Source: Alistipes sp. (lineage in GTDB: Bacteria > Bacteroidota > Bacteroidia > Bacteroidales > Rikenellaceae). Taken from it: a stretch of 64,000 nucleotides of DNA. Shown here one piece after another: positions 1-64,000 of the stretch. Below the pieces are notes generated by a model. That model ran no database searches, was not told where the DNA came from, and saw only the letters and a program-made list of their open reading frames with translations. The DNA is taken from positions 39,941-103,940 of the forward strand of contig JAGBEH010000010.1 of NCBI GenBank assembly GCA_017937125.1, in the 5' to 3' direction. A program made the position numbers and the translations under genes. Positions within the stretch are counted from its first letter, which is position 1; every line of letters starts with the position of its first letter.

Positions 1-2
1 TA

Positions 3-212
3 TTCTCGCTGAGGTTCATATATCAATGGTACTGCTCGTCGCGTCGCGGAGAGTCCGTATTGCCTGCGGGCTTTTGGGCGCTGTCGCTGCTGGGCTCGGG
101 TATGATAGTGCTCTACGGCATCATCCGCCGCGACCCCGTTCTGATACTCGGCCAGTCGGTCGGCTTCATAGCATACACCCGCAACTTGTTTATCGGTAAA
201 AAGGGAAAATGA
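3..212 (+). CDS. Lipid-A-disaccharide synthase N-terminal (LABN) domain protein, 3' end
   Basis: The reading frame is open from the window edge to a TGA at 210-212, so only the last 69 codons are visible. The encoded segment has QWYCSSRRGES followed by a hydrophobic helix and GIIRRDPVLILGQ. This is the pattern of the small LABN membrane domain (two to three helices) found in lipid-A and polyprenyl-glycan gene neighbourhoods. Its stop codon overlaps the start of the GT39-type transferase in an ATGA arrangement, so the two are probably cotranslated. The domain's biochemical role is not established, and the upstream part of the gene is outside the window. Confidence 0.75.
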   Translation, partial: FSLRFIYQWYCSSRRGESVLPAGFWALSLLGSGMIVLYGIIRRDPVLILGQSVGFIAYTRNLFIGKKGK

Positions 213-1774
213 TGAAAAAAGCACTTCACTATCTGCCGCTGGCCATATTCGCGGCGCTGCTGCCCGTAATGATACTGCGCGACTTCACGCCGTCGAACGA
301 GCTGCGCTATTTGAGTATCGCCGACGAAGCGATCGAACAGGGGAATGTCTTCGCATTCACCAATCACGGTGAGCCGTATGCCGACAAACCGCCGTTGTAT
401 CTGTGGATAGTGATGCTCGGCAGGCTGCTGTGCGGCGGCCACGCGATGTGGTTCCTGTCGCTCTTCTCGTTCGTTCCCGCCGTCGTCATAATGATGATTA
501 TGAACCGTTGGGTACGCGAGGTAACCGATGACGAAATGAGATTTACGGCGTCGATGATGCTGATGAGCTGCGGCCTTTTTCTCGGGCTTGCCGTCGTGCT
601 GCGTATGGATATGCTTATGTGTATGTTCATCACGCTTGCGCTGTGGCTCTTCTGGCGGATGTACACCGGCAAGGGCGGCCGTCGTGAACGCATACTCTTC
701 CCGATAGCCGTATTTATGGCGCTCTTTTCGAAAGGTCCCGTCGGGGTGCTCGTGCCGCTCGTCTCGACGATAGCGTTTCTCGTCGTACGCGGGAAATGGC
801 GCGACATCGGCCGCTACTGGGGTTGGACGACATGGGGCATACTGCTTGCGGGGTGTGCGGCGTGGTTCGGTGCCGTGTGGATAGAAGGGGGCAGCGAATA
901 TCTGAACAATCTGCTCTTTCACCAGACGGTAGACAGGGCGGTGGATGCCTTCCACCATAAGGAGCCGTTCTGGTACTATCTGGTTTCGGTGTGGTATTCG
1001 CTGGCTTTGTGGTCGCCGCTGTTCTGCGTCGTATATGTAACGGCAGCCGCGCGCCGCGAGAAACTGACGGAGCTGGAGACGCTATTCGTAACCGTAATCG
1101 TTACGACGGTGGCGATGCTGTCGGCATTCAGTTCGAAGCTGGCCGTATATCTTGCGCCGACATTCCCGTTCTTCGTCTATCTGGCAGCAATGCTTATGTC
1201 GCGTATGAAGACCAACGGCTTTATGCGCGGTGCCGTGGCGTTCGTCGCTGCGGTATATATCGTTGTATTGCCAGTCATTGCTGTGCCTGCGTTCGGTATC
1301 GAGGGTGCGTTCGTGGGGAATGCGTGGTGCATAGTCGCCGCATCCGTAATGCTCGTTGCGGGCATCGTCGCTCTGGTGTTTATCGGTCGGCCGAATTTGA
1401 ATGTTTCGATCTGTACGTTGGCGGGCGGTCTGTTCGTCGCACTGTTTTTCGGCGGCCTCGCGCTGCATTCGCTGAATGCCGAGATAGGTTACGGAGAGCT
1501 GTGCCGCACGGCACGAGAGGTCGCGGCCGAAAAGGGGTTGGACGGATATTATGTGTGGAAGGTCAGCCGCCCCGAGAATATGGATGTATATCTGGGCGAG
1601 GATGTCAGGGAACTGTCGGCAGAGGAGGTGCTGGAGGGCAGAAGCCGCGGCGGCGTGCTGATGCTGTCGGAGCGCTGGCTGCGCAGGAATGACGATATAC
1701 GCCGTTTCGTCGAGAACAACGGGCGGATTACGGTAGGCAATAATATGATAGTCGTTTTGCAGGACGGGGAATAG
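209..1774 (+). CDS. GT39/ArnT-like polyprenyl-phosphate-sugar glycosyltransferase, multi-pass membrane protein
   Basis: The 521-residue protein has many hydrophobic helices. Near the N-terminus it has the GT39 (PMT/ArnT) periplasmic-loop signature: an acidic ELRY motif at about residues 31-34 and DKPPLYLW at about 59-66, matching the DETRYA...KP region of ArnT. Family members transfer a sugar from a lipid-phosphate donor to lipid A or protein on the periplasmic face of the inner membrane. The start overlaps the preceding LABN stop by 4 bp, which supports joint action in lipid A or surface-glycan modification. The sugar and acceptor cannot be read from sequence. A second in-frame ATG follows immediately, so the start could be one codon later. 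Confidence 0.82.
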   Translation: MMKKALHYLPLAIFAALLPVMILRDFTPSNELRYLSIADEAIEQGNVFAFTNHGEPYADKPPLYLWIVMLGRLLCGGHAMWFLSLFSFVPAVVIMMIMNRWVREVTDDEMRFTASMMLMSCGLFLGLAVVLRMDMLMCMFITLALWLFWRMYTGKGGRRERILFPIAVFMALFSKGPVGVLVPLVSTIAFLVVRGKWRDIGRYWGWTTWGILLAGCAAWFGAVWIEGGSEYLNNLLFHQTVDRAVDAFHHKEPFWYYLVSVWYSLALWSPLFCVVYVTAAARREKLTELETLFVTVIVTTVAMLSAFSSKLAVYLAPTFPFFVYLAAMLMSRMKTNGFMRGAVAFVAAVYIVVLPVIAVPAFGIEGAFVGNAWCIVAASVMLVAGIVALVFIGRPNLNVSICTLAGGLFVALFFGGLALHSLNAEIGYGELCRTAREVAAEKGLDGYYVWKVSRPENMDVYLGEDVRELSAEEVLEGRSRGGVLMLSERWLRRNDDIRRFVENNGRITVGNNMIVVLQDGE

Positions 1775-1792
1775 CTTGCGGGGCGGATATGA

Positions 1793-1831
1793 CGGCGGCG
1801 GGAATGCGAGGGTGTATCATTCCCGCCGCCG
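1793..1831 (+). terminator. Hairpin downstream of the GT39 gene
   Basis: A perfect 13-bp stem (CGGCGGCGGGAAT and its complement) encloses a 13-nt loop, 18 bases after the GT39 stop codon. No strong T-run follows, so this may be a 3'-end stabiliser rather than a classical intrinsic terminator. Confidence 0.5.
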
Positions 1832-1854
1832 AACTTATGTCGTCTGCGCTGCGG

Positions 1855-1936
1855 ATTTCTCTCGGCAGGGGATACCCTGCGTCTGACTTTCGGCGGAACC
1901 CGCAAGGCGGCAGGGATTTGGGATAAGGTTAGTGTA
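1855..1936 (+). repeat. Dispersed intergenic repeat, family B
   Basis: This stretch ends in GGCGGAACCCGCAAGGCGGC followed by a GGGATTTGGGATAAGG-like tail and GTTAGTG. Related sequence occurs at about 16838-16893 and 49058-49112, always intergenic. It carries no ORF of its own. Confidence 0.45.
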
Positions 1937-1991
1937 AAAACAGTTATAGTTGTCAAAAAGAAAAAGCGATTGCCGAGACAATCGCTTCGAG

Positions 1992-2063
1992 TAGTGGATA
2001 GGGGATTCGAACCCCTATGTCGTGCGTGAGAGGCACGTATCCTAACCCTTAGATGAATCCACC
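1992..2063 (-). tRNA. tRNA-Glu (anticodon CUC)
   Basis: Read on the minus strand, the 72-nt sequence folds as a cloverleaf. The acceptor stem is GGTGGAT/ATCCACT with a G-U first pair. The anticodon stem CGTGC/GCACG closes the loop CTCTCAC, giving anticodon CUC. The T arm is GGGG-TTCGAAT-CCCC with discriminator A. The 3' CCA is not encoded. A promoter-like -7 element lies just upstream. Confidence 0.93.
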
Positions 2064-2077
2064 ATAGTTTTGTGGTG

Positions 2078-2107
2078 CAAAGATAGACAAAAAAAATCAA
2101 TTACAAA
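2078..2107 (-). promoter_or_regulatory. Bacteroidetes-type promoter for tRNA-Glu
   Basis: On the minus strand, TATCTTTG (2078-2085) lies 18 nt downstream of TTTG (2104-2107). This matches the TTTG-N19-20-TAnnTTTG consensus with a slightly short spacer and is placed 15 nt before the tRNA 5' end. Confidence 0.6.
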
Positions 2108-2200
2108 ATCCGCAACCGTAAAAATCGAAAAAATATTCCGAAAGCCGCTCCATTTCTTTTTCGGCGAACCGCTGCCGTCGAAAACGGCAAAAAAAATCGA

Positions 2201-2286
2201 GGCTCCGAAGGTATTCGACCCCAAGCGAGCACCGCTTGAAAGTCTTAGCAGTCCATCGACTGCAACCTCCGATTCCTCTACCAACC
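2201..2286 (-). other. Degenerate tRNA-Ser-like structured sequence
   Basis: On the minus strand this stretch has a CTGCTAA segment like the tRNA-Ser(GCU) anticodon loop. It also has a strong variable-arm-like hairpin (AAGCG/CGCTT, plus coordinates 2223-2237) and a GGGTCGAAT T-loop-like motif. The anticodon stem is not formed. Instead GCAGTC/GACTGC (2248-2263) makes a 6-bp hairpin. It could be a tRNA-Ser pseudogene or an unrelated structured RNA. Just beyond it, at about 2291-2306, the plus strand carries the ACTACTAACC motif also seen at 18398 and 19380. Confidence 0.3.
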
Positions 2287-2675
2287 TAAAACTACTAACC
2301 TAAATGAACCTTAAAACTTCACTGCAAAGATAAGGCTAAAAATTATTCCGTGCAAGTATTTCGTAAAAAATTTTCATAAATTTTTGATATTTTTTATTAC
2401 TGCGTCGCGTTCTTTAGATATAATCGATTGAGGAACAATTATTTGGTATGCGGATGCTGCATGCGGGAAAAATGCGTTTTTTTTGTCGGACAGGTGCTTT
2501 TTTTCTTGAAGGTGTCGTTTTTGTGAGTAAAAATGGGGGCGGAATCCGAGAAACGACGATTTGTGTGCGGTTGTTTCGGCTATTGTATTATCTTTGTAAA
2601 ATAAAAACGGCATTGCGCCGACGGAGAGGAACAAGCCTGCGGAGGCGCGTCGGGTTGTGTCGTGAGGACGGCAAT

Positions 2676-3770
2676 ATGTATAGATACGATTATCTGGTTG
2701 TAGGGGCGGGGTTGTTCGGCTCCGTATTCGCGTGGCGTGCCGCACGTGCGGGCAAGCGTGTTCTGGTTATCGACAAACGGCCGCATACGGGCGGTAATGT
2801 GCGGTGCGAAAACATCGACGGCATTGAGGTGCACAAATACGGCGCCCATATATTCCATACCTCCGACCGTGAGGTGTGGGAGTTCGTAAACCGTTTTGCC
2901 GAGTTCAACAACTACGTGAACTCGCCCGTCGCGAACTACAAGGGGAAACTCTATAACCTCCCGTTCAATATGAATACCTTCTACGCGATGTGGGGCGTGA
3001 CTACGCCCGACCAGGCGCGTGCGAAGATAGATGCCCAGCGCCGCGAAGCGGGTATCGCCGAGCCGCGGAATCTCGAGGAGCAGGCCATATCGCTCGTCGG
3101 GCGCGACATCTACGAGACGCTCGTCAAGGGCTATACCGAGAAGCAGTGGGGATGCGATGCCGCGTCGCTGCCCGCGTTCATCATAAAGCGGCTGCCCGTG
3201 CGTTTCACCTTCGACAACAACTATTTCAACGACCGCTGGCAGGGTATCCCCGCAGGCGGATACAACCGAATTATCGACGGCCTGCTTGAGGGTGTCGAGG
3301 TGCGCTGCAATGTCGATTTCTTCGCCGAGCGCGAACGTCTGCTCGACCGGTGCGAGCGCGTGGTATTCACGGGGCGCATCGACGAATATTACGGTTTCCG
3401 CTTCGGCGCTCTCGACTATCGCAGCCTGCGTTTCGAAACCGAGCGGTTGGAGACGGCTAATTTCCAAGGTTGCGCCGTCGTCAATTACACCGAGCGCGAG
3501 GTGCCTTATACGCGTATTATAGAGCACAAGCATTTCGATTTCGGTACGCAGCCCGTGACGGTCGTAACACGCGAGTATCCCGACACGTTCGGGGAGGGTA
3601 AAGAGCCGTATTACCCCATCAACGACGAGCGCAACAATGCACTCTATGCCCGTTACCGCGAGCTGGCCGACGGCGACCGAAGGGTGATTTTCGGCGGCCG
3701 TCTGGGCGAATACCGATATTACGATATGGACAAGGTGATTGCAAGCGCACTGAAAACTGAGATACTATGA
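2676..3770 (+). CDS. glf: UDP-galactopyranose mutase
   Basis: The 364-residue flavoenzyme interconverts UDP-galactopyranose and UDP-galactofuranose, supplying Galf for surface glycans. The N-terminus has the FAD-binding VVGAGLFG motif (about residues 8-15), followed by the family motifs VIDKRPHTGGN and YGAHIFHT (about 55-62). The length is close to the usual 365-390. The frame is open upstream to 2448, but that part is AT-rich and lacks homology. I chose the ATG at 2676 because homology begins there and a -7-like TATCTTTG (2589-2596) lies about 80 nt upstream, leaving a GC-rich, self-complementary leader. The stop overlaps the start of the next glycan gene by 4 bp. Confidence 0.93.
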   Translation: MYRYDYLVVGAGLFGSVFAWRAARAGKRVLVIDKRPHTGGNVRCENIDGIEVHKYGAHIFHTSDREVWEFVNRFAEFNNYVNSPVANYKGKLYNLPFNMNTFYAMWGVTTPDQARAKIDAQRREAGIAEPRNLEEQAISLVGRDIYETLVKGYTEKQWGCDAASLPAFIIKRLPVRFTFDNNYFNDRWQGIPAGGYNRIIDGLLEGVEVRCNVDFFAERERLLDRCERVVFTGRIDEYYGFRFGALDYRSLRFETERLETANFQGCAVVNYTEREVPYTRIIEHKHFDFGTQPVTVVTREYPDTFGEGKEPYYPINDERNNALYARYRELADGDRRVIFGGRLGEYRYYDMDKVIASALKTEIL

Positions 3771-4600
3771 GCAAGACGGTAATAATGGTTTGCGCGCACA
3801 AGCAGGACGAGTGTCTGAATCGTCCGCCCTATATGCCCGTGCAGGTGGGCAGGGCTGTCTCGGGTGTCGATCTGGGCTTTCGCACCGACGATACGGGCGA
3901 CAATATCAGTGCCCGCAACCGCAATTATTGCGAATTGACGGCGCATTACTGGGCTTGGAAAAATCTGAAGGATGCCGATTACATAGGTCTCAACCACTAC
4001 CGCCGTTATTTCGATTTCGGCAGCGATTTATGCAATGTGGTGACTGCGGGTACACGGGAATTTTTCGATGCCGAACATCCCGTGCCCGACTTCGACGAGC
4101 TGTTCGGGCACTTCGACATCGTAATGCCGAAGCCGAAAGTATATGCCTACAATCTGTGGTGCGACTATGCGAAATGCCACCGTGAGGAGGACCTCGAAGT
4201 ACTGCGTACGGTCGTCGCCGAGCGGCATCCCGAATATCTCGACGCTTTCGACTGGGTATTTTTCCGCAACAACAGGCTCTCGCATTTCAATATGTTCGTA
4301 ATGCAGCGTGCGAAGTTCGATGCCTATTCGGAGTGGCTGTTCGACATACTTTTCGAAGTCGAACGGCGTGTGGAGATCCCGTCCGACCCCGTGCAGGCAC
4401 GCATTTTCGGATATATGAGCGAGCGGCTGCTTATGGTCTACGCCCGGCATAACCGCTGGCGCATATCGTACCGCACGGTCGTAATGGTAGACGACCGCAA
4501 AAAGAAAGGCGCGGCGAGCTACCTTTTCCACTATGCGATGAACAATCTGATGTACGCTGTTACCTATCCTTTCCGTCGCCGTTCTCCTGCCAGGGGATGA
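3767..4600 (+). CDS. DUF4422 family glycosyltransferase
   Basis: The 277-residue protein has the DUF4422 pattern: MVCAHK near the N-terminus, NRNYCELTAHYWAWKN at about 51-66 and IGLNHYRRYF at about 73-82. Such proteins occur in capsule and O-antigen clusters and some are galactofuranosyl or galactosyl transferases. The ATGA overlap with glf suggests that the product uses, or acts beside, the Galf donor; that link is inference. Its 3' end overlaps the convergent DUF5672 gene by 41 bp. No membrane helices are evident, so it is probably cytosolic or membrane-peripheral. Confidence 0.82.
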   Translation: MSKTVIMVCAHKQDECLNRPPYMPVQVGRAVSGVDLGFRTDDTGDNISARNRNYCELTAHYWAWKNLKDADYIGLNHYRRYFDFGSDLCNVVTAGTREFFDAEHPVPDFDELFGHFDIVMPKPKVYAYNLWCDYAKCHREEDLEVLRTVVAERHPEYLDAFDWVFFRNNRLSHFNMFVMQRAKFDAYSEWLFDILFEVERRVEIPSDPVQARIFGYMSERLLMVYARHNRWRISYRTVVMVDDRKKKGAASYLFHYAMNNLMYAVTYPFRRRSPARG

Positions 4601-5369
4601 TGTCGCGCCAGAAGCGGAACATTCGCGGCTTGGTCCAGCTGTGGCATCCGAACGGCAGGCGCCCGTTCCGCAGACGGTAGCAGTATTTCGGATTGGTGTC
4701 GAATGCGAAGGCCAAAGCCTCGTCGAGCGGCGGATAGCGGAACTCCGTCGGGACGATCGCCCAAAAGACATCCTCGTTATACAGGTGATGGCGGTTCGCA
4801 CGGAACGTCTCTATTTTGTCGGCGTAGCGGTCGCACGCGGCGACGAATGCATCGACACGGCGCAGCGACAGCCCTCCGTTGCCGATTTTGTCGTATATGT
4901 CCGCTTTGGTTATCCCTCCGTTGCGTGCGGCGAGACGGTTTTTCAATGCGAAGAAATGTCTGATTATCGGCAGGTCGTAGACGCGGCGGCGTATCCACGG
5001 GGCTGCCGTGCAGTCGTAGCCCTTGTCGCACCACGCGTCGAGTTCGTCTCGGAAAATCCACGCGTCGGTGTGGCAGATAAGGATGTATTCCGTGTCGGCG
5101 AAAAGCTCGTAGAATGCGCGCGAGAGCATCATATCGTTGTAGCCGCGGACGCCGTTTTTCGGACCTATCCATTCGTCCGACACTTCGACCGTCTCGAACG
5201 GAGGCAGGTCGCGCACGATATTCGAAATATCCATACCGCGCGGTTTGAGCAACACTATCGGGTAGGCTCCGAGCACCTCGAACGTATTGCGCAGCGATTT
5301 CGCGTAAAGTTCCGACAGCGTAGGTTTGTATATCGGCACTACGACCTTTACTTTGTATCTCTTTTCCAT
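4560..5369 (-). CDS. DUF5672 family putative glycosyltransferase
   Basis: The 269-residue protein starts with VKVVVPIYKPTLSELYAKSL (about 7-26), a pattern typical of DUF5672, a GT-A-like family of glycan clusters. ILICHTDAWIF (about 96-106) resembles the DxD-type nucleotide-sugar site of GT-A enzymes. Its start lies 22 bp inside the end of the FAD-oxidoreductase gene, so the two are cotranscribed on the minus strand, while the 3' end collides with the DUF4422 gene. Donor and acceptor are unknown. Confidence 0.7.
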   Translation of the reverse strand: MEKRYKVKVVVPIYKPTLSELYAKSLRNTFEVLGAYPIVLLKPRGMDISNIVRDLPPFETVEVSDEWIGPKNGVRGYNDMMLSRAFYELFADTEYILICHTDAWIFRDELDAWCDKGYDCTAAPWIRRRVYDLPIIRHFFALKNRLAARNGGITKADIYDKIGNGGLSLRRVDAFVAACDRYADKIETFRANRHHLYNEDVFWAIVPTEFRYPPLDEALAFAFDTNPKYCYRLRNGRLPFGCHSWTKPRMFRFWRDIIPWQENGDGKDR

Positions 5370-6925
5370 CTCTGTTCAACGTATTTATATACCGCATCGG
5401 CCGCGCGCTCCCCGTCGAGTGCCGCCGAGATTATGCCTCCCGCATAGCCTGCCCCTTCGCCCGACGGAAACAGACCCTCGGTTTCGGGGTGCATAAGCGT
5501 CTCGGCATTGCGTGGAATGCGCACGGGCGTGGATGTGCGCGACTCGACGCCGACCACGACCGCTTCGTTAGTGAGAAATCCGTGCATACGTCTGCCGAAT
5601 GTCGCTATGCCTGCACGGAGCGATTGCGAGATGAACGGCGGCAGCCACTCTGCGAGGTTCGACGAAACGACCCCGGGGATGTACGACACCGACGGAAGCG
5701 TCGCACTGCGGCGTCCGCCGACGAAGTCTGCCACGCGCTGCGCAGGGGCTGTCTGATGTGCACCGCCGTTGCGTCGTGCCGCCTGCTCGACCTCGCGGCG
5801 GAATGCCAGACCCGCGAGTTCTCCGTACTGCGCGCGCAGGTGTTCGAAATCCGAAAGCCGCACCTCCGTGACGATGCCCGAGTTGGCGTACGGGGAGTTG
5901 CGGTTACTCGGCGACATACCGTTTACGACCGATTGCGATGCGTCCGTCATTGCGGGGACCATAAAGCCTCCCGGACACATACAGAACGAATAGACGCCGC
6001 GTCCGCCCTCCTGCGACACGAGCGAATAGGATGCGGCGGGCAGGTACTCCGTCTCGTTAGACCCGCGATATTGTATCGAGTCGATAAGCGCCTGCGGATG
6101 TTCTATGCGTACGCCCATAGCGAAAGGCTTGGCTTCGAGCCGTACGCCCGCATCGTGCAGCATCATATATATGTCGTCGGCCGAGTGCCCCGTAGCGATT
6201 ACCACTGCGGCGGCTTCGACGAGCGTATCGCCGCAGTATACCCCTTCGACCTTGCCGTTGCGGATTTTCAATCCCGTCATACGGTGCCCGAAATGCACCT
6301 CGCCGCCCGCTTCCGTTATCGTGCGGCAGATGTTCGAGACGATGCGCGGCAGTCGGTCGGAGCCGATATGCGGATGCGCTTCGTAGAGGATTTCGGGCGA
6401 CGCTCCGTGAAATACGAGCGTTTGCAGCGCCTTATTGTAATCGCCGCGCTTCTTGCTGCGGGTGAATAGCTTGCCGTCGGAAAAAGTTCCTGCACCGCCC
6501 TCGCCGAAAGCGTAGTTGGAGTCGGGATCGATCGCCCCGTTGCGGTTTATCTCGGCAATGTCGCGTTTGCGCGGGAGCACCTCCTTGCCGCGTTCGAACA
6601 CTATCGGCCGCAGCCCGAGCTCGATAAGCCGCAGCGCGGCGAACATTCCTGCGGGGCCTGCACCTATGACTGCGACGGGAGTACGCCCCGCAACCGACGG
6701 GTAATCGAAATGCACGGGTGCGGGTTGCGGTTCGCAATCGACATATACTTCCAGCGTGAGGTTCACTTTGGGGCGCCCGCGTCGGGCGTCTATCGATCGC
6801 TTGACGGTGCGTACCAGCGCGATGTCGCGCTCGTCGATGCCCAGAGTACGTGCCGCTGCCGCCGTATACGTATGGGCATCGGCGGATTGTTTGGGCGAGA
6901 GTACGAGCGTTACGGTTTTGGGCAT
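5348..6925 (-). CDS. NAD(P)/FAD-dependent oxidoreductase (COG2509-type FAD dehydrogenase)
   Basis: The 525-residue protein has an N-terminal domain of about 80 residues followed by a dinucleotide-binding GAGPAGMFAALRL (about 88-100) and an FERGK motif. AFGEGGAGTFSDGKL in the middle is characteristic of the uncharacterised FAD-dependent dehydrogenase family COG2509. The C-terminal PSGEGAGYAGGI completes the FAD site. The physiological substrate is unknown. A -7-like element (minus TACTTTTG at 6944-6951) leaves a leader of only about a dozen nucleotides before the ATG. The gene precedes, and overlaps by 22 bp, the DUF5672 gene. Confidence 0.85.
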   Translation of the reverse strand: MPKTVTLVLSPKQSADAHTYTAAAARTLGIDERDIALVRTVKRSIDARRGRPKVNLTLEVYVDCEPQPAPVHFDYPSVAGRTPVAVIGAGPAGMFAALRLIELGLRPIVFERGKEVLPRKRDIAEINRNGAIDPDSNYAFGEGGAGTFSDGKLFTRSKKRGDYNKALQTLVFHGASPEILYEAHPHIGSDRLPRIVSNICRTITEAGGEVHFGHRMTGLKIRNGKVEGVYCGDTLVEAAAVVIATGHSADDIYMMLHDAGVRLEAKPFAMGVRIEHPQALIDSIQYRGSNETEYLPAASYSLVSQEGGRGVYSFCMCPGGFMVPAMTDASQSVVNGMSPSNRNSPYANSGIVTEVRLSDFEHLRAQYGELAGLAFRREVEQAARRNGGAHQTAPAQRVADFVGGRRSATLPSVSYIPGVVSSNLAEWLPPFISQSLRAGIATFGRRMHGFLTNEAVVVGVESRTSTPVRIPRNAETLMHPETEGLFPSGEGAGYAGGIISAALDGERAADAVYKYVEQRWKRDTK

Positions 6926-7026
6926 AATTTCGAATTTATCTTACAAAAGTAACCATATTTATATAAAATATCCCCGTATTTCCGCAAAATATCCTCGTTC
7001 GTAGCCCGCTTTCGCATAATTTTTCC

Positions 7027-7034
7027 TACCTTTG
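7027..7034 (+). promoter_or_regulatory. -7 element for tRNA-Leu
   Basis: TACCTTTG matches TAnnTTTG. The predicted start near 7040 lies about 57 nt upstream of the mature tRNA. No good -33 TTTG is visible at the expected spacing. Confidence 0.4.
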
Positions 7035-7096
7035 TGCAAGTCGGGGCGTCGGCGCTGCGTAAACAGGGCTTATGCGGCGCTTCGGACCGGACATTT

Positions 7097-7178
7097 GCGG
7101 ATATGGTGTAATTGGTAGCCACGTCAGACTTAGGATCTGATGCCGAGAGGCGTGGGGGTTCGAGTCCCTTTATCCGCA
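7097..7178 (+). tRNA. tRNA-Leu (anticodon UAG)
   Basis: The 82-nt class II tRNA has acceptor GCGGATA/TATCCGC, anticodon stem TCAGA/TCTGA around the loop CTTAGGA (anticodon UAG, reads CUA), a short variable arm (TGCCGAGAGGCG), a T loop TTCGAGT and discriminator A. CCA is not encoded. Confidence 0.95.
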
Positions 7179-7193
7179 CTTGACTTTACGCGA

Positions 7194-7221
7194 GCGGCCG
7201 AAGATCTTCGGCCGCTTTTTT
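7194..7221 (+). terminator. Intrinsic terminator of tRNA-Leu
   Basis: A perfect stem GCGGCCGAAGA/TCTTCGGCCGC is followed by six Ts, 16 nt after the tRNA. Confidence 0.9.
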
Positions 7222-7288
7222 CGTTCGCTCGCCGTCTGTTCGCCGTCCGTTCGGACGGAATCGGCGATACAGTCTGTACCGCTTGAAT

Positions 7289-7326
7289 GAATTAGGCAGG
7301 CCTTTATCATATGGCCTGCCTAATTC
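7289..7326 (-). terminator. Hairpin after the caspase-family gene
   Basis: A perfect 14-bp stem (GAATTAGGCAGGCC and its complement) with a 10-nt loop lies 18 bp beyond the minus-strand stop at 7345. There is no clear U-run on either side, so it may act as a 3'-end stabiliser or a weak terminator. Confidence 0.55.
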
Positions 7327-7344
7327 GCGTATGGCGGAACGGTA

Positions 7345-9240
7345 TCAGCGCAGTTTCAGGCTGCGCCACGACTGTGCCATAGAGGGGGTATAGATGACGG
7401 TCGGTCTTTGCGAGCGTTTGTTCACGACTACCGATTCACGGTTCACCTGCGTCTCGACGTACTCGGCAAGTTCGCCGAGCGTGCAGGCGCCCTGCGTCTG
7501 CTGCAGCTTCTTCAGCAGGAAATAGGTGAACAGCCCGTGTCCCTCGTCGGGATGCAAAGCGGCCGTTTCGTCGCCCGTAGTGGCCGACAGGACGACGATA
7601 TTGCCCTTATCGAGCGTCGAGCTCTTGGGTTTCAGCGCCACGCCTCGCGAAGCGACCATCATATCGCCGTCGCGCTTGGCGCCGCTGAAGCAGGCGTCCA
7701 GAAAGACCGTTACCGAGTTTACGGGCAGCGCTCCCAGCTGCGCATATAGCTTGTCCGTCGAATAACCCGACTCTATGTCGTTGCCCGCGCCGTCGGTAGG
7801 CAGCAGGAACGCCGAGTGCGAACTGTCGTCCGAAACACCGTGTCCCGCATAGTAGAAGATGATTTTTGCATCGCCGCCGAACGATTCGCCGATATTGCGC
7901 AGCCAGTTCATCTCCATACGCATCTCGTTCAGAGTGGCGTCGGTGCAGAAATGCACACGGTTTTCGGGCAGTCCCAGCGTGCGTATGCAGTAGTTGCGGA
8001 AACTTTCGCCGTCGGTCTTTGCATAGGGTACGTTCTCCTCGTGCTTGTAGAGCTCGTTGGCGATGATTACGGCGAACGTATTGTCGTTCATACCGTTGAA
8101 TTTCGGAATATTGACGTCTACGTCCGATTTGACGGTCTTTTCGAGTTGCGCGTACTTGATTCTCTGCTCGCCGCTTTGCATCTTGGTAACGGCATCCGCA
8201 TCTATCTCGATGGGCGCAAAACGATAGTCTATGTTGGTGACGAAGTATTCGAGCGACGCCCGATTGCTGTATGTATAGGATTTGCCGTCGTTGGTGGTGA
8301 GGGTCATCTCGGCCAATGCGAGGCGGTCGTCGGCGACGAAGTATTTAACGAAGCGCTTCATCGTGTAGAACGAATTCTCGAACGCGGGAGCTTCGGCTAT
8401 CGGTACGGGAACGAGCAGGTCGCCGAAATTTTCGTCCTTGATGAGGAATATCTCGTTGTCGGCATCGTAGTCGTTCAGCTTCTGATTTATTTCGATCGTC
8501 TTGCCCATTTCGGCAATATACTCCTTCTCGGCCTCGTGCGTCAGCTCCGTGACTTTGGCTTTGCGGGTCTCGTCGGTTACGCGCGCCTGCCAATCGACGG
8601 TCTTTTCGTACTTGCCTTTGGCCTGCCACTTGACGATGCGTCTCTCGACGAAACGCTTGGCATAGTCGGAGAAAGGCATTATGTAGTCGTCTTTCGAAAC
8701 ATACCATTTGCCGTTCTTGTCGATGAACCCCCACGTGTCGCCACGCCTTACCGATGCCAGCCCTTCGGAGAAGGCATTCGCCTGGTCGTAGCCGTACGGG
8801 ATTACGCACTGCCCGCTGCGGTCGATGAAACCCCACTTCCCGTTGTTCAGCACGGCTGCCATCCCGTCCGAAAAGGGTTTCGCGTCGTCGAACCGATACT
8901 CTATGATCGATGCGCCGCTGCGGTCGATGAAGCCGCATTTGCGGTTCACCGAGACGAGCGCAAGACCCTCTGAAAAAGGCCACGCCGTATCGAAGCGATA
9001 TTGTATGACCGACTCTCCGACTTTGTTTATGAACCCGTACTTGCCGTTCAGACGTACGCAGGCCAACCCCTCCGAGTACGAGAAAGCGCGCTCGAAACGG
9101 GGGTTTATGACCCAGCTGTCGTACTTCATATATCCCCATTTGCCGCTCGCGTCGTCTTTTTTCGGCTCGAGCTCTTGGGCTGCCGCGGCCGTCGGGACGA
9201 TCGATATCGCCCATACGGCGAGTAAAGTCGATATTCGCAT
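7345..9240 (-). CDS. Secreted caspase-family (peptidase C14) protein with WG repeats
   Basis: The 631-residue protein begins with a signal peptide (about 1-21) ending in an A-rich cleavage region. Four to five WG beta-propeller-like repeats follow (about 33-180; WGYMKY, YGFINK, CGFIDRSG, WGFIDRSG, WGFIDKNG), then a charged linker with a probable coiled coil, and a C-terminal caspase fold (about 388-600). The catalytic dyad is intact: His467 in YYAGHG and Cys517 in DACFSG. It is predicted to be an exported cysteine endopeptidase of the metacaspase/gingipain-like clan. The upstream gene, 12 bp away on the same strand, encodes an outer-membrane barrel, so the two probably form one operon and act at the envelope. 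Substrate unknown. Confidence 0.88.
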   Translation of the reverse strand: MRISTLLAVWAISIVPTAAAAQELEPKKDDASGKWGYMKYDSWVINPRFERAFSYSEGLACVRLNGKYGFINKVGESVIQYRFDTAWPFSEGLALVSVNRKCGFIDRSGASIIEYRFDDAKPFSDGMAAVLNNGKWGFIDRSGQCVIPYGYDQANAFSEGLASVRRGDTWGFIDKNGKWYVSKDDYIMPFSDYAKRFVERRIVKWQAKGKYEKTVDWQARVTDETRKAKVTELTHEAEKEYIAEMGKTIEINQKLNDYDADNEIFLIKDENFGDLLVPVPIAEAPAFENSFYTMKRFVKYFVADDRLALAEMTLTTNDGKSYTYSNRASLEYFVTNIDYRFAPIEIDADAVTKMQSGEQRIKYAQLEKTVKSDVDVNIPKFNGMNDNTFAVIIANELYKHEENVPYAKTDGESFRNYCIRTLGLPENRVHFCTDATLNEMRMEMNWLRNIGESFGGDAKIIFYYAGHGVSDDSSHSAFLLPTDGAGNDIESGYSTDKLYAQLGALPVNSVTVFLDACFSGAKRDGDMMVASRGVALKPKSSTLDKGNIVVLSATTGDETAALHPDEGHGLFTYFLLKKLQQTQGACTLGELAEYVETQVNRESVVVNKRSQRPTVIYTPSMAQSWRSLKLR

Positions 9241-9252
9241 AACGGTAGCTGG

Positions 9253-10005
9253 TTAGAACGCGAAACCGAGTTTGAGAGCGAGACCTGCCATATCCACATC
9301 GGCATTGGGGATGAATATACCCGATAAGCCGACGGTAAAGGCCGTTTTACGTTTGATGCGGCAATCTATACCTATCATAGGCTCGATATATACGCCGTTA
9401 GAAGACCCTCCTTCGGAATAGTGAAAACCTCCGATATCATACGAAAGAGTAGTGAAATTAGAAGATACGGTAATATTATAACCTATGCTGAAGCCGAAGA
9501 ACGGAGATACTTTAGTGTTTTTCAGAAAGGGTGCACGCAGATTGAGAAAAACGGGTACGTTGATTATGTTCTCACCTCCGCTGTAAGCCATATAATCTAC
9601 TCCCACACCTATACCGGCAAATAAGTGCGCTCCGAAATTATAGCCATTGATGAACGTGAACTGAACACCGCCGCCTTCCCACGAGAGATCGTATACGCCG
9701 CCTATCTCGACGATACCCTTATAACCTTTGAAATTGCCCAGCCCGCGTTCGGCTCTCTTCTCTGCTTTCGGATTTGTCCGCATCTCTTCGCCGTCGGTTT
9801 CGATGCGGCCGATTTCGTTGGCGCGATAGACGAATACATCGCCGTCTTTGGTCTTCACCTTGACCGAGCCGTCCGATGTCCGTTCGACGATCTGTCCTTC
9901 GACCGAAATGCCGCTCTTGAGTTTTACGGTCGATGTCTTTTCCTCCTGAGCGAATACCGTACTCGTCGTGAAGACGAGGAGCGACAGTAAAAGAAATTTC
10001 TTCAT
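9253..10005 (-). CDS. Outer-membrane beta-barrel protein
   Basis: The 250-residue protein has a signal peptide (MKKFLLLSLLVFTTSTVFAQ) and a short region with a KSGxxxxGxIVE motif and repeated KV/DG strands (about 25-70). A run of alternating hydrophobic beta strands rich in G, Y and F follows and ends in GLALKLGFAF, with a C-terminal aromatic residue as expected for a barrel. I chose the ATG at 10005 because the signal peptide starts there; the frame extends upstream but without homology. It is followed by the caspase/WG gene and probably shares its transcript. Confidence 0.75.
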   Translation of the reverse strand: MKKFLLLSLLVFTTSTVFAQEEKTSTVKLKSGISVEGQIVERTSDGSVKVKTKDGDVFVYRANEIGRIETDGEEMRTNPKAEKRAERGLGNFKGYKGIVEIGGVYDLSWEGGGVQFTFINGYNFGAHLFAGIGVGVDYMAYSGGENIINVPVFLNLRAPFLKNTKVSPFFGFSIGYNITVSSNFTTLSYDIGGFHYSEGGSSNGVYIEPMIGIDCRIKRKTAFTVGLSGIFIPNADVDMAGLALKLGFAF

Positions 10006-10465
10006 TCCATTCGTTTTTGTGTCGCCGCGACCCCTGAAGCAACGGTTCGAATATGCAAACAAGAAGTGTGAGGTCGATAGTTTATCTCTTTGGAGGCTCT
10101 GGCAAGCCGTCGGACAAATAAACAATACCCCACACCGATGATATAGTATTGAGATACTACTATACACGGCACCGAGCGTTCATATTGCTTATCCCTGTCC
10201 TATCGATCGCCAGATTCCAAAGAAGGATGAAGCTAAACACTTCTACCAAATATGTTGCCGAAACTGTCGGCATTGCAAAGATAGACAATGTTTTCGAAAT
10301 TACAACGCCCGTGTGAGGTATTGCAATGCAAAATTGCGAAAAACAAAGTTCAAATACAACGGTTTATGCCGTTGCACCGAATTTTTGTTATTTCAATTTG
10401 CGGGAGTATGGTTTCGGACGGGATTCAGGCCATTCTGCACCCGAAATTCCCGAACCGCACCGCCG
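10006..10465. other. Intergenic region, no convincing gene
   Basis: The region is AT-richer than its surroundings. On the minus strand TATCTTTG (plus CAAAGATA at 10276-10283) is a candidate -7 element for the barrel/caspase operon, with a long leader of about 265 nt. Small ORFs on both strands look random. Confidence 0.4.
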
Positions 10466-10876
10466 CTACTCCTCGGGCGGTATGCTCAGTTCGAGCGACG
10501 CCCCCGACCAGCGGTTTATCGTGTATGTGCGTTCGAAAACGCGTTCACCGTCGCGGGAAACCCTGACTTTCAGATCGAAGGGCTTCGATTCGGCGATGTC
10601 GTTGTCGGCTGGCAGCGTGTGGGGTATAATATATATGTACATCAGCAGCCTGCTGCAAGGCTCCGTTTCGAACGTCACCGTGCGCGGCGTACGGTAGCCT
10701 GCGGGCGGCGCCTGCATATTCGCTCCCACATCCGCGACGGTATCCTCGGCCGAGGCGAAACCCGTCCGTTTGCCGTCGCCGTCGAAACACCCGCACGTCA
10801 CGGCGATGTTGTAACACCAGAATTTGTCGAACCCGCTCGAAATCTCGACCGAGAAACGGCCGTTCACAATCTTCAT
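10466..10876 (-). CDS. Hypothetical protein, beta-rich
   Basis: The 136-residue protein has no signal peptide and I do not recognise it. It contains two cysteines close together (CGCFDGDG) and a C-terminal region with alternating strands (FDLKVRVSRDG). An upstream in-frame ATG at 10909 overlaps a -7 element (minus TATTTTTG at 10897-10904), so translation should begin at the ATG at 10876. It is transcribed divergently from the DUF177-rpmF-plsX operon. Confidence 0.55.
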   Translation of the reverse strand: MKIVNGRFSVEISSGFDKFWCYNIAVTCGCFDGDGKRTGFASAEDTVADVGANMQAPPAGYRTPRTVTFETEPCSRLLMYIYIIPHTLPADNDIAESKPFDLKVRVSRDGERVFERTYTINRWSGASLELSIPPEE

Positions 10877-10986
10877 ATCTTCATATTTAATCCGTACAAA
10901 AATAGTCATTTAACTCCAAGTGCACGAATAAGGCCGCGGTTTATTCTCGCCGTGTCGCGGTTTTTAGCGTTAAAAAAGCTGAAAAC

Positions 10987-11018
10987 TTTGCACAATTTGC
11001 GAATTTATAGTACATTTG
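10987..11018 (+). promoter_or_regulatory. Promoter of the DUF177-rpmF-plsX operon
   Basis: TTTG (10987-10990), a 20-nt spacer, then TACATTTG (11011-11018): a full match to the Bacteroidetes primary-sigma consensus. The start near 11024 leaves a leader of about 12 nt before the ATG at 11036. Confidence 0.8.
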
Positions 11019-11035
11019 CGGACTAATTGCGTCAA

Positions 11036-11524
11036 ATGGAGACTGCGAAAAAATATTCCATAGTTTTCCAGGGGCTGAAAAACGGCGTTCACGAGTTCGG
11101 CTTCAAGGTCGATAAGGGGCTGTTCGAGGCCGAAGGGAACGGCGAGATCAAGGGAGGCGACTGCGACGTACGGGTTCGGATGGACAAGACCGAGACGATG
11201 CTCGAGCTGACGGTCGGAATCCGCGGAGAGGTCGTCGTCGAGTGCGACCGCTGCCTTGAGGACTGCCCCGTCCCTATCGATTACGAAGGGGTGCTGGCGG
11301 TCAAGTTCTCGGACGAGGTTCGCGATTACGACGGCGAAATTATGTGGATTTCGCGTGCCGAGGGCGAGGTAGACCTGACGCAGTACATTTACGAAAGCAT
11401 AGTGCTCTCGTTGCCTTACCGCCGCGTACATCCCGACGGGGGGTGCAATCCCGATATGCTGGCGCGTTTCACGATTGCCGACACGCAGGGGGACGGCGGG
11501 GACGAGACGTACGAAGAGAAATAA
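11036..11524 (+). CDS. DUF177 (YceD-like) protein
   Basis: The 162-residue protein contains the DUF177 core VVVECDRCLEDCPVPI with a CxxC-like pair. It sits immediately before rpmF and plsX, the neighbourhood conserved across bacteria. YceD-type proteins are linked to 23S rRNA processing in plants and bacteria. The frame begins with a TTG at 11027, but the ATG at 11036 fits the promoter better. The acidic C-terminus is typical. Confidence 0.85.
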   Translation: METAKKYSIVFQGLKNGVHEFGFKVDKGLFEAEGNGEIKGGDCDVRVRMDKTETMLELTVGIRGEVVVECDRCLEDCPVPIDYEGVLAVKFSDEVRDYDGEIMWISRAEGEVDLTQYIYESIVLSLPYRRVHPDGGCNPDMLARFTIADTQGDGGDETYEEK

Positions 11525-11550
11525 ATATAATTTATAAAAGTTACTGAAAT

Positions 11551-11736
11551 ATGGCACATCCTAAACACAAAGTCTCATCTACGAGAAGGGACAAGAGAAG
11601 AACTCATTACAAGGCCGAAGTTCCGACCGTAGTCGTATGCTCGAACTGCGGGGCATCGGTACTTTACCATCGCGTTTGCCCCGAGTGCGGTTTCTATCGC
11701 GGCAAGCTCGCAATCGAAAAGAAGGCGGCCGAATAA
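11551..11736 (+). CDS. rpmF: 50S ribosomal protein L32
   Basis: The protein has 61 residues. The N-terminal AHPKHKVSSTRRDKRR is the L32 signature, followed by a zinc ribbon with CSNCG (about 30-34) and CPECG (about 44-48). All four cysteines are retained, so this is the zinc-binding form. It lies 26 bp after DUF177 and is followed by a strong terminator, so plsX may have its own promoter. Confidence 0.97.
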   Translation: MAHPKHKVSSTRRDKRRTHYKAEVPTVVVCSNCGASVLYHRVCPECGFYRGKLAIEKKAAE

Positions 11737-11752
11737 TCGGGTCGATATGGAC

Positions 11753-11788
11753 AAAAAAGGCACTATTATATCGGATAGTGCCTTTTTT
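11753..11788. terminator. Bidirectional-looking terminator between rpmF and plsX
   Basis: A-run, GGCACTAT stem, 8-nt loop, ATAGTGCC, then six Ts. The A/T flanks extend the stem to 14 bp. TACCTTTA at 11802-11809 just beyond is a possible -7 for plsX. Confidence 0.88.
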
Positions 11789-11837
11789 CATAAAAAAATA
11801 GTACCTTTACGGCGTAAATACTAACATACGGAAATTT

Positions 11838-12794
11838 ATGTTGAAGATAGGTTTGGATGCGATGGGCGGCGATTTCGCCCCCGAAGCAGCCGTCAAAGGA
11901 GCCGCAATGGCCGTAAATGAAACGGGCGAAGACAGCCGCATAGTGCTTTTCGGCGACGAAGAGCGCATCCGCGCGATCCTCGCTGCCGAAAATTGCAATA
12001 CCGACAAGATAGACATAGTCAATACGACCGAAGTCATAGAGATGGGCGACCATCCCGCGAAGGCGTTCCAGCAGAAGAGCGATTCGAGCATCACCGTAGG
12101 CTTCGGCTATTTGGCCAAGGGGCTTATCGACGGATTCGCCAGTGCGGGCAGCACGGGCGCGATGATGGTCGGCTCGATGTTCGCCGTGAAGCCGATAGAG
12201 GGCGTTATCCGTCCGACTATTTCCACCGTCGTCCCCAATGCCAAGGGTACGCCCATAGTATTGCTCGACGTCGGTCTGAACGTGGACTGCAAGCCCGAGG
12301 TGCTGTGCCAGTACGGCCTTATAGGGTCGATCTATGCGGAATCGGTGCTCAAGATAGACAATCCGCGCGTGGCGCTGCTCAATATCGGCGAGGAGGAGAC
12401 CAAAGGCAATGCGCAGGCGCAGGCTGCCTATGCGCTTATGAAGGCCGAAAGCGAGGGCGGCAAGTTCAACTTCGTGGGCAATGTCGAGGCTTCGCACGTC
12501 TTCTCGGGCAAAGTCGCCGACGTGATCGTGTGCGACGGTTTCGTGGGCAATACGATTCTGAAAATGGTCGAGGGACTTTACCAGATAAACAAGCGTCTGG
12601 GTGTCGATAATGCTTTCTGGGCATCTATGAACTACGAGAATGCGGGCGGCACGCCCGTTTTGGGCATCAATGCTCCCGTGACTATCGGTCACGGCAAATC
12701 TACGCCGCTGGCCATCAAGAATATGGTGCTGTCTACCGAGCGCACGATAAAATCGCATATCACCGCCAAATTGCAGAACGCATTCAAGGCGTAA
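11838..12794 (+). CDS. plsX: Phosphate acyltransferase PlsX
   Basis: The 318-residue soluble enzyme makes acyl-phosphate from acyl-ACP for phospholipid synthesis. The N-terminus IGLDAMGGDFAP, the central GSTGAMM and the motif NIGEEETKGN are diagnostic. It follows rpmF as in most bacteria. The usual downstream fabH is absent; a terminator and an RNA gene follow instead. Confidence 0.96.
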   Translation: MLKIGLDAMGGDFAPEAAVKGAAMAVNETGEDSRIVLFGDEERIRAILAAENCNTDKIDIVNTTEVIEMGDHPAKAFQQKSDSSITVGFGYLAKGLIDGFASAGSTGAMMVGSMFAVKPIEGVIRPTISTVVPNAKGTPIVLLDVGLNVDCKPEVLCQYGLIGSIYAESVLKIDNPRVALLNIGEEETKGNAQAQAAYALMKAESEGGKFNFVGNVEASHVFSGKVADVIVCDGFVGNTILKMVEGLYQINKRLGVDNAFWASMNYENAGGTPVLGINAPVTIGHGKSTPLAIKNMVLSTERTIKSHITAKLQNAFKA

Positions 12795-12821
12795 GGGTTC
12801 GTCGTCGGACGGAATACAAAG

Positions 12822-12851
12822 GGCTGCAACCTCGCGGGAGCAGCCTTTTTT
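12822..12851 (+). terminator. Intrinsic terminator of plsX
   Basis: A 6-bp GGCTGC/GCAGCC stem with a 12-nt loop, followed by six Ts, 27 bp after the stop. Confidence 0.85.
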
Positions 12852-12927
12852 CGTCGTACGGGCTGCCGCTCGGAGAGGAAAACGCAATTTTTGCGTCGCG
12901 ATTTTTTAATATAAGCGGAATTTATGC

Positions 12928-12935
12928 TATATTTG
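12928..12935 (+). promoter_or_regulatory. -7 element of structured RNA 1
   Basis: TATATTTG with a T-rich -33 region (TTTT at 12904-12907, 20-nt spacer). The transcript would start near 12941. The second RNA of this family has its -7 element the same distance from the shared first hairpin. Confidence 0.55.
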
Positions 12936-12941
12936 TATTCG

Positions 12942-13171
12942 GATAAATTCGGCACAGGCCGATAAAGATATATATAAAGGGTAAACAACTCTTTATACCT
13001 TGTGTAAACTTGGAACCCTCCTCGGAGGTTGTTTAATCGGATGGTATAATGGTTGTCAGTCTCAAGTTATGTCCTGCTCGTTTCGGGCAGGACTGACTTG
13101 GGCGCAGGACAGCTTCCATCCGAAGGTTCTCCAAGACCGACACAAGGGGCTGACACCGCGCCCCTTTTTTA
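12942..13171 (+). ncRNA. Structured RNA 1: shared 5' domain plus long rod, 6S-like
   Basis: The 5' domain has hairpin TCGGC/GCCGA (about 12949-12962) and TATAAAG/CTTTATA around CAACTCTTTATAC. The body is a long imperfect rod: CTTGTGT (12999-13005) pairs with ACACAAG (13140-13146), CTTGG with CCAAG, CGGATGG with CCATCCG, and GTCCTGC with GCAGGAC at the tip. A GGGGC/GCCCC stem with six Ts (13147-13171) ends it. Such a rod with internal loops resembles 6S RNA, but no diagnostic sequence was recognised and it is not SRP RNA (no GGAAGCAG-type motif). Its 5' domain is shared with the minus-strand RNA at 61390-61585. ORFs across it have no homology. Confidence 0.6.
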
Positions 13172-13274
13172 TTTATTATTGGGTGCTGAATTGAATGAAC
13201 AACAGAATATAGAACATTATTATGCACCGTTTTCTACCAACCCATAACAAGTATTTATAACAAAAGTCGGTGCA

Positions 13275-13447
13275 GGACGCCCGCCGCACGAGCGGAATGC
13301 GGGTGCGGCGGGAACGTCCGAAAAATCAAAGGTATATAATTGTCGAATAGATATTGGGGCTCGGCCGTCGGCAGGTTCGTCACGAAAATTGGATAACTTT
13401 TTCGTCTGCAAGACGGGACCTGCCCGACGGCCGATTTTTCAACCCCG
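13275..13447. other. Two strong hairpins, possible structured RNA or 3' element
   Basis: First hairpin 13275-13319: GGACG/CGTCC outside CCCGCCGCAC/GTGCGGCGGG. Second, 13361-13434: a 16-bp stem TCGGCCGTCGGCAGGT with a one-base bulge on its partner, enclosing an inner ACGAAAA/TTTTCGT hairpin and flanked by GGGG/CCCC. Either strand could be the transcript. The element lies beyond the gapA terminator, and no coding frame explains it. Confidence 0.45.
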
Positions 13448-13450
13448 AAC

Positions 13451-13482
13451 GAAAACAAAAGAGCCCCGTCGTAACGGAGCTC
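13451..13482 (-). terminator. Intrinsic terminator of gapA
   Basis: On the minus strand GAGCTCCGT/ACGGGGCTC (one U-G pair) with a 4-nt loop, followed by TTTTGTTTTC. It lies 90 bp past the gapA stop, beyond one repeat-A unit. Confidence 0.8.
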
Positions 13483-13484
13483 TT

Positions 13485-13566
13485 GTTCGATTCTTGCACC
13501 TTTTCCCTCCTCGGCATACCCCGAGCAAGCTCGGCTCTGCGTTCGGCGAAAAGGACCGAAAGGTTT
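13485..13566 (-). repeat. Repeat family A, single copy
   Basis: Read on the minus strand this has the same order of motifs as the 76-bp tandem units at 29345-29571: AACCTTT, CCGAACGCAGAGCCGAGC, TTGCTCGG, GAAAAGGTGCAAGAAT. Its core CCGAGC-TT-GCTCGG is palindromic. It starts 6 bp after the gapA stop codon. Confidence 0.75.
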
Positions 13567-13571
13567 ACCGA

Positions 13572-14606
<1,035 letters not shown>

Positions 14607-14636
14607 TTAATGAATACGTTTCTGTCTTCAGTCACG

Positions 14637-14668
14637 CAAAAGTATATACTTTGTATATATTAACCAAA
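14637..14668 (-). promoter_or_regulatory. gapA promoter
   Basis: On the minus strand TTTG (14665-14668), a 20-nt spacer, then TACTTTTG (14637-14644): a full consensus match in an AT-rich stretch. Confidence 0.82.
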
Positions 14669-14735
14669 TAAAAAATAAATTTTTTTATTAAAATGGTGCT
14701 TTTCGTTTCGGACCGTAAGCGTATGGGACTTCGCA

Positions 14736-15509
14736 CTATCGCGTTCGGTCCTCCCGCATTTCGGCACCGCGCGCCCGCTTGGCCATAGCCGAGGCGAAGA
14801 CGAAATCGTTGAGTTCGCGGTTGTCGGCTTGCAGGATGTCGTCCTTGGTGCCCTCCCACCATTTGTGCCCCTCGTGGATATATACAATCTTCTCGCCGAT
14901 CTCCATCACGGAGTTCATATCGTGGGTGTTTATGATGGTGGTGATGTCGTATTCGCGGGTGATGTCGTGAATCAGGTTGTCGATAACCACGGAGGTCTGC
15001 GGGTCGAGACCCGAGTTCGGCTCGTCGCAGAAGAGGTATTTCGGATTCATGACTATCGCACGGGCTATGGCCACGCGCTTGATCATACCGCCGCTCAACT
15101 CCGAGGGATAGAGGTTGTCGGCACCATCCAGACGCACGCGCTTGAGACAGAAATCGACGCGCTCGCGCTTCTCGGCCTCGCTCTGGTCGGTGAAGAGGTC
15201 GAGCGGCAGCTTGACGTTCTCGATGACCGTTGAGGAGTCGAGCAGCGCCCCGCCCTGAAATATCATACCTATGTCGCGACGCACGGTCTTGCGCTCGGTG
15301 AAGTCGAGCGACGAGAAGCAGGTGTCGTCGTAGTATATGTCGCCCGAGTCGGGCGTGTGCAGCCCCACGAGCGTCTTGAGCAGCACGGTCTTACCCGAGC
15401 CGCTGCGCCCGATGATGAGGTTGGTTTTGCCCGTTTCGAACTCGACCGAGATGTCGTCGAGCACCGTGCGCCCGTCGAACGATTTGAATATGTGTTCGCA
15501 CTTTATCAC
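14736..15509 (-). CDS. mlaF: Mla-type ABC transporter ATP-binding protein
   Basis: The 257-residue ATPase has Walker A GRSGSGKT (34-41), a Q-loop MIFQGGALLD, signature LSGGM (138-142) and Walker B YLFCDEPNSGLDP (158-170). The GGALLDS and SGLDP forms are typical of MlaF, which powers phospholipid movement between outer and inner membranes. It overlaps the permease gene by 4 bp. A separate MlaD-type substrate-binding gene is not present in the window. Confidence 0.9.
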   Translation of the reverse strand: MIKCEHIFKSFDGRTVLDDISVEFETGKTNLIIGRSGSGKTVLLKTLVGLHTPDSGDIYYDDTCFSSLDFTERKTVRRDIGMIFQGGALLDSSTVIENVKLPLDLFTDQSEAEKRERVDFCLKRVRLDGADNLYPSELSGGMIKRVAIARAIVMNPKYLFCDEPNSGLDPQTSVVIDNLIHDITREYDITTIINTHDMNSVMEIGEKIVYIHEGHKWWEGTKDDILQADNRELNDFVFASAMAKRARGAEMREDRTR

Positions 15510-16249
15510 GTCAGCAGCAGTTGTGTAAGTATGAGGTTGAAAATCATTATCACGACAGAGCTTACGACCACGGCGCGGGTGGATGCCTTGCCCACTTCGA
15601 GCGAGTTGCCCTTGGCATAGTAGCCGCAGAATGCCGATATCGAAGTGATGATGAAAGCGAAGACCGCAATTTTGATGAGCGAGTAGACAACCGAATAGAC
15701 GCGGAAGTCGAAGAGCAGACCCTCGATATAATCATTCGGTATCATTATGCCCGTAAGCACGGCTATGGCGTAGCCGCCGATCGAGCCGATCATAATGCTG
15801 AGCAGCGTGAGAAACGGAAAAAAGAGTACCGTCGCGATGATTTTGGGCAGGATGAGATAGGAGGCGGAGTTGATGCCCATAATCTCCAGCGCGTCGATCT
15901 GCTCGGTGATGCGCATAGTGCCTATCTCGGAGGCGATGTTCGAGCCTACCTTGCCCGCGAGGATCAATGCGACCACGGTAGACGAGAATTCGAGCGTCAT
16001 AGTCTCGCGAGTGGCGTAACCTATGAGATATTGCGGGATGAACGGCGATTCGAGACTTATGGACATCTGCAACGTTATGGCGGCGCCGATGAATACCGAT
16101 ATTATGGCCGTCAGCCCTATGGAATTCATACCCAAGGCCTCCATTTCGTATATGACGCGGCGACGGTATATCGAGATCTTCTCGGGTCTCGAAAAGACCT
16201 TGCCCATAAGCAGGAAATAGCGTCCTATCAGTTCGAAAATCTTCAACAC
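15506..16249 (-). CDS. mlaE: Mla-type ABC transporter permease
   Basis: The 247-residue integral membrane protein has five to six hydrophobic segments and the MlaE pattern EMEALGMNSIGLTA near the N-terminus. GKVGSNIASEIGTMRITEQIDALEIMG in the middle is the cytoplasmic loop that contacts MlaF. Order and 4-bp overlap with mlaF show a single translational unit, and the upstream DUF4834 gene is 19 bp away. Confidence 0.92.
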   Translation of the reverse strand: MLKIFELIGRYFLLMGKVFSRPEKISIYRRRVIYEMEALGMNSIGLTAIISVFIGAAITLQMSISLESPFIPQYLIGYATRETMTLEFSSTVVALILAGKVGSNIASEIGTMRITEQIDALEIMGINSASYLILPKIIATVLFFPFLTLLSIMIGSIGGYAIAVLTGIMIPNDYIEGLLFDFRVYSVVYSLIKIAVFAFIITSISAFCGYYAKGNSLEVGKASTRAVVVSSVVIMIFNLILTQLLLT

Positions 16250-16268
16250 GAGCGGATGGTTTTGGAAA

Positions 16269-16640
16269 TTATCGTTTGCGGCCGTCGGGATTTTTCTCCT
16301 CCTCGAAATCGACGTATTCGCCCACGTCGTCGTTCACCTTCTTTTCGGGGGCGTCCGTTGTCTGATAAATGCGTACGTCGCCCTCTTTGCGGCGGCCGCG
16401 TGCAGTGTAGTCGGCATTATTGCGCAGTTCGTCCTCCATTCGGCGCTGCACGCGGCGCAGATGCCACGCGAACAGGGCGGTCGAGATCAGCGACAGCAGG
16501 ATTATGCCCAGTACCACATAGAGCATAAAACTGAAGACCCACGGCGCTGCTATCGCTATCAGCAGCATAAGCAGGCAGAACAGCGGGTTGCGGCGGATGA
16601 AGCCGACGATAGTATCGAAAAGTACGGTAATGAAATTCAT
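16269..16640 (-). CDS. DUF4834-like small membrane protein
   Basis: The 123-residue protein has two adjacent hydrophobic helices (about 10-60) and a basic then acidic soluble tail (RRVQRRMEDELRNN, DVGEYVDFEEEK). This matches the size and layout of DUF4834 proteins of Bacteroidetes. The frame is open to 16697, but the ATG at 16640 is preferred. TACCTTTG on the minus strand (16675-16682) places transcription start near 16669, downstream of the longer alternative start. It leads the operon with mlaE and mlaF, so an envelope role is plausible but not shown. Confidence 0.6.
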   Translation of the reverse strand: MNFITVLFDTIVGFIRRNPLFCLLMLLIAIAAPWVFSFMLYVVLGIILLSLISTALFAWHLRRVQRRMEDELRNNADYTARGRRKEGDVRIYQTTDAPEKKVNDDVGEYVDFEEEKNPDGRKR

Positions 16641-16736
16641 CGTCTTAAAAACGGTTCTATATGCAAAACCTTTGCAAAGGTACAAAAAAAGTGGCAACTA
16701 TATATATATTGCACCTCATTTGTTTTTAATATCCCG

Positions 16737-16893
16737 CTCACGTTCCTGTTCCTGTTCCCGTTCCCGCTCCGGTTTTTCGGGTTTCTCGCGGCATAGCCGC
16801 GTTTACAAATTTGACCCGCCCCTAAATCCCCGCCTCAGGCAGGGACTTCGGGTGAAACCCGTAAGGAAAACAGGACTTGGGAAGAACGTCAGT
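16737..16893 (+). repeat. Microsatellite-like tract followed by repeats C and B
   Basis: A (TTCCTG/TTCCCG)n-like run (about 16743-16770) is followed by the 15-bp palindrome CGCGGCATAGCCGCG (16787-16801; family C) and a family B segment (16838-16893). The same C-then-B order appears at 48936-49112. It lies between divergent DUF4834 and purB. Confidence 0.6.
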
Positions 16894-16972
16894 GCAGATT
16901 ATGCATATAGTCGCCGAAAAAGTGGCAGGTTTCATTATAAATTACTAATTTTGGCGTCAAATCCTACGCTTT

Positions 16973-18319
16973 ATGTTAAATCGATTATTGGCCGTTTCGC
17001 CTATCGACGGCCGTTACCGCAGAGTAACGGAACCGTTGGCCGACTATTTCTCCGAGTATGCGCTCATACGTTACCGCGTGCGTGTGGAGATAGAGTATTT
17101 CATCGCCCTGTGCGAGCTTCCCCTGCCCGAACTGAAGGGTGTGGACGCTTCGCTTTTCGACACTTTGCGCGACATCTATCGCAACTTCACGCAGGAGGAT
17201 GCCGAACGCGTGAAGGAGATCGAACTTACGACGAACCACGACGTGAAAGCCGTCGAGTATCTGCTCAAAGAGAAATTCGCGGTGCTCGGACTGGCCGGCT
17301 GTTCGGAATTCATCCATTTCGGCCTTACCTCGCAGGACATCAACAATACGGCTATGCCGCTGATGCTCAAGGAGGCGCTGGCCGACATATACATACCTGC
17401 CGTCGAGGAGTTGCAGGAGCGGCTCGCGGCTCTGGCGGAAGAGTGGCGCGGCATACCGATGCTCGCGCACACGCACGGCCAGCCCGCATCGCCCACCACG
17501 CTCGGCAAGGAGATACTGGTTTTCGCCGAACGTCTCGACGAACAGTACGGGCAGCTGCTCGATATTCCGCTGACGGCCAAGTTCGGCGGGGCTACGGGCA
17601 ATTTCAACGCCCATCACGCGGCATATCCCGCAATCGACTGGGCCGCGTTCGCCAACGGTTTCGTGGGTGGGCGTCTGGGACTGCGCCGCTCGCAGTTCAC
17701 CACGCAGATAGACCATTACGACAATCTCGCGGCGACGTTCGATGCGCTGAAACGCATAAATACCATACTCATAGACCTCTGCCGCGATATGTGGACATAT
17801 ATATCTATGGAGTATTTCCGCCAGCAGATAAAGGCGAACGAGGTGGGTTCGAGCGCTATGCCGCACAAGGTGAACCCCATAGATTTCGAGAATGCCGAAG
17901 GCAATTTCGGTATTGCCGATGCCGTTTACGAACACCTCTCCGCCAAGCTGCCCGTCTCGCGCCTGCAACGCGACCTGACGGACTCGACCGTTATGCGCAA
18001 TACGGGCGTGCCCGTCGCGCACTCGCTTATCGGCATACGGTCGCTGCTGAAAGGGTTGGGCAAGCTGCTGTTGAACCGTGAAGCCATAGACCGCGATTTG
18101 GATGCCAACTGGGCTGTCGTCGCCGAGGGTATTCAGACTATTCTGCGACGGGAGGGTTATCCCAAACCGTACGAGGCGCTTAAGGCCCTTACGCGCAAAA
18201 ACGAGCATATTACCGAGCAGACGATACGCGAGTTCATCGCATCGCTCGACGTGTCCGAGAGCGTGAAGGAAGAGCTGTCGGCTCTGACGCCGCATACGTA
18301 CGTCGGTATTTTCGGTTAG
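16973..18319 (+). CDS. purB: Adenylosuccinate lyase
   Basis: The 448-residue enzyme cleaves adenylosuccinate and SAICAR in purine synthesis. It has SPIDGRYR at the N-terminus, TSQDINNT (119-126), HTHGQPA (166-172) and the fumarase/aspartase signature SSAMPHKVNP (293-302), which carries the mobile catalytic serine. The length fits the E. coli-like subclass. No gene of the same pathway adjoins it. A structured element follows the stop directly. Confidence 0.97.
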   Translation: MLNRLLAVSPIDGRYRRVTEPLADYFSEYALIRYRVRVEIEYFIALCELPLPELKGVDASLFDTLRDIYRNFTQEDAERVKEIELTTNHDVKAVEYLLKEKFAVLGLAGCSEFIHFGLTSQDINNTAMPLMLKEALADIYIPAVEELQERLAALAEEWRGIPMLAHTHGQPASPTTLGKEILVFAERLDEQYGQLLDIPLTAKFGGATGNFNAHHAAYPAIDWAAFANGFVGGRLGLRRSQFTTQIDHYDNLAATFDALKRINTILIDLCRDMWTYISMEYFRQQIKANEVGSSAMPHKVNPIDFENAEGNFGIADAVYEHLSAKLPVSRLQRDLTDSTVMRNTGVPVAHSLIGIRSLLKGLGKLLLNREAIDRDLDANWAVVAEGIQTILRREGYPKPYEALKALTRKNEHITEQTIREFIASLDVSESVKEELSALTPHTYVGIFG

Positions 18320-18347
18320 CGGACGGCGGGGTGATGTATAAAAAAAC

Positions 18348-18412
18348 AGGCGGGAATCTCTCAATTGCCGCCTGCCTTCGGGGCTTTGCACCCCTAAACT
18401 ACTAACCCAAAG
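18348..18412 (+). other. Hairpin plus ACTACTAACCCAAA element (copy 2)
   Basis: AGGCGG/CCGCCT hairpin (18348-18373), a GGGG/CCCC mini-hairpin, then ACTACTAACCCAAA (18398-18411), beginning 28 bp after the purB stop. The same architecture recurs at 19326-19390 and the final motif, as ACTACTAACCTAAA, at about 2291-2306. It may act as the purB 3' end or as a leader for what follows. Confidence 0.5.
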
Positions 18413-18533
18413 GTTGTAAACATTTATTGATACACCTATGTAGGTTTCATTTTGTTTTTGTAAATAAATTATCTATATTTGTGGTATCATTGCGGAATAC
18501 GCAATGTTTTGGATGGCATTTAGGCTGTTGGAT

Positions 18534-18726
18534 TTGTAACAAAAACGACCAATTTTAGAGACAAAAACACCAACAGGCACACTAAGTGCTCACGCCGTTT
18601 TGGCGTGGGTTGTGCTTGTGTTTTTGTAGGTGCTTGGTCGTACCTTGTTACAATGAGCGCACTCACGCTTCTCTTTTTTAGAGTTAAACAGTTGCTATCT
18701 AAAGAGCAACGACACCTATGTTTAAC
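18534..18726 (+). other. Nested inverted repeats, candidate structured leader or MITE-like element
   Basis: The outer arms TTGTAACAA (18534) and TTGTTACAA (18645) are perfect complements. Inside them, CGACCAA/TTGGTCG, ACAAAAACAC/GTGTTTTTGT and CACGCC/GGCGTG nest concentrically around a GTTTT loop. A second hairpin follows: GTTAAACA (18683) with TGTTTAAC (18719), and GTTGCT with AGCAAC inside. The region is AT-rich and lies directly upstream of the secreted protein gene at 18745. No coding frame fits. Confidence 0.65.
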
Positions 18727-18744
18727 TTAAATAATTAAAGTACT

Positions 18745-19305
18745 ATGAAAAGGTTTTTATTTTTGGTGATTACGGTTTTATTATCAGTTCCTTGTTTTGC
18801 GCAAAAAAGCACAAATGAAGATAAGACTGAAAGTAAAACACTAGAGTTTATTTCTCGCGGAAGCTCTCTTATTAGAAAGGAGTTCTATGATTTGGGGTCA
18901 GTTAAAGGGGTTCAATGTGAAGTATTGATTGTTACTGATTTGCTTAAAAATGAGAAAATGGGTTGCCTTCGTCTGAAAACCAAATATACCAGTAGCTATT
19001 CTACCGATACTTATATTGGTACCCTCGATTACGACGAAATAGAAGATTGTATTAAATCTCTTAATCATATTAAAGATAACATTCTTCCATCTATACCTAG
19101 CACATACACAGAAGTGGAATATAGCACTAGAGATAATATAAAGGTAGGTGCTTATTATAATGAAAAAAAACTTTCTTGGACTGCATATGTTTATATAAAA
19201 AGTTACACAAGTCGATCAGCTGAGTTTTTTGATGCAGCATCATTATCTTTGTTGGTTAACAAAATGGCTTCTGCGAAGAATATGATTGCCGAAAAAATCA
19301 AATAA
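18745..19305 (+). CDS. Hypothetical secreted protein, AT-rich
   Basis: The 186-residue protein has a clear signal peptide (MKRFLFLVITVLLSVPCFAQ). The mature part is a soluble mixed alpha/beta domain with a LKTKYTSSYSTDTYIGTLDY strand pair and a C-terminal amphipathic helix. I do not recognise a family. Base composition is much more AT-rich than its neighbours, which suggests transfer. It is preceded by a 190-bp structured region and followed within about 20 bp by the hairpin/ACTAACCC element, so gene and flanks could form one unit. Confidence 0.7.
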   Translation: MKRFLFLVITVLLSVPCFAQKSTNEDKTESKTLEFISRGSSLIRKEFYDLGSVKGVQCEVLIVTDLLKNEKMGCLRLKTKYTSSYSTDTYIGTLDYDEIEDCIKSLNHIKDNILPSIPSTYTEVEYSTRDNIKVGAYYNEKKLSWTAYVYIKSYTSRSAEFFDAASLSLLVNKMASAKNMIAEKIK

Positions 19306-19325
19306 TAGAAACATAAAACAAAAAT

Positions 19326-19390
19326 AGGCGAGAGTCGTCACGACTGTCGCCTACCCCAGGACTCATTGCGAGCCCTTCTACTAACCCAAA
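19326..19390 (+). other. Hairpin plus ACTAACCCAAA element (copy 3)
   Basis: The hairpin AGGCGA/TCGCCT (19326-19352) has an inner AGTCGT/ACGACT stem. A 27-nt spacer and CTACTAACCCAAA (ending 19390) follow. It starts 20 bp after the stop of the AT-rich secreted-protein gene. Confidence 0.5.
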
Positions 19391-19584
19391 CTTAAATAAA
19401 TGAAGAAACCTCACTGCGCCGTGCAGTTTTTCGACGCAGTTGCCCGAACTGTCGCAAATCCCGTGCCGCCGGTATGCCGTCGGGCGAATCGAGCCTTTAG
19501 GCGACATCAAAAAGCCCGAAACGGATATTATCGCATTTTTTTTCGATTCCGATATGTGGGTTTTTCGGCAGTCGGCCGTCATAT

Positions 19585-19624
19585 ATATGACAAAGGTTCG
19601 GATTTGCTTCCGAATGTGTCATAT
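19585..19624 (+). promoter_or_regulatory. Inverted repeat upstream of the exported nuclease-fold gene
   Basis: ATATGACA (19585-19592) pairs with TGTCATAT (19617-19624), and TTCGG with CCGAA inside. TGTCATA occurs twice more just upstream of clpB (about 20593 and 20625), so this may be a shared regulator site rather than an RNA hairpin. Confidence 0.4.
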
Positions 19625-19652
19625 TTTACAGAAAAACCAAACAACCTTAGTT

Positions 19653-20504
19653 ATGAAAAAACTTCTTATTCTTTCGGCTTTGGCATTGCTCGTCGGAGCG
19701 ACCGATTGTTCAGCCAAGAAATTCCGTTACGACACGCCTGCGGGCAAAGTGAAGCTCATAAGCTACAATATCCGTCAGAGCGGGGCCAACGACGGCGACA
19801 ACTGTTGGATGAACCGCCGTCCCGCAACTGTCGAGATGATGCGTCGCGAGGCGCCGTCGGTGATAGGTATGCAGGAGGTGAAACTCGACCAGGCGCAATA
19901 TATCGAGGAGAATATGCCGCAGTACGCACGTGTCGGCGTCGGCCGCGACGACGGGAAAGACAAGGGCGAGATGTGCGCCATCTACTATCTGAAAAAGAAA
20001 TTCGAATTGCTCGACAGCGGTACTTTCTGGCTCAGCGAGACGCCCGATGCGATTTCGCGCGGCTGGGACGCGAAGTACAACCGCATAGTTACGTGGGTGA
20101 AACTTCGCGAGAAGGCTACGGGCAAGGAGTTTTTCTTCTTCAACGGCCACCTCGACCACAAGGGCGTAACTGCCCGCAAGGAGTCGATGAAACTCATCGT
20201 ACGCAAGATTTTCGAGATTGCGGGCAAGGATGCGGCCGTCATCTTGGGCGGCGACTTCAATGCGCTGATAAACGATGACATTTACACGCCCGTAAAGGAG
20301 GTCTCCACACTTGCGCGTACGGCAGCGCCCGTTACGGATTCCCGCCCGACATTCAACTCGTGGGGACGGCGCAAGGGCGATATTATAGACCATCTGTTCG
20401 TGCGTAATCTCAACTGTCTCGAATACCGTACGCTCGACGGCGATTACGGGGTTCCGTTCATATCGGACCACTATCCCGTGCAGCTCGTGTTCGAGGTGAA
20501 ATAG
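19653..20504 (+). CDS. Secreted endonuclease/exonuclease/phosphatase family protein
   Basis: The 283-residue protein has a signal peptide (MKKLLILSALALLVGATDCSA) and the DNase-I-like fold. LISYNIRQSG carries the metal-binding Asn. IGMQEVKLDQ carries the metal-binding Glu. FNGHLDHKG and ILGGDFNAL give the catalytic His and Asp/Asn. SDHYPVQLVFEVK at the C-terminus gives the final Asp-His pair. Exported family members in Bacteroidetes may act on sugar-phosphate, lipid or nucleic-acid esters; the substrate is not predictable. The ATG at 19653 is chosen for the signal peptide. A strong terminator follows. Confidence 0.85.
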   Translation: MKKLLILSALALLVGATDCSAKKFRYDTPAGKVKLISYNIRQSGANDGDNCWMNRRPATVEMMRREAPSVIGMQEVKLDQAQYIEENMPQYARVGVGRDDGKDKGEMCAIYYLKKKFELLDSGTFWLSETPDAISRGWDAKYNRIVTWVKLREKATGKEFFFFNGHLDHKGVTARKESMKLIVRKIFEIAGKDAAVILGGDFNALINDDIYTPVKEVSTLARTAAPVTDSRPTFNSWGRRKGDIIDHLFVRNLNCLEYRTLDGDYGVPFISDHYPVQLVFEVK

Positions 20505-20527
20505 CCGCTGCTTACGGCAAGTCGCAG

Positions 20528-20554
20528 GCCGCCCCGTTTCGGGGCGGCTTTTTT
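20528..20554 (+). terminator. Intrinsic terminator
   Basis: Perfect GCCGCCCC/GGGGCGGC stem, 5-nt loop, followed by six Ts. Confidence 0.92.
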
Positions 20555-20640
20555 GTCGTTCGGCAGGATTTCGCGACTGTTTGTCGCCAAGTGTCATAAG
20601 TTGGCAGACTTTTGCGGCCATTGTGTCATATTTCTGCCGC

Positions 20641-20656
20641 TGGCAGGTATTTTGCT
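20641..20656 (+). promoter_or_regulatory. Sigma-54-like promoter upstream of clpB
   Basis: TGGCAGG-N4-TTGCT keeps the GG-N10-GC spacing of RpoN promoters and would start transcription about 30 nt before the clpB ATG. It overlaps the palindrome CTGCC-GCT-GGCAG. A second TGGCA...TTGC at 20603-20616 is one base too short. TGTCATA is repeated at about 20593 and 20625. Confidence 0.4.
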
Positions 20657-20696
20657 CGTACGAAGGCGAAACGGAAACGATAAAAACATATACGAT

Positions 20697-23300
20697 ATGA
20701 ACATCAATTCTTTAACAGTCAAAGCGCAGGAGGTGTTGCAGAATGCCTACTCGCTTGCTCAACGTAACGGCCAGCAGGCCGTCGAGCCGTTGCATATCCT
20801 CGCGTCGCTCGTAGCCGAGGACGATTCGCTGTCGGCTTTCCTGCTCGGGCGTGTCGGCGTAAACGTGCGCAATCTGCGCGGCGAGGTCGATGCGGCTGTT
20901 GCGGCATTGCCGAAGGTCTCGGGCGGCAACGGCGAACAGTATTTTTCGGGCGACGCGTCGAAGGTCATTCAGCGCGCCGTCGATTTCACGAAGAACTTCA
21001 ACGACAAATATGCGTCGGTGGAGCATCTGTTGCTGGCGCTCGTGGCCGAACGCGGCACGGCGGGCGACATTCTCAAACGCAGCGGTGCTGCCGAGAGGGA
21101 GCTGACCTCTGCCATACGCGAATTCCGCAAGGGAGCGACGGTCGATTCGCAAACCGCCTCGCAGGAGTTCAACGCATTGGGCAAATATGCCGTAAATCTC
21201 AACGAGCAGGCGCGCAACGGGAAACTCGACCCCGTAATCGGCCGCGACGAGGAGATACGCCGCGTGTTGCAGATACTTTCGCGCCGCACCAAGAACAATC
21301 CCATTCTGGTCGGTGAAGCGGGTGTCGGCAAGACGGCCATAGCCGAGGGCATCGCGCATCGTATCGTCGATGGCGACGTGCCCGAGAACCTGAAATCGAA
21401 GATGATATTCTCGCTCGATATGGGTGCGTTGATCGCGGGTGCGAAGTATCAGGGCGAGTTCGAGGAGCGTCTGAAGGCCGTCGTACAGGAGGTTATCGCC
21501 AGCGACGGCGAGATACTGCTCTTCATCGACGAGATACACACGCTGGTCGGTGCGGGCAAGTCGAACGGCGCGATGGATGCCGCAAATATCCTGAAACCCG
21601 CCCTCGCGCGCGGCGAACTGCGTACGATAGGCGCCACGACGCTCGACGAGTTCCAGAAATATTTCGAGCAGGACAAGGCGTTGGAGCGTCGTTTCCAGAA
21701 AGTTATGGTCGATGAACCTACTACCGAAGATGCCATTTCCATCCTGCGCGGTCTGAAGGAGCGGTACGAAAACCACCATCAGGTGCGTATCAGGGACGAG
21801 GCGATAATCGCTGCCGTAGAGTTGTCGCACCGCTACATCACGTCGCGTTTCCTACCCGACAAGGCTATCGACCTCGTGGACGAGGCGGCATCCAAGCTGC
21901 GGCTCGAAATGAACTCCGTACCCGAGGAGATCGACGCTCTCGACCGCCGTATGCGTCAGCTCGAAATCGAGCGCGAGGCCATACGCCGCGAGAACGACAC
22001 ACAGCGTGTCGAGTCGCTGACCAAGGAGATCGAAGACCTGCACTCGCGCGACAAGGCACTGCGCGCCAAATGGGAGGGCGAGCGCACCCTGCTGCGCAAG
22101 ATACAGGAGGACAAGGCGCTTATCGAACGGTTGAAAATCGAGGCGCAGCAGGCCGAGCGTCAGGGCGACTACGGCCGCGTGGCGGAGATACGCTACGGTA
22201 AGATCGTCGAGGCGCAGAAGCGCATAGACGCTTTGCAGGACGAACTGAAAATCGCATCGGCGAACGGCTCGATGATAAAGGAGGAGGTCGATGCGCAGGA
22301 CATAGCCGAAGTGGTGTCGCGCTGGACGGGCATTCCCGTGACGCGGATGCTGGCCTCCGAGCGCGAGAAGCTGCTCGATATGGAGAACGAGCTGCACAAA
22401 CGGGTAGTCGGGCAGGAGGATGCCATAGCGGCGATTTCCGATGCCGTACGGCGGTCGCGCGCGGGGTTGAACGACCCTCGCAAGCCTATCGGTTCGTTCA
22501 TATTCCTCGGTACAACGGGTGTCGGCAAGACCGAGCTGGCGAAGGCGTTGGCCGAGTTCCTGTTCAACGACGACAATATGATTACCCGTATCGATATGAG
22601 CGAGTATCAGGAGCGCCACAGCGTCTCGCGGCTCGTCGGAGCGCCTCCGGGATATGTCGGTTACGACGAGGGCGGACAGCTCACCGAAGCCGTGCGGCGC
22701 AAGCCCTATTCGGTGGTACTGCTGGACGAGATAGAAAAGGCGCATCCCGATGTCTTCAACATTCTGTTGCAGGTGCTCGACGACGGGCGTCTTACGGACA
22801 ACAAGGGGCGTACGGTGGATTTCCGCAATACGATAATCATAATGACGTCGAATATGGGCTCGCACATCATTCAGGAGAATTTCGCGGCCGCGTTCGACGG
22901 GCGGAAACTGCCCCGCGAGGTCATCGATAATACCCGCAGGGATGTCATCGAACTGCTGAAGCAGCAGCTCAAACCCGAGTTCCTGAACCGTATCGACGAA
23001 ATCGTGATGTTCGAACCGCTCACGCGCAAGGACATAGAGCGCATAGTAGACATACAGATGAAGTCGATAGGCCGTATGCTTGCACAGAACGGCATAAAAT
23101 TGGAATATACCGATGCTGCACGCGAATGGATAGCGGCAGCGGGCTACGACCCGATGTTCGGCGCGCGTCCCGTCAAGCGTACCATCCAGCGCAGCGTAGT
23201 CAATGAGTTGTCGAAAGAGATACTCGCGGGGCATATCGATCGGGAATACCCCATACGTATCGATGCCGCCGATGACGCGCTGACGTTCGAGAACAAATAA
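20697..23300 (+). CDS. clpB: ATP-dependent disaggregase ClpB
   Basis: The 867-residue protein is a full-length ClpB. It has an N domain (about 1-145), NBD1 with Walker A GEAGVGKT (about 205), a coiled-coil middle domain (about 410-530; charged, heptad-like) and NBD2 with GTTGVGKTE (about 604). It also has sensor/arginine-finger motifs and GARPVKRTIQR near the end. It works with DnaK to dissolve aggregates. Start at 20697 is chosen by homology (MNINSLTVKAQEVL); the open frame reaches 20553 without homology. The upstream motif set (sigma-54-like site, TGTCATA repeats) suggests stress control. Confidence 0.98.
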   Translation: MNINSLTVKAQEVLQNAYSLAQRNGQQAVEPLHILASLVAEDDSLSAFLLGRVGVNVRNLRGEVDAAVAALPKVSGGNGEQYFSGDASKVIQRAVDFTKNFNDKYASVEHLLLALVAERGTAGDILKRSGAAERELTSAIREFRKGATVDSQTASQEFNALGKYAVNLNEQARNGKLDPVIGRDEEIRRVLQILSRRTKNNPILVGEAGVGKTAIAEGIAHRIVDGDVPENLKSKMIFSLDMGALIAGAKYQGEFEERLKAVVQEVIASDGEILLFIDEIHTLVGAGKSNGAMDAANILKPALARGELRTIGATTLDEFQKYFEQDKALERRFQKVMVDEPTTEDAISILRGLKERYENHHQVRIRDEAIIAAVELSHRYITSRFLPDKAIDLVDEAASKLRLEMNSVPEEIDALDRRMRQLEIEREAIRRENDTQRVESLTKEIEDLHSRDKALRAKWEGERTLLRKIQEDKALIERLKIEAQQAERQGDYGRVAEIRYGKIVEAQKRIDALQDELKIASANGSMIKEEVDAQDIAEVVSRWTGIPVTRMLASEREKLLDMENELHKRVVGQEDAIAAISDAVRRSRAGLNDPRKPIGSFIFLGTTGVGKTELAKALAEFLFNDDNMITRIDMSEYQERHSVSRLVGAPPGYVGYDEGGQLTEAVRRKPYSVVLLDEIEKAHPDVFNILLQVLDDGRLTDNKGRTVDFRNTIIIMTSNMGSHIIQENFAAAFDGRKLPREVIDNTRRDVIELLKQQLKPEFLNRIDEIVMFEPLTRKDIERIVDIQMKSIGRMLAQNGIKLEYTDAAREWIAAAGYDPMFGARPVKRTIQRSVVNELSKEILAGHIDREYPIRIDAADDALTFENK

Positions 23301-23321
23301 TAGGCGTTGCCGATAGTAACG

Positions 23322-23354
23322 GAGAGGGAGATGCAAAAGCATCTCCCTCTCTTT
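23322..23354. terminator. Shared terminator between convergent clpB and GT2
   Basis: GAGAGGGAGATGC/GCATCTCCCTCTC, 13-bp stem with AAAA loop, 21 bp after clpB and 3 bp from the GT2 stop. Confidence 0.85.
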
Positions 23355-23357
23355 GTT

Positions 23358-24287
23358 TTACATCCCTTTGCGTGCCGTCAGCCACGCCATCGCGTTGTAG
23401 AACCTCAATACGGGCTGCCGCCATGCTACGGGCAGCGAGTTGATGAATTTCAGTTTGCAGAGTGCGCGGCGGTTGCGCGATGTGTATCCGAAAAATCCGA
23501 TGGCGCGCGCGGCCTCGGCCGTTCCGCCTTTGGCGCTTTGCACCAGTGCCTTGCCCAGAGCTGCGCGTGCTATGTATTCGTTGCTCGCGTCGTCGGCCGA
23601 GGCGTCGTACAGGTCTTCGAACGAGTAGGGTGTATCCTCGGCGCGGAATATGGCGGCCGAACGGTTGTCGGCCGAGCGCGAATAGCATACGAGCCGTTTG
23701 GGCGAGAAGCAGACGGGGGCCGTACGTGCCATTTTAGTCCACAGATACTGGTCTTCGCCCATACGCATCCCTGCGGGAAAACCTCCAGCGTCGAGGAACG
23801 TGCTGCGCCGCAGCGTGGCGGCCGACGGTATGACGACGTATTCGGTAAGCGAGGCGGTGAAGAAATCGATGATACCCTCTGTGTCGGGCGTATTGCCGGG
23901 TACGGAACGCGTACCGTCGATAATGTCGAACCCCGTGGCATAGATGCCGCAGTCGGGGTATTCCTCTATCAGGCGGCAGATCTCCTCCAGGTAGTTCTCC
24001 TTCCACGCGTCGTCGCCGTCGAGCAGTGCGATGAACTCGCCCGTCGCTTCGGCCGCGGCGCGGTTGCGGGCGGCGCTGACGCCTGCATTGGCCTGCCGCA
24101 GCAGACGCACGGACGGCGAGCCTATGCTTTCGACCGCGGCTGCGCTGCCGTCGGTCGAGCCGTCATCGACGACTATTATCTCGGCGGGGGCGACGCTTTG
24201 CGACAGTACCGATTCTACGGCGCGGCGTATGGTCCGTTCCTTGTTGAAGAGCGGAATTACGACCGATATTTTGCTGTTAATATCCAT
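23358..24287 (-). CDS. Family 2 glycosyltransferase
   Basis: The 309-residue GT-A enzyme opens with ISVVIPLFNKERTIRRAVESVL. It has IIVVDDGSTDGS (nucleotide site), FIALLDGDDAW (DxD metal site) and GEDQYLW (base region). It probably adds a sugar to a lipid-linked or surface glycan. The predicted transcription start lies within a few bases of the ATG, so the mRNA would be almost leaderless. The promoter interlocks with that of the divergent gene at 24368. Confidence 0.92.
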   Translation of the reverse strand: MDINSKISVVIPLFNKERTIRRAVESVLSQSVAPAEIIVVDDGSTDGSAAAVESIGSPSVRLLRQANAGVSAARNRAAAEATGEFIALLDGDDAWKENYLEEICRLIEEYPDCGIYATGFDIIDGTRSVPGNTPDTEGIIDFFTASLTEYVVIPSAATLRRSTFLDAGGFPAGMRMGEDQYLWTKMARTAPVCFSPKRLVCYSRSADNRSAAIFRAEDTPYSFEDLYDASADDASNEYIARAALGKALVQSAKGGTAEAARAIGFFGYTSRNRRALCKLKFINSLPVAWRQPVLRFYNAMAWLTARKGM

Positions 24288-24290
24288 TTA

Positions 24291-24322
24291 ATTGCAAAAA
24301 TAGCGATATTTTATTAGTTTTG
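24291..24322 (+). promoter_or_regulatory. Promoter for the 24368 gene, interlocked with the opposite promoter
   Basis: ATTG (24291-24294), 20-nt spacer, TAGTTTTG (24315-24322). Confidence 0.65.
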
Positions 24323-24326
24323 CAAT
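24295..24326 (-). promoter_or_regulatory. Promoter for the GT2 gene, interlocked with the opposite promoter
   Basis: On the minus strand ATTG (24323-24326), 20-nt spacer, TATTTTTG (24295-24302). Each -33 element directly abuts the other promoter's -7 element, so polymerase can occupy only one at a time. Confidence 0.65.
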
Positions 24327-24367
24327 GATATGCGCCGTCCTTCGGGCGGTGCGGAAAATTGTGTCGT

Positions 24368-25249
24368 ATGACCGTTTCGGAGAAGATAATAGAGTTCGTG
24401 CGCAATGCTTTCGACACGGCACTGTTCTTTGCGGTGCAGGCCGTGAAGGAGGATTTCCGCAACTATGTCGGGCGAGCCGGAGCTGTCGATCCGGCTCGTT
24501 CGGGCGGTATCCTGCTGCTGGCGAACGGGCCTTCGCTTGCCGACGACCTGCCGCGGATAATAGCCCGCGGCGACCATTTGGAGAATGACGTGCTGGCGGT
24601 GAATTATTTCGCCTGCGACGAGCGGTTCGAGGTCATACGGCCGAAATATTACGTTCTCTCCGACCCTACGTTTTTCCGTCGCCGCTGCGACTGGGAGCGT
24701 GTCGAAAAGCTCTATGCGACGCTCGATGCGAAAGTCGCGTGGCCGATGAAACTCTATGTCCAGTATTATAATCCCGACAGGTTCGATTACCGCAGGGCAC
24801 TGCCCAATCCGAATATCGACATAGTGCCGTTTCACTCGCAGACGTATCGCGGGTTCCCGTCGCTCGAATATGCGTGTTACCGTCGGGGGCTCGGGAGCGG
24901 CAATTTCGGGTCGGTGATACAGAACGGCGAGTTCATCGCCATACTTTTGGGCTACAAGACCCTGCATCTTTACGGTGTGGACCATACCTTTTTCGACGGG
25001 CTGACGGTGACGGCCGATAACGAGCTGTGTCTGAAGACGGGCTATTTCTATGATACCGAGCCTCGGTTGAAGCGGGTCGTTTTGACTGCCGCCGACCCTC
25101 CGAAGCCGTTGTCGATGTACGAATATCTGTCCGACAAGTGCGAGGTTTTCCGAGGGCACGAAGTACTCGCGCGTTATGCCGAAGCGTGCGGCGTCCGCAT
25201 AGTGAACCATACTGCGAACTCGTTGATAGACAGCTATCCGAGAGAGTAG
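24368..25249 (+). CDS. Putative glycan transferase, GT42/DUF115-like fold
   Basis: The 293-residue protein has ILLLANGPSLADDL (about 43-56), DVLAVNYFACDE and PKYYVLSDPTFF. Its C-terminal half has GSGNFGSVIQNGEFIAILLGYKTLHLYGVDH. This order (NGPSL, VNxF, SG-type helix, LGY-x-GxD) resembles Campylobacter-type GT42 sialyltransferases and the related DUF115 proteins. Identity looks remote, so the activity is uncertain. The ATG at 24368 is preferred over an upstream TTG. It pairs divergently with a GT2 gene, which supports a glycan role. Confidence 0.55.
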   Translation: MTVSEKIIEFVRNAFDTALFFAVQAVKEDFRNYVGRAGAVDPARSGGILLLANGPSLADDLPRIIARGDHLENDVLAVNYFACDERFEVIRPKYYVLSDPTFFRRRCDWERVEKLYATLDAKVAWPMKLYVQYYNPDRFDYRRALPNPNIDIVPFHSQTYRGFPSLEYACYRRGLGSGNFGSVIQNGEFIAILLGYKTLHLYGVDHTFFDGLTVTADNELCLKTGYFYDTEPRLKRVVLTAADPPKPLSMYEYLSDKCEVFRGHEVLARYAEACGVRIVNHTANSLIDSYPRE

Positions 25250-25313
25250 CAGCCTCAAGCTGCACCTGAAAGGCGGGCGGGGCGTGCCGTGAATCTTGCA
25301 GTTTCCCCGATTC

Positions 25314-26279
25314 CTACTGTACAAGCAGATTGCAGCCGCGGATTTCGCTGCGGTCGATGCGTCCGTCGATGCGGAAACTGCCGTCGGCGAACGTCTGTCC
25401 CGCATCCTGGGTCTGGATGAAGGCGCAGGAGTGCAGATTCGCCAGATCTATTATATTTATGCCGCCCCGCGAGCCCGTCGGCAGTATGTCGAACGGATCG
25501 TTTATGTCTCGCGTGAGGATGTGCAGCCACTCGGGAGCACGGAATATTCCGTTGCCGTCCGAGTAGGCTTGCGACGTGAGCTCCGCCATTCCGTATTCCG
25601 AGTGTATGCGTTCGACGCCGAAGCCGTCGCATAATATTTTGTGGAACTCTTTTTTGGGAATCTCTTCGCGATAGCCTTTCATACCTCCCGTCTCCATTAC
25701 TATGGTGTCGTGCAGTTTAGGAGAATATTTTTCGGCCAAGTCCCAGAGGGCATAGCTGACGCCCAAGAGTATTTTCGGCTTCGGGTCGGCGGCCATGTCG
25801 CCGAGAAGTTTTTCGTAGTCGTCGAGATAGAATCCGCCCGAATTGCCGCGGGCTATCAGTCGGTCGGCCATATATACGAGCGACGATCCCTTGCGTTGCA
25901 GGTACGACGGCAGCAGGGCGTAGATGCCGTATTGCGACGGGTCGCCGTAGAAGCGCTCGAATGCGGCCGTGAAAGTCTTCTCATAGGCCGAAAGCCGCGC
26001 CATAGGGTGGCGCGACGGCGTCATTCCCGTCGTGCTGCTCGACGTGAAGACTGTTTCGGGCGCCTTGTCGCCGCAATAAATTTCGTGTGTCTTGAAAAGC
26101 TCTATCGGCAGAAACGGTATTTTGTCGAGACGGTCGATGTCCTGCGCGTCGATGCCGAGCAGCCCGATATATTCGCGATATGGAGCGCACCGTTCCGCCT
26201 GAAAGCGGAACAGCTCCAATGCGGTCCGTTCGAATGCGCCGTCGCCGTCGATGCCGAGTATGTCGTCTATTGTAATCAC
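25314..26279 (-). CDS. LuxE/PaaK-like acyl-protein synthetase or ligase
   Basis: The 322-residue protein has the adenylate-forming pattern of LuxE: KIPFLPIELFKTHEI, then the phosphate-binding TSSSTTGM (about 80-87). VMETGGMKGYREEI, the IHSEYGMAELTSQAY adenylation motif and a C-terminal GSRGGINIIDLANL follow. LuxE-type enzymes activate acyl or aryl acids as adenylates and transfer them; in Bacteroidetes glycan clusters they may supply acyl decorations. No ATG is available near the conserved N-terminus. GTG at 26279 gives VITIDDILGI, and the promoter places the transcript 5' end at almost the same base. Confidence 0.75.
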   Translation of the reverse strand: MITIDDILGIDGDGAFERTALELFRFQAERCAPYREYIGLLGIDAQDIDRLDKIPFLPIELFKTHEIYCGDKAPETVFTSSSTTGMTPSRHPMARLSAYEKTFTAAFERFYGDPSQYGIYALLPSYLQRKGSSLVYMADRLIARGNSGGFYLDDYEKLLGDMAADPKPKILLGVSYALWDLAEKYSPKLHDTIVMETGGMKGYREEIPKKEFHKILCDGFGVERIHSEYGMAELTSQAYSDGNGIFRAPEWLHILTRDINDPFDILPTGSRGGINIIDLANLHSCAFIQTQDAGQTFADGSFRIDGRIDRSEIRGCNLLVQ

Positions 26280-26283
26280 GATG

Positions 26284-26291
26284 CAAAGGTA
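26284..26291 (-). promoter_or_regulatory. -7 element of the LuxE-like gene
   Basis: TACCTTTG on the minus strand, ending 5 nt before the GTG start; a near-leaderless arrangement. The -33 region is not clear. Confidence 0.5.
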
Positions 26292-26325
26292 GGGATTTTT
26301 ACGAACTTCTCGTACATTGGCTTGC

Positions 26326-26460
26326 GCCGAAGATACTCCCGCTCGGCAAAATCGCAAACAGGTTTGCTTTTGCCCTCGCTTATTCGTACATTGGCTTCGC
26401 CGAAGATACTCCCGCTCGGCAATGCTCAAATAAATTTGGCATTGCCCTCGCTTATTCGTA
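26326..26460 (+). repeat. Repeat family D, two tandem copies carrying promoter elements
   Basis: Two units (26326-26388, 26399-26460) share the left arm GCCGAAGATACTCCCGCTCGG and the right arm TGCCCTCGCTTATTCGTA. The cores differ yet both fold: GGCAAAA/TTTTGCC with GCAAAC/GTTTGC inside, versus GGCAATGC/GCATTGCC. In each unit a TTTG in the core lies 20 nt before the terminal TA, forming a promoter. Two more copies are at 58172-58310 in the opposite orientation. Confidence 0.85.
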
Positions 26461-26466
26461 TCTTTG
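26435..26466 (+). promoter_or_regulatory. Promoter of the radical SAM gene, supplied by repeat D
   Basis: TTTG (26435-26438), 20-nt spacer, TATCTTTG (26459-26466). The -33 and spacer belong to the repeat. The ATG is only 7 nt beyond the -7 element. Confidence 0.8.
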
Positions 26467-26473
26467 CACAACT

Positions 26474-27244
26474 ATGACTGCTCTGTTCGAAGATATAATA
26501 TTCGGTCCCGTGCATTCGCGCCGATTAGGGCTGTCGCTCGGGGTCAATCTGCTGCCTTTGAAGGTGAAGTTGTGCAACTTCGACTGCATATATTGCGAAT
26601 GCGGCTGGAACGGCGACCATGAAGGCGTCAAACGGTTCAACGCGCGGGAAGACGTGCGTACCCGTCTTGCGGCGGCATTGCGGCGTATGGCTGCCGACGG
26701 CACCCCTCCCGACGTGATTACTTTCGCGGGCAACGGCGAGCCGACTATGCACCCCGAATTCGAAGAGATAATCGGCGATACGCTCGCTTTGCGCGACGAA
26801 TTGTGCCCGTCGGCGAAGGTGTCGGTGCTGAGCAATGCCACGCAGATCGGCAGGGAGAGCGTCCGCCGCACCCTGATGCGCGTAGACAACAATATTCTGA
26901 AGCTCGATTCGGCTTTCGACGAGACCGTTCGGCTCATAAACGGGCCGTGCGGCGATTATACCGTGGCGCAGACCGTCGGGAATATGGCGCTCTTCGGGGG
27001 CGATTTCATTATGCAGACGATGTTCCTGCGCGGAACATACGACGGCCGCAGGGTGGACAATACGACCGACATCGAGGTGGATGCGTGGCTGCGCATAGTG
27101 GGGGAGCTTCATCCCAAGCAGGTTATGGTCTACTCTCTCGATCGCGATACGCCCTGCCCGACGCTCGAAAAGGTTTCGCGCGACGAATTGCTGCGCATAG
27201 CCGCCCGTGTCGAGGCGCTCGGCATCCCGTGTTCCGTGGCGTAA
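26474..27244 (+). CDS. Radical SAM protein
   Basis: The 256-residue protein has FGPVHSRRLGLSLGVNLLP near the N-terminus and the 4Fe-4S cluster motif CNFDCIYC (CxxxCxxC, about 35-42). ITFAGNGEPTMHPEF is the GGE-type SAM site, and VSVLSNATQI follows. This HSRRLGxSLGVNL form is shared with a group of uncharacterised radical SAM proteins annotated near molybdenum-cofactor or wybutosine-type enzymes. No C-terminal accessory cluster is visible. The mRNA would begin within a few bases of the ATG. Confidence 0.85.
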   Translation: MTALFEDIIFGPVHSRRLGLSLGVNLLPLKVKLCNFDCIYCECGWNGDHEGVKRFNAREDVRTRLAAALRRMAADGTPPDVITFAGNGEPTMHPEFEEIIGDTLALRDELCPSAKVSVLSNATQIGRESVRRTLMRVDNNILKLDSAFDETVRLINGPCGDYTVAQTVGNMALFGGDFIMQTMFLRGTYDGRRVDNTTDIEVDAWLRIVGELHPKQVMVYSLDRDTPCPTLEKVSRDELLRIAARVEALGIPCSVA

Positions 27245-27381
27245 GCCGCCATACCCGTAAAAAAACGACATTTATCGACCGTTATTGGCAATTATTTCAT
27301 ATCTTTGGGTCGCAAAACGGTACATAAATATTCGAAAAAGGCAAAATTCGCATATAGTTACTTAAAAATTCACATAAAATT

Positions 27382-28653
27382 ATGGTAGATATTTTCGATC
27401 GTTTGGAGAAAAATGCCGGCGGCCCTATCGGCCAGTATATGAAAAGCGTGCACGGCTATTTCGCATTTCCCAAGCTGGAAGGCGAAATCGGCCCCCATAT
27501 GCGTTTCCGCGGCAAGATGATGCTCAACTGGAGCCTCAACAACTATCTGGGTCTGGCTAATCACCCCGAAGTCCGCAAGGCGGATGCCGCAGGCGCTGCC
27601 GAGTTCGGTATGGCGGCCCCGATGGGTGCCCGTATGATGAGCGGCCAGACGAAGTACCACGAGCAGCTCGAGCGCGAACTGGCCGAGTTCGTGGGCAAGG
27701 AGGATGCTTTCCTGCTCAATTTCGGCTATCAGGGTATGATCTCTATCATCGATTGCCTGCTCACCCCGCGCGACGTGGTGGTTTACGATGCCGAGGCTCA
27801 CGCCTGCATTATCGACGGCCTGCGCCTGCACAAGGGCAAACGTTTCGTTTACGGCCATAACAACGAGGAGTCGCTGCGCCTTCAGTTGCAGCACGCTACC
27901 GAGCTTGCCGACGAACAGAACGGCGGCGTGCTCGTGATTACCGAGGGCGTGTTCGGTATGAAGGGCGATTTGGGTTTCCTCGACGTGATTACGCGCCTGA
28001 AGAAAGAGTTCAAGTTCCGTCTTTTGGTCGATGACGCGCATGGATTCGGAACGATGGGCCCCGGCGGTCGCGGTACGGCGGCGCATTTCGGCGTGGTGGA
28101 TCAGGTAGACGTGCTCTTCAATACCTTCGCGAAATCGATGGCAGGTATCGGCGCATTCGTTTCGGGTCCCCGCTGGCTGATAAACCTGTTCCGTTACAAT
28201 ATGCGTTCGCAGCTCTATGCCAAGTCGCTGCCTATGCCTATGGTTATCGGCGCACTGAAGCGTCTGGAGCTTATCCGCAACCACCCCGAATATCAGGAGA
28301 AACTGTGGGAGATAACCCGCGCACTTCAGAAGGGTTTCCGCGAGAACGGTTTCGAGATAGGCGTTACCCAGTCGCCCGTTACCCCCGTATATATGAAGGG
28401 CGGCAACGAGGAGGGCACCAACCTTATCGTCGATCTGCGCGAGAACTACGGTGTCTTCTGCTCGATAGTTATCTATCCCGTTATCCCGAAAGGCGAGATT
28501 ATCCTGCGCATCATCCCGACGGCGGCGCATACTATGGAGGATGTCGAGTACACGATAAACGCTTTCAAGGCCGTACGCGACAAGTTCGAGGCGGGCTATT
28601 ACAGCTCGATGCCCATTCCCGACAAGGCCGATCCCGATTTCAAGGTAAGATAG
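27382..28653 (+). CDS. Alpha-oxoamine synthase, probable serine palmitoyltransferase
   Basis: The 423-residue PLP enzyme has LNWSLNNYLGLANHPEV and GARMMSGQTKYHEQLE. LLVDDAHGFGTMGPGGRG carries the PLP-ring Asp and His, and the Schiff-base lysine Lys251 sits in NTFAKSMAGIG. Relatives are KBL, BioF, HemA and SPT. Bacteroidetes make sphingolipids, and the extended, Met/Pro-rich C-terminus fits their SPT better than KBL. There is no threonine-cleavage partner next to it; the TDH gene is 22 kb away. TATCTTTG at 27300-27307 gives a leader of about 70 nt. Confidence 0.75.
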   Translation: MVDIFDRLEKNAGGPIGQYMKSVHGYFAFPKLEGEIGPHMRFRGKMMLNWSLNNYLGLANHPEVRKADAAGAAEFGMAAPMGARMMSGQTKYHEQLERELAEFVGKEDAFLLNFGYQGMISIIDCLLTPRDVVVYDAEAHACIIDGLRLHKGKRFVYGHNNEESLRLQLQHATELADEQNGGVLVITEGVFGMKGDLGFLDVITRLKKEFKFRLLVDDAHGFGTMGPGGRGTAAHFGVVDQVDVLFNTFAKSMAGIGAFVSGPRWLINLFRYNMRSQLYAKSLPMPMVIGALKRLELIRNHPEYQEKLWEITRALQKGFRENGFEIGVTQSPVTPVYMKGGNEEGTNLIVDLRENYGVFCSIVIYPVIPKGEIILRIIPTAAHTMEDVEYTINAFKAVRDKFEAGYYSSMPIPDKADPDFKVR

Positions 28654-28677
28654 TCCTTTACGGAATTCCGTGATGTA

Positions 28678-28709
28678 ATTCGCCCCGACTTTCGAAAGTC
28701 GGGGCGAAT
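28678..28709. terminator. Perfect 32-bp palindrome between convergent genes
   Basis: ATTCGCCCCGACTTTC and its exact reverse complement, with no loop base left over. It separates the SPT-like and lipocalin genes and lacks a T-run. Confidence 0.6.
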
Positions 28710-28724
28710 GCGTTGCGGGCGCGG

Positions 28725-29243
28725 TTACATCCGCTTTTGGCCCGTAAATATCAGTTTGTCCGTATCGTATCCCTTTTCGCGGGCTATGGCGACGAGTTTG
28801 TCCGCGGCGGCGGGCGGCAGGTCGGTCGTACGCGCGAGTATCCACAGGTATTGCGGCGAGCTGCCGCCGACCAAGGCGTATTCGTAGTCGTCGCCGAGGG
28901 CGATGATGTTGTAATCGGCGTAGACCAACGGGAAGAACGAAACCCGCAGATGCCCGACGACGGATGTGGCCTTGGCCTTGCCGACTATTCGGCGCCGACG
29001 CCCCGTACGTTTGTCGTATCCCGTATTGGTCACTTTTATCGACCCGTTGTCGAGGAGGCGGTATTCGGCCGTCACATGCTCCGTATCGCGTTGGAAACGG
29101 TGGTCGATACGGGCGATCTCATACCATAGACCCATATAGCGTTCGATTTCGAAATGCGGCAGCGGGGTGTATGGTACGGATTTGTTTTTCAGGCCGTATA
29201 CGACACCCGATAATGCGAGGATGATTATGAGTACAGTGAGCAT
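28725..29243 (-). CDS. Lipocalin family protein (Blc-like)
   Basis: The 172-residue protein has a single N-terminal hydrophobic segment (signal or anchor) and the lipocalin signature YMGLWYEIARIDHRFQ (about 36-51). VTAEYRLLDNGSIKVTNTGYD follows, then the C-terminal YLWILARTTDLP with its conserved Arg. Bacterial Blc proteins bind lipids at the envelope. The usual lipobox cysteine is not obvious, so anchoring by the N-terminal helix is possible. It is convergent with the SPT-like gene. Confidence 0.85.
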   Translation of the reverse strand: MLTVLIIILALSGVVYGLKNKSVPYTPLPHFEIERYMGLWYEIARIDHRFQRDTEHVTAEYRLLDNGSIKVTNTGYDKRTGRRRRIVGKAKATSVVGHLRVSFFPLVYADYNIIALGDDYEYALVGGSSPQYLWILARTTDLPPAAADKLVAIAREKGYDTDKLIFTGQKRM

Positions 29244-29344
29244 ACCGTCGGAGATTTCCCTTTACGACGGCATTTATTGTGCCAATATATTCGGATGTAG
29301 AATCGTTGAGGGCGATGTGGAAACGGGCAGGCGGCAATAAAAAC

Positions 29345-29571
29345 GAACCTTTTCGATAAGCCGAATGCAGAGCCGAGCCTGCTCGGGACTATGCTGAGGC
29401 GAGAAAAGATGCAAGAATTTGAACCTTTTCGATAAGCCGAATGCAGAGCCGAGCTTGCTCGGGGCTATGCTGAGGCGAGAAAAGATGCAAGAATTTGAAC
29501 CTTTTCGATAAGCCGAACGAGCAAAGCTTACTGCGGTTTGCCGCGGTGAGAAAAGGTGCATGAAAATGAAC
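29345..29571 (+). repeat. Repeat family A, three tandem 76-bp units
   Basis: Units begin at 29345, 29421 and 29497 with an exact 76-bp period. The first two are nearly identical (AACCTTTTCGATAAGCCGAA, palindromic GCCGAGC-TTGCTCGG, GAAAAGATGCAAGAATTTG). The third is diverged in the middle and ends at the dxs stop codon. An inverted single copy follows gapA at 13485-13566. There are no spacers of CRISPR type. Confidence 0.88.
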
Positions 29572-31458
29572 CTATTCCCCGTCGGCGGCAATCTCGACGA
29601 GCGCACGGTAAATGCCGTCGGCGTCGTAGCCGCATTGGGCGTACAGTTCGGCAGGCGTACCCTGCTCGACGAAACGGTCGTCTATGCCGAGCGGACGGAC
29701 ATGCACATTGAATCCGTGCGAGTTGAAAAATGCCGTAACGGCTTCGCCTACGCCTCCGCGCAGTATGCCGTCCTCGACGGTAACGACACGGTCGAATTTG
29801 GCGCCTATTTCGGACAGCAGGGTTTCGTCTAACGGTTTGGCGTAGCGCAGGTCGTAGTGGGCGGCGTCGATACCGTTGCCGGCTGCCCGCGCGACGGCCT
29901 CGGCAGCGAAATTGCCGACGGTGCCGACGGTTATTACGGCTGCGTCGCGCCCCTCTTTCAGACAGCGCCCCTTGCCGATGGGGATTGTTGCGAAAGGCAT
30001 ATCGCGCCACTCCGCGCCCGCACCCGCACCTCGGGGGTAGCGTATGGCGAACGGCGCATCAGTTTCGAGTGCCGTGAACATCATATTGCGCAGTTCGGCT
30101 TCGTTCATCGGTGCGGCTATCACCATGTTGGGTACGCATCCGAAATATGCAAGGTCGAATGCCCCGTGGTGCGTCGCTCCGTCTTCGCCCACCAATCCCC
30201 CGCGGTCGAGACAGAGGACGACGTGCAGCCGCTGTATGGCCACATCGTGAATTACGTTGTCGTAGGCGCGCTGCATAAACGATGAATAGATGTTGCAGAA
30301 CGGAACCATTCCCGCGGCCGCAAGCCCTGCCGAGAATGTTACTGCGTGGCCTTCGGCTATGCCGACATCGAAACAACGGTCGGGCATCTCGTTCATCATA
30401 ACCGTCATAGAGCATCCCGACGGCATTGCGGGCGTTATGCCGACCACGCGTGCATCCTTGCGGGCCAGTTCGAGCAGTGTCTGCCCGAAGACATCCTGAT
30501 AACGGTCGGCTTTCCGCGAAGTCGCGCGGCGCCCCGTAGCGGGGTCGAAACGTCCCGGAGCATGCCATTCGGCCTGGTTGTGCTCGGCGGGTGCGTATCC
30601 CTTGCCTTTGACGGTCATAACGTGCAGCAGCTTCGGCCCCTTGATCTCTTTCAGGTCGCTCAGCACCCGTACGAGTTCGCGTATGTCGTTGCCGTCGATA
30701 CGGCCGAAGTATCTGAAATTAAGGCTCTCGAACAGGTTGCTGTTTTGTAGCAGCCCCTGCTTCACCACATTGCCCGCCTTGCGGAACAGACGCAGGATGA
30801 ACGGCGTATGCGAGAGCAGCCGCCACAGCCTCTGTTTGAGGTTGTTGTAGAACCGCGATGTGGAGACCCTGACCAGATAACGTCCCAATGCTCCCGTGGG
30901 ACGGTCTATGGCCATATTGTTGTCGTTGAGGATGACGAGAATGTCGGTGTTCTTGCCGTCGCCCGCATTGTTCAGCCCCTCGAATGCCAATCCTCCCGTC
31001 ATTGCCCCGTCGCCGATTACGGCGACTACCTTGCGGTGTTCGCCTTTCAGTTCGGCAGCCTTGGCTATGCCGTAGGCGGCCGAGATGGATACCGACGAAT
31101 GACCGCTGCCGAAGGCGTCGTATTCGCTCTCGGCCATACGCGGAAACCCGCTGATGCCGTCCGAGCGGCGGTTGCGGAGGAATGCCTCGCGGCGACCCGT
31201 GATTATTTTGTGGGCATATGCCTGATGTCCGACGTCCCAGACGAGCTTGTCGTACGGCGTGTCGAAGACATAGTGCAATGCCACGGCGATTTCCACTGCT
31301 CCCAGACTCGACCCGAGATGCCCGGGATTTACGGCGCAGGCGTCTACGATGTAACGGCGCAATTCACCGCATAGAATCTCGAGCTCGTCTGCGGACAGCT
31401 TTTTCAGGTCTGCGGGCGAGTCGATTTGAGGCAGGAATATGTACTTGTCTTCATACAT
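29572..31458 (-). CDS. dxs: 1-deoxy-D-xylulose-5-phosphate synthase
   Basis: The 628-residue thiamine-diphosphate enzyme makes DXP from pyruvate and glyceraldehyde-3-phosphate, the first step of the MEP isoprenoid pathway. It has NPGHLGSSLGAVE, DVGHQAYAHKI with the catalytic His, the TPP motif VIGDGAMTGGLAFEGLNNAG, and DRGGLVGEDGATHHG in the pyrimidine domain. The transketolase C-terminal domain is complete. The length is standard. A -7 element (minus TAACTTTG, 31466-31473) lies 7 nt before the ATG, so the leader is minimal. Confidence 0.97.
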   Translation of the reverse strand: MYEDKYIFLPQIDSPADLKKLSADELEILCGELRRYIVDACAVNPGHLGSSLGAVEIAVALHYVFDTPYDKLVWDVGHQAYAHKIITGRREAFLRNRRSDGISGFPRMAESEYDAFGSGHSSVSISAAYGIAKAAELKGEHRKVVAVIGDGAMTGGLAFEGLNNAGDGKNTDILVILNDNNMAIDRPTGALGRYLVRVSTSRFYNNLKQRLWRLLSHTPFILRLFRKAGNVVKQGLLQNSNLFESLNFRYFGRIDGNDIRELVRVLSDLKEIKGPKLLHVMTVKGKGYAPAEHNQAEWHAPGRFDPATGRRATSRKADRYQDVFGQTLLELARKDARVVGITPAMPSGCSMTVMMNEMPDRCFDVGIAEGHAVTFSAGLAAAGMVPFCNIYSSFMQRAYDNVIHDVAIQRLHVVLCLDRGGLVGEDGATHHGAFDLAYFGCVPNMVIAAPMNEAELRNMMFTALETDAPFAIRYPRGAGAGAEWRDMPFATIPIGKGRCLKEGRDAAVITVGTVGNFAAEAVARAAGNGIDAAHYDLRYAKPLDETLLSEIGAKFDRVVTVEDGILRGGVGEAVTAFFNSHGFNVHVRPLGIDDRFVEQGTPAELYAQCGYDADGIYRALVEIAADGE

Positions 31459-31465
31459 CGGAATG

Positions 31466-31473
31466 CAAAGTTA
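31466..31473 (-). promoter_or_regulatory. -7 element of dxs
   Basis: TAACTTTG on the minus strand; no clear -33 partner. The expected transcription start is within a few bases of the ATG. Confidence 0.5.
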
Positions 31474-31577
31474 ATAAATTTGGAATATATTTCGTATATT
31501 CGCATTGTGAAACGTTGCGTCGGATTTGTACGGAATACGGTGCGGCGCCTTCAGGTGACGTAAACAGATCGGTATTT

Positions 31578-32285
31578 ATGAAATATAGAAGAATCCTTCT
31601 CAAATTGAGCGGCGAGTCGTTGCAGGGCCCGCAGCATTACGGCATATCTACAGATGTATTGCAGTCGTATGCCGAGCAGATAAAATCGGTGGCGGAGAGC
31701 GGCGTGCAGATAGGTATCGTTATCGGCGGCGGCAATATATTCCGCGGCTTGCAGGGGGCAAAACGCGGATTCGACCGCGTGAAGGGCGACCAGATGGGTA
31801 TGTTGGCTACTATCATCAACTCCATAGCCTTGCAGTCGGCGTTGGAGGATAACGGTGTGAAGGCCAAGGTGCTCACGTCGATACGCACCGAACCTATAGG
31901 CGAGTATTACTCGAAAGCCAAAGCCCTCGAGTATATGGACGACGGTTATGTGGTGATTTTCGGCGGAGGTACGTCAAACCCCTATTTTTCGACTGATTCG
32001 GCGGCGGCGTTGCGCGGCGTGGAGATCGAGGCTGATGTGCTGCTCAAGGGTACGCGCGTGGACGGCATATATACGGCCGACCCCGAGAAAGACCCCTCTG
32101 CAACGCGTTTCGACGAGATAACGTTCGACGAGGTATATGCACGCGAATTGCATATTATGGATATGACGGCGTTCACGCTCTGCAAGGAAAACGGATTGAA
32201 TATCATAGTGTTCGATATGGATACGCGCGGCAATCTCGAAAAGGTGCTGGCCGACGGCCGTGTCGGTACGCTCGTAAAATCATAA
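31578..32285 (+). CDS. pyrH: UMP kinase
   Basis: The 235-residue amino-acid-kinase-fold enzyme has KYRRILLKLSGESL at the N-terminus, the glycine-rich IGIVIGGGNIFRG and DQMGMLATIINSIAL. VVIFGGGTSNPYFSTD and the ATP loop ADPEKDP are also present. It phosphorylates UMP to UDP and feeds back to pyrimidine and envelope precursor supply. The frame is open far upstream, but homology starts at the ATG at 31578. It heads a run with the TlpA-like gene, frr and the DUF3575 gene with gaps of 4-17 bp. Confidence 0.97.
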   Translation: MKYRRILLKLSGESLQGPQHYGISTDVLQSYAEQIKSVAESGVQIGIVIGGGNIFRGLQGAKRGFDRVKGDQMGMLATIINSIALQSALEDNGVKAKVLTSIRTEPIGEYYSKAKALEYMDDGYVVIFGGGTSNPYFSTDSAAALRGVEIEADVLLKGTRVDGIYTADPEKDPSATRFDEITFDEVYARELHIMDMTAFTLCKENGLNIIVFDMDTRGNLEKVLADGRVGTLVKS

Positions 32286-32290
32286 GACTT

Positions 32291-32902
32291 ATGGCAACGA
32301 AAAAAGGAAATGTACGATTAGTGCTGTTGCTGGTGCTCTCCGTTGCGGTGGCACTGCTGGTAATATTTTTGCCTGACGGCGCGAATGCAGGCACGAGAGC
32401 GGGAGAGAAGGCTGCCGAACCTGCCGCCGAAGCGGAACAGAACCCTGAGATTGCGGCGACGACATTGGTCAGAATCGGCGATGCGGCGCCCGACTTTACG
32501 GTGGAGATGCTCGACGGCAGCAGGATAACGCTCTCCGAACTGAAAGGCAAGGTGGTGTTGGTGAATTTCTGGGCTACGTGGTGCCCTCCGTGCCGTGAGG
32601 AGCTGAAGCATATGCAGAAGCAGATCGCCGACCGTTTCGCGGGCGATAACTTTGCGATGATAGCCGTATCGCGGGGCGAGACCCGCGGGAAAGTAGAGGC
32701 TTTCATTGCGGACAACGGCTACCGTTTCCCCGTTGGGCTCGATCCCGAACAGAAGATATATCATCTGTTCGCGACGAACTATATTCCGCGTAATTTCCTC
32801 ATAGATGCCCGCGGACGCGTGGCGTTTATCGGCATAGGCTATGACGAGAAGGAGTTTGCGGAACTGATAGCGAAAATAGACGAAACAATCAAACAGAGAT
32901 AA
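32291..32902 (+). CDS. TlpA/ResA-like thiol-disulfide oxidoreductase
   Basis: The 203-residue protein has an N-terminal membrane anchor (about 9-28), an Ala/Glu-rich linker and a thioredoxin fold with GDAAPDFTVEMLDG, NFWATWCPPCREEL (active site CPPC at about 98-101) and IPRNFLIDARG with the cis-Pro. It is probably periplasmic and may reduce cytochrome-c apoproteins or other exported proteins. Its placement between pyrH and frr (5 bp after pyrH, 4 bp before frr) interrupts the usual pyrH-frr pair. Confidence 0.88.
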   Translation: MATKKGNVRLVLLLVLSVAVALLVIFLPDGANAGTRAGEKAAEPAAEAEQNPEIAATTLVRIGDAAPDFTVEMLDGSRITLSELKGKVVLVNFWATWCPPCREELKHMQKQIADRFAGDNFAMIAVSRGETRGKVEAFIADNGYRFPVGLDPEQKIYHLFATNYIPRNFLIDARGRVAFIGIGYDEKEFAELIAKIDETIKQR

Positions 32903-32906
32903 ACTT

Positions 32907-33464
32907 ATGGATACCAAGACAATTCTCGATGAGGCTTCGGGACGTATGCAGAAGTCCGTCGCCTTTCTGGAAGAGACCCTTTTGAACATCCGTGCCGGCA
33001 AGGCGTCTACCAATGCGTTGAACGGCGTATTCGTCGATTATTACGGCTCGCAGACTCCCGTGTCGGGCGTGGCGAGCGTAACGGTCCCCGATGCGAAGAC
33101 CATTCTGATTCAGCCTTGGGACAAGAATATGATACGTACCATCGAGAAGGCGATTCTCGATTCGAACATCGGCCTTACCCCCTCGAACAACGGCGAGCAG
33201 ATTCGTCTGTCGATGCCGCCCGTGACCGAGGAGCGCCGTAAGGAGCTGGTGAAGCAGGTGCGTGCCGAGGCGGAGAATGCCCGTATAGGTCTGCGCAATG
33301 CACGCCGCGATGCGGTCGAGGCGTTCAAGAAGGCTCTGAAGGAGGGTATGCCCGAGGACGAGTCGAAGGACGGCGAGGCACAGTCGCAGAAGATGCTCGA
33401 GAAGTTCTCGAAACAGATCGACGCCGTGGTCGATAAGAAAGAGAAAGAGATAATGACCGTTTGA
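32907..33464 (+). CDS. frr: Ribosome recycling factor
   Basis: The 185-residue protein is full length. It has LLNIRAGKASTNALNGVFVDYYG and VTVPDAKTILIQPWDKNMIRTIEKAI, then LSMPPVTEERRKELVKQVR and a C-terminal helix of domain I. With EF-G it splits post-termination ribosomes. Translational coupling with the preceding gene is likely (4-bp gap). Confidence 0.97.
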   Translation: MDTKTILDEASGRMQKSVAFLEETLLNIRAGKASTNALNGVFVDYYGSQTPVSGVASVTVPDAKTILIQPWDKNMIRTIEKAILDSNIGLTPSNNGEQIRLSMPPVTEERRKELVKQVRAEAENARIGLRNARRDAVEAFKKALKEGMPEDESKDGEAQSQKMLEKFSKQIDAVVDKKEKEIMTV

Positions 33465-33481
33465 CGGCGGTCGCTCGGCGG

Positions 33482-34126
33482 ATGAAAAAACTTGTCGGAA
33501 CGGTTGCGATATGTGTGCTGGCCTTATGTGCGGCCGGCGAAGCGCGTGCGCAGATATACGTTAAACTCAACGGGCTGTATGCGTGCGTGGGAGTGATCAA
33601 TCCGCAGGTGGAGTTCCGTCTGTCGAACCACTCTTCGTTCCAGACTGAATTGGTATATTCGCCGTGGAAGTCGATTGCAGGCGGGCACCCGATGCATTTC
33701 GGCATATTTATGAACGAATACCGCTATTATATCCGACGCCATAATTCCGGTCTATATATGGGCGCCAATGTCGGTATTATGGCTTTCAATCTCTCCAAGC
33801 CCGAGTTCTCGCACGGGCATCTGCGTCTGCGGAACGGCTACAGCAAGGGTTACGGCTTTATGTTCGGCATATGTATAGGCTACGAGTACGTGTTCAGGGA
33901 GCGCTGGGTGCTCGACGCTTATGTCGGAATGGCGTTTATGTGCAGTATGTATAACGGTTATTCCTCCGACGGCGTGATAAATATGTATCCGCATCGCCCT
34001 GCGTGGAAAGAGCCTGCGTCGCCCGACCCGTTCAACGGTTCGTCGGAGTGGCTCCCTAACAAGTTGGGATTGTCGATAGGATACAGGATATTCAAGCCTA
34101 AAGATAAGATAGACAGGCATCCGTAA
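33482..34126 (+). CDS. DUF3575 family exported protein
   Basis: The 214-residue protein has a signal peptide (MKKLVGTVAICVLALCAAGEARA). A beta-rich domain follows with FQTELVYSPWK, HFGIFMNEYRYYI and GLYMGANVGIMAFN, ending in LGLSIGYRIF. This is the DUF3575 outer-membrane-barrel-like pattern of Bacteroidetes, often tied to fimbrial or anchoring genes. The ATG at 33482 is preferred because the signal peptide begins there. It ends the pyrH run at the border of the AT-rich island. Confidence 0.8.
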   Translation: MKKLVGTVAICVLALCAAGEARAQIYVKLNGLYACVGVINPQVEFRLSNHSSFQTELVYSPWKSIAGGHPMHFGIFMNEYRYYIRRHNSGLYMGANVGIMAFNLSKPEFSHGHLRLRNGYSKGYGFMFGICIGYEYVFRERWVLDAYVGMAFMCSMYNGYSSDGVINMYPHRPAWKEPASPDPFNGSSEWLPNKLGLSIGYRIFKPKDKIDRHP

Positions 34127-34443
34127 TATCGGATTTGCGGACTTCTGATTATGACGGTTGTCTGTTTTGCGGAAAAGATACGAAAAGATTTACGGCTGCC
34201 CCTTTTTGTGGGTAAAATGTAAATTATTTTTGAAGTGATTTATTAAAGAGTTAATTTATAGGTTTGTGAAACGGCCTTCCGGGCATAAATCGTCAAAACC
34301 TTTATTTTACAAAGATCCCATTCTTCTTATGTAGTCTAATTTAACTCAATTAAACATAATTAAGCGTGCAGATCATTGCATATATGACTTAGTGTTTTTA
34401 ACGGAAATTTGTTATATTGCAACATTAATATTTGATAGCAACT
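34127..34443. other. AT-rich intergenic border of the restriction-modification island
   Basis: GC content drops sharply after the DUF3575 stop. TTTG at about 34408 and TATTTG at about 34430 could form a weak promoter for the nuclease. No direct repeats or integrase remnants were seen. Confidence 0.4.
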
Positions 34444-35220
34444 ATGACTAAAGAAAAATTTATTGAATTACTACGTGATGCCGTTTGTAACTTTGGAGAA
34501 GCCATAAGCACGGAGGATGGTAATTGGGTAGTAAAGGGTTTTGTGGATATTTATAAGAATATCTATACTATATCAGCAGATACAAAAGTTATTTCCAAAA
34601 TAATTGAACTTTATATTTTCCCAAAGATCATTGAGTTCGCAGTTGCAAATAATTTGAAAATTGAACTGACGAAAGAGCAGAATTTTTACCCTGATATAAC
34701 ATTCAGGGATGCTGAAGGGAATCTTTTTGCGGTTGATTTGAAAAGCAGTTACCGAAAAAATGCAACCAACATAAATGGTTTGACATTAGGGGCTTTTACA
34801 GGATATTTTCGTGAAAGAAATAGTCTAAAGAACATTACGCATCCATATGATGCTTATAAAGCACATGTTGTTTTAGGAGTAATTTATGATATGGCTTCGG
34901 GGATTGATGAGTGTAAAACATATACATTAGATCAACTAAATGAAATCGTATCTGTTATTAGAAACTTTCAATTTTTTGTGCGCGAAAAATGGGAGATTGC
35001 TATAGATCGACCTGGTAGCGGGAATACTAAGAATATCGGTTCTGTTCATAAAATAGATGACTTACTGAATGGAAAAGGGATATTCTCAGAACTTGGAGAA
35101 GATGTATTTAATGATTATTGGATGTATTATTTAACGGCAGATATGGCTAGAAAGGCTGAATTACCCAAACCATATTATACGAACATAGCAGAGTATAAAA
35201 AGTTTAAACATATTGAGTAA
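34444..35220 (+). CDS. EcoRV-type type II restriction endonuclease (predicted GATATC)
   Basis: The 258-residue protein aligns along its length with EcoRV. SADTKVISKIIELYIFPKII corresponds to the EcoRV SDTKVLSTIFELF segment. FYPDITF (Asp84) and AVDLKS (Asp98, Lys100) give the PD-(D/E)xK active site, matching EcoRV Asp74/Asp90/Lys92. GSGNTKNIGSVH (about 191-202) matches the EcoRV recognition loop GSGNTTNIGSIH almost exactly, so specificity is probably GATATC. Translation is assigned to the ATG at 34444 rather than the TTG at 34432. Strongly AT-rich. Its stop overlaps the methylase start. Confidence 0.9.
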   Translation: MTKEKFIELLRDAVCNFGEAISTEDGNWVVKGFVDIYKNIYTISADTKVISKIIELYIFPKIIEFAVANNLKIELTKEQNFYPDITFRDAEGNLFAVDLKSSYRKNATNINGLTLGAFTGYFRERNSLKNITHPYDAYKAHVVLGVIYDMASGIDECKTYTLDQLNEIVSVIRNFQFFVREKWEIAIDRPGSGNTKNIGSVHKIDDLLNGKGIFSELGEDVFNDYWMYYLTADMARKAELPKPYYTNIAEYKKFKHIE

Positions 35221-36287
35221 TGTTGTCTCAGTTATTCCTATTTTCAGAACAAGTACCACATATTGCCAAATTTCCATCTACTCGCTATCAAGGTAGTAAA
35301 CAGAAATTTGCAGATTGGATATGGGAATGTATTAAGCGTATTCCTTTCCATTCTGCATTAGACGCATTTGGTGGAACAGGATGTATTTCATTCCGATTAA
35401 AAGGAGAAGGCAAGTGTGTAACATACAACGATATTCTTCCATTTAACTTTATTATCGGTAGGGCTATAATAGAAAACTCGAATGTTAGGTTGGAAAGTAG
35501 TGAGGTTGATGCATTGCTATATAAACATAATAATGTTGTATATCCAACTTTTGTAGAAGATACATTTAGCGATATATATTTTACTAATGAAGAAAATCGA
35601 TGGTTGGATGTTGTTTCTACAAATATTCGCAGAATGGATAACCCGTATAAACAGGCTATTGCTTATTTTGCCTTGTTTCAATCTTGTATAATAAAGCGTC
35701 CATACAATCTTTTTCATCGTAAAAATCTATATGTTCGCCTACAAGATGTAGAACGTAGTTTTGGTAACAAGAAAACTTGGGATACTCCATTCGAAGTACA
35801 CTTTCGAAGATTTGTTGAAGAGGCTAATGCGGCGATTTTTAATAATGGTGAAAATTGTCGCTCAATAAATCAAGATGTATTTGATATTAAACCAAACTAT
35901 GACTTGGTTTATATAGATACTCCATATCTAAATGATAGCGGAATAGGTGTTGATTATGGAGATTTTTACCATTTTCTAAATGGCCTTGTAGATTATGAAA
36001 ATTGGCATAATCATATTGATTATAATAGCAAACATTTAAGATTGTTGCGCCAACCAAATGTATGGAATAATCCGGAAACAATACATAGTGCATTTGAACG
36101 ATTGTTTGATAGATTCCAACATACGACAATGGCAATATCATATCGCTCCAATGGTATTCCTTCGATAGATGAGATTGTTGGAATGTTGGAAGATATAGGT
36201 AAGGAAGTTACAATTCATCAAAGTTGTGATATTAAATATGTGTTAAGCACAAAGCGCAGTAAGGAAGTTCTGATTGTAGCACAATAA
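35220..36287 (+). CDS. DNA adenine N6-methyltransferase (D12/Dam class) paired with the EcoRV-like nuclease
   Basis: The 355-residue protein has the N-terminal motif STRYQGSKQKFADWI (motif X), motif I DAFGGTGC (48-55) and catalytic motif IV at Asp233 as DTPY rather than DPPY. It differs from the EcoRV methylase itself, which is shorter and Dam-like with DPPY. Adjacent, coupled position (start overlaps the nuclease stop) indicates it protects the same site, presumably by adenine methylation in GATATC. The codon and base composition are AT-rich, as for the nuclease. Confidence 0.85.
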   Translation: MLSQLFLFSEQVPHIAKFPSTRYQGSKQKFADWIWECIKRIPFHSALDAFGGTGCISFRLKGEGKCVTYNDILPFNFIIGRAIIENSNVRLESSEVDALLYKHNNVVYPTFVEDTFSDIYFTNEENRWLDVVSTNIRRMDNPYKQAIAYFALFQSCIIKRPYNLFHRKNLYVRLQDVERSFGNKKTWDTPFEVHFRRFVEEANAAIFNNGENCRSINQDVFDIKPNYDLVYIDTPYLNDSGIGVDYGDFYHFLNGLVDYENWHNHIDYNSKHLRLLRQPNVWNNPETIHSAFERLFDRFQHTTMAISYRSNGIPSIDEIVGMLEDIGKEVTIHQSCDIKYVLSTKRSKEVLIVAQ

Positions 36288-36306
36288 TTTGATGGTTTAA
36301 TAATAA

Positions 36307-36347
36307 GTGGCGTATGTAGGAGATTGTGTAGTTCCTTCATACGCCAC
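36307..36347 (+). terminator. Hairpin ending the restriction-modification operon
   Basis: A 15-bp stem (GTGGCGTATGTAGGA and its partner, one mismatch) with an 11-nt loop, 20 bp past the methylase stop. Confidence 0.75.
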
Positions 36348-36567
36348 GGTGTCTATTCATATTGTATCTTTGGAAAATGTTTGATGTCAGTGTTTTCTTT
36401 CAAGGTGTTTAGTATATTTGTACTCGCAGTTTTAATAGGTTTAATTATGACTTTTTGTAGGATTTCGCAATTTTCTTATAAACTGACACTGAAAAATCGA
36501 TCAGTTAAAATAAAAAAGGGAATCCGTTTCTGGCAGCCGTAAATCTTCTTATTCGGCGAAAATCGGT
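36348..36567. other. AT-rich island tail, no convincing gene
   Basis: Promoter-like TATCTTTG (36365-36372) and TATATTTG (36413-36420) face rightward into a short 72-codon frame without homology. Composition returns to the host norm at the GH57 gene. Confidence 0.4.
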
Positions 36568-37791
36568 TCAGGCTACCGTCGCTTTAGCTTTCTTGCGGGA
36601 TTGCTTTGCGGCCAGTGCCTTGCCCAACTCTATTTCGAAATCCGAGAGTACGTTCATATAGTTGATGAACGCTTCGTAGGACGAACCGTAGGGGTTGAAA
36701 TAGGAGTGCACGTCGCCGTCGGACAGCCATTTCGTGGCCATATAGTAGAAGTGGTCGGATGTCTGCATAAAATTCCATACGTAATCGAAGTCGGAGTTTT
36801 TCAGCGACTTGATTTTATCTTTTAGCGCATACAGCTTCGAGAAAGCCTCGTTCTGCAACTCGTTGCCGAGCCACGCCGTGATGTCGCGCTCCTCGTCCGC
36901 CCACGACATTACGTGCGGACAGTGGAGGACCGATACGGGCTGGTGCTTCTCGGCGGCACGGGTGACGGTCTCGAATTCAATGTCGTCATAGCGGAGAATG
37001 GCCTTGGGCAGCGCTTTCATAAAATCGAGGATGCCCGTCCCTGCTTTCTGGTGTTCGCCGAAAGTCTCGTAGTCCATAAACAGATTGACTATCTCGCCGT
37101 TCTCCTGCGCGAGCCACGATGCGTATTTGTCGGCCGTGAGCGGATATTCGCTCCACCCTCGGTTCGAGAATCGGAACGCTATGTCGTCCGACAGCTTGTA
37201 GTTGCGCAGCAACAGCCTCAGTTTCTGGTCGATGGCATTGGTATAGACGAAATCGGGCGATTTCCAGCCGAGCACGTGCTTGGCGCCCTCGGCCAGCATA
37301 GCCTTGAATCCCAACTCGGCGACCATAGCGCCGATGTCGTCGGAGTATATCAGCTCCGTATTGCGGAATGCGGTCGGCTTTATTCCGAACTCGCGCTTTA
37401 TCATCGCCGTATGGAGTTTCACCTGTTCGACGAAATCCTCTTTCGATGCCAGCGATGCCAGCGAGTGCGAGTATGTCTCGGCAAGGAACTCGACGCAGCC
37501 CGTCTCGGCCAACGCCCTGAACGATTCGAGCACCTCGGGAGCATATGCACGGAACTGCTCGACGACCGTTCCCGTGAGAGAGAAGGTGCAGCGGAACTTG
37601 CCCTTGTTGTCGCGGATGAGTTTGAGCAGCAGCGCATTCATCGGCAGGTAGCATTGGCGTGCCACTTTCTGCATAATCGAACGATTGGTCAGATCGTCGA
37701 GATAATTGTGATCTTTGCCCATATTGAAGAATCGGTAGGTCTTCAATCGCCAAGGCTGGTGTACCTGAAAGTACAAACAAACGGTTTTCAT
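36568..37791 (-). CDS. GH57 family alpha-amylase or glucan enzyme
   Basis: The 407-residue protein has the GH57 N-terminus CLYFQVHQPWR, FSLTGTVVEQF, FLAETYSHSL and the nucleophile Glu146 in FRNTELIY. The acid/base Asp240 is in FMDYETFGEH. GH57 enzymes act on alpha-glucans with retention. There is no signal peptide, so it is cytosolic. It is last in the operon debranching enzyme - GT4 - GH57 (12-bp gap to GT4), so it probably trims or remodels glycogen. Confidence 0.9.
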   Translation of the reverse strand: MKTVCLYFQVHQPWRLKTYRFFNMGKDHNYLDDLTNRSIMQKVARQCYLPMNALLLKLIRDNKGKFRCTFSLTGTVVEQFRAYAPEVLESFRALAETGCVEFLAETYSHSLASLASKEDFVEQVKLHTAMIKREFGIKPTAFRNTELIYSDDIGAMVAELGFKAMLAEGAKHVLGWKSPDFVYTNAIDQKLRLLLRNYKLSDDIAFRFSNRGWSEYPLTADKYASWLAQENGEIVNLFMDYETFGEHQKAGTGILDFMKALPKAILRYDDIEFETVTRAAEKHQPVSVLHCPHVMSWADEERDITAWLGNELQNEAFSKLYALKDKIKSLKNSDFDYVWNFMQTSDHFYYMATKWLSDGDVHSYFNPYGSSYEAFINYMNVLSDFEIELGKALAAKQSRKKAKATVA

Positions 37792-37803
37792 ATAGGTGGA
37801 TTT

Positions 37804-39123
37804 TTATCTTCGTTGGTTATCTATCACTTCCTGATAAATCTTCTTTATCTTCGCGGCGGCATTGTTCCATTTGAGACCCGTAACCTCCTCAAGGCCTTTT
37901 TTCGCGAACATATGCGACAGTGCGGGATAGGTTATGAGCCCGTAAATGGCGTCCGCCATAGCGTCTACGTCCCAATAGTCCACTTTTACGGCATAGTCGA
38001 GCACCTCGGCCACACCGCTCTGCTTCGAGATTATCACGGGTACGTTCGAGCGCATAGCTTCCAGCGGCGAGATGCCGAACGGCTCCGATACCGACGGCAT
38101 AATGTACACGTCCGACAGACGGAACATCTTGTGCACGTCGTCGCCGCGCAGGAATCCCGTGAAGTGGAAACGGTCGGCGATGCCCAGACGCGCCACACGA
38201 CGTATCACATGGTTCATCATATCGCCCGAACCGGCCATAACGAACCGGACGTTCGGCACGCGTTTCAATACCTTCGCGGCAGCCTCGACGAAATAATCGG
38301 GGCCTTTCTGGTAGGTTATGCGGCCGAGGAAAGTCACGATCTTGTCCTCTACGCCGCGCTCGGGCGCCTCGTCCTGCTTCTCGGCGAAACGCACGGCGTT
38401 ATGTACGGTCACCACCTTGTCGGCGGGCACCCCGTACTTCTCGATGATGATCTTGCGCGTGAGGTTCGACACGGCGATGACCTTGTCGGCGGCATGCATA
38501 CCCGCACGCTCGATGGCGTAGGTCTGCGTATTGATATTTTCGCCGCTGCGGTCGTATTCGGTGGCGTGCATATGCACGACCAGCGGTTTGCCCGACACGC
38601 GCTTCGCGGCGATACCCGCGAAATACGTAAGCCAGTCGTGGGCGTGTATCACGTCGAACTGCCCTTCGAGGTTGCGTGCCACCTGTGCGGCGACGACGGC
38701 ATAGCGCGCCACCTCCTCCATAAGGTTGGCGCCGTACTTGCCCGAGAACGTATACCGCTGGCTCCAAAGGTCTTTGGTCTCCCATACCTTTTTCCCCGAC
38801 TTGACGAATTCGTCGTGATACGAGCGATACTCCTCGGGCGAAATGTATGGGACCATATTCGAGTCGATATGTATGAACGAGATTTTGTCCATAATATCGT
38901 CCGCGCCGCCATATATGTCTCCGTATACCGCCTCCACGTCGCTGGCATCGACCACGTTTACGAAACGCTTGTCCTCGTCGCCCGATGCGTGCGGCATAAC
39001 GAACGTGACATCCACGCCGTTACGTGCCAGTCCGCGCGTCATACCGTAGCAGGCTGTTCCGAGACCTCCCGCAATATGCGGAGGGAACTCCCAACCGAAC
39101 ATCAATACTCTCATATCAGTCAT
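37804..39123 (-). CDS. Family 4 glycosyltransferase (glycogen cluster)
   Basis: The 439-residue GT-B enzyme has MFGWEFPPHIAGGLGTACYG at the N-terminus, DVIHAHDWLTYFAG, the phosphate site FLGRITYQKGPDYFVEAA and the donor motif PSVSEPFGISPLEAM (E-x7-E). The N-terminal GGLG form resembles starch and glycogen synthases. In Bacteroidetes the equivalent gene always sits with the debranching enzyme and GH57. It may prime or elongate alpha-glucan. Start could be the ATG at 39114. It overlaps the debranching gene by 4 bp. Confidence 0.88.
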   Translation of the reverse strand: MTDMRVLMFGWEFPPHIAGGLGTACYGMTRGLARNGVDVTFVMPHASGDEDKRFVNVVDASDVEAVYGDIYGGADDIMDKISFIHIDSNMVPYISPEEYRSYHDEFVKSGKKVWETKDLWSQRYTFSGKYGANLMEEVARYAVVAAQVARNLEGQFDVIHAHDWLTYFAGIAAKRVSGKPLVVHMHATEYDRSGENINTQTYAIERAGMHAADKVIAVSNLTRKIIIEKYGVPADKVVTVHNAVRFAEKQDEAPERGVEDKIVTFLGRITYQKGPDYFVEAAAKVLKRVPNVRFVMAGSGDMMNHVIRRVARLGIADRFHFTGFLRGDDVHKMFRLSDVYIMPSVSEPFGISPLEAMRSNVPVIISKQSGVAEVLDYAVKVDYWDVDAMADAIYGLITYPALSHMFAKKGLEEVTGLKWNNAAAKIKKIYQEVIDNQRR

Positions 39124-41108
39124 TTTTTACATTTTTCTCTCTTGACGGCGGCCTTCCTGATTTTGGCGCGGGAAGGCTTGCCGTGCCGTGCGATCATATC
39201 GCATATCTGCAATACGGCACCGACGCTCAAGGCCGACGAAGGCGCCCCGCTCGCCTGGAACGGAGGGTCGGCGTCGAAATACTCGGCCAACGACCCTATG
39301 CAGCCCGTCTGTATCTCCTCCTCGAAACCGGCAGCTATCTCCTTTGCCGTATTTACAAAAGTCTCGCCGTGCAGACGCAATCCCGTGCGTATGTAGAAAA
39401 TCAGCGGCCATACCCATACAGCCCCGTTCATACGTGCGAAGTCTTGCGAGCGGTGGTCTTTGCCCGCGTCCGAAACATATGCGGGGTTGAGCGGCGAAAG
39501 CGTACGCAGGCCGCGCGGGGTGAGCAGGTGCTGACGGACGGTGAGCATAATGCCTACGGCCTGCTCGTCGTCGAGCATCGAGTAGTCCAGACCGCAGGCG
39601 ATAATCATATTGGGACGTATCGAACTGTCGGTCTCGGCGTCGTTTACGTAGTCTGCCAGATAATCCTTGTCCGGCAGGATGAATTTCTCGAGGAACGACG
39701 ATTTGGTCTTTGCGGGCATCGCCTTCCACTCGGTGACGAACTCCTTGTCGCCGAATTTCTTCGCCAAGGCCAGCGCATACGACACGGCATTGTACCATAA
39801 TGCGTTGATCTCGACCGTGTATCCGCTCCGCGGCGTCAGCGGACGGCCGTCCACCTTGGTGTCCATCCACGTGAGTGCCTCGCCTTCGGCCGCAGCCCAG
39901 ACGAGTCCGTTGTCGTGTACGGCGACGCGTCCGTCGAACCCGCGGCGATAGGCCTCGAGTATCTCCTTCATAGCTCCGCCGTAACGCTTCCACAACTCTG
40001 CCGCGCCGATATGCTTTTCGAGGTTCTGCAAGGTCCAGAAGAACCACAGCGGTGCTCCCGCTTCGCGGGATGCAGATGCCGAACCCGCGAAATCGCCGTT
40101 GCGCATATCGCGGACCATAGTGTCGAGGACATCGATGCAATCCTCCTTGTAACCCTGTTCGAGCGTTATGCCGGGGAGGGCGATGAATGTCGCGCGGCCG
40201 TCGTTGCCCAGCCACGGATAGCCCGCGATCATTTCCGTGCGGTCGTTCGGACGGCGTATGACGAACTGGCGTGCCGAATGGTGCAGGCAGCTGATGAAGT
40301 CTATCTTGTGGGTCCTGCGGGCGAGCGATGTCTCGTAAAATTCGGTGATGCTCTCGCAAGACGGCATCTCGTCGGTCGAGGCCGAGAAGATGATGCTTTC
40401 CCCCTTTTTGATGTCCGCTTCGAAATATCCCGTAGTCATCAGATCCTCGTAGCCTTCGTAGCCGCGTTCGAGTTCCTGTCTGTATTCGAAATTGTAGTAC
40501 CAGTCGGGTGCGGGTATGAATTCGGCATCTTCGCGGTTGGTTTGCAGATACAGATAGGGGTATGTGTCGTAAAGACGGCATTTCACGCCGCATTTTACGG
40601 GATACGAACGCCCGTTGGCCTCCATATTGGCGTGCGTCAGGGAGTGTTTGTCGCGGAATGCGAAGAACGGGCGCAGGCGCAGCTTGGTCGCGGAATTCGC
40701 ATCCACGAGCGTATAGCGTATCATCAGCTGCGTGCGCTTGTGTATCCACAGCAGCTCCTTGCGCAGTATGACGCCGCCTACACGGTATGTTATCGTGGGG
40801 CAGGGCGTGTAGCGGAAGTCGGTGATGTATTTGTGCCCGCGGGGTTCATACACTCCGTTGAAGCGGTGCAGGGCCAGATTGAACGACTGGTCGTGCTGCA
40901 CGACGGTTTCGTCGAGCGACGATAGCAGTACGCAGGTACGGTCGCCTGCATCGACGGGCGCGACCATAAGGCCGTGGTACTTGCGTGTGTTGCAGCAAAC
41001 TATCGTCGTGCTCATATATCCGCCGCGTCGGTCCGTCGCCAACATTTCGCGTTGCAGCGAATACTCCAGATTGCCGAGCAATTCTTTGTCGAATGTGAGA
41101 GCTGACAT
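39120..41108 (-). CDS. Amylo-alpha-1,6-glucosidase (glycogen debranching enzyme)
   Basis: The 662-residue protein has an N-terminal domain with REMLATDRRGGYMSTTI and CNTRKYHGLM, characteristic of archaeal/bacterial debranching enzymes. The C-terminal (alpha/alpha)6-barrel of GH133 includes AGYPWLGNDGRATFIALPG (catalytic acid region), TWMDTKVDGRPLTPRSGYTVEINALWYNA and LRTLSPLNPAY. It removes alpha-1,6 branch stubs. It is first in the three-gene operon, and its upstream region contains a long hairpin. Confidence 0.92.
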   Translation of the reverse strand: MSALTFDKELLGNLEYSLQREMLATDRRGGYMSTTIVCCNTRKYHGLMVAPVDAGDRTCVLLSSLDETVVQHDQSFNLALHRFNGVYEPRGHKYITDFRYTPCPTITYRVGGVILRKELLWIHKRTQLMIRYTLVDANSATKLRLRPFFAFRDKHSLTHANMEANGRSYPVKCGVKCRLYDTYPYLYLQTNREDAEFIPAPDWYYNFEYRQELERGYEGYEDLMTTGYFEADIKKGESIIFSASTDEMPSCESITEFYETSLARRTHKIDFISCLHHSARQFVIRRPNDRTEMIAGYPWLGNDGRATFIALPGITLEQGYKEDCIDVLDTMVRDMRNGDFAGSASASREAGAPLWFFWTLQNLEKHIGAAELWKRYGGAMKEILEAYRRGFDGRVAVHDNGLVWAAAEGEALTWMDTKVDGRPLTPRSGYTVEINALWYNAVSYALALAKKFGDKEFVTEWKAMPAKTKSSFLEKFILPDKDYLADYVNDAETDSSIRPNMIIACGLDYSMLDDEQAVGIMLTVRQHLLTPRGLRTLSPLNPAYVSDAGKDHRSQDFARMNGAVWVWPLIFYIRTGLRLHGETFVNTAKEIAAGFEEEIQTGCIGSLAEYFDADPPFQASGAPSSALSVGAVLQICDMIARHGKPSRAKIRKAAVKREKCKK

Positions 41109-41155
41109 AATTTCAGTGTGAGTTCGGTGCGGTTGTCGTCAGTTTCGCAGAGAGC

Positions 41156-41219
41156 CGCCCTTACGGAATCCGCCGAACTCTTGTTTGGGCACTTGCGGAT
41201 GCCTGATTCCGTAAAGGCG
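41156..41219 (-). promoter_or_regulatory. Long-loop hairpin upstream of the debranching operon
   Basis: CGCCCTTACGGAATC (41156-41170) pairs with GATTCCGTAAAGGCG (41205-41219) with one mismatch across a 34-nt loop. It falls in the expected 5' leader on the minus strand and could be a leader structure or a regulator-binding palindrome. Confidence 0.4.
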
Positions 41220-41323
41220 CTTTCTTGCGCCCCCGAATTTGCTTATCGGGAATTTTCAGGTCGGTTACGGGTTCGGACCTTCCGAACCGGATGTCGTTTC
41301 TCGTTCTTTTCAGTGAAGTTACG

Positions 41324-41364
41324 AAAAAAATCGGCATAAACGGAATGTTATGCCGATTTTTTTT
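41324..41364 (-). terminator. Terminator of the synthase/phosphorylase fusion gene
   Basis: TCGGCATA/TATGCCGA stem flanked by A7 and T8, 4 bp beyond the minus-strand stop at 41368. Symmetric, so it can work in both directions. Confidence 0.92.
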
Positions 41365-41367
41365 CGG

Positions 41368-44300
41368 CTATGCCCATTTTACCAGCGCAAAATCCATTCT
41401 GTGCGGCAATTCGGCGTTTTTCGGGAAGATACGGAGCGCCATATCGAACATACCCGTGCGCTGGGGAACGTAATCGAGCGCATAGGTTACGATGCTGCCG
41501 AGCGACTTGATATGCTTCAGCTCCGCCGACGCCACCACGTTGGCCCCCTGTCCGTATTCTATCTGCTTGGCGACCACCAGTTCCACCCCGATGTCCGACG
41601 GCTGGAGGTTGGCGATGTCGAGCGTAACCTCGAAATGATACGATTCGCCCACCTTGATGGCTTCGGTCTCGATGCGCGGGCGTTTCACGTCCACGAGTTT
41701 CACGTTGTCCCACGCGGCCGACACCTTGCGCTTCCACGAAGCTATCTCGCGGGCAGCCATATAATTGTCGGCTGTAAGTTTCTGCTTGCGCTTGCAGAGC
41801 TTGTTGTAGAAGCGGTCCTCGTAGTCGATGAGCATACGGTTGGTCGTGAAGTTCGACGCTATGTCGGCGATGCACTTCTTGACGGATGCGACCCACGCGT
41901 GCGGTATGCCGTCGGCTCCGCGCTCGTAATACTTGGGCGCTATCTGCTCCTCGATGGTGTTGTATATCATCTCGGCGTCGAGTTCGTCCTGATAATGCTG
42001 GTCGGCGAACGTGCGCTCCATAGGCAGCGCCCAGCCGGCACCCTCCTTGTAGCCCTCGACCCACCAGCCGTCGAGCACCGAGAATTGCAGCACGCCGTTC
42101 ATCACGCACTTCTCGCCCGACGTACCCGATGCCTCGAGCGGACGCGTAGGCGTGTTGAGCCATACGTCCACGCCCTGCACCATACGGCGCGCAAGCTCCA
42201 TATCGTAGTTCTGGAGGAAGATTATCTTGCCCACGAACTGCGGCATAGCGGCCACCTCGACGATGCGTTTGATGAGGTCCTGCCCCGGTTTGTCGTTCGG
42301 GTGAGCCTTGCCCGCGAAGATGAACTGCACGGGGCGCTCCTTGTTGTTTACTATGGCCGACAGCCGTTCGAGGTTCGTGAAGAGCAGGTATGCACGCTTG
42401 TACGTCGCGAAACGGCGTGCGAAGCCTATCGTCAGTACGTCGGGACGGATGCCGTCTATGATCTGCACCATCTGACGGGGCGACTCCAAACGCACTTGGT
42501 TAGGATCGCTGTAGCGTTTGCGTATGGTCTTGACGAGCCTGTCCTTTAGGAACATGCGCTCGTTCCATAATTCCTCGTCGGCGATGTCGCAGACCTTTTG
42601 CCATTCGGGAATATTATATATGTGTCCCTCGAAGCCGGCGGGGAAATACTTCGCGTAGAGACGCCGCAGGTTGGATGCCGTCCACGTCGGGAAGTGCACG
42701 CCGTTGGTAACGTAGCCTATGTGCAGCTCGTTCTTGAAATAACCCGGCCACATATTGCCCAGTATCTCCTTCGAGACCTCGCCGTGCAGCCACGATACGC
42801 CGTTTACCTCCTGCGAAAGGTTGCAGGCCAGCACCGACATCGAGAATTTCTGGTTCGGGTCGTTGGGATTGGTCTTGCCGAGATTGATGAACTGTTCCCA
42901 CGTAATCTTCAGCACGTCGGGATAGTGCGACATATATTGGCGGATCATCGATTCGGGGAATGCGTCGTGTCCTGCGGGCACGGGCGTATGGGTCGTGAAA
43001 AGCGACGACGAACGGATGACTTCGAGCGCTTCGGAGAACGACAGGCGCTGGCGGTCGATGAGGTTGCGGATGCGTTCCAGACCGATGAAAGCCGCGTGAC
43101 CCTCGTTGCAGTGATATACGTCCTGCTTGATGCCCATCTTTACGAGCGCACGTATGCCGCCGACACCCAACAGCAGCTCCTGCTTCAGGCGGTTTTCCCA
43201 ATCGCCGCCGTAGAGGTGGTGGGTAACCTGACGGTCTTCGGCCAGATTGGCCTCGAAATCGGCGTCGAGCAGGAACAGGTCGGTGCGGCCGACCTGACAT
43301 TTCCATACGCGTGCCGAAAGCATACGTCCGGGGAATGCTATCTGAACGGTAACCCAGTTTCCCTCATCGTCGCGCACCGGCGAAATGGGGAGTTTCGAGA
43401 AGTTCTGCGCCTCGTACTCGGCCTCCTGCGCACCCTGCGCCGAAAGGCGCTGCGTGAAGTATCCGTAGCGGTAGAGCAGGCCGACGGCGACCATCGGGAC
43501 ATTCTTGTCCGATGCCTCCTTCAGATAGTCGCCCGCGAGTATGCCCAGTCCGCCCGAGTATATCTTCAATGACGAGTGCAGTCCGTACTCCATCGAGAAG
43601 TAGGCGATTTTCGCGCTCTTCGGGTCGGGTTTCTCGGACATATATTTCTTGTAGTTCGCATATACCATATCGAGCATTTCGAGGAACACGGTATCCTTCT
43701 CCAGCTCCTTGAGACGCTCCACGGAGAGCTTGTCCAGCAGCACGATGGGATTGCGGTCCACCTCGACCCACAGTTCGCGATCGATATACTCGAACAGGTC
43801 GCGGCTCCCAGAGTTCCAGCACCACCACAGGTTGTGCGACAGCTCCTCGAGCGGATGCAGGCGTTCGGGCAGGCTCTTTTCGATCATCATACGCTGCCAC
43901 GTCGGACGCTCGGATATCAGCTGCTGGCGGACGAAATTTATCTGGTCGTTCGACGAGCCGCCGTCTTCCAGAACCGCACGGTTAGTGCGGGCGATGGAGT
44001 TCTCGACGGCACGTGAATAGGCCTCCTCGTAAGCGGTGAAGAGGTGCGACCACAGCGCCGATTTCGACAACTCGAAAGCCGCCTTGCGAAGTTCTTCCTT
44101 GCGTTCTGCCGACATCTCCGCGAAACGCGCTATGGTATCCGTGGTCGCGGCTACCGCCTCCTTGTCGTTGTAGTCGTTGCGGTCTATGACTTTCACGCCG
44201 TCGTTGCCGCCCATGCCGCGAACCCACGCGCCGAAGCCTGCGAGCGACGAGGTGACGGTCGGTACGGAGAACGCTATCGATTCGAGCGGCGTGTATCCCC

Positions 44301-45618
44301 ACGGCTCGTAGTACGACGGGAAGACCGTGAGGTCCATACCCGACAGCATTTCGTAATAGCTCTTGTTGAAAATGCCGTCCTTGCCGTTGAGGTATGTCGG
44401 AACGAAAATCACCTTTACCTTCGACTCGGGACGGTCAAGCACGCTGCCGTTTATGGTCTGCGCTATCTGGTCCCATCTGATGTTTTCGAGCGTATGCGTG
44501 GTGTATTTGTATTTCGTCGGGTCGATCGGGCTGTTGTCGTCGCGAAGATGCGCCTGAAGGTCGGCGCGCGGACCCGTAATGCCCGCGGGGATCATAAGAT
44601 AGGCCAGAATCTCGCGTTTGAGGCGTCCCGACGATTCCAGCTGCTTGAGCGATTCGAGGAATATGTCGAGACCCTTGTTGCGGAATTCGTAACGGCCGCT
44701 CGTACCTATGATTACGGGCTCTTCGGCGAACTTGTGTCCCAGACATGCTTCGGCCACGCGTATCATAGACTTGCGGGCGTCGGCGCGTTTGGCATCGTAC
44801 TCCCCGCCGCTCCAGACTATGTCGTCCTCGAAGCCGTTGGGTGTGATGCCTCCGACGCGGCATCCCAACAGATGTTCGCATTCGTTGGCCGTGATGTCGC
44901 TGACCGTCAGGAATACGTCGTGGTTCATCGCCGCCGTCTTTTCGAGCGAGTGTTTCGATACGACGTTGAACTGGTGCGCCAGCTCGTCGGCATTGAATTT
45001 CGCCAGATCGTTGTACAGCGGCAGTCGGTTCCCCGCGATGCAACGTCCCATAACCGTGGCGTGCGTGGTGAAGAGCGTAGCTATATAGGGCGCATTCTCG
45101 CGCAGATAGAGACCTCCCGAGGCGGTCATCCATTCGTGGAAATGGGCTGCGACCTTATCTGTCGAGGAACAGAAGTTCTCGACGAAGGATTTGATGACCA
45201 TCGCCGCGGCGCGTCCGAAAAGTACCGGCTCGACATAGTCCCACTGTCCCGAAATCGAATCGACGTGGTAGCTCTCCCATAATTTGGCCAGAATCTCATC
45301 CTTCTGCGGGAAAAACGACGTGAAATCGGCGAGGACGGCTATGGGCGATCCCTCGATTTTCCAGTGTCCTATGCGGATGCGCAGCCCCTCCTCGTAGAGC
45401 GATTGCCGCCATTGTTTCATAAGGTTGGTATCCTCCTCGAACTCGACGTTGCTGCTCTCGCCCGCGAAATCGGGCCCTATGACGATATACTTGTCGCCGA
45501 ATTTGCGGCTTACGGTCTTCGCTTTGGTGGCGATGACCGTGTGTATGCCGCCGATCTTGTTGCATACCTCCCAGCTGACCTCGAAAAGGTAGTCGGGCGT
45601 AAAATTGGTTTTACTCAT
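41368..45618 (-). CDS. Glycogen synthase (GT3) fused to alpha-glucan phosphorylase (GT35)
   Basis: The 1416-residue protein joins two opposed enzymes. Residues about 1-545 are a GT3 synthase: FEVSWEVCNKIGGIHTVI at the N-terminus, FHEWM, TTHATVMGR and FPSYYEPWGYTPLES with the E-x7-E pair. About 585-700 is the DUF3417-type N-terminal domain (LEELSHNLWWCWN). The rest is a GT35 phosphorylase with SMEYGLH, HCNEGHAAF, FARRFATYKRA and the PLP site EASGTSGEKCVMNG (Lys1170). Synthesis from UDP- or ADP-glucose and phosphorolysis would thus be held in one stoichiometry. It has a consensus promoter and is transcribed separately from the debranching operon. Confidence 0.95.
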   Translation of the reverse strand: MSKTNFTPDYLFEVSWEVCNKIGGIHTVIATKAKTVSRKFGDKYIVIGPDFAGESSNVEFEEDTNLMKQWRQSLYEEGLRIRIGHWKIEGSPIAVLADFTSFFPQKDEILAKLWESYHVDSISGQWDYVEPVLFGRAAAMVIKSFVENFCSSTDKVAAHFHEWMTASGGLYLRENAPYIATLFTTHATVMGRCIAGNRLPLYNDLAKFNADELAHQFNVVSKHSLEKTAAMNHDVFLTVSDITANECEHLLGCRVGGITPNGFEDDIVWSGGEYDAKRADARKSMIRVAEACLGHKFAEEPVIIGTSGRYEFRNKGLDIFLESLKQLESSGRLKREILAYLMIPAGITGPRADLQAHLRDDNSPIDPTKYKYTTHTLENIRWDQIAQTINGSVLDRPESKVKVIFVPTYLNGKDGIFNKSYYEMLSGMDLTVFPSYYEPWGYTPLESIAFSVPTVTSSLAGFGAWVRGMGGNDGVKVIDRNDYNDKEAVAATTDTIARFAEMSAERKEELRKAAFELSKSALWSHLFTAYEEAYSRAVENSIARTNRAVLEDGGSSNDQINFVRQQLISERPTWQRMMIEKSLPERLHPLEELSHNLWWCWNSGSRDLFEYIDRELWVEVDRNPIVLLDKLSVERLKELEKDTVFLEMLDMVYANYKKYMSEKPDPKSAKIAYFSMEYGLHSSLKIYSGGLGILAGDYLKEASDKNVPMVAVGLLYRYGYFTQRLSAQGAQEAEYEAQNFSKLPISPVRDDEGNWVTVQIAFPGRMLSARVWKCQVGRTDLFLLDADFEANLAEDRQVTHHLYGGDWENRLKQELLLGVGGIRALVKMGIKQDVYHCNEGHAAFIGLERIRNLIDRQRLSFSEALEVIRSSSLFTTHTPVPAGHDAFPESMIRQYMSHYPDVLKITWEQFINLGKTNPNDPNQKFSMSVLACNLSQEVNGVSWLHGEVSKEILGNMWPGYFKNELHIGYVTNGVHFPTWTASNLRRLYAKYFPAGFEGHIYNIPEWQKVCDIADEELWNERMFLKDRLVKTIRKRYSDPNQVRLESPRQMVQIIDGIRPDVLTIGFARRFATYKRAYLLFTNLERLSAIVNNKERPVQFIFAGKAHPNDKPGQDLIKRIVEVAAMPQFVGKIIFLQNYDMELARRMVQGVDVWLNTPTRPLEASGTSGEKCVMNGVLQFSVLDGWWVEGYKEGAGWALPMERTFADQHYQDELDAEMIYNTIEEQIAPKYYERGADGIPHAWVASVKKCIADIASNFTTNRMLIDYEDRFYNKLCKRKQKLTADNYMAAREIASWKRKVSAAWDNVKLVDVKRPRIETEAIKVGESYHFEVTLDIANLQPSDIGVELVVAKQIEYGQGANVVASAELKHIKSLGSIVTYALDYVPQRTGMFDMALRIFPKNAELPHRMDFALVKWA

Positions 45619-45663
45619 ATCCTATCGTTTGTTATCGTTGTCTTACTATCTGAAAATCTGCCG

Positions 45664-45695
45664 CAAAGTTAGCATTATCGGATGAATTAAACAAT
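45664..45695 (-). promoter_or_regulatory. Promoter of the synthase/phosphorylase gene
   Basis: On the minus strand ATTG (45692-45695), 20-nt spacer, TAACTTTG (45664-45671). Leader about 40 nt. Confidence 0.72.
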
Positions 45696-45743
45696 TTTTA
45701 TCAAAATATACTAAAAATATTTAAGAATAAATTAACATTGGGG

Positions 45744-46853
45744 TCATACGTCGAACAGGCTTTCGATAACGGCATCCGACACGAGCATCCGTTCGGGCGG
45801 GATACGGATGCTGTTTCCGTCGCATTCTACGCCGTAACCTTTCAGTTTTACAGCCTCTTCGGCGAGCCGTTCGGCGTATTCGGCTCCGAACTTTTCGGCA
45901 AAATCCGCGAGGTCGATACCTTCGATGCGGCGCAATGATGTCATTACGGTTTCGTTGCGGCGATCGCGCTCGTCGAGCCGTTCCGATACGTATTCGCATC
46001 CGCGGACGTACTTGTCGGCCGATTGTTCGCACCAACGTCGCGAGTTGCCGTTGAAGGAGTGGGCGCCTGCGCCGATGCCGAGATACTCCGTACCGAGCCA
46101 GTACGACGAATTATGCCGCGAGCGGTAGCCGCCGAGGGCGTAGTTCGATACTTCGTAGTGCTCGAAACCGCTGTCGGTCAGCGTGTCGTGTATGATTCGG
46201 AATTCGCGTTCGCTGCGCTCTTCGTCTACGGCGTGTATGTCTCCCCGTGCCGCCATACGGCCGAAGCGCGTCGATGGTTCGATAGTCAAATGGTATGCCG
46301 AAACGTGTTGTATGCCGAGAGCGAGTACGTGTTCGAGATTGCGGCGCAGGCAGTCGTCGCCGAAGCCTTCGATGCCGAATATGATATCGACCGTAATGTT
46401 GCCGTAACCCGCATCCTGCAACGACTTTACGGCCTCTTCCGCCTGTTTCGCCGTATGGCGGCGGTTCATAAGTTTCAGGGCGTCGTCGTCGAACGACTGT
46501 ATGCCTACGCTTATGCGGCCGATGTCGGTCGTACGGAGCGCGGAGACATATTTGCGGTCGATGTCGTCGGGATTGACCTCTGCGGTTATCTCTTCGACCT
46601 GCGACAAGTCGTAAATATCTGCGGCGTGGTCGATGAATCGCTGCAATTCGCAGGGAGGCAGCAGCGACGGGGTGCCGCCGCCGAAATATATCGTGCCGAC
46701 AGTCGTATCGTGCAGGAAATCGCGGGTGTTGTCCATTTCGCGGTGCATAGCCTCTATGGTTGCGGGCATCAGCCGCAGGTCTGCGCACTTCGGAAAATCG
46801 CAGTACGAGCAGATGCGCTTGCAGAACGGTATATGGAAATACAGAGCGGACAT
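45744..46853 (-). CDS. hemW: HemW-like radical SAM heme chaperone
   Basis: The 369-residue protein begins MSALYFHIPFCKRICSYCDF, with the cluster cysteines at 11, 15 and 18 (CxxxCxxC) and the extra Cys-free Phe typical of HemW rather than HemN. IYFGGGTPSLL, EVNPDD and RISVGIQSFDDD follow, with VSAYHLTIEP and HNSSYWLGTEYLGIGAGAHS after them. HemW inserts heme into respiratory enzymes. The ATG at 46853 was chosen by homology; the -7 element TATATTTG (minus, 46859-46866) makes the message nearly leaderless. Confidence 0.92.
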   Translation of the reverse strand: MSALYFHIPFCKRICSYCDFPKCADLRLMPATIEAMHREMDNTRDFLHDTTVGTIYFGGGTPSLLPPCELQRFIDHAADIYDLSQVEEITAEVNPDDIDRKYVSALRTTDIGRISVGIQSFDDDALKLMNRRHTAKQAEEAVKSLQDAGYGNITVDIIFGIEGFGDDCLRRNLEHVLALGIQHVSAYHLTIEPSTRFGRMAARGDIHAVDEERSEREFRIIHDTLTDSGFEHYEVSNYALGGYRSRHNSSYWLGTEYLGIGAGAHSFNGNSRRWCEQSADKYVRGCEYVSERLDERDRRNETVMTSLRRIEGIDLADFAEKFGAEYAERLAEEAVKLKGYGVECDGNSIRIPPERMLVSDAVIESLFDV

Positions 46854-47076
46854 ATTTACAAATATAAGAAAATAAAGTCGAAGATGAAATATTTCAGCCG
46901 AAAGTTTCACCCTGCGGTCTGAAAGCGTCGGTTTTCGGGAACAGGTCACTAATTAGTCGTGAAAACCTTTCATCGAATGTCACCGTTTTGCCGGGTACAA
47001 AAAGAAAAAAGCCTTACATATCGCTGATACATAAGGCTTTTTGCTCTGATTTGCCGAACTCTGCTTCGGAACTTGG

Positions 47077-47148
<72 letters not shown>

Positions 47149-47307
47149 AATCTGCTTTCGCATTAAAGCGGTGCAAAAATAGGCAACAAAAATGAAAAGT
47201 CCAAAAAAATAGAAGACTTTCTGAACTATTTTAGGTGATTATGTGCGATTTCACGCCGAGGCGTATGCTGAACTGGCGCCGCAGTCGGGGCAGGGCGCAT
47301 ACGTAAA

Positions 47308-47322
47308 CGCGGCTTCGCCGCG
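47308..47322 (-). repeat. Repeat family C palindrome
   Basis: CGCGGCTTCGCCGCG preceded by GTAAA. It is the same element as CGCGGCATAGCCGCG-TTTA at 16787 and CGCGGCAGAGCCGCG-TTTA at 48936, here inverted. The rest of 47149-47506 holds no gene; TACCTTTG at 47486-47493 is a -7 candidate for the AraC gene. Confidence 0.6.
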
Positions 47323-47506
47323 AGCAATACGACAAACGGGAGAGAGAACGGGTTATTGAAATCGATTTGGTGTAAAGTCGTATATAATCGCCAAATTAAA
47401 ATATGCGTTTGCCGATAGTCGAGTCCGAAGCCCCCCTCAAACAGCAAATTTTGTATACAGGTTCTTTATTCTCGGGATAAAGCGATACCTTTGCAGAAAA
47501 CGGAAT

Positions 47507-48355
47507 ATGAACAAACTGCCGCAACATAAAGCTTCGCAATACACCGATTTCGGGGTTCATTTGCGCCGGATTAAATCTCCTGCAAGCAGCCATACCCCTG
47601 TAACTTACGCCCATCAGGACGATTATTACATATTCGGGCTGGTGGAATACGGCGAAGGATGCGGTATCATTGATTTCAAGGAGCAACACTTTTCTTCGGG
47701 CGAAGTATTTCTGATACGGCCGGGACAAGTACACCGCTTCATCAGTTCGGCAAATGCCGAAGGCTGGATGCTTTTTGCCGACAGCAGTTTGTTGGGCGGT
47801 GCCGAGAAGTGTATCTTTGATGATTTCTCGCTGTTTGCTTCATCGCTTCTGATAGACAAACGGCGGCAGAACGAACTGGTGCAGATAGTTTCTATCCTCG
47901 CAAACAGAGTGGATAGCATCACGGACAAGCAGACAAAGACAACAGCAAGGCGCTTGGCGGAAACATTCATTGGCATTGTTGCCGAAGCGGTGCAGAACAT
48001 CAACCTGCAACAGACGAAGCACAGCCGCAGGCAAATAGAAATCGTCTTGTCGTTCCGCCGCCTGCTTGCCGCACATCTTGCCACGAGCCGCCAACCGTCC
48101 TATTATGCCTCGCTCCTGAATATCTCTACCGTCTATCTGAACGAAACGGTGAAAGGTGTCACCGGTATGAACGCAACCTCGTATATAAAGAACGAAGCGG
48201 TGCTGCAAGCCAAACGTATGCTCGTCCATACCGACCTTGCCGTGAAGGAGATCTCCGACCGTCTCGGCATCGCCGATTACGCCTACTTTTCCCGTCTGTT
48301 CACGCAGGCAACGGGCATTAGTCCGACTTTGTTTCGGAAAAGAAACCTTGAATAG
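47507..48355 (+). CDS. AraC family transcriptional regulator
   Basis: The 282-residue protein has an N-terminal cupin-like sensor (YYIFGLVEYGEGCGIIDF, FSSGEVFLIRPGQVHRF at about 60-77). The C-terminal double helix-turn-helix (about 180-280) includes YYASLLNISTVYLNETVK and VKEISDRLGIADYAYFSRLFTQATGISPTLFR. It probably controls itself and the adjacent DUF4405 gene. The -7 element leaves a leader of about 8 nt. Confidence 0.92.
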   Translation: MNKLPQHKASQYTDFGVHLRRIKSPASSHTPVTYAHQDDYYIFGLVEYGEGCGIIDFKEQHFSSGEVFLIRPGQVHRFISSANAEGWMLFADSSLLGGAEKCIFDDFSLFASSLLIDKRRQNELVQIVSILANRVDSITDKQTKTTARRLAETFIGIVAEAVQNINLQQTKHSRRQIEIVLSFRRLLAAHLATSRQPSYYASLLNISTVYLNETVKGVTGMNATSYIKNEAVLQAKRMLVHTDLAVKEISDRLGIADYAYFSRLFTQATGISPTLFRKRNLE

Positions 48356-48430
48356 TCCAAGTGCCGCCTCGTTCTGTCTATCCCCTTTTCGTCTGAACCG
48401 CATAACTTTGCGGACAAAAAGGAGATGGCA

Positions 48431-48913
48431 ATGAAAAGAATCGCAACCAAGTATGCAGCTATGCATCCACGCCGTTGCGCGGCGTGCCGGGAGTGTATGG
48501 AGACCCGAAAAATATCCTTTATGACAAAACGGATGTTGCCATTGGCATTCGTGGCATCAGCCGTCAGTGGCATAGGTCTGCACATCGCCGGACATGGAAC
48601 CGGTCATGAGGTGTGGCACAACTGGGCTGTGGCTCATGTCCTGTCGAGCCTGCTTTGGCTCATTTTCGTGGTCTTTCACATCAAGCGGTATGGGCGTTGG
48701 TATAAGGCAATCGCCTCAAAGGGTATCGGCAAGAAAAGCCGAATGACCCTTGCTTTGTCGGTTGTCTTCCTGATTGTCGTGGTTACGGGCATAGTGTTGA
48801 TAGCGTGCGTGGACGGGGCGAACTCAGTTATTGGGTTATGGCATTATAGGATTGGGCTTTTGCTGATTGTTTTTTCCTTAATCCATATTGCCAAACGCAA
48901 ACAGAAAGGATGA
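48431..48913 (+). CDS. DUF4405 cytochrome-b561-like membrane protein
   Basis: The protein of about 160 residues has four hydrophobic helices with paired histidines (HIAGHGTGHEVWHNWAVAHV, FHIKRYGRW, LWHYRIG, SLIHIAKR), as in DUF4405 di-heme-type proteins. An unusual N-terminal extension holds CAACRECMETRK (three Cys), a possible metal or redox motif. A true Shine-Dalgarno (AAAGGAG, about 48417-48423) is better spaced for the ATG at 48431 than for the one at 48425. TAACTTTG (48403-48410) gives it its own promoter. It lies next to an AraC regulator, which probably controls it. Confidence 0.7.
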   Translation: MKRIATKYAAMHPRRCAACRECMETRKISFMTKRMLPLAFVASAVSGIGLHIAGHGTGHEVWHNWAVAHVLSSLLWLIFVVFHIKRYGRWYKAIASKGIGKKSRMTLALSVVFLIVVVTGIVLIACVDGANSVIGLWHYRIGLLLIVFSLIHIAKRKQKG

Positions 48914-48935
48914 TTTGTCGAACGGTCGTGTCGCT

Positions 48936-49112
48936 CGCGGCAGAGCCGCGTTTATAATTCCGCCCTCCCCCGACTGCGGCAGCAGGCGATGGCAATCGCT
49001 CGCGGATTGTCGGGTTGCCACGGCAGAAACGGCACTTGCGCCGTAATTCCTGCACGAGACTGGGATTTCGGGCGAAATCTGCAAGGCGGCAGAGTTTCGG
49101 AATAAAGTCAGC
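48936..49112 (+). repeat. Repeat families C and B, composite copy
   Basis: The palindrome CGCGGCAGAGCCGCG with TTTATAA (48936 on) is followed by about 110 bp of hairpin-rich sequence and a family B tail (49058-49112). The order matches 16787-16893. It lies between the DUF4405 and threonine dehydrogenase genes. Confidence 0.65.
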
Positions 49113-49172
49113 GAAAAAATTGTACACGATTACCCGATTTTTTATATCTTTACTTTCGGATTACAACTCTGA

Positions 49173-50135
49173 ATGATGAAAAAGATATTGATTATAGGCG
49201 CGGGAGGCCAGATAGGCTCCGAACTAACAACGTATTTGCGGGGAATCTACGGGGATGCCAATGTCGTTGCGACCGATGTGCGCGAATGCAAAGGTTTGGC
49301 GGAAAACGGCCCGTTCGAAATTCTCGATGCTCTCAATGCCACGGCGGTGGCGTCGGCCGTCGGGCGTCATCATATCGATACGATTTTCAATCTCGTGGCA
49401 TTGCTGTCGGCGGTAGGGGAGCGTAACCCTCAGATGGCGTGGGGCGTGAATATGGGGGCTTTGATGAACTCGTTGGAGGTTGCCCGCCAGCATCACTGCG
49501 CGCTCTTTACGCCCAGTTCGATAGGCGCTTTCGGTCCCAATTCGCCGAAAGACATGACGCCGCAGGACACCATTATGCAGCCGACGACGATTTACGGCAT
49601 CTGCAAGGTGACGGGCGAGTTGCTCGGCAACTATTACGCGCTGAAATACGGCATCGACACGCGCTCGATACGTTTCCCCGGCATTATCTCGAATCTGACG
49701 CACCCAGGGGGCGGAACCACCGATTATGCGGTCGAAATTTACTATGAAGCCATAAAGAACCGCCGTTATACCTGCGCCGTGCCGAGCGACGTATATATGG
49801 ATATGATCTATATGCCCGATGTCCTGCGTGCCTGCGTGGAACTTATGGAGGCCGATCCGTCGAAACTCGTGCATCGCAACAGTTTCAACATAGCGTCGAT
49901 GAGTTTCACGCCCGAGATAATAGCCGCCGAGATACGCAGGCATATTCCCGACTTCGTTCTGGCTTACGATGTCGATCCCGTGAAAGAATCCATCTCGCGC
50001 AGCTGGCCCGACAGGCTCGATGACACGTGTGCGCGCGAAGAGTGGGGGTGGAATCCGCAATGGGATTTGCCTCGGATGACGGAGGATATGATAAGGGTGC
50101 TTACGCCGCGGCTGGTTGCCGAGAGCGTCGGGTAA
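49173..50135 (+). CDS. L-threonine 3-dehydrogenase, SDR/epimerase type
   Basis: The 320-residue extended SDR has the NAD motif IIGAGGQIGSEL (about 7-18), ATDVRE for the adenine ribose, and LLSAVGERNPQMAWGVNMG. The catalytic TTIYGICKVTGELL carries Tyr-x3-Lys, and RFPGIISNLTHPGGGTTDYAVEI follows. These are hallmarks of the SDR-type TDH that oxidises threonine to 2-amino-3-ketobutyrate. The partner KBL-like lyase is not adjacent; the alpha-oxoamine synthase at 27382 is a distant candidate. A diverged copy of codons about 46-73 lies just downstream. Confidence 0.9.
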   Translation: MMKKILIIGAGGQIGSELTTYLRGIYGDANVVATDVRECKGLAENGPFEILDALNATAVASAVGRHHIDTIFNLVALLSAVGERNPQMAWGVNMGALMNSLEVARQHHCALFTPSSIGAFGPNSPKDMTPQDTIMQPTTIYGICKVTGELLGNYYALKYGIDTRSIRFPGIISNLTHPGGGTTDYAVEIYYEAIKNRRYTCAVPSDVYMDMIYMPDVLRACVELMEADPSKLVHRNSFNIASMSFTPEIIAAEIRRHIPDFVLAYDVDPVKESISRSWPDRLDDTCAREEWGWNPQWDLPRMTEDMIRVLTPRLVAESVG

Positions 50136-50216
50136 GGCGGAATGTCCTGTGAACTGACGCGATGATGTTCCGTGAACCGACGGGCGCCGTGAGAGTGTAA
50201 AGTAAGGCGGAGTGCT

Positions 50217-50296
50217 ATTCGAAATCCTCGATGCTCTCAATACCACGGCGGTGGCATCGGCTGTCGGATGTCGTCATATCGATACGATGTTAAATA
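50217..50296 (+). pseudogene. Fragment of the threonine dehydrogenase gene
   Basis: About 80 bp closely matches the tdh segment at about 49313-49392. Translated, LFEILDALNTTAVASAVG versus the intact FEILDALNATAVASAVG. It then stops matching and runs into unrelated sequence. Short direct repeats (TAAGGCGGA, GTGAAC-GACG) surround it, pointing to a duplication scar. Confidence 0.75.
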
Positions 50297-50347
50297 ACGG
50301 CCGATGCACAATGGCGCAGTGCCGATTGTCGGGCGATACTGCTGAAG

Positions 50348-50387
50348 AAAATATCTCCCGTCGGATATTCCGACGGGAGATATTTTT
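50348..50387. terminator. Shared terminator between tdh and the RibH-like gene
   Basis: AAATATCTCCCGTCGGA with its exact complement around a TAT loop, followed by T-rich sequence on both sides. Confidence 0.9.
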
Positions 50388-50428
50388 ACTGCGTATATTC
50401 GGCCTGCGGTTTGCGATGCCGGCAACTC

Positions 50429-50881
50429 CTAATTTATCGAGCGGGGATTGGATTTGACGGATTCGGCCGACTCGGCCTCCATCATCACCTGCAACGATAC
50501 CATATCCATCGCCGTCCCGTGCGCTTTCCAGTAGGTGTTCAGTTCCGAACCGAAGACAACGGGCATATTCCACTGTATCTGTAATTGGATAACCGCGCTT
50601 TTTATGTAATCCGGCAACGTGTCGTCGTAGGATAAGACTATCACGGCATCGACATCGGTATATTCGGCGAAAAACTGTACTCCGAGCGGAATGTCGTCTA
50701 CGGAGGGCACTTTGCGTATCTTGATGTTCTGTTCGAAGCATCCCGACGACAGCAAATTGCGTACGATAGTCGCGACTATCTCCACGTCATTCGTTCCGTA
50801 CCCCGCAGACAATACGCCGAACATCTTGTCCGACATAGATACGCGTTGGATATCAAGCATCGAGTCTCTGTTTGCTGCCAT
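50429..50881 (-). CDS. Lumazine-synthase (RibH) homolog lacking catalytic residues
   Basis: The 150-residue protein keeps the lumazine synthase fold markers. FGVLSAGYGTND takes the place of the N-terminal substrate loop, IKIRKVPSVDDIPLGVQFF that of VPGxxELP, DAVIVLSYDD that of the DAVIALGxVI strand, and MPVVFGSELNTYW that of PVxFGVLT. The conserved RGxTxH motif with the catalytic His is replaced by DDTLPDYI, and the C-terminal Arg/Gly motif is absent. It is thus unlikely to make lumazine. The position next to TPR-recF is where Bacteroidetes normally carry ribH. Start ATG 50881; the upstream TTG frame is discounted. Confidence 0.65.
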   Translation of the reverse strand: MAANRDSMLDIQRVSMSDKMFGVLSAGYGTNDVEIVATIVRNLLSSGCFEQNIKIRKVPSVDDIPLGVQFFAEYTDVDAVIVLSYDDTLPDYIKSAVIQLQIQWNMPVVFGSELNTYWKAHGTAMDMVSLQVMMEAESAESVKSNPRSIN

Positions 50882-50917
50882 TCGTTCTCCCCTCCCTAAC
50901 CTCAAAGATTGTACGGT

Positions 50918-51604
50918 TTACTCTTCCGAGCCTATCAGCTTTTCCGCTTCGCGAGCCTCTGCGGATGCAGGATAGTCGGCAAGAATGCGTTTGAAAGCGG
51001 CTGTCGCCTCTGCGTTTCGGCCCAAAGCCTGAAGTGCCAGACCTTGTTTGCGGAGGAAGAGGGGTGCCGTGTAGATGTTGTCCGACGCCTTTACGGCATT
51101 GCCGTAGAGTTTTACGGCTTTCTCCATATCGCCGTTCTCAACCGCGATGTCGCCCTGCAAACCAAGGTTCTGGGCATTGACGATCTGTCCGGCCAAACCC
51201 CTTACAGCCGAATATTTCGACAGGTAATGCGCCGCCGACTCCAGATCTCCCATATGCAGATAGCAGATGCCCGCATAATGTTTTGCGAGGTTGCCTGCGG
51301 GAGTCGAACCGTAGCTGTCTATCACGTCCAGAAAACCCGCACCGTTCTCGTCTCCGTTGAGGGCGAGCTCGTAATCGGGATTCTCGGCCTCGAAACGGTA
51401 CTGCGCTTCGGAGATCATATTCGCGGCCTTCTCGGCTCTCGGCTCCGAAATGAGCTTCCTGTAACCGTAAACGAGACCTGCGACGACGAATATTCCTAAG
51501 AGTATGCCCGTCACCAATTTGCTGTTGTTTTCGAAAAATGATTCTGTTTTGTTCACAGCTTCACCTATAGCCGCCTCTTGGGGCGTTACATTCTGTTTTG
51601 ACAT
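50918..51604 (-). CDS. TPR-containing membrane-anchored protein (YfgM-like)
   Basis: The 228-residue protein has a short cytoplasmic N-terminus, one membrane helix (about 29-50: LVTGILLGIFVVAGLVYGY) and three or four TPR-like helical hairpins (GNLAKHYAGICYLHMGDLESA, GDIAVENGDMEKAVKLYGNAV, KQGLALQALGRNAEATAAF). YfgM-type proteins associate with the Sec translocon and chaperones. TATATTTG on the minus strand (51647-51654) is its -7 element, within the divergent region shared with recF. Confidence 0.82.
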   Translation of the reverse strand: MSKQNVTPQEAAIGEAVNKTESFFENNSKLVTGILLGIFVVAGLVYGYRKLISEPRAEKAANMISEAQYRFEAENPDYELALNGDENGAGFLDVIDSYGSTPAGNLAKHYAGICYLHMGDLESAAHYLSKYSAVRGLAGQIVNAQNLGLQGDIAVENGDMEKAVKLYGNAVKASDNIYTAPLFLRKQGLALQALGRNAEATAAFKRILADYPASAEAREAEKLIGSEE

Positions 51605-51702
51605 AAGTTGTATTGCGTATTTTAGTTGAATTTCCGATTCGAATTACAAATATACTGTTTTTTTTGTGCAAAAACCTCTCGCGAGGCTCTTTTTTTTCAA
51701 AA

Positions 51703-51734
51703 CTTGGCAATGTGCGGGGATTTTTCTACCTTTG
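51703..51734 (+). promoter_or_regulatory. Promoter of recF-dciA
   Basis: CTTG (51703-51706), 20-nt spacer, TACCTTTG (51727-51734). Leader about 14 nt. Confidence 0.7.
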
Positions 51735-51753
51735 GGGAGTGGAATTTTAGGAT

Positions 51754-52842
51754 ATGTATCTGAAAAAATTGTCGTTAATCAATTTCAAGAACATCCCCCA
51801 GGCGGAGGTGCAGCTCGGCGACGGCATAAACTGTTTCGTCGGAGACAACGGCGCTGGCAAGACCAATGTCGTCGATGCCGTCCACTATCTGTCTATGGGC
51901 AAGTCGGCATTCGGTATGACCGACGGGCAGAGTATCCGTCACGGCGAGAATTTCTATGTCATCGACGGCGGGTATCTCACCGACGGCGGGCGGCACGAGC
52001 AGATAGCGTGCTCGTTTATGCGCGGCGGCGGCAAGAGCCTGAAACGCAACGGCAAGGCTTACGACCGTCTGGCCGACCACGTGGGACTTGTGCCCGTAGT
52101 CGTCGTGTCGCCTTCGGATACTATGCTCATCAGCGATGCGGCCGACGAACGGCGGCGCTACATCAACGGATTCGTCTCGCAGATAGACAGGCAGTATCTC
52201 GATACGCTGATGCGCTACAACGCCGTTCTGGCAGACCGTAACAGGTTCCTTAAGATGTCGTCGGACGAGGCTATGCTGGGGGTGTACGACTCGCAGCTGG
52301 CCGCCCACGGCGAGCGCCTGCATATCCGCCGCGCCGAGATCATCGGGCAGCTTCAGCCCGTCGTTGCGGAGTATTACCGTATGTTGTCGCTCGACCGCGA
52401 AACGGTGGAACTGCACTACAAATCGGAATTGAACGACGCCCCGTTCGGGGAAATTCTCGAACGCGCGCGACAGAAGGACATAGTAAACCAGTTCACGACC
52501 TCGGGCATTCACCGCGACGATCTGGTCTTCACCATCGGCGGTATGCCGTTGCGCAAGTACGGCTCGCAGGGGCAGCAGAAGTCGTTCCTCATAGCGTTGA
52601 AGCTGGCACAGTACACCATACTCGCCGACCGCAAGGGCGAACGTCCGATACTTCTGCTCGACGATGTGTGCGACAAGCTCGACGAGCAGCGTGTGGAACA
52701 GCTCATAAGGCTTGTCGGAGGGGATAAGTTCGGGCAGATAATCATTACCGACTGCAATGAACCGCGCCTGCGCTCGCTCTTCGACAGGGCGGGATGCGGA
52801 TACGAACTTTTCAGGGTCGAAAACGGAGAGATAAGGATATGA
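51754..52842 (+). CDS. recF: DNA replication and repair protein RecF
   Basis: The 362-residue SMC-like ATPase has LKKLSLINFKNIPQAEV, Walker A GDNGAGKTN (about 30-38) and VSPSDTMLISDAADERRRYIN. The signature GSQGQQKSFLIALKLAQ and Walker B PILLLDDVCDKLDEQR complete the ATPase. RecF loads RecA at gaps with RecO and RecR. It overlaps the DciA-like gene by 4 bp, an arrangement common in Bacteroidetes. Confidence 0.97.
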   Translation: MYLKKLSLINFKNIPQAEVQLGDGINCFVGDNGAGKTNVVDAVHYLSMGKSAFGMTDGQSIRHGENFYVIDGGYLTDGGRHEQIACSFMRGGGKSLKRNGKAYDRLADHVGLVPVVVVSPSDTMLISDAADERRRYINGFVSQIDRQYLDTLMRYNAVLADRNRFLKMSSDEAMLGVYDSQLAAHGERLHIRRAEIIGQLQPVVAEYYRMLSLDRETVELHYKSELNDAPFGEILERARQKDIVNQFTTSGIHRDDLVFTIGGMPLRKYGSQGQQKSFLIALKLAQYTILADRKGERPILLLDDVCDKLDEQRVEQLIRLVGGDKFGQIIITDCNEPRLRSLFDRAGCGYELFRVENGEIRI

Positions 52843-53129
52843 GACGTACGGAGCCGAAACTCATAGGGAATATGTTCGACGAACTGTTCCGCAGTCCGAA
52901 CATCGCCGCCAAGATCGCCGAGGGCTGTCTGCCCGACACGTGGCGCGAGGTCGTCGGCGACCGCATAGCCGACCAGACCACGCAGATACGGTTCATCCGC
53001 GGAACGATGTACGTACACGTCCTGTCGAGCGTCGTACGGTCGGAGTTGATGCTGCGGCGTGCGGCATTGCAGGCGGCGGTCAATGAGCGTTCGCGTGTCC
53101 CTATCGTGCGGAATATGATAATCAAGTAA
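52839..53129 (+). CDS. DciA-like DUF721 protein
   Basis: The 96-residue protein has WREVVGDRIADQTTQIRFIRGTMYVHVLSSVVRSELMLRR, the DUF721 core of DciA, the ancestral helicase loader. It is short, essentially only the core, as is usual in Bacteroidetes. ATGA overlap with recF. Confidence 0.88.
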   Translation: MRRTEPKLIGNMFDELFRSPNIAAKIAEGCLPDTWREVVGDRIADQTTQIRFIRGTMYVHVLSSVVRSELMLRRAALQAAVNERSRVPIVRNMIIK

Positions 53130-53146
53130 ATCGTCCGAAACGGCCG

Positions 53147-54943
53147 TTATTCGGCATCTGCATCCCGTCGTCCGAAATAGTCGCCGCGAATCATCACGTC
53201 CGACATACGCCACGCCTCCCTCAACCGTTCGGCATCTCTGTCGTCACCTAATACGCGCCCCGAAGCGTCTACGGCGCATTTCGGCGCATCGTCGCGCAGT
53301 ACGCTGCGCCCGAGACCGCGCCATCCGTACTCCCCGAGTCCGAACATATCGAGCAGCGTGGGATACATGTCTATCTGTCCCATAACCTTTTCATAGCGTA
53401 TGCCGACGGGTGCGCCGAGTATGATGAAAGGCGTGAAACATTCTGGCGAAACGATACCCGCACCCGCTTTGTCGGCCGCAAGCATCGCTCGGTCCGAAGC
53501 CAGACCCTCGTGGTCGCCCGTGATGACGATGACGGCATCCGCGAAGCGGGGATGTGCGCGCAGCCCGTCTACGAAAGCGCCGACGGCCGCGTCGGTATAG
53601 TTCGCCGTCGTCATATAGTCGTCCATCAGCCGGGGAATGTCGTCGGGGAACGATACGCGTTTGAGTTTTTCGGGAAGTACGAACGGCGTGTGTCCCGAGT
53701 AGGTTATGCACTGGAGATAGAGCGGCGCGTCGTTATCGGCGGCAAGGGCGTCGAACTTTTCGAGACACTCGGCCAGAAACGGGCCGTCGGCCGCACGCTT
53801 GTGGTTGCCGTGTCCCGTCTGTTCGCTGCGGCCGAAATCCGAGCGGTCGAACAATCTGTCGAAACCGAACTGTCCGGCGACGATCATCTGGTTCCACATA
53901 GTCGCCTTGTCGGGCGTGAACGAATATGCCCGCAAATCGGCATTCCGCTCGCGAAAGGCTTTGACGACGGTAGGATATGTCGAATAGGGATAGCGCGAGC
54001 TGAAGCACCCGTCGGATATGGGCAGCAGCCCCGCCGTAAGCAGCAGCTGCGCATCTATCGAACGGCCGCCCTTGACCTGCGTGAGTACGTTCGGCGCATA
54101 GAAAGTATCGGAAGCCGCCAGCAGGCGGTTGAGGTTCGGCGTGATCTCTATGCCTTCGACCGAACGTTCGAGCACCCAGCTTTCGAACGATTCGAGAATA
54201 AGCACCACCACCGTATGCGGCACGGCGAATGCGGGCGCGGGCGTATGGTTGCGTGCACGGAATACGAACTCGTCGATTTTGGCCGTAAGTTCGGGCGTCA
54301 TCTCGGGGGTGTTGTCCAAGGCTTCGTATATCAGCGTCCCGAAGATCGAATATGTGGGCGTCGCACTCAGCTGTCGATGTATGAGCATTTTCCCGTAGCT
54401 TTTGCGGAATCCTCCCTGCGCCAGCATCAGCCCCCAGATCGTACAGCCGCACAGAATCGTCGCTGCCGCATATATCCCCGCTCTGCGCAACGTCTGCCGA
54501 TCGAAGCGCAATTTCTTCAGGGCGAGAATCATTGCCGCCGTCGTTGCGGGGAACAGCAGGTCGCACCAGCGGAACGAAGCGAAGATACTGGAGACGAAAT
54601 CCGTCATATTCCCGACCAGAAGATAGCTATCGAGCGGAATGACGGTATAATAGGTGCGGAAATAGAGCAGGTTGGCAACTAAAAAGATATCGACGGCCAC
54701 AGCTTCGATGACGATTGCGACCGAGGCTGCCGTTTTCGGAAATCGGGGTATTAGCGGGAAAATGAGACATAAGGCGATGAACGCCTTGCTCAGATAGGTG
54801 GTGGGGTAGGAGAATGACGAGAATGTGGTGGCGAAGCACCAAATCGCGTCGAAGATCAGGAATTTAAGAAAAAACAGCCCTGCGCAGATCGCTGCAAGGG
54901 ATGCCTTTCGCGAATCGGTGAGATACCCCCCCCCTATGGCAAA
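53147..54943 (-). CDS. LTA-synthase-like sulfatase (membrane phosphoglycerol/phosphoethanolamine transferase family), start unresolved
   Basis: The frame encodes several N-terminal membrane helices and then a sulfatase-fold domain. VVLILESFESWVL is the metal site and KGGRSIDAQLLLTAGLLP carries the nucleophile-region Ser. YLQCITYSGHTPF follows, and VIVITGDHEGLASD carries the Asp-His metal ligands. Family enzymes transfer head groups from lipids at the outer face of the inner membrane. A GTG at 54700 would give 517 residues but truncates the first helices. The same frame stays open to 54943 and encodes further helices, with no ATG. An ATG at 54950 lies before a G9 tract (54926-54934) and is out of frame by one base. 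Confidence 0.75.
   Translation of the reverse strand, partial: FAIGGGYLTDSRKASLAAICAGLFFLKFLIFDAIWCFATTFSSFSYPTTYLSKAFIALCLIFPLIPRFPKTAASVAIVIEAVAVDIFLVANLLYFRTYYTVIPLDSYLLVGNMTDFVSSIFASFRWCDLLFPATTAAMILALKKLRFDRQTLRRAGIYAAATILCGCTIWGLMLAQGGFRKSYGKMLIHRQLSATPTYSIFGTLIYEALDNTPEMTPELTAKIDEFVFRARNHTPAPAFAVPHTVVVLILESFESWVLERSVEGIEITPNLNRLLAASDTFYAPNVLTQVKGGRSIDAQLLLTAGLLPISDGCFSSRYPYSTYPTVVKAFRERNADLRAYSFTPDKATMWNQMIVAGQFGFDRLFDRSDFGRSEQTGHGNHKRAADGPFLAECLEKFDALAADNDAPLYLQCITYSGHTPFVLPEKLKRVSFPDDIPRLMDDYMTTANYTDAAVGAFVDGLRAHPRFADAVIVITGDHEGLASDRAMLAADKAGAGIVSPECFTPFIILGAPVGIRYEKVMGQIDMYPTLLDMFGLGEYGWRGLGRSVLRDDAPKCAVDASGRVLGDDRDAERLREAWRMSDVMIRGDYFGRRDADAE
54926..54934 (-). repeat. Homopolymeric G9 tract at the sulfatase start
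   Basis: Nine consecutive Gs on the coding strand, between an upstream ATG (54950) and the open sulfatase frame. Lengths of 8 or 11 would join the two. Confidence 0.85.
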
Positions 54944-54991
54944 CTATCATAACTATTTGATTGACTGATATTTATATTAGCAAATTGCGGG

Positions 54992-56575
54992 TTAAAATTC
55001 GGCCGTGAAGCGGAACCGTATATCCTTGAAATTCTCCTGCGCCAAGGCCAGTGCGTAGCTCGTGTCGGCGAGAAAGACGTCGCGGCCGTGTTTGTCTACG
55101 GCCATATTCGTATGCTTGCGCCGTTTGAAATCGGCCAGCTGCTCGGCATTGTCGCTTTCTATCCAGCACGCCTTGTAAATGGAGATGGGTTCCCAGCGGC
55201 ACATAGCCCCGTACTCGTGCTCCAACCTGTATTGTATAACCTCGAACTGCAACGCTCCTACGGTGCCGATGATCTTGCGGCCGTTCAGGTTCGACGTGAA
55301 CAGCTGCGCCACGCCCTCGTCCATAAGCTGGTCGATACCTTTCGACAGCTGCTTGAACTTCATCGGGTCGGCATTCTCGATATAGCGGAACAATTCGGGC
55401 GAAAAAGACGGGATACCCGTGAATTTCAACTTTTCTCCTTCGGTGAACGTGTCGCCTATCTTGAATGTGCCCGTGTCGTGCAGGCCGACGATGTCGCCCG
55501 GGAACGCGAAGTCTATCACCGACTTCTTCTCGGCCATAAATGCCGTCGGCGCCGAGAATTTCAACTGCTTGCCGCTGCGGACGTGCAGGTAATTCTTATT
55601 GCGTTCGAACTGCCCCGAGCATATCTTCATAAAGGCTATGCGGTCGCGGTGGTTCGGGTCCATATTGGCGTGTATCTTGAATATGAAGCCCGTCATTTTC
55701 GGTTCCGCAGGCTCTACGGCACGCGTTTCGGTAACAGACGGACGCGGCGACGGAGCTATGCGGATGAAGCATTCGAGCAGCTCCCGTACTCCGAAATTAT
55801 TCACCGCCGAGCCGAAGAATATCGGCGCTACCTCGCCGCGCAGATAGGCTTCACGGTCGAAAGCATCGTAAACGCCGTCTACGAGTTCTACGTCGCTGCG
55901 CAGCTGCGCGGCATAACGCTCGCCCACGTAACCGTCGAGTTCCGACGATGCGATGTCGTCGATTTCGACCGTCGAGGCGTCGGCCGTCTGGCGTTCGTCG
56001 CTGGTAAAGAGCGAGAGGTTGTGTTCGTAGAGATTGTAGACGCCCTTGAAAGTCGTGCCGCTCGATATGGGGAACGCCAGCGGGCGCACCTTTATCTGCA
56101 ACTCGCGCTCCACCTCGTCCAACAGGTCAAACGGGTCCTTGCACGGGCGGTCGAGCTTGTTTATGAAGACCATTACGGGAGTCTTGCGCATACGGCAGAC
56201 GTTCATCAGTTTGCGCGTCTGCGTCTCGACGCCCTTCGCACCGTCGATAACGATGATTACCGAGTCTACGGCCGTCAGCGTGCGGTACGTGTCCTCGGCG
56301 AAATCCTCGTGGCCGGGCGTGTCGAGAATGTTTATCTTCACATCCCTGTACTCGAAGCCCATAACCGACGTTGCGACCGAGATACCGCGCTGGCGCTCTA
56401 TCTCCATAAAGTCCGAAGTCGCGCTTTTGCGTATCTTGTTGCTCTTGACGGCCCCCGCGACGTGTATTGCGCCGCCGAAGAGCAGCAGCTTCTCGGTAAG
56501 CGTGGTTTTACCCGCATCGGGGTGCGAAATTATGGCGAACGTACGCCTGCGTGCAATCTCTTCCTGTAAAGTCAT
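54992..56575 (-). CDS. prfC: Peptide chain release factor 3
   Basis: The 527-residue translational GTPase has G1 [10 protein letters not shown] (about 17-26), switch I with [11 protein letters not shown]3 DTPGHEDF, G4 NKLD and then RF3-specific domains II and III. It recycles RF1/RF2 after termination. It starts 10 bp after the nadB stop and is followed 48 bp later by the sulfatase frame, so all three may share a transcript. Confidence 0.96.
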
Positions 56576-56585
56576 CGTATCACTC

Positions 56586-58145
56586 TTATTTTTTCGGCGG
56601 ATAATCTATGGTATAGTGCAGGCCCACCGACTCCTTGCACTCGCGCGCCTGCTTTATCGTAAGATAGGCCACGGCGATCATATTGCGCAGCTCGCACAGC
56701 TCGCGGCACGGCCGCGTGCGGTTGTAAAGCTCTTCGGTCTCTTGCCATATTATCGCCAGACGCTTCATCGCCCGTTCCAGACGCAGGTTCGACCGCACGA
56801 TACCCACGTAGTTGGACATAATGTTCTGCAACTCCTTGCGGTTCTGCAACACGAGCACCATCTCTTCGGCTTCGGCCGTGCCTTCGAAATCCCAGTCGGG
56901 AATGCCCTCCTGAAAATCCACCCTGTCGAGGAACTGCGCCGCGTGGCGTGCCGCCTGATCGGAGTAGACGAACGCTTCGGAGAGCGAGTTGGATGCCAGA
57001 CGGTTGGCGCCGTGCAGCCCCGTGCAGGAGCTTTCGCCCAGCACGTAGAGCCGTTTTATCGAGCTTTCGCCGTTGCTGTCCACCGTCACGCCGCCGCAGC
57101 AGTAGTGCGCCGCAGGGCATACGGGTATCATATCTTTCGTAATGTCGATGCCTATCGACATGCATTTTTCGTATATGTTGGGGAAATGGTGTCGTGTCTG
57201 CTCGGCGGGCATATGCGTAACGTCGAGATAGACGAACTCCTCGCCGCGTATCTTCAATTCGTGGTCTATCGAACGCGCTACGACGTCGCGCGGGGCGAGC
57301 GAGCGCATAGGATGATATTTGTCCATAAACTCCTGCCCGTTTTGCAGCCGCAGAATACCGCCGTAACCGCGCATCGCCTCGGTTATGAGGAACGACGGAC
57401 GCTCCCCGGGGTGGTAGAGCGAGGTCGGGTGGAACTGGATGTATTGCATATTCTTGGTAAATGCCTTGGCTCTGTGGCACATAGCTATGCCGTCGCCCGT
57501 AGCTACCGTCGGATTGGTCGTCGTGTTGTAGATGTTGCCGCAGCCGCCCGCAGCCACGACGGTGAATTTCGCCAGCACGGTCTTTATCTCGTCCGTGTCG
57601 GTGTCGAGGACATAAGCCCCGAAGCAGGCCAGACCGCGCGTGTGGCGCGTGACTATCTCGCCCAAATGGTGCTGCGTCAGCAAGTCGATGGCGAAATGGT
57701 GCTCCAGCACGGTGATATTTGCGTTGTTGCGCACCTGCTCGATGAGCGCGCGCTCGATTTCGGCACCCGTCAGGTCGCTGTGGTGGAGTATGCGGTGCTC
57801 GGAATGGCCGCCCTCGCGATGAAGGTCGAAGCGTCCGTCGGGGGTCTTGTCGAAATCCACGCCCCAGCCTATGAGGTCTTCGGCCGCTTCGGGCGCACGG
57901 CGCACCACGAGCTCCACGGCCTCGCGGTCGCATTTCCCCGCTCCGCAGACGAGCGTGTCCTCGATATGTTTCTCGAACGTGTCGGGCAGATATGTCACCG
58001 AACATATGCCGCCCTGCGCGTAATTGGTATTGCACTCGGCCAGTTCTCCTTTCGTGACGAGCGTAACGTGTCCGTGGCGCGAGGCCTTGAGCGCGAAGCT
58101 CAGTCCTGCGGAGCCCGAACCGATAACCAGAAAATCCGTTTTCAT
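56586..58145 (-). CDS. nadB: L-aspartate oxidase
   Basis: The 519-residue flavoprotein has the FAD motif [13 protein letters not shown] (about 7-19), [12 protein letters not shown] and [20 protein letters not shown]-type sequence with the catalytic region [18 protein letters not shown] follows, as does [19 protein letters not shown]. It makes iminoaspartate for NAD synthesis; nadA and nadC are not in the window. Start ATG 58145 is chosen by homology. TATCTTTG on the minus strand (58172-58179) comes from a repeat-D copy. Confidence 0.96.
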
Positions 58146-58171
58146 AAACAACCAATCGGTTTTAGACGTCG

Positions 58172-58310
58172 CAAAGATACGAATAAGCCGAGAGAAAAAA
58201 GCAAGCTTGCTTGCATTTTTTCCGAGACGGAGTATCTTCGACAGAGTCAAAGATACGAATAAGCGAGGGCAATGCAAAATTTATTTGAGCATTGCCGGGC
58301 GGGAGTATCT
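58172..58310 (-). repeat. Repeat family D, two copies upstream of nadB
   Basis: Copies at 58176-58242 and 58251-58310 read on the minus strand. Each keeps GAATAAG and GAGTATCT flanks. The cores are GAGAAAAAAGCAAGC paired with a matching GCTTGC-T-rich arm, and GGCAATGC/GCATTGCC. The inner edge of the second copy has TTTG-N19-TATCTTTG. The first copy supplies the -7 element nearest nadB. Confidence 0.85.
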
Positions 58311-58467
58311 AAAACGTAGTTAAAGATAGTAAATTATCGCATAAATGGACCGCATGCGGCGTCAATTCCGCAACTCCCGGGCATATTGTCACCGCTTTGA
58401 GGATAAAGCATTTAGTAAAAATCTTGAAAAATTGTTGTTATTTTTTTCACAATCCAAAATATTAACG

Positions 58468-58475
58468 TATCTTTG
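58468..58475 (+). promoter_or_regulatory. -7 element of pckA
   Basis: TATCTTTG with a T-rich -33 region (58441-58447). The leader of about 95 nt contains a GCACT-CGC/GCG-AGTGC hairpin, so post-transcriptional control is possible. Confidence 0.55.
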
Positions 58476-58575
58476 AGCCGTGAAAATGCAGTCTCGCACT
58501 CGCGATTTATTGGCGCGAAAAGTGCAGCTACGGCAAACGGAAAGGAAAAGAGGTTAATCAAAACATACAGTAATT

Positions 58576-60177
58576 ATGTCAAAGATCGATTTATCGAAGT
58601 ATGGTATCTCCGACGTTAAGGAGATAGTTTACAACCCGTCCTACGAACTGCTGTTCGAGGAGGAGACCAAAGAGGGCCTTACGGGCTATGACAAGGGTGT
58701 GCTGACCGAGCTGGGCGCAGTCAATGTTATGACGGGCGTTTATACGGGTCGTTCGCCCAAAGACAAGTTCATCGTTATGGACGAGAACTCGAAGGACACC
58801 GTATGGTGGACTACCGACGAGTACAAGAACGACAACAAGCCCGCTTCGCAGGAGGCTTGGGCTGCCGTGAAGAAGATCGCACAGGAGGAGCTTTCGGGCA
58901 AGAAACTCTATGTGGTGGACGGTTTCTGCGGCGCCAACAAGGATACGCGTATGGCCGTGCGCTTCATTATGGAGGTTGCCTGGCAGGCTCATTTCGTGAA
59001 GAATATGTTCATCCGTCCCACGGAGGAGGAACTCAAGGACTTCGAGCCCGATTTCATCGTTTACAACGCATCGAAGGCTAAGGTCGAGAACTACAAGGAG
59101 CTGGGTCTTAACTCCGAGACGGCAGTCGTGTTCAACATCACTTCGCGCGAGCAGGTCATCATCAATACGTGGTACGGCGGCGAGATGAAGAAGGGTATGT
59201 TCTCTATGATGAACTACTACCTGCCTTTGAAGGGCATCGCTTCGATGCACTGCTCGGCCAACACCAACGAGAAGGGCGAGACCGCTATCTTCTTCGGCCT
59301 TTCGGGTACGGGCAAGACCACCCTTTCGACCGACCCGAAGCGTCAGCTTATCGGCGATGACGAGCACGGTTGGGACGACAACGGCATCTTCAACTTCGAG
59401 GGCGGCTGCTATGCCAAGGTAATCAAGCTCGACAAGGAGTCCGAGCCCGATATTTACAACGCCATCCGACGCGATGCGCTGCTCGAGAACGTTACGGTGG
59501 ACAAGAACGGCAAGATCGATTTCGACGACAAGAGCGTTACCGAGAATACCCGCGTATCGTATCCTATCGACCACATCAAGAATATCGTAAAGCCCATTTC
59601 GGCAGCTCCCGCGGCCAAGAACGTGATATTCCTTTCGGCCGACGCATTCGGCGTGCTGCCTCCCGTTTCGATCCTCACTCCCGAGCAGACGAAGTACTAC
59701 TTCCTGTCGGGCTTCACGGCGAAACTCGCAGGTACCGAGCGCGGCATCACCGAGCCTACGCCGACCTTCTCGGCCTGCTTCGGTCAGGCGTTCCTCGAAC
59801 TCCACCCGACCAAGTATGCGGAGGAGCTCGTTAAGCGTATGGAGAAGAGCGGTGCGAAGGCATACCTCGTGAACACGGGTTGGAACGGTACGGGCAAACG
59901 TATCTCTATCAAGGATACGCGCGGCATCATCGATGCTATTCTCGACGGTTCGATAAAGAGCGCGCCGACGAAGAATATTCCTATCTTCAACTTCGAGGTT
60001 CCGACCGAACTTCCCGGTGTAGATCCCAAGATCCTCGACCCTCGCGACACCTATGCCGATGCGGCTGAGTGGACGAAGAAGGCCGAAGACCTCGCAGGCC
60101 GTTTCATCAAGAACTTCGGCAAGTACACCAACAACGAGGCCGGCAAGGCTTTGGTTGAGGCAGGTCCGAAGTTGTAA
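58576..60177 (+). CDS. pckA: Phosphoenolpyruvate carboxykinase (ATP)
   Basis: The 533-residue enzyme has [25 protein letters not shown] and the P-loop [11 protein letters not shown] (about 241-251). [23 protein letters not shown] carries the metal Asp, and [15 protein letters not shown] follows. It links oxaloacetate and PEP; in gut Bacteroidetes it often runs in the CO2-fixing direction toward succinate. Codon usage is strongly biased, consistent with high expression. Confidence 0.98.
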
Positions 60178-60242
60178 TGTCCCGCCGACGAACTGTCGGC
60201 AGCATTATCGGATAGGGCTGTTCGACAAGCCCGCTTTCAACG

Positions 60243-60280
60243 AATCACCCCCGTCGGAATAAACTCCGACGGGGGTGATT
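60243..60280 (+). terminator. Terminator of pckA
   Basis: 16-bp perfect stem AATCACCCCCGTCGGA with its complement, 6-nt loop. The AATC/GATT ends take the place of a U-run. Confidence 0.8.
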
Positions 60281-60735
60281 GCTGTTTGCGGGGAGCTTGC
60301 GGACGGCTTGCGGATGACTTTCAGACGGCTCTCGGACGGCTTTTGTAGAGTTTTCGGAGAGCTCTCGGACGGCTTGTCTTGTGCCCGTATACAATTTCCC
60401 GCCTCTTCCGTTCCCTGTTTCGCCGGTTTCCCGTCTCTTCCGTTCCCCGCCTTTCTCTTTTCCCGTCTCGCCCGTGCGGTGCAGCCGTCCTGCTGTTTGC
60501 TGTATTCTTGGTCGTAGTTGAGGTTACAGTTCCCGTGTTTGCGGCGATTTGCAGTGGTTTGCAGTGGTTTGCAGTGTGCGAGAGGTCGCTGTGATTCGCG
60601 GCGGTTTGTGCGGTTTCGCGGTGTGAGAGTTGCGGTGATTTGCGTGGTTTCGCGGTTTGCGCAGTTGAGAGGTCGCGGTGATTTGCGCGGTTTTCGCGGT
60701 TGAGAGGTCGCGGCGGTTCGCGGTCGCGGTGCTCG
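60281..60735. repeat. Low-complexity degenerate tandem repeats
   Basis: Three zones: CGGACGGCTT-type repeats (about 60290-60385), C/T-rich TTCC-GTTCC-type runs (about 60395-60480) and GGTCGCGGTGATTTGCG / GGTTTCGCGGTT-type repeats (about 60535-60735). The open frame on the minus strand across it is an artefact of composition. No gene seen. Confidence 0.65.
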
Positions 60736-60736
60736 T

Positions 60737-61198
60737 CTATGATTGCCGCTTCCTGCCTGCGAAGATTGCCGCCGTTATTTCGTCGTATCTCTCGACGTCG
60801 AATATGTCGAAATCGGGCATTATCCGTCCCGTCTCCCGCGCCAGCCTGATGTATTGTACGAGGGTGATTGCGTGCAGCATCGCTTGCGGATCGGCATCGC
60901 GCGTACGGTCGAAATAGCTCTCGTCCAGATATTGACGGGCGAATTGCACGAACATAAATACACGGCCGAATACCGATACCGCCCTGCATTTTGCGGGTAT
61001 GTCCTCGCCGTCCTTCTGCCATTCGTCTACCCAGCGGTCCAGCAACTCGTCGGGAACGTCATTCGACATAGCCCGCAAATCATTAAGCGCCAGATAAATC
61101 ATACTCGTATATATAGTGTCGCGCGTCTCTTTGTCGAGATGCTCCATTTTCAACGTCTTTATAAATTCGTTTACTTTGTCGTTATTGTAGGATGCCAT
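60737..61198 (-). CDS. Hypothetical helical protein
   Basis: The 153-residue soluble protein is largely helical and acidic, with MIYLALNDLRAMSNDVPDELLDRWVDEW and FVQFARQYLDESYFDR. No signal peptide, no known motif; not recognised. It stands alone downstream of a structured RNA on the same strand, about 190 nt after the RNA's rod. That RNA could be its leader. Confidence 0.65.
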   Translation of the reverse strand: MASYNNDKVNEFIKTLKMEHLDKETRDTIYTSMIYLALNDLRAMSNDVPDELLDRWVDEWQKDGEDIPAKCRAVSVFGRVFMFVQFARQYLDESYFDRTRDADPQAMLHAITLVQYIRLARETGRIMPDFDIFDVERYDEITAAIFAGRKRQS

Positions 61199-61389
61199 AG
61201 GGGTAATTTTTTAGGCTGTTTCGGAAAACGGCACGAACCCGAATCGGTTTCCGTTTGTGTGTCGGTCATCGACCCGTCCGTTTTCGTGACGAAGCCGTTC
61301 GAAATTCGTGCCGCAATTGCATTCGGTGCCGTCGGCGTCCTATCGCGTCCCCGTAGCGTAGAAAATAAAAAAGCAAGGGACGCGATAAC

Positions 61390-61585
61390 ATTCCTTACTG
61401 AAGGTATTAGGAGACCCAAGGTTAGAAAATGTACCGCGCCCTTGCAAGTCCCGTCCTTTCGGACGGAACAGAAGCAAGGACCGGCAACATTTATACCCTA
61501 ACCTTTGAAAAGTTCCTAATTTTTCAGTAAAGTATAAAGAGTTGCTGTTCTTTAAGTATGTACGTCGGCTTACACCGAATTATTT
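61390..61585 (-). ncRNA. Structured RNA 2: shared 5' domain plus 136-nt rod
   Basis: On the minus strand a consensus promoter precedes hairpin TCGGT-GTAA-GCCGA and the box CAACTCTTTATAC, matching RNA 1 at 12942. A long rod follows: TTACTGAA (61395-61402) pairs with TTCAGTAA (61523-61530), ATTAGGA with TCCTAAT, AAGGTTAG with CTAACCTT, AAATGT with ACATTT, and CCGTCC-TTTC-GGACGG forms the tip. Layout resembles 6S RNA; no known signature was seen. Beyond it, GCAAGGGACGCG (61373-61384) followed by a minus-strand T6 could pair with the rod's CGCGCCCTTGC (61435-61445) as an alternative terminator. Confidence 0.65.
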
Positions 61586-61590
61586 TGTCG

Positions 61591-61623
61591 CAAAGTTAGC
61601 AATAAAATCCGTTTATATTCAAA
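61591..61623 (-). promoter_or_regulatory. Promoter of structured RNA 2
   Basis: On the minus strand TTTG (61620-61623), 21-nt spacer, TAACTTTG (61591-61598). Predicted start near 61585. Confidence 0.7.
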
Positions 61624-61675
61624 TTTTTCGCTCTGTTGCCGTGTTTCTGTTCGCCTTGCCGCATCTGCGGGACGT

Positions 61676-62281
61676 TTATTTGAAAAATTTGTACTGGAAT
61701 ATCAACAGGTAGACCACGGCGACGGATATATAGGTGTCGGCGAGGTTGAAAATAGCGCCGAAGAAATAGTTGTTGCCGTCTACCAGAAACCTGAGAAAAT
61801 CGGGGACCCCGTCCCAGCGGAACAGCGGAAAGTAGAACATATCCACGACTTTGCCCATCAGAAAACCTGCATAATGCCCGCCGAAGTGCGCCACCGTGAC
61901 GGGTGTGGACGCCGAAAACACGAGCCCGTAAAACGCACTGTCGATCATATTGCCTATCGCCCCTGCGAGAATCAGCGCCATTCCGACAAGCACGCCTGCG
62001 GGAGCGCCTTTTTTCAACAGATGCCGTATGAACCACGTGAGGGCGCCGATCATCAGCAGGCGGAAAAGGCTCAATATCAATTTGCCCCAATCCATACCGC
62101 CCGTCGAGCCGAACTGCATACCGAAGGCCGCTCCGTTGTTCTCGAGGAACCTCAGCTGGAACCAGTCGTGGAATACGATGATAGATTCGTCGAGGGTCAT
62201 ATGCGTCTTGACCCATATTTTCAGAATCTGGTCGGCGAGAATCAGCAATACGACCAGTATGGTAATGCGTTTTGCGTTCAT
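61676..62281 (-). CDS. lspA: Lipoprotein signal peptidase
   Basis: The 201-residue protein is a four-helix membrane aspartyl protease that removes lipoprotein signal peptides. The N-terminus has ILVVLLILADQILKIWVK, then NNGAAFGMQF. The catalytic Asp114 is in GAIGNMIDS and Asp182 in FNLADTYIS. It is slightly long because of a periplasmic insertion (about 115-135) typical of Bacteroidetes. Start ATG 62281 is chosen by homology. Confidence 0.95.
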   Translation of the reverse strand: MNAKRITILVVLLILADQILKIWVKTHMTLDESIIVFHDWFQLRFLENNGAAFGMQFGSTGGMDWGKLILSLFRLLMIGALTWFIRHLLKKGAPAGVLVGMALILAGAIGNMIDSAFYGLVFSASTPVTVAHFGGHYAGFLMGKVVDMFYFPLFRWDGVPDFLRFLVDGNNYFFGAIFNLADTYISVAVVYLLIFQYKFFK

Positions 62282-62387
62282 AATCGTATGTGTGTACCCC
62301 GAGCCGTCGTTTGCGCACGGCACGCGGATATTCGACGCGCAAATATATGGATAAAAACCGAAAGAGACAAAGATTGCCGGACGCTTC

Positions 62388-62775
62388 CGCTCCTTTTCGG
62401 CGCTCACACTCCTTTTCGGCGCTCCCGCCCGTTCCAGCTCCTTTTCGCCGTTCCAGCTCCTTTTCGCCGCTCCTGCTCCTTTTCGGCACCGTCGGCCGTT
62501 CCCGTCGTTGCGCGGCCGAATATCTTGCAGCGGCGTGTTGCGCGGCGGCCTGCCACGTTTCTTGTCCCATTCCCCGCTACGTTTCCAGCCCCGAGCTCCG
62601 CCTTGTCTTGGCTTTTGTCCCGTTTTCAGCCACGTTCCTTGTTTCGTCCCCAGCCCCGAATTCTGTCTTGGCTCTTGCCTCGTTTCCTCGCTACGTTTCC
62701 TGTCCCGTTCCCCGCTTCGGGAGCGGATAGTTTTTACCGTTGCGCGGCCGAATGTTGCGCGGCGCGGTCGTCTTT
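62388..62775. repeat. Low-complexity intergenic repeats
   Basis: Five CTCCTTTTCGGCG-like units lie in tandem (about 62388-62485). A GTTGCGCGGCCGAAT motif occurs twice (about 62502 and 62739), and CGTTTCC/CCCC-rich pyrimidine runs lie between them. No gene seen; similar tracts occur at 16740 and 60281. Confidence 0.6.
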
Positions 62776-62798
62776 TGTCTTTCTCGGACGTTTGCTGG

Positions 62799-63347
62799 CT
62801 ATTCCCGCCGTTTTGCGGCTATATATTCCCCGACGATACGCGCGGCATCGGCGACATACTCCTCGCACGGACGCTTGCGGTAGTATTCGGCCGTACGCTC
62901 CGACGGCGCGGGCGATTCGATGCCGACGGCGGCCTGCCGAGACCCGCTGCCGTCAGCCGCGGGCTGCGGATTCTTGGGAACGAGCCCGAGCAGCTCGCGG
63001 CAGACTATACTGCCGTTCATCTCGCGGAATTTGCCCGCGAAATTCTGTATCAGGGCGTAATTGTCTTTGCGTGCGGCCATATTTTTCGGATCGGTCGCGG
63101 GTGAGATCATCCCTGCAAGAAAGGCCATACCGCTGACCGTGCCGCAGACCTCGCGCATACGCCCCATTCCTCCGCCGAATGCCGACATCGATGCGGCTGC
63201 GGTTTCACGGTCGAGCGCCCACAAATCGTGATAAGCCAAGACTACCGACTGTGCGCAATTATATCCGTTCCGAAAATTCTCGCGGGCCAGTCGTACTCTT
63301 CGTTCGATGTCGAGCTGCCCGTTCTCGGTATTCTGTTCGAGTTCCAT
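62799..63347 (-). CDS. C_GCAxxG_C_C family protein (probable redox protein)
   Basis: The 182-residue protein has FRNGYNCAQSVVLAYHD, then FGGGMGRMREVCGTVSGMAFLAGM (the GCAxxG-type segment) and a C-terminal PCEEYVADAARIVGEYI. Spaced cysteines suggest metal or disulfide chemistry; function unproved. The ATG at 63347 is preferred to the upstream AT-rich frame, and TATTTTTG (minus, 63373-63380) is a -7 candidate. Confidence 0.85.
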   Translation of the reverse strand: MELEQNTENGQLDIERRVRLARENFRNGYNCAQSVVLAYHDLWALDRETAAASMSAFGGGMGRMREVCGTVSGMAFLAGMISPATDPKNMAARKDNYALIQNFAGKFREMNGSIVCRELLGLVPKNPQPAADGSGSRQAAVGIESPAPSERTAEYYRKRPCEEYVADAARIVGEYIAAKRRE

Positions 63348-63556
63348 ATATCGTAAATGGTTTTGTCGATGCAAAAATATGCAATTATATCCGATTTGAA
63401 GTATGCGCCCTTTGATTTTGTATATGCGAGGCTTTCGCAAGTGTGAAAATTTTGGCCGCGGCCCGCGAAAAAACGTCTGTGATTGCTATATAAAAATAGG
63501 TATATGGGGCGTTTTTGAAAAATATTGAAGAAATGACAAAAAAAGATTGCGAAATA

Positions 63557-63587
63557 TTTGCAGATTAAAAAATAGTCGCTACCTTTG
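63557..63587 (+). promoter_or_regulatory. rRNA promoter P1
   Basis: TTTG (63557-63560), 19-nt spacer, TACCTTTG (63580-63587). Confidence 0.8.
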
Positions 63588-63681
63588 CATCCGCATTTGA
63601 GAAATAAACGCCGCCCGAGCGATGACGCAAGGGGTTGAAAAGGCAAAAATCAGACCGAATGCAAAAGTTCTTGAAAAAATA

Positions 63682-63713
63682 TTTGCAGGATTCGAAAAGA
63701 TGACTTATCTTTG
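63682..63713 (+). promoter_or_regulatory. rRNA promoter P2
   Basis: TTTG (63682-63685), 20-nt spacer, TATCTTTG (63706-63713), about 150 nt before the mature 16S end. Between P2 and 16S there is only AT-rich leader. Confidence 0.85.
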
Positions 63714-63864
63714 CAGTCCTTTCGCATCGCAAAATGGAGATGCGGTTTTTTCAAACGGTTCTTTGAATTACTGGTTAAAATTGAGAGAAAGTGTAGTATT
63801 TATCTGTCAATTTCCTTTATTTGGAATTGAGTAGTCAGGCTCTGACAAAACATTATATTTTTAT

Positions 63865-64000
<136 letters not shown>

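Follow-up and report, generated by a model that had tools for sequence, protein, structure and literature searches.

The trp and his leader attenuators are built from four segments that pair either as 1:2 and 3:4 or as 2:3, the two arrangements being mutually exclusive, together with a U-tract. Ligand-sensing riboswitches act through switchable terminator platforms, and HepT-MntA stands for the MNT/HEPN toxin-antitoxin systems. The RNA family described here, ~230 nt long, resembles the attenuators in its four exclusive segments, its U-tract, and, in some copies, a short ATG-started ORF that ends in the first hairpin (H1), but it has a long rod closed by an outer stem (P1), shows no run of codons for a single amino acid, and can reach eight copies in a genome, many of them with no gene downstream. 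A conserved internal loop and what appears to be a switchable terminator recall riboswitches, although the downstream genes have no common function. HepT-MntA comes to mind because the divergent gene of some copies has a HEPN domain (7.8e-15) and, with a score at the cut-off, a nucleotidyltransferase domain, but here both are fused in a single protein adjoining the RNA, with some copies only and nowhere in this genome.

The long bulged rod, promoter-like element, and terminator are reminiscent of 6S RNA, including 6S-Flavo (RF01685), from which the family differs in its lack of an Rfam match, its multiple copies, its patchy distribution, and its alternative pairing. Bacteroidales-1 RNA (RF01693) is likewise a Bacteroidales RNA preceded by a promoter-like element; its match in genome G026 (136 bits) looks different in sequence by eye. 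Neither model matches in 25 genus genomes, this one being among those searched with RF01693, which also finds nothing at the two sites discussed below, and identity with either RNA was rejected on these grounds.

The two RNAs of the window

The window, the whole 64,000-nt stretch of Alistipes sp. DNA that was analysed, holds two such predicted RNAs, W1 at 12928-13171 (+) and W2 at 61598-61365 (-).

W1 and its surroundings:
11838..12794, +, plsX-type gene (Pfam FA_synthesis), 5' neighbour of W1, listed as context
12928..12935, +, promoter -7-like element TATATTTG, from the sequence and the enrichment of TAnnTTTG before copies
12949..12962, +, hairpin H1, TCGGC-ACAG-GCCGA, close to where the RNA is predicted to start
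12974..12996, +, hairpin H2, competitor of helix 1:2
12986..12999, +, region 1 CAACTCTTTATACC, 3' strand of H2 and partner of region 2
12998..13015, +, outer rod stem P1, 5' strand (approximate)
13043..13057, +, region 2 GGTATAATGGTTGTC, partner of region 1 or region 3
13071..13093, +, rod tip hairpin P5 (approximate)
13100..13113, +, region 3 GGGCGCAGGACAGC, partner of region 2 (rod) or region 4
13128..13147, +, outer rod stem P1, 3' strand (approximate)
13149..13163, +, region 4 GCTGACACCGCGCCC, forming the 3' side of terminator helix 3:4
13165..13170, +, U-tract, from the sequence
13572..14588, -, gapA (GAPDH), convergent to W1; no gene call directly downstream on the W1 strand

W2 and its surroundings:
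61676..62278, -, lspA (signal peptidase II), 5' neighbour of W2, listed as context
61591..61598, -, promoter -7-like element TAACTTTG
61565..61578, -, hairpin H1, TCGGT-GTAA-GCCGA
61532..61544, -, region 1 CAACTCTTTATAC
61483..61497, -, region 2 GGTATAAATGTTGCC
61428..61441, -, region 3 GGGCGCGGTACATT
61373..61392, -, region 4 AATGTTATCGCGTCCCTTGC
61367..61372, -, U-tract, from the sequence
60737..61198, -, 153-aa gene downstream of W2, its product a second-domain member of an uncharacterised protein family also encoded behind some other RNA copies

H2 is shifted in position in some copies, W2 included.

The original prediction described two RNAs that begin alike, with a hairpin TCGGY-N4-GCCGA behind a TAnnTTTG element. 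Both elements are present: the hairpins lie at 12949-12962 (+) and 61578-61565 (-), their inner pair is C-G in W1 and U-G in W2, so that pairing is kept, and the promoter-like elements (12928-12935 and 61598-61591) end 13 and 12 nt 5' of them. The 13-mer box CAACTCTTTATAC that was said to follow occurs twice in the window (12986-12998, +; 61544-61532, -) and in none of 100 shuffles; the hairpin pattern alone, with seven matches against 0.86 expected, is less special. The AAAG said to end the spacer does not abut the box, being separated from it by 6 nt in W1 and 5 nt in W2.

Past this shared start the bodies had been called unrelated and swapped, and here the sequences point the other way. W1 and W2 have 113 of 208 columns in common in a 44-copy alignment, and model R1, whose 44 training sequences include the two, matches both over positions 1-205 (189 and 126 bits). 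Region 2 (GGTATAAxxGTTGyC), region 3 (GGGCGCrG), and portions of the loops and terminator are common, and differences in the stems are largely compensated changes. By sequence, W1 and W2 are full-length relatives within one large RNA family of Rikenellaceae. Swapping survives in another form, that of interior exchange: once the outer stem arms are set aside, copies C4 and C1a share 95.3% identity, while the arm strands differ between them and pair in both, as expected if interiors were exchanged between copies.

Distribution and competing helices

A pattern scan in which region 1 and a portion of region 2 were held constant, making them invariant by construction in the alignment derived from it (A3), returned 53 genome-contig stretches, and 39 of these (40 matches) passed a check for a region-3-like motif. 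The 14 dropped stretches, for example in Prochlorococcus, look like chance matches. Adding nine places from this genome and G006 gave 49 matches; removing two without a 3' end and three repeated cores left the 44 copies of A3. Model searches of 180 genus genomes (E ≤ 1e-4, strict filters) found 92 places in 35 of them, 1-8 per genome, and no match in the other 145; this genome has seven copies. A phage source was sought in IMG/VR and dropped, as both pattern matches there fail the motif check, and blastn of W1 against plasmid and phage records found no match. At 14 remote-member loci, Rfam has no match at the RNA positions; elsewhere in these loci its matches are two 5S rRNAs, one tRNA, one cobalamin riboswitch, and a pair below threshold. 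In the literature searched, we recognised no description of the RNA family or of the gene cassette discussed below; the family could be among the candidates in the supplementary tables of the survey PMC8040213. The family is apparently undescribed so far.

Loss of the paired positions in related genomes had been named as grounds for refutation; instead, they are kept. Covariation of the rod is strong: across the 44 copies, 39 of 67 rod pairs have changed on both sides, in 307 cells, against 27.0 pairs and 101.5 cells in shuffles, with slid controls reaching no more than 28 and 106. Two helices incompatible with the rod, 1:2 (box and region 2) and 3:4 (before the U-tract), also covary. Helix 3:4 has two-sided changes at 5 of 11 pairs in the 44 copies (13 cells versus 4.8 in the control) and at 7 of 11 in 55 model matches (34 versus 16.2), and in the latter set helix 1:2 has them at 10 of 11 (26 versus 8.2). 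A duplex test drew on 88-90 of 91 rows. In it the cognate partners of each helix (3:4, 1:2, and 2:3) score better than all 2,000 permutations, which, like the shuffles, ignore the relatedness of the copies; the negative controls are flat (1:3 as good in 1,140 of 2,000, 1:4 in 626). Among 23 remote members 2:3 is weak (13 of 2,000 as good). The pairing 2:4 likewise beats permutation (0 of 2,000 as good) and is unexplained. As in an attenuator, mutually exclusive antiterminator and terminator helices each show compensatory change, and by eye the U-tract lies immediately 3' of the terminator helix.

Unconstrained minimum-energy folds of the 5' half contain at least six pairs of 1:2 in 35 of 44 copies, and those of the whole core at least five pairs of 2:3 in 39 of 44. 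None of the 44 whole-core folds has at least six pairs of 3:4 or of 1:2, so a terminator state would at best be kinetic. The short hairpin before the U-tract is still paired in the rod state (three pairs counted, 88.6% of cells), and the rod therefore need not mean readthrough. Rod pairing is 0.904 in six of this genome's copies (all except W2) versus 0.877 in the other 38 rows. The 21 comparisons among all seven give 159 pair positions where both sides have changed with pairing retained, 132 where one side has, and 154 paired in just one copy of the two.

The reading we prefer, to which we give a probability of about 0.48, is that W1 and W2 belong to one Rikenellaceae family of ~230-nt RNAs working like transcription attenuators. 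There would be two exclusive states, one with 1:2 and a 3:4 terminator helix running into the U-tract, the other with 2:3 inside the P1-closed rod. Helix 1:2 would form first, while the 5' half is being transcribed; formation of the rod would then keep region 3 from region 4 and let polymerase read on, and if no rod formed, 3:4 would form and end transcription. The deciding signal may be a protein, a ligand, or a short 5' ORF being translated, acting at the conserved internal loop of the rod or at H1/H2. In the working cis form, an RNA would head a gene and have an XRE or MNT-HEPN gene divergent to it. Such a gene is missing from most of this genome's copies, W1 among them, which would yield free short transcripts at most, although W2 still precedes one.

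Gene context and alternative explanations

TAnnTTTG is the Bacteroidetes promoter -7 consensus. Of 45 copies, 26 carry it in the 62 nt that precede the core (0.047 expected per copy), 25 of these at a spacing of 37-46 nt, and in most main-type copies it is just 5' of H1. The original view, that structured RNAs behind promoter-like elements form a family for which no gene accounts, is supported. Among 44 copies, 24 have a short ATG-started ORF ending in H1, two of them via an unrelated ATG. It is found in 13 of 18 copies that lack a near promoter element and in 11 of the 26 that have one, a weak statistic given an in-frame chance of 1/3, related copies, and two of the 13 being the unrelated-ATG cases. 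W1 has another form of this ORF and W2 no ATG-started one.

A divergent XRE, MNT-HEPN, or ORF6N gene lies upstream of 34 of 64 copies. In five of this genome's seven copies, W1 included, the next downstream gene is convergent (gene calls by codon use), so that many copies would be free-standing by their gene order, and some would be orphans, perhaps acting in trans. A same-strand downstream gene, absent for those five, follows W2, the G074 copies, L098, L099, and others. The ATG stands immediately 3' of the U-tract in all seven G074 matches, L098, and L099, and 8 of the 11 weakest full-length matches outside G074 lie 31-118 nt 5' of an ORF with, by eye, a signal-peptide-like start.

Searches of Pfam, PADLOC, PHROGs, and NCBIfam gave nothing for the 153-aa gene after W2, and a protein of its family has no PDB sequence relative below E 0.7. 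Genes of this family lie on the same strand in only 10 of 58 copies having 1 kb downstream. All 11 strong members in 30 genomes lie downstream of an RNA, but nine are query rows and a tenth is ~90% identical to one, so this mainly shows that there is no strong member elsewhere. One of the 12 rows of the protein alignment A6 (L028:5540-6041) is in the wrong frame; it gives rise to some weak echo matches, and the 11 strong ones are apparently unaffected. In 18 genomes, 17 of 18 strong MNT-HEPN relatives are divergent, 179-208 bp from an RNA. The link to XRE is partial: for the 36 matches at E ≤ 1.1e-17 among 54 listed, an RNA is divergent within 300 bp of 19 and within 1.5 kb of 25, with six of the 36 being query rows and 13 of the other 30 lying within 300 bp of an RNA. 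Searching 10 stretches around the 11 RNA-less matches again with filters off added one RNA (L183, 50.9 bits). Downstream flanks are duplicated (W1 versus C4, 89% over 264 nt), and a tyrosine recombinase adjoins one cassette (L157).

Self-contained units, each with a promoter-like element at narrow spacing and a terminal U-tract, might instead be free-standing trans-acting RNAs, either base-pairing sRNAs or RNAs that work together with a protein, for example the XRE or MNT-HEPN product. On this view the RNA would itself mature, or be switched on and off, through its competing folds, and 3:4 would be a plain 3' terminator. We regard this as possible if somewhat unlikely: it suits the five copies here that keep their structure without a downstream cis gene, the presence of up to eight copies per genome, and the divergent placement of MNT-HEPN genes, but it leaves the ATG right behind the U-tract in the G074 copies, L098, and L099, and the many remote members close upstream of ORFs, as evidence against it. 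A ligand-binding riboswitch with the rod as aptamer is improbable. Its candidate site, the AAAC/GACC internal loop, has strands beside P1 that by eye recur in remote members though stems vary, and 3:4 resembles an expression platform; yet no pathway is common to the downstream genes, and many copies are orphans.

It is harder still to see the copies as remnants of small mobile elements without RNA function. Their dispersal, the duplicated flanks, the recombinase, and the 154 positions paired in one copy only would fit, but the 159 positions changed on both sides yet paired, the 132 changed on one, and the lack of W1 matches in plasmid and phage records argue against it. Least credible are 6S RNA homologues binding RNA polymerase, as in the suggestion that the RNAs are 6S-like. 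The long rod has an asymmetric bulge, TATAAT, and the absence of Bacteroidales-1 and 6S-Flavo from the 25 genomes leaves the genus's 6S RNA unaccounted for; the family, however, is multicopy and patchy rather than present in one or a few copies, is linked to regulators, and pairs in three alternative ways, and the search with all Rfam models gave no family at either site. The idea that W2 is the ancestral single copy, 6S-like and tied to lspA, was also dropped; elsewhere an lspA-like ORF is near an RNA at L099 only, ~1 kb off and convergent.

For the attenuator-like reading, three competing helices supported by sequence alone make a switching mechanism directly testable. The strongly supported RNA family, without an Rfam match at the tested sites, is multicopy in gut Alistipes, and the constant distance at which MNT-HEPN and XRE genes lie from it suggests a gene cassette linked to an RNA. 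More speculatively, and on balance doubtful, such cassettes may be exchangeable RNA switches with exchangeable interiors and a divergent gene for a phage-repressor-like XRE or a fused MNT-HEPN protein that gate the expression of fast-evolving proteins, orphan copies serving as trans decoys or co-regulators; gut Alistipes would then have a system of immunity or addiction gated by RNA.

The two window copies and the extent of the family

Two putative RNAs, W1 and W2, and the gene belonging to the second lie in the window as follows:

About 12941-13171, plus strand: W1 RNA (5' end predicted)
About 61585-61365, minus strand: W2 RNA (5' end predicted)
60737-61198: W2's gene, which carries the second domain of a two-domain protein family

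The original prediction that both share a 5' domain is borne out, as the window has the 13-mer box at exactly two places, against none in 100 shuffles, and at W1 and W2 alike a TAnnTTTG element is followed by the H1 hairpin and then by the box. The rods downstream had been called unrelated. Agreement instead extends past the 5' domain (113 of 208 core columns identical in a 44-copy alignment, A3), and judged by sequence the two are diverged versions of one rod. For the 6S-like character also proposed, an Rfam search at both sites gave nothing at the gathering score; the matches beneath it look like chance. A further long hairpin, followed up by its own T-run, lies at 13361-13437 between W1 and gapA, and a similar one comes after another copy in the same genome, C1a (L013).

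W1 as a blastn query found six more places in its own genome, one of them a promoter fragment only and W2 not among them. A covariance model built from the 44 copies of A3 (R1) finds seven full copies there; of 180 genus genomes, 35 have matches at E<=1e-4, 92 places in all, with eight copies in G075, seven in G074 and six in each of three others. In an order-wide draw of 295 genomes, including our own, one other genome matched (35 bits). Because R1 searches spanning more than 40 genomes used strict filters, the absence of the family from unmatched genomes is provisional. Carriers in a pattern scan, by record title, include Alistipes muris, A. montrealensis, A. senegalensis and Rikenella microfusus.

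TAnnTTTG is a promoter consensus. Of 45 copies (one core being identical to another), 26 have it within 62 nt before the core, versus 0.047 expected per copy, and 25 of these 26 elements sit 37-46 nt upstream of the core. Among 18 other distinct copies it is found at 122-134 nt in 13, at 142/152 in one and at 129/157 in one; three have none within 260 nt upstream, one of these having a short flank. C1a (G000:C1:9292-9846) has a ~290 bp insertion between promoter plus H1 and the second hairpin, H2.

Passages of PMC7366714 treat the B. thetaiotaomicron 6S RNA and its product RNAs, and PMC2864571 and PMC8040213 were consulted as well; in the literature searched we recognised no paper describing this family.

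A conserved rod and competing helices

The element runs H1, H2, rod (outer stem P1, inner hairpin, P2, a TATAA bulge, P3-P5) and terminator. Across the 44 copies 87.7% of rod cells (pair positions counted per copy) are paired, and both-side changes affect 39 of 67 pairs and 307 cells, versus 27.0 and 101.5 in shuffles and at most 28 and 106 in slid controls; helix H2 has none in these copies. The P1 arms are variable. Copies C4 and C1a are 95.3% identical outside them, with arm strands TTAGTACA/TGTACTAA and TACTCGTA/TGCGAGTA, respectively, and the same pattern is seen in L028/L038 and L035/L065 (91% each). Both members share P1 arms in L035/L044, L035/L064, L044/L064, L032/L056 and L055/L063. 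The simplest cause, on these alignments, would be exchange of interiors between copies.

In the familiar logic of an attenuator, regions 1 (which includes the box) to 4 would form competing helices: 1:2, 2:3 inside the rod, and 3:4, the terminator helix before the U-tract. Helix 3:4 is 91.9% paired in the 44 copies, with both-side changes in 5 of 11 pairs; in 55 R1 matches these reach 7 of 11 pairs and 34 cells, counts attained in 14/500 and 0/500 shuffles. In the same matches, aligned to the rod model, which contains neither 1:2 nor 3:4, helix 1:2 has both-side changes in 10 of 11 pairs (26 cells vs 8.2). A duplex-energy test comparing cognate with exchanged segments, for which exact columns are not required, favours 3:4, 1:2 and 2:3 (0/2000 permutations as good for each) and gives no support to 1:3 or 1:4 (1140/2000 and 626/2000); pairing 2:4 is likewise better than permuted over all rows (0/2000). 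Support for 3:4 and 1:2 persists among 23 remote members (0/2000); that for 2:3 is weaker there (13/2000).

Folded without constraint, the 5' half has at least six 1:2 pairs in 35 of 44 copies, including W1 and W2. The whole core, folded in the same way, has at least five 2:3 pairs in 39 of 44, and none of the 44 has at least six pairs of 1:2 or 3:4. With forced pairs, 40 of 44 copies favour the rod state over 1:2 plus 3:4 (median 9.0 kcal/mol). As modelled, this order, 1:2 in the 5' half and 2:3 in the whole core, is the one that a co-transcriptional switch would require, but the terminator state could then arise only kinetically.

Neighbouring genes and use in cis or in trans

We surveyed the neighbours of 67 chosen copies (45 main type, 22 others), 64 of them with 400 nt upstream. 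The genes divergent upstream are of three overlapping classes, small XRE (19 copies), MNT-HEPN (14) and ORF6N (six); 30 of the 64 have none of these. HepT-MntA is the comparison system for MNT-HEPN. Of 18 strong MNT-HEPN relatives in 18 genomes, the query being one of these relatives, 17 are divergent from an RNA, at 179-208 bp; two weak matches are on contigs where the strictly filtered R1 scan finds no RNA. In an XRE sample of 36 (those at E<=1.1e-17 among 54 matches listed), 19 are divergent within 300 bp of an RNA, 18 of them at 143-169 bp. In our own genome MNT-HEPN gave no match, and the single XRE match of the RNA-linked family adjoins copy C3.

A tyrosine recombinase at L157 193-1410, near an XRE-RNA-gene cassette, suggests integrated elements as the location of some cassettes. 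A rod-like sequence that R1 does not match, at L175 600-860 (G022:C33), is oriented divergently to an XRE gene; its region-3/region-4 terminator is laid out similarly, and it is maybe a further subtype. By eye, a hairpin element with strands GTTGCGTCAC and GAATTCTTC recurs 3' of the RNA at L026, L028, L038, L065, L074, L130 and L140, and at L176 (about 1000-1060, minus strand) lies directly divergent from an XRE gene where the main RNA is absent.

Downstream, scanned members of the two-domain protein family match nothing in Pfam, PHROG or NCBIfam. All 11 strong members in 30 genomes lie 27-1851 nt 3' of an RNA on the same strand; since nine come from the query itself and one more is ~90% identical to a query row, the result is mainly that these genomes have no strong member in other places. 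Three weaker members sit away from an RNA. In Alistipes muris (L064 1738-3086), two RNA copies stand in tandem at a distance of 1146 bp; their upstream sequences are largely alike, and the family genes that follow them differ.

The main rival to control in cis is that copies are orphans, possibly acting in trans. We keep it because a convergent gene faces five of the seven own-genome copies and the next gene after C4 is 391 nt off, yet pairing is intact in these copies. Counted for cis, on the other hand, are the RNAs that lead straight into an ATG, as in all seven G074 copies, L098 and L099. In G074 these ORFs span 25-116 aa (one interrupted by unread bases), and several score poorly for codon use as trained on the window; L098 and L099 score negative, though mutually homologous. 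Also counted for control in cis are the ORFs with secretion-like starts, judged by eye, that follow eight of the 11 weakest full-length matches outside G074.
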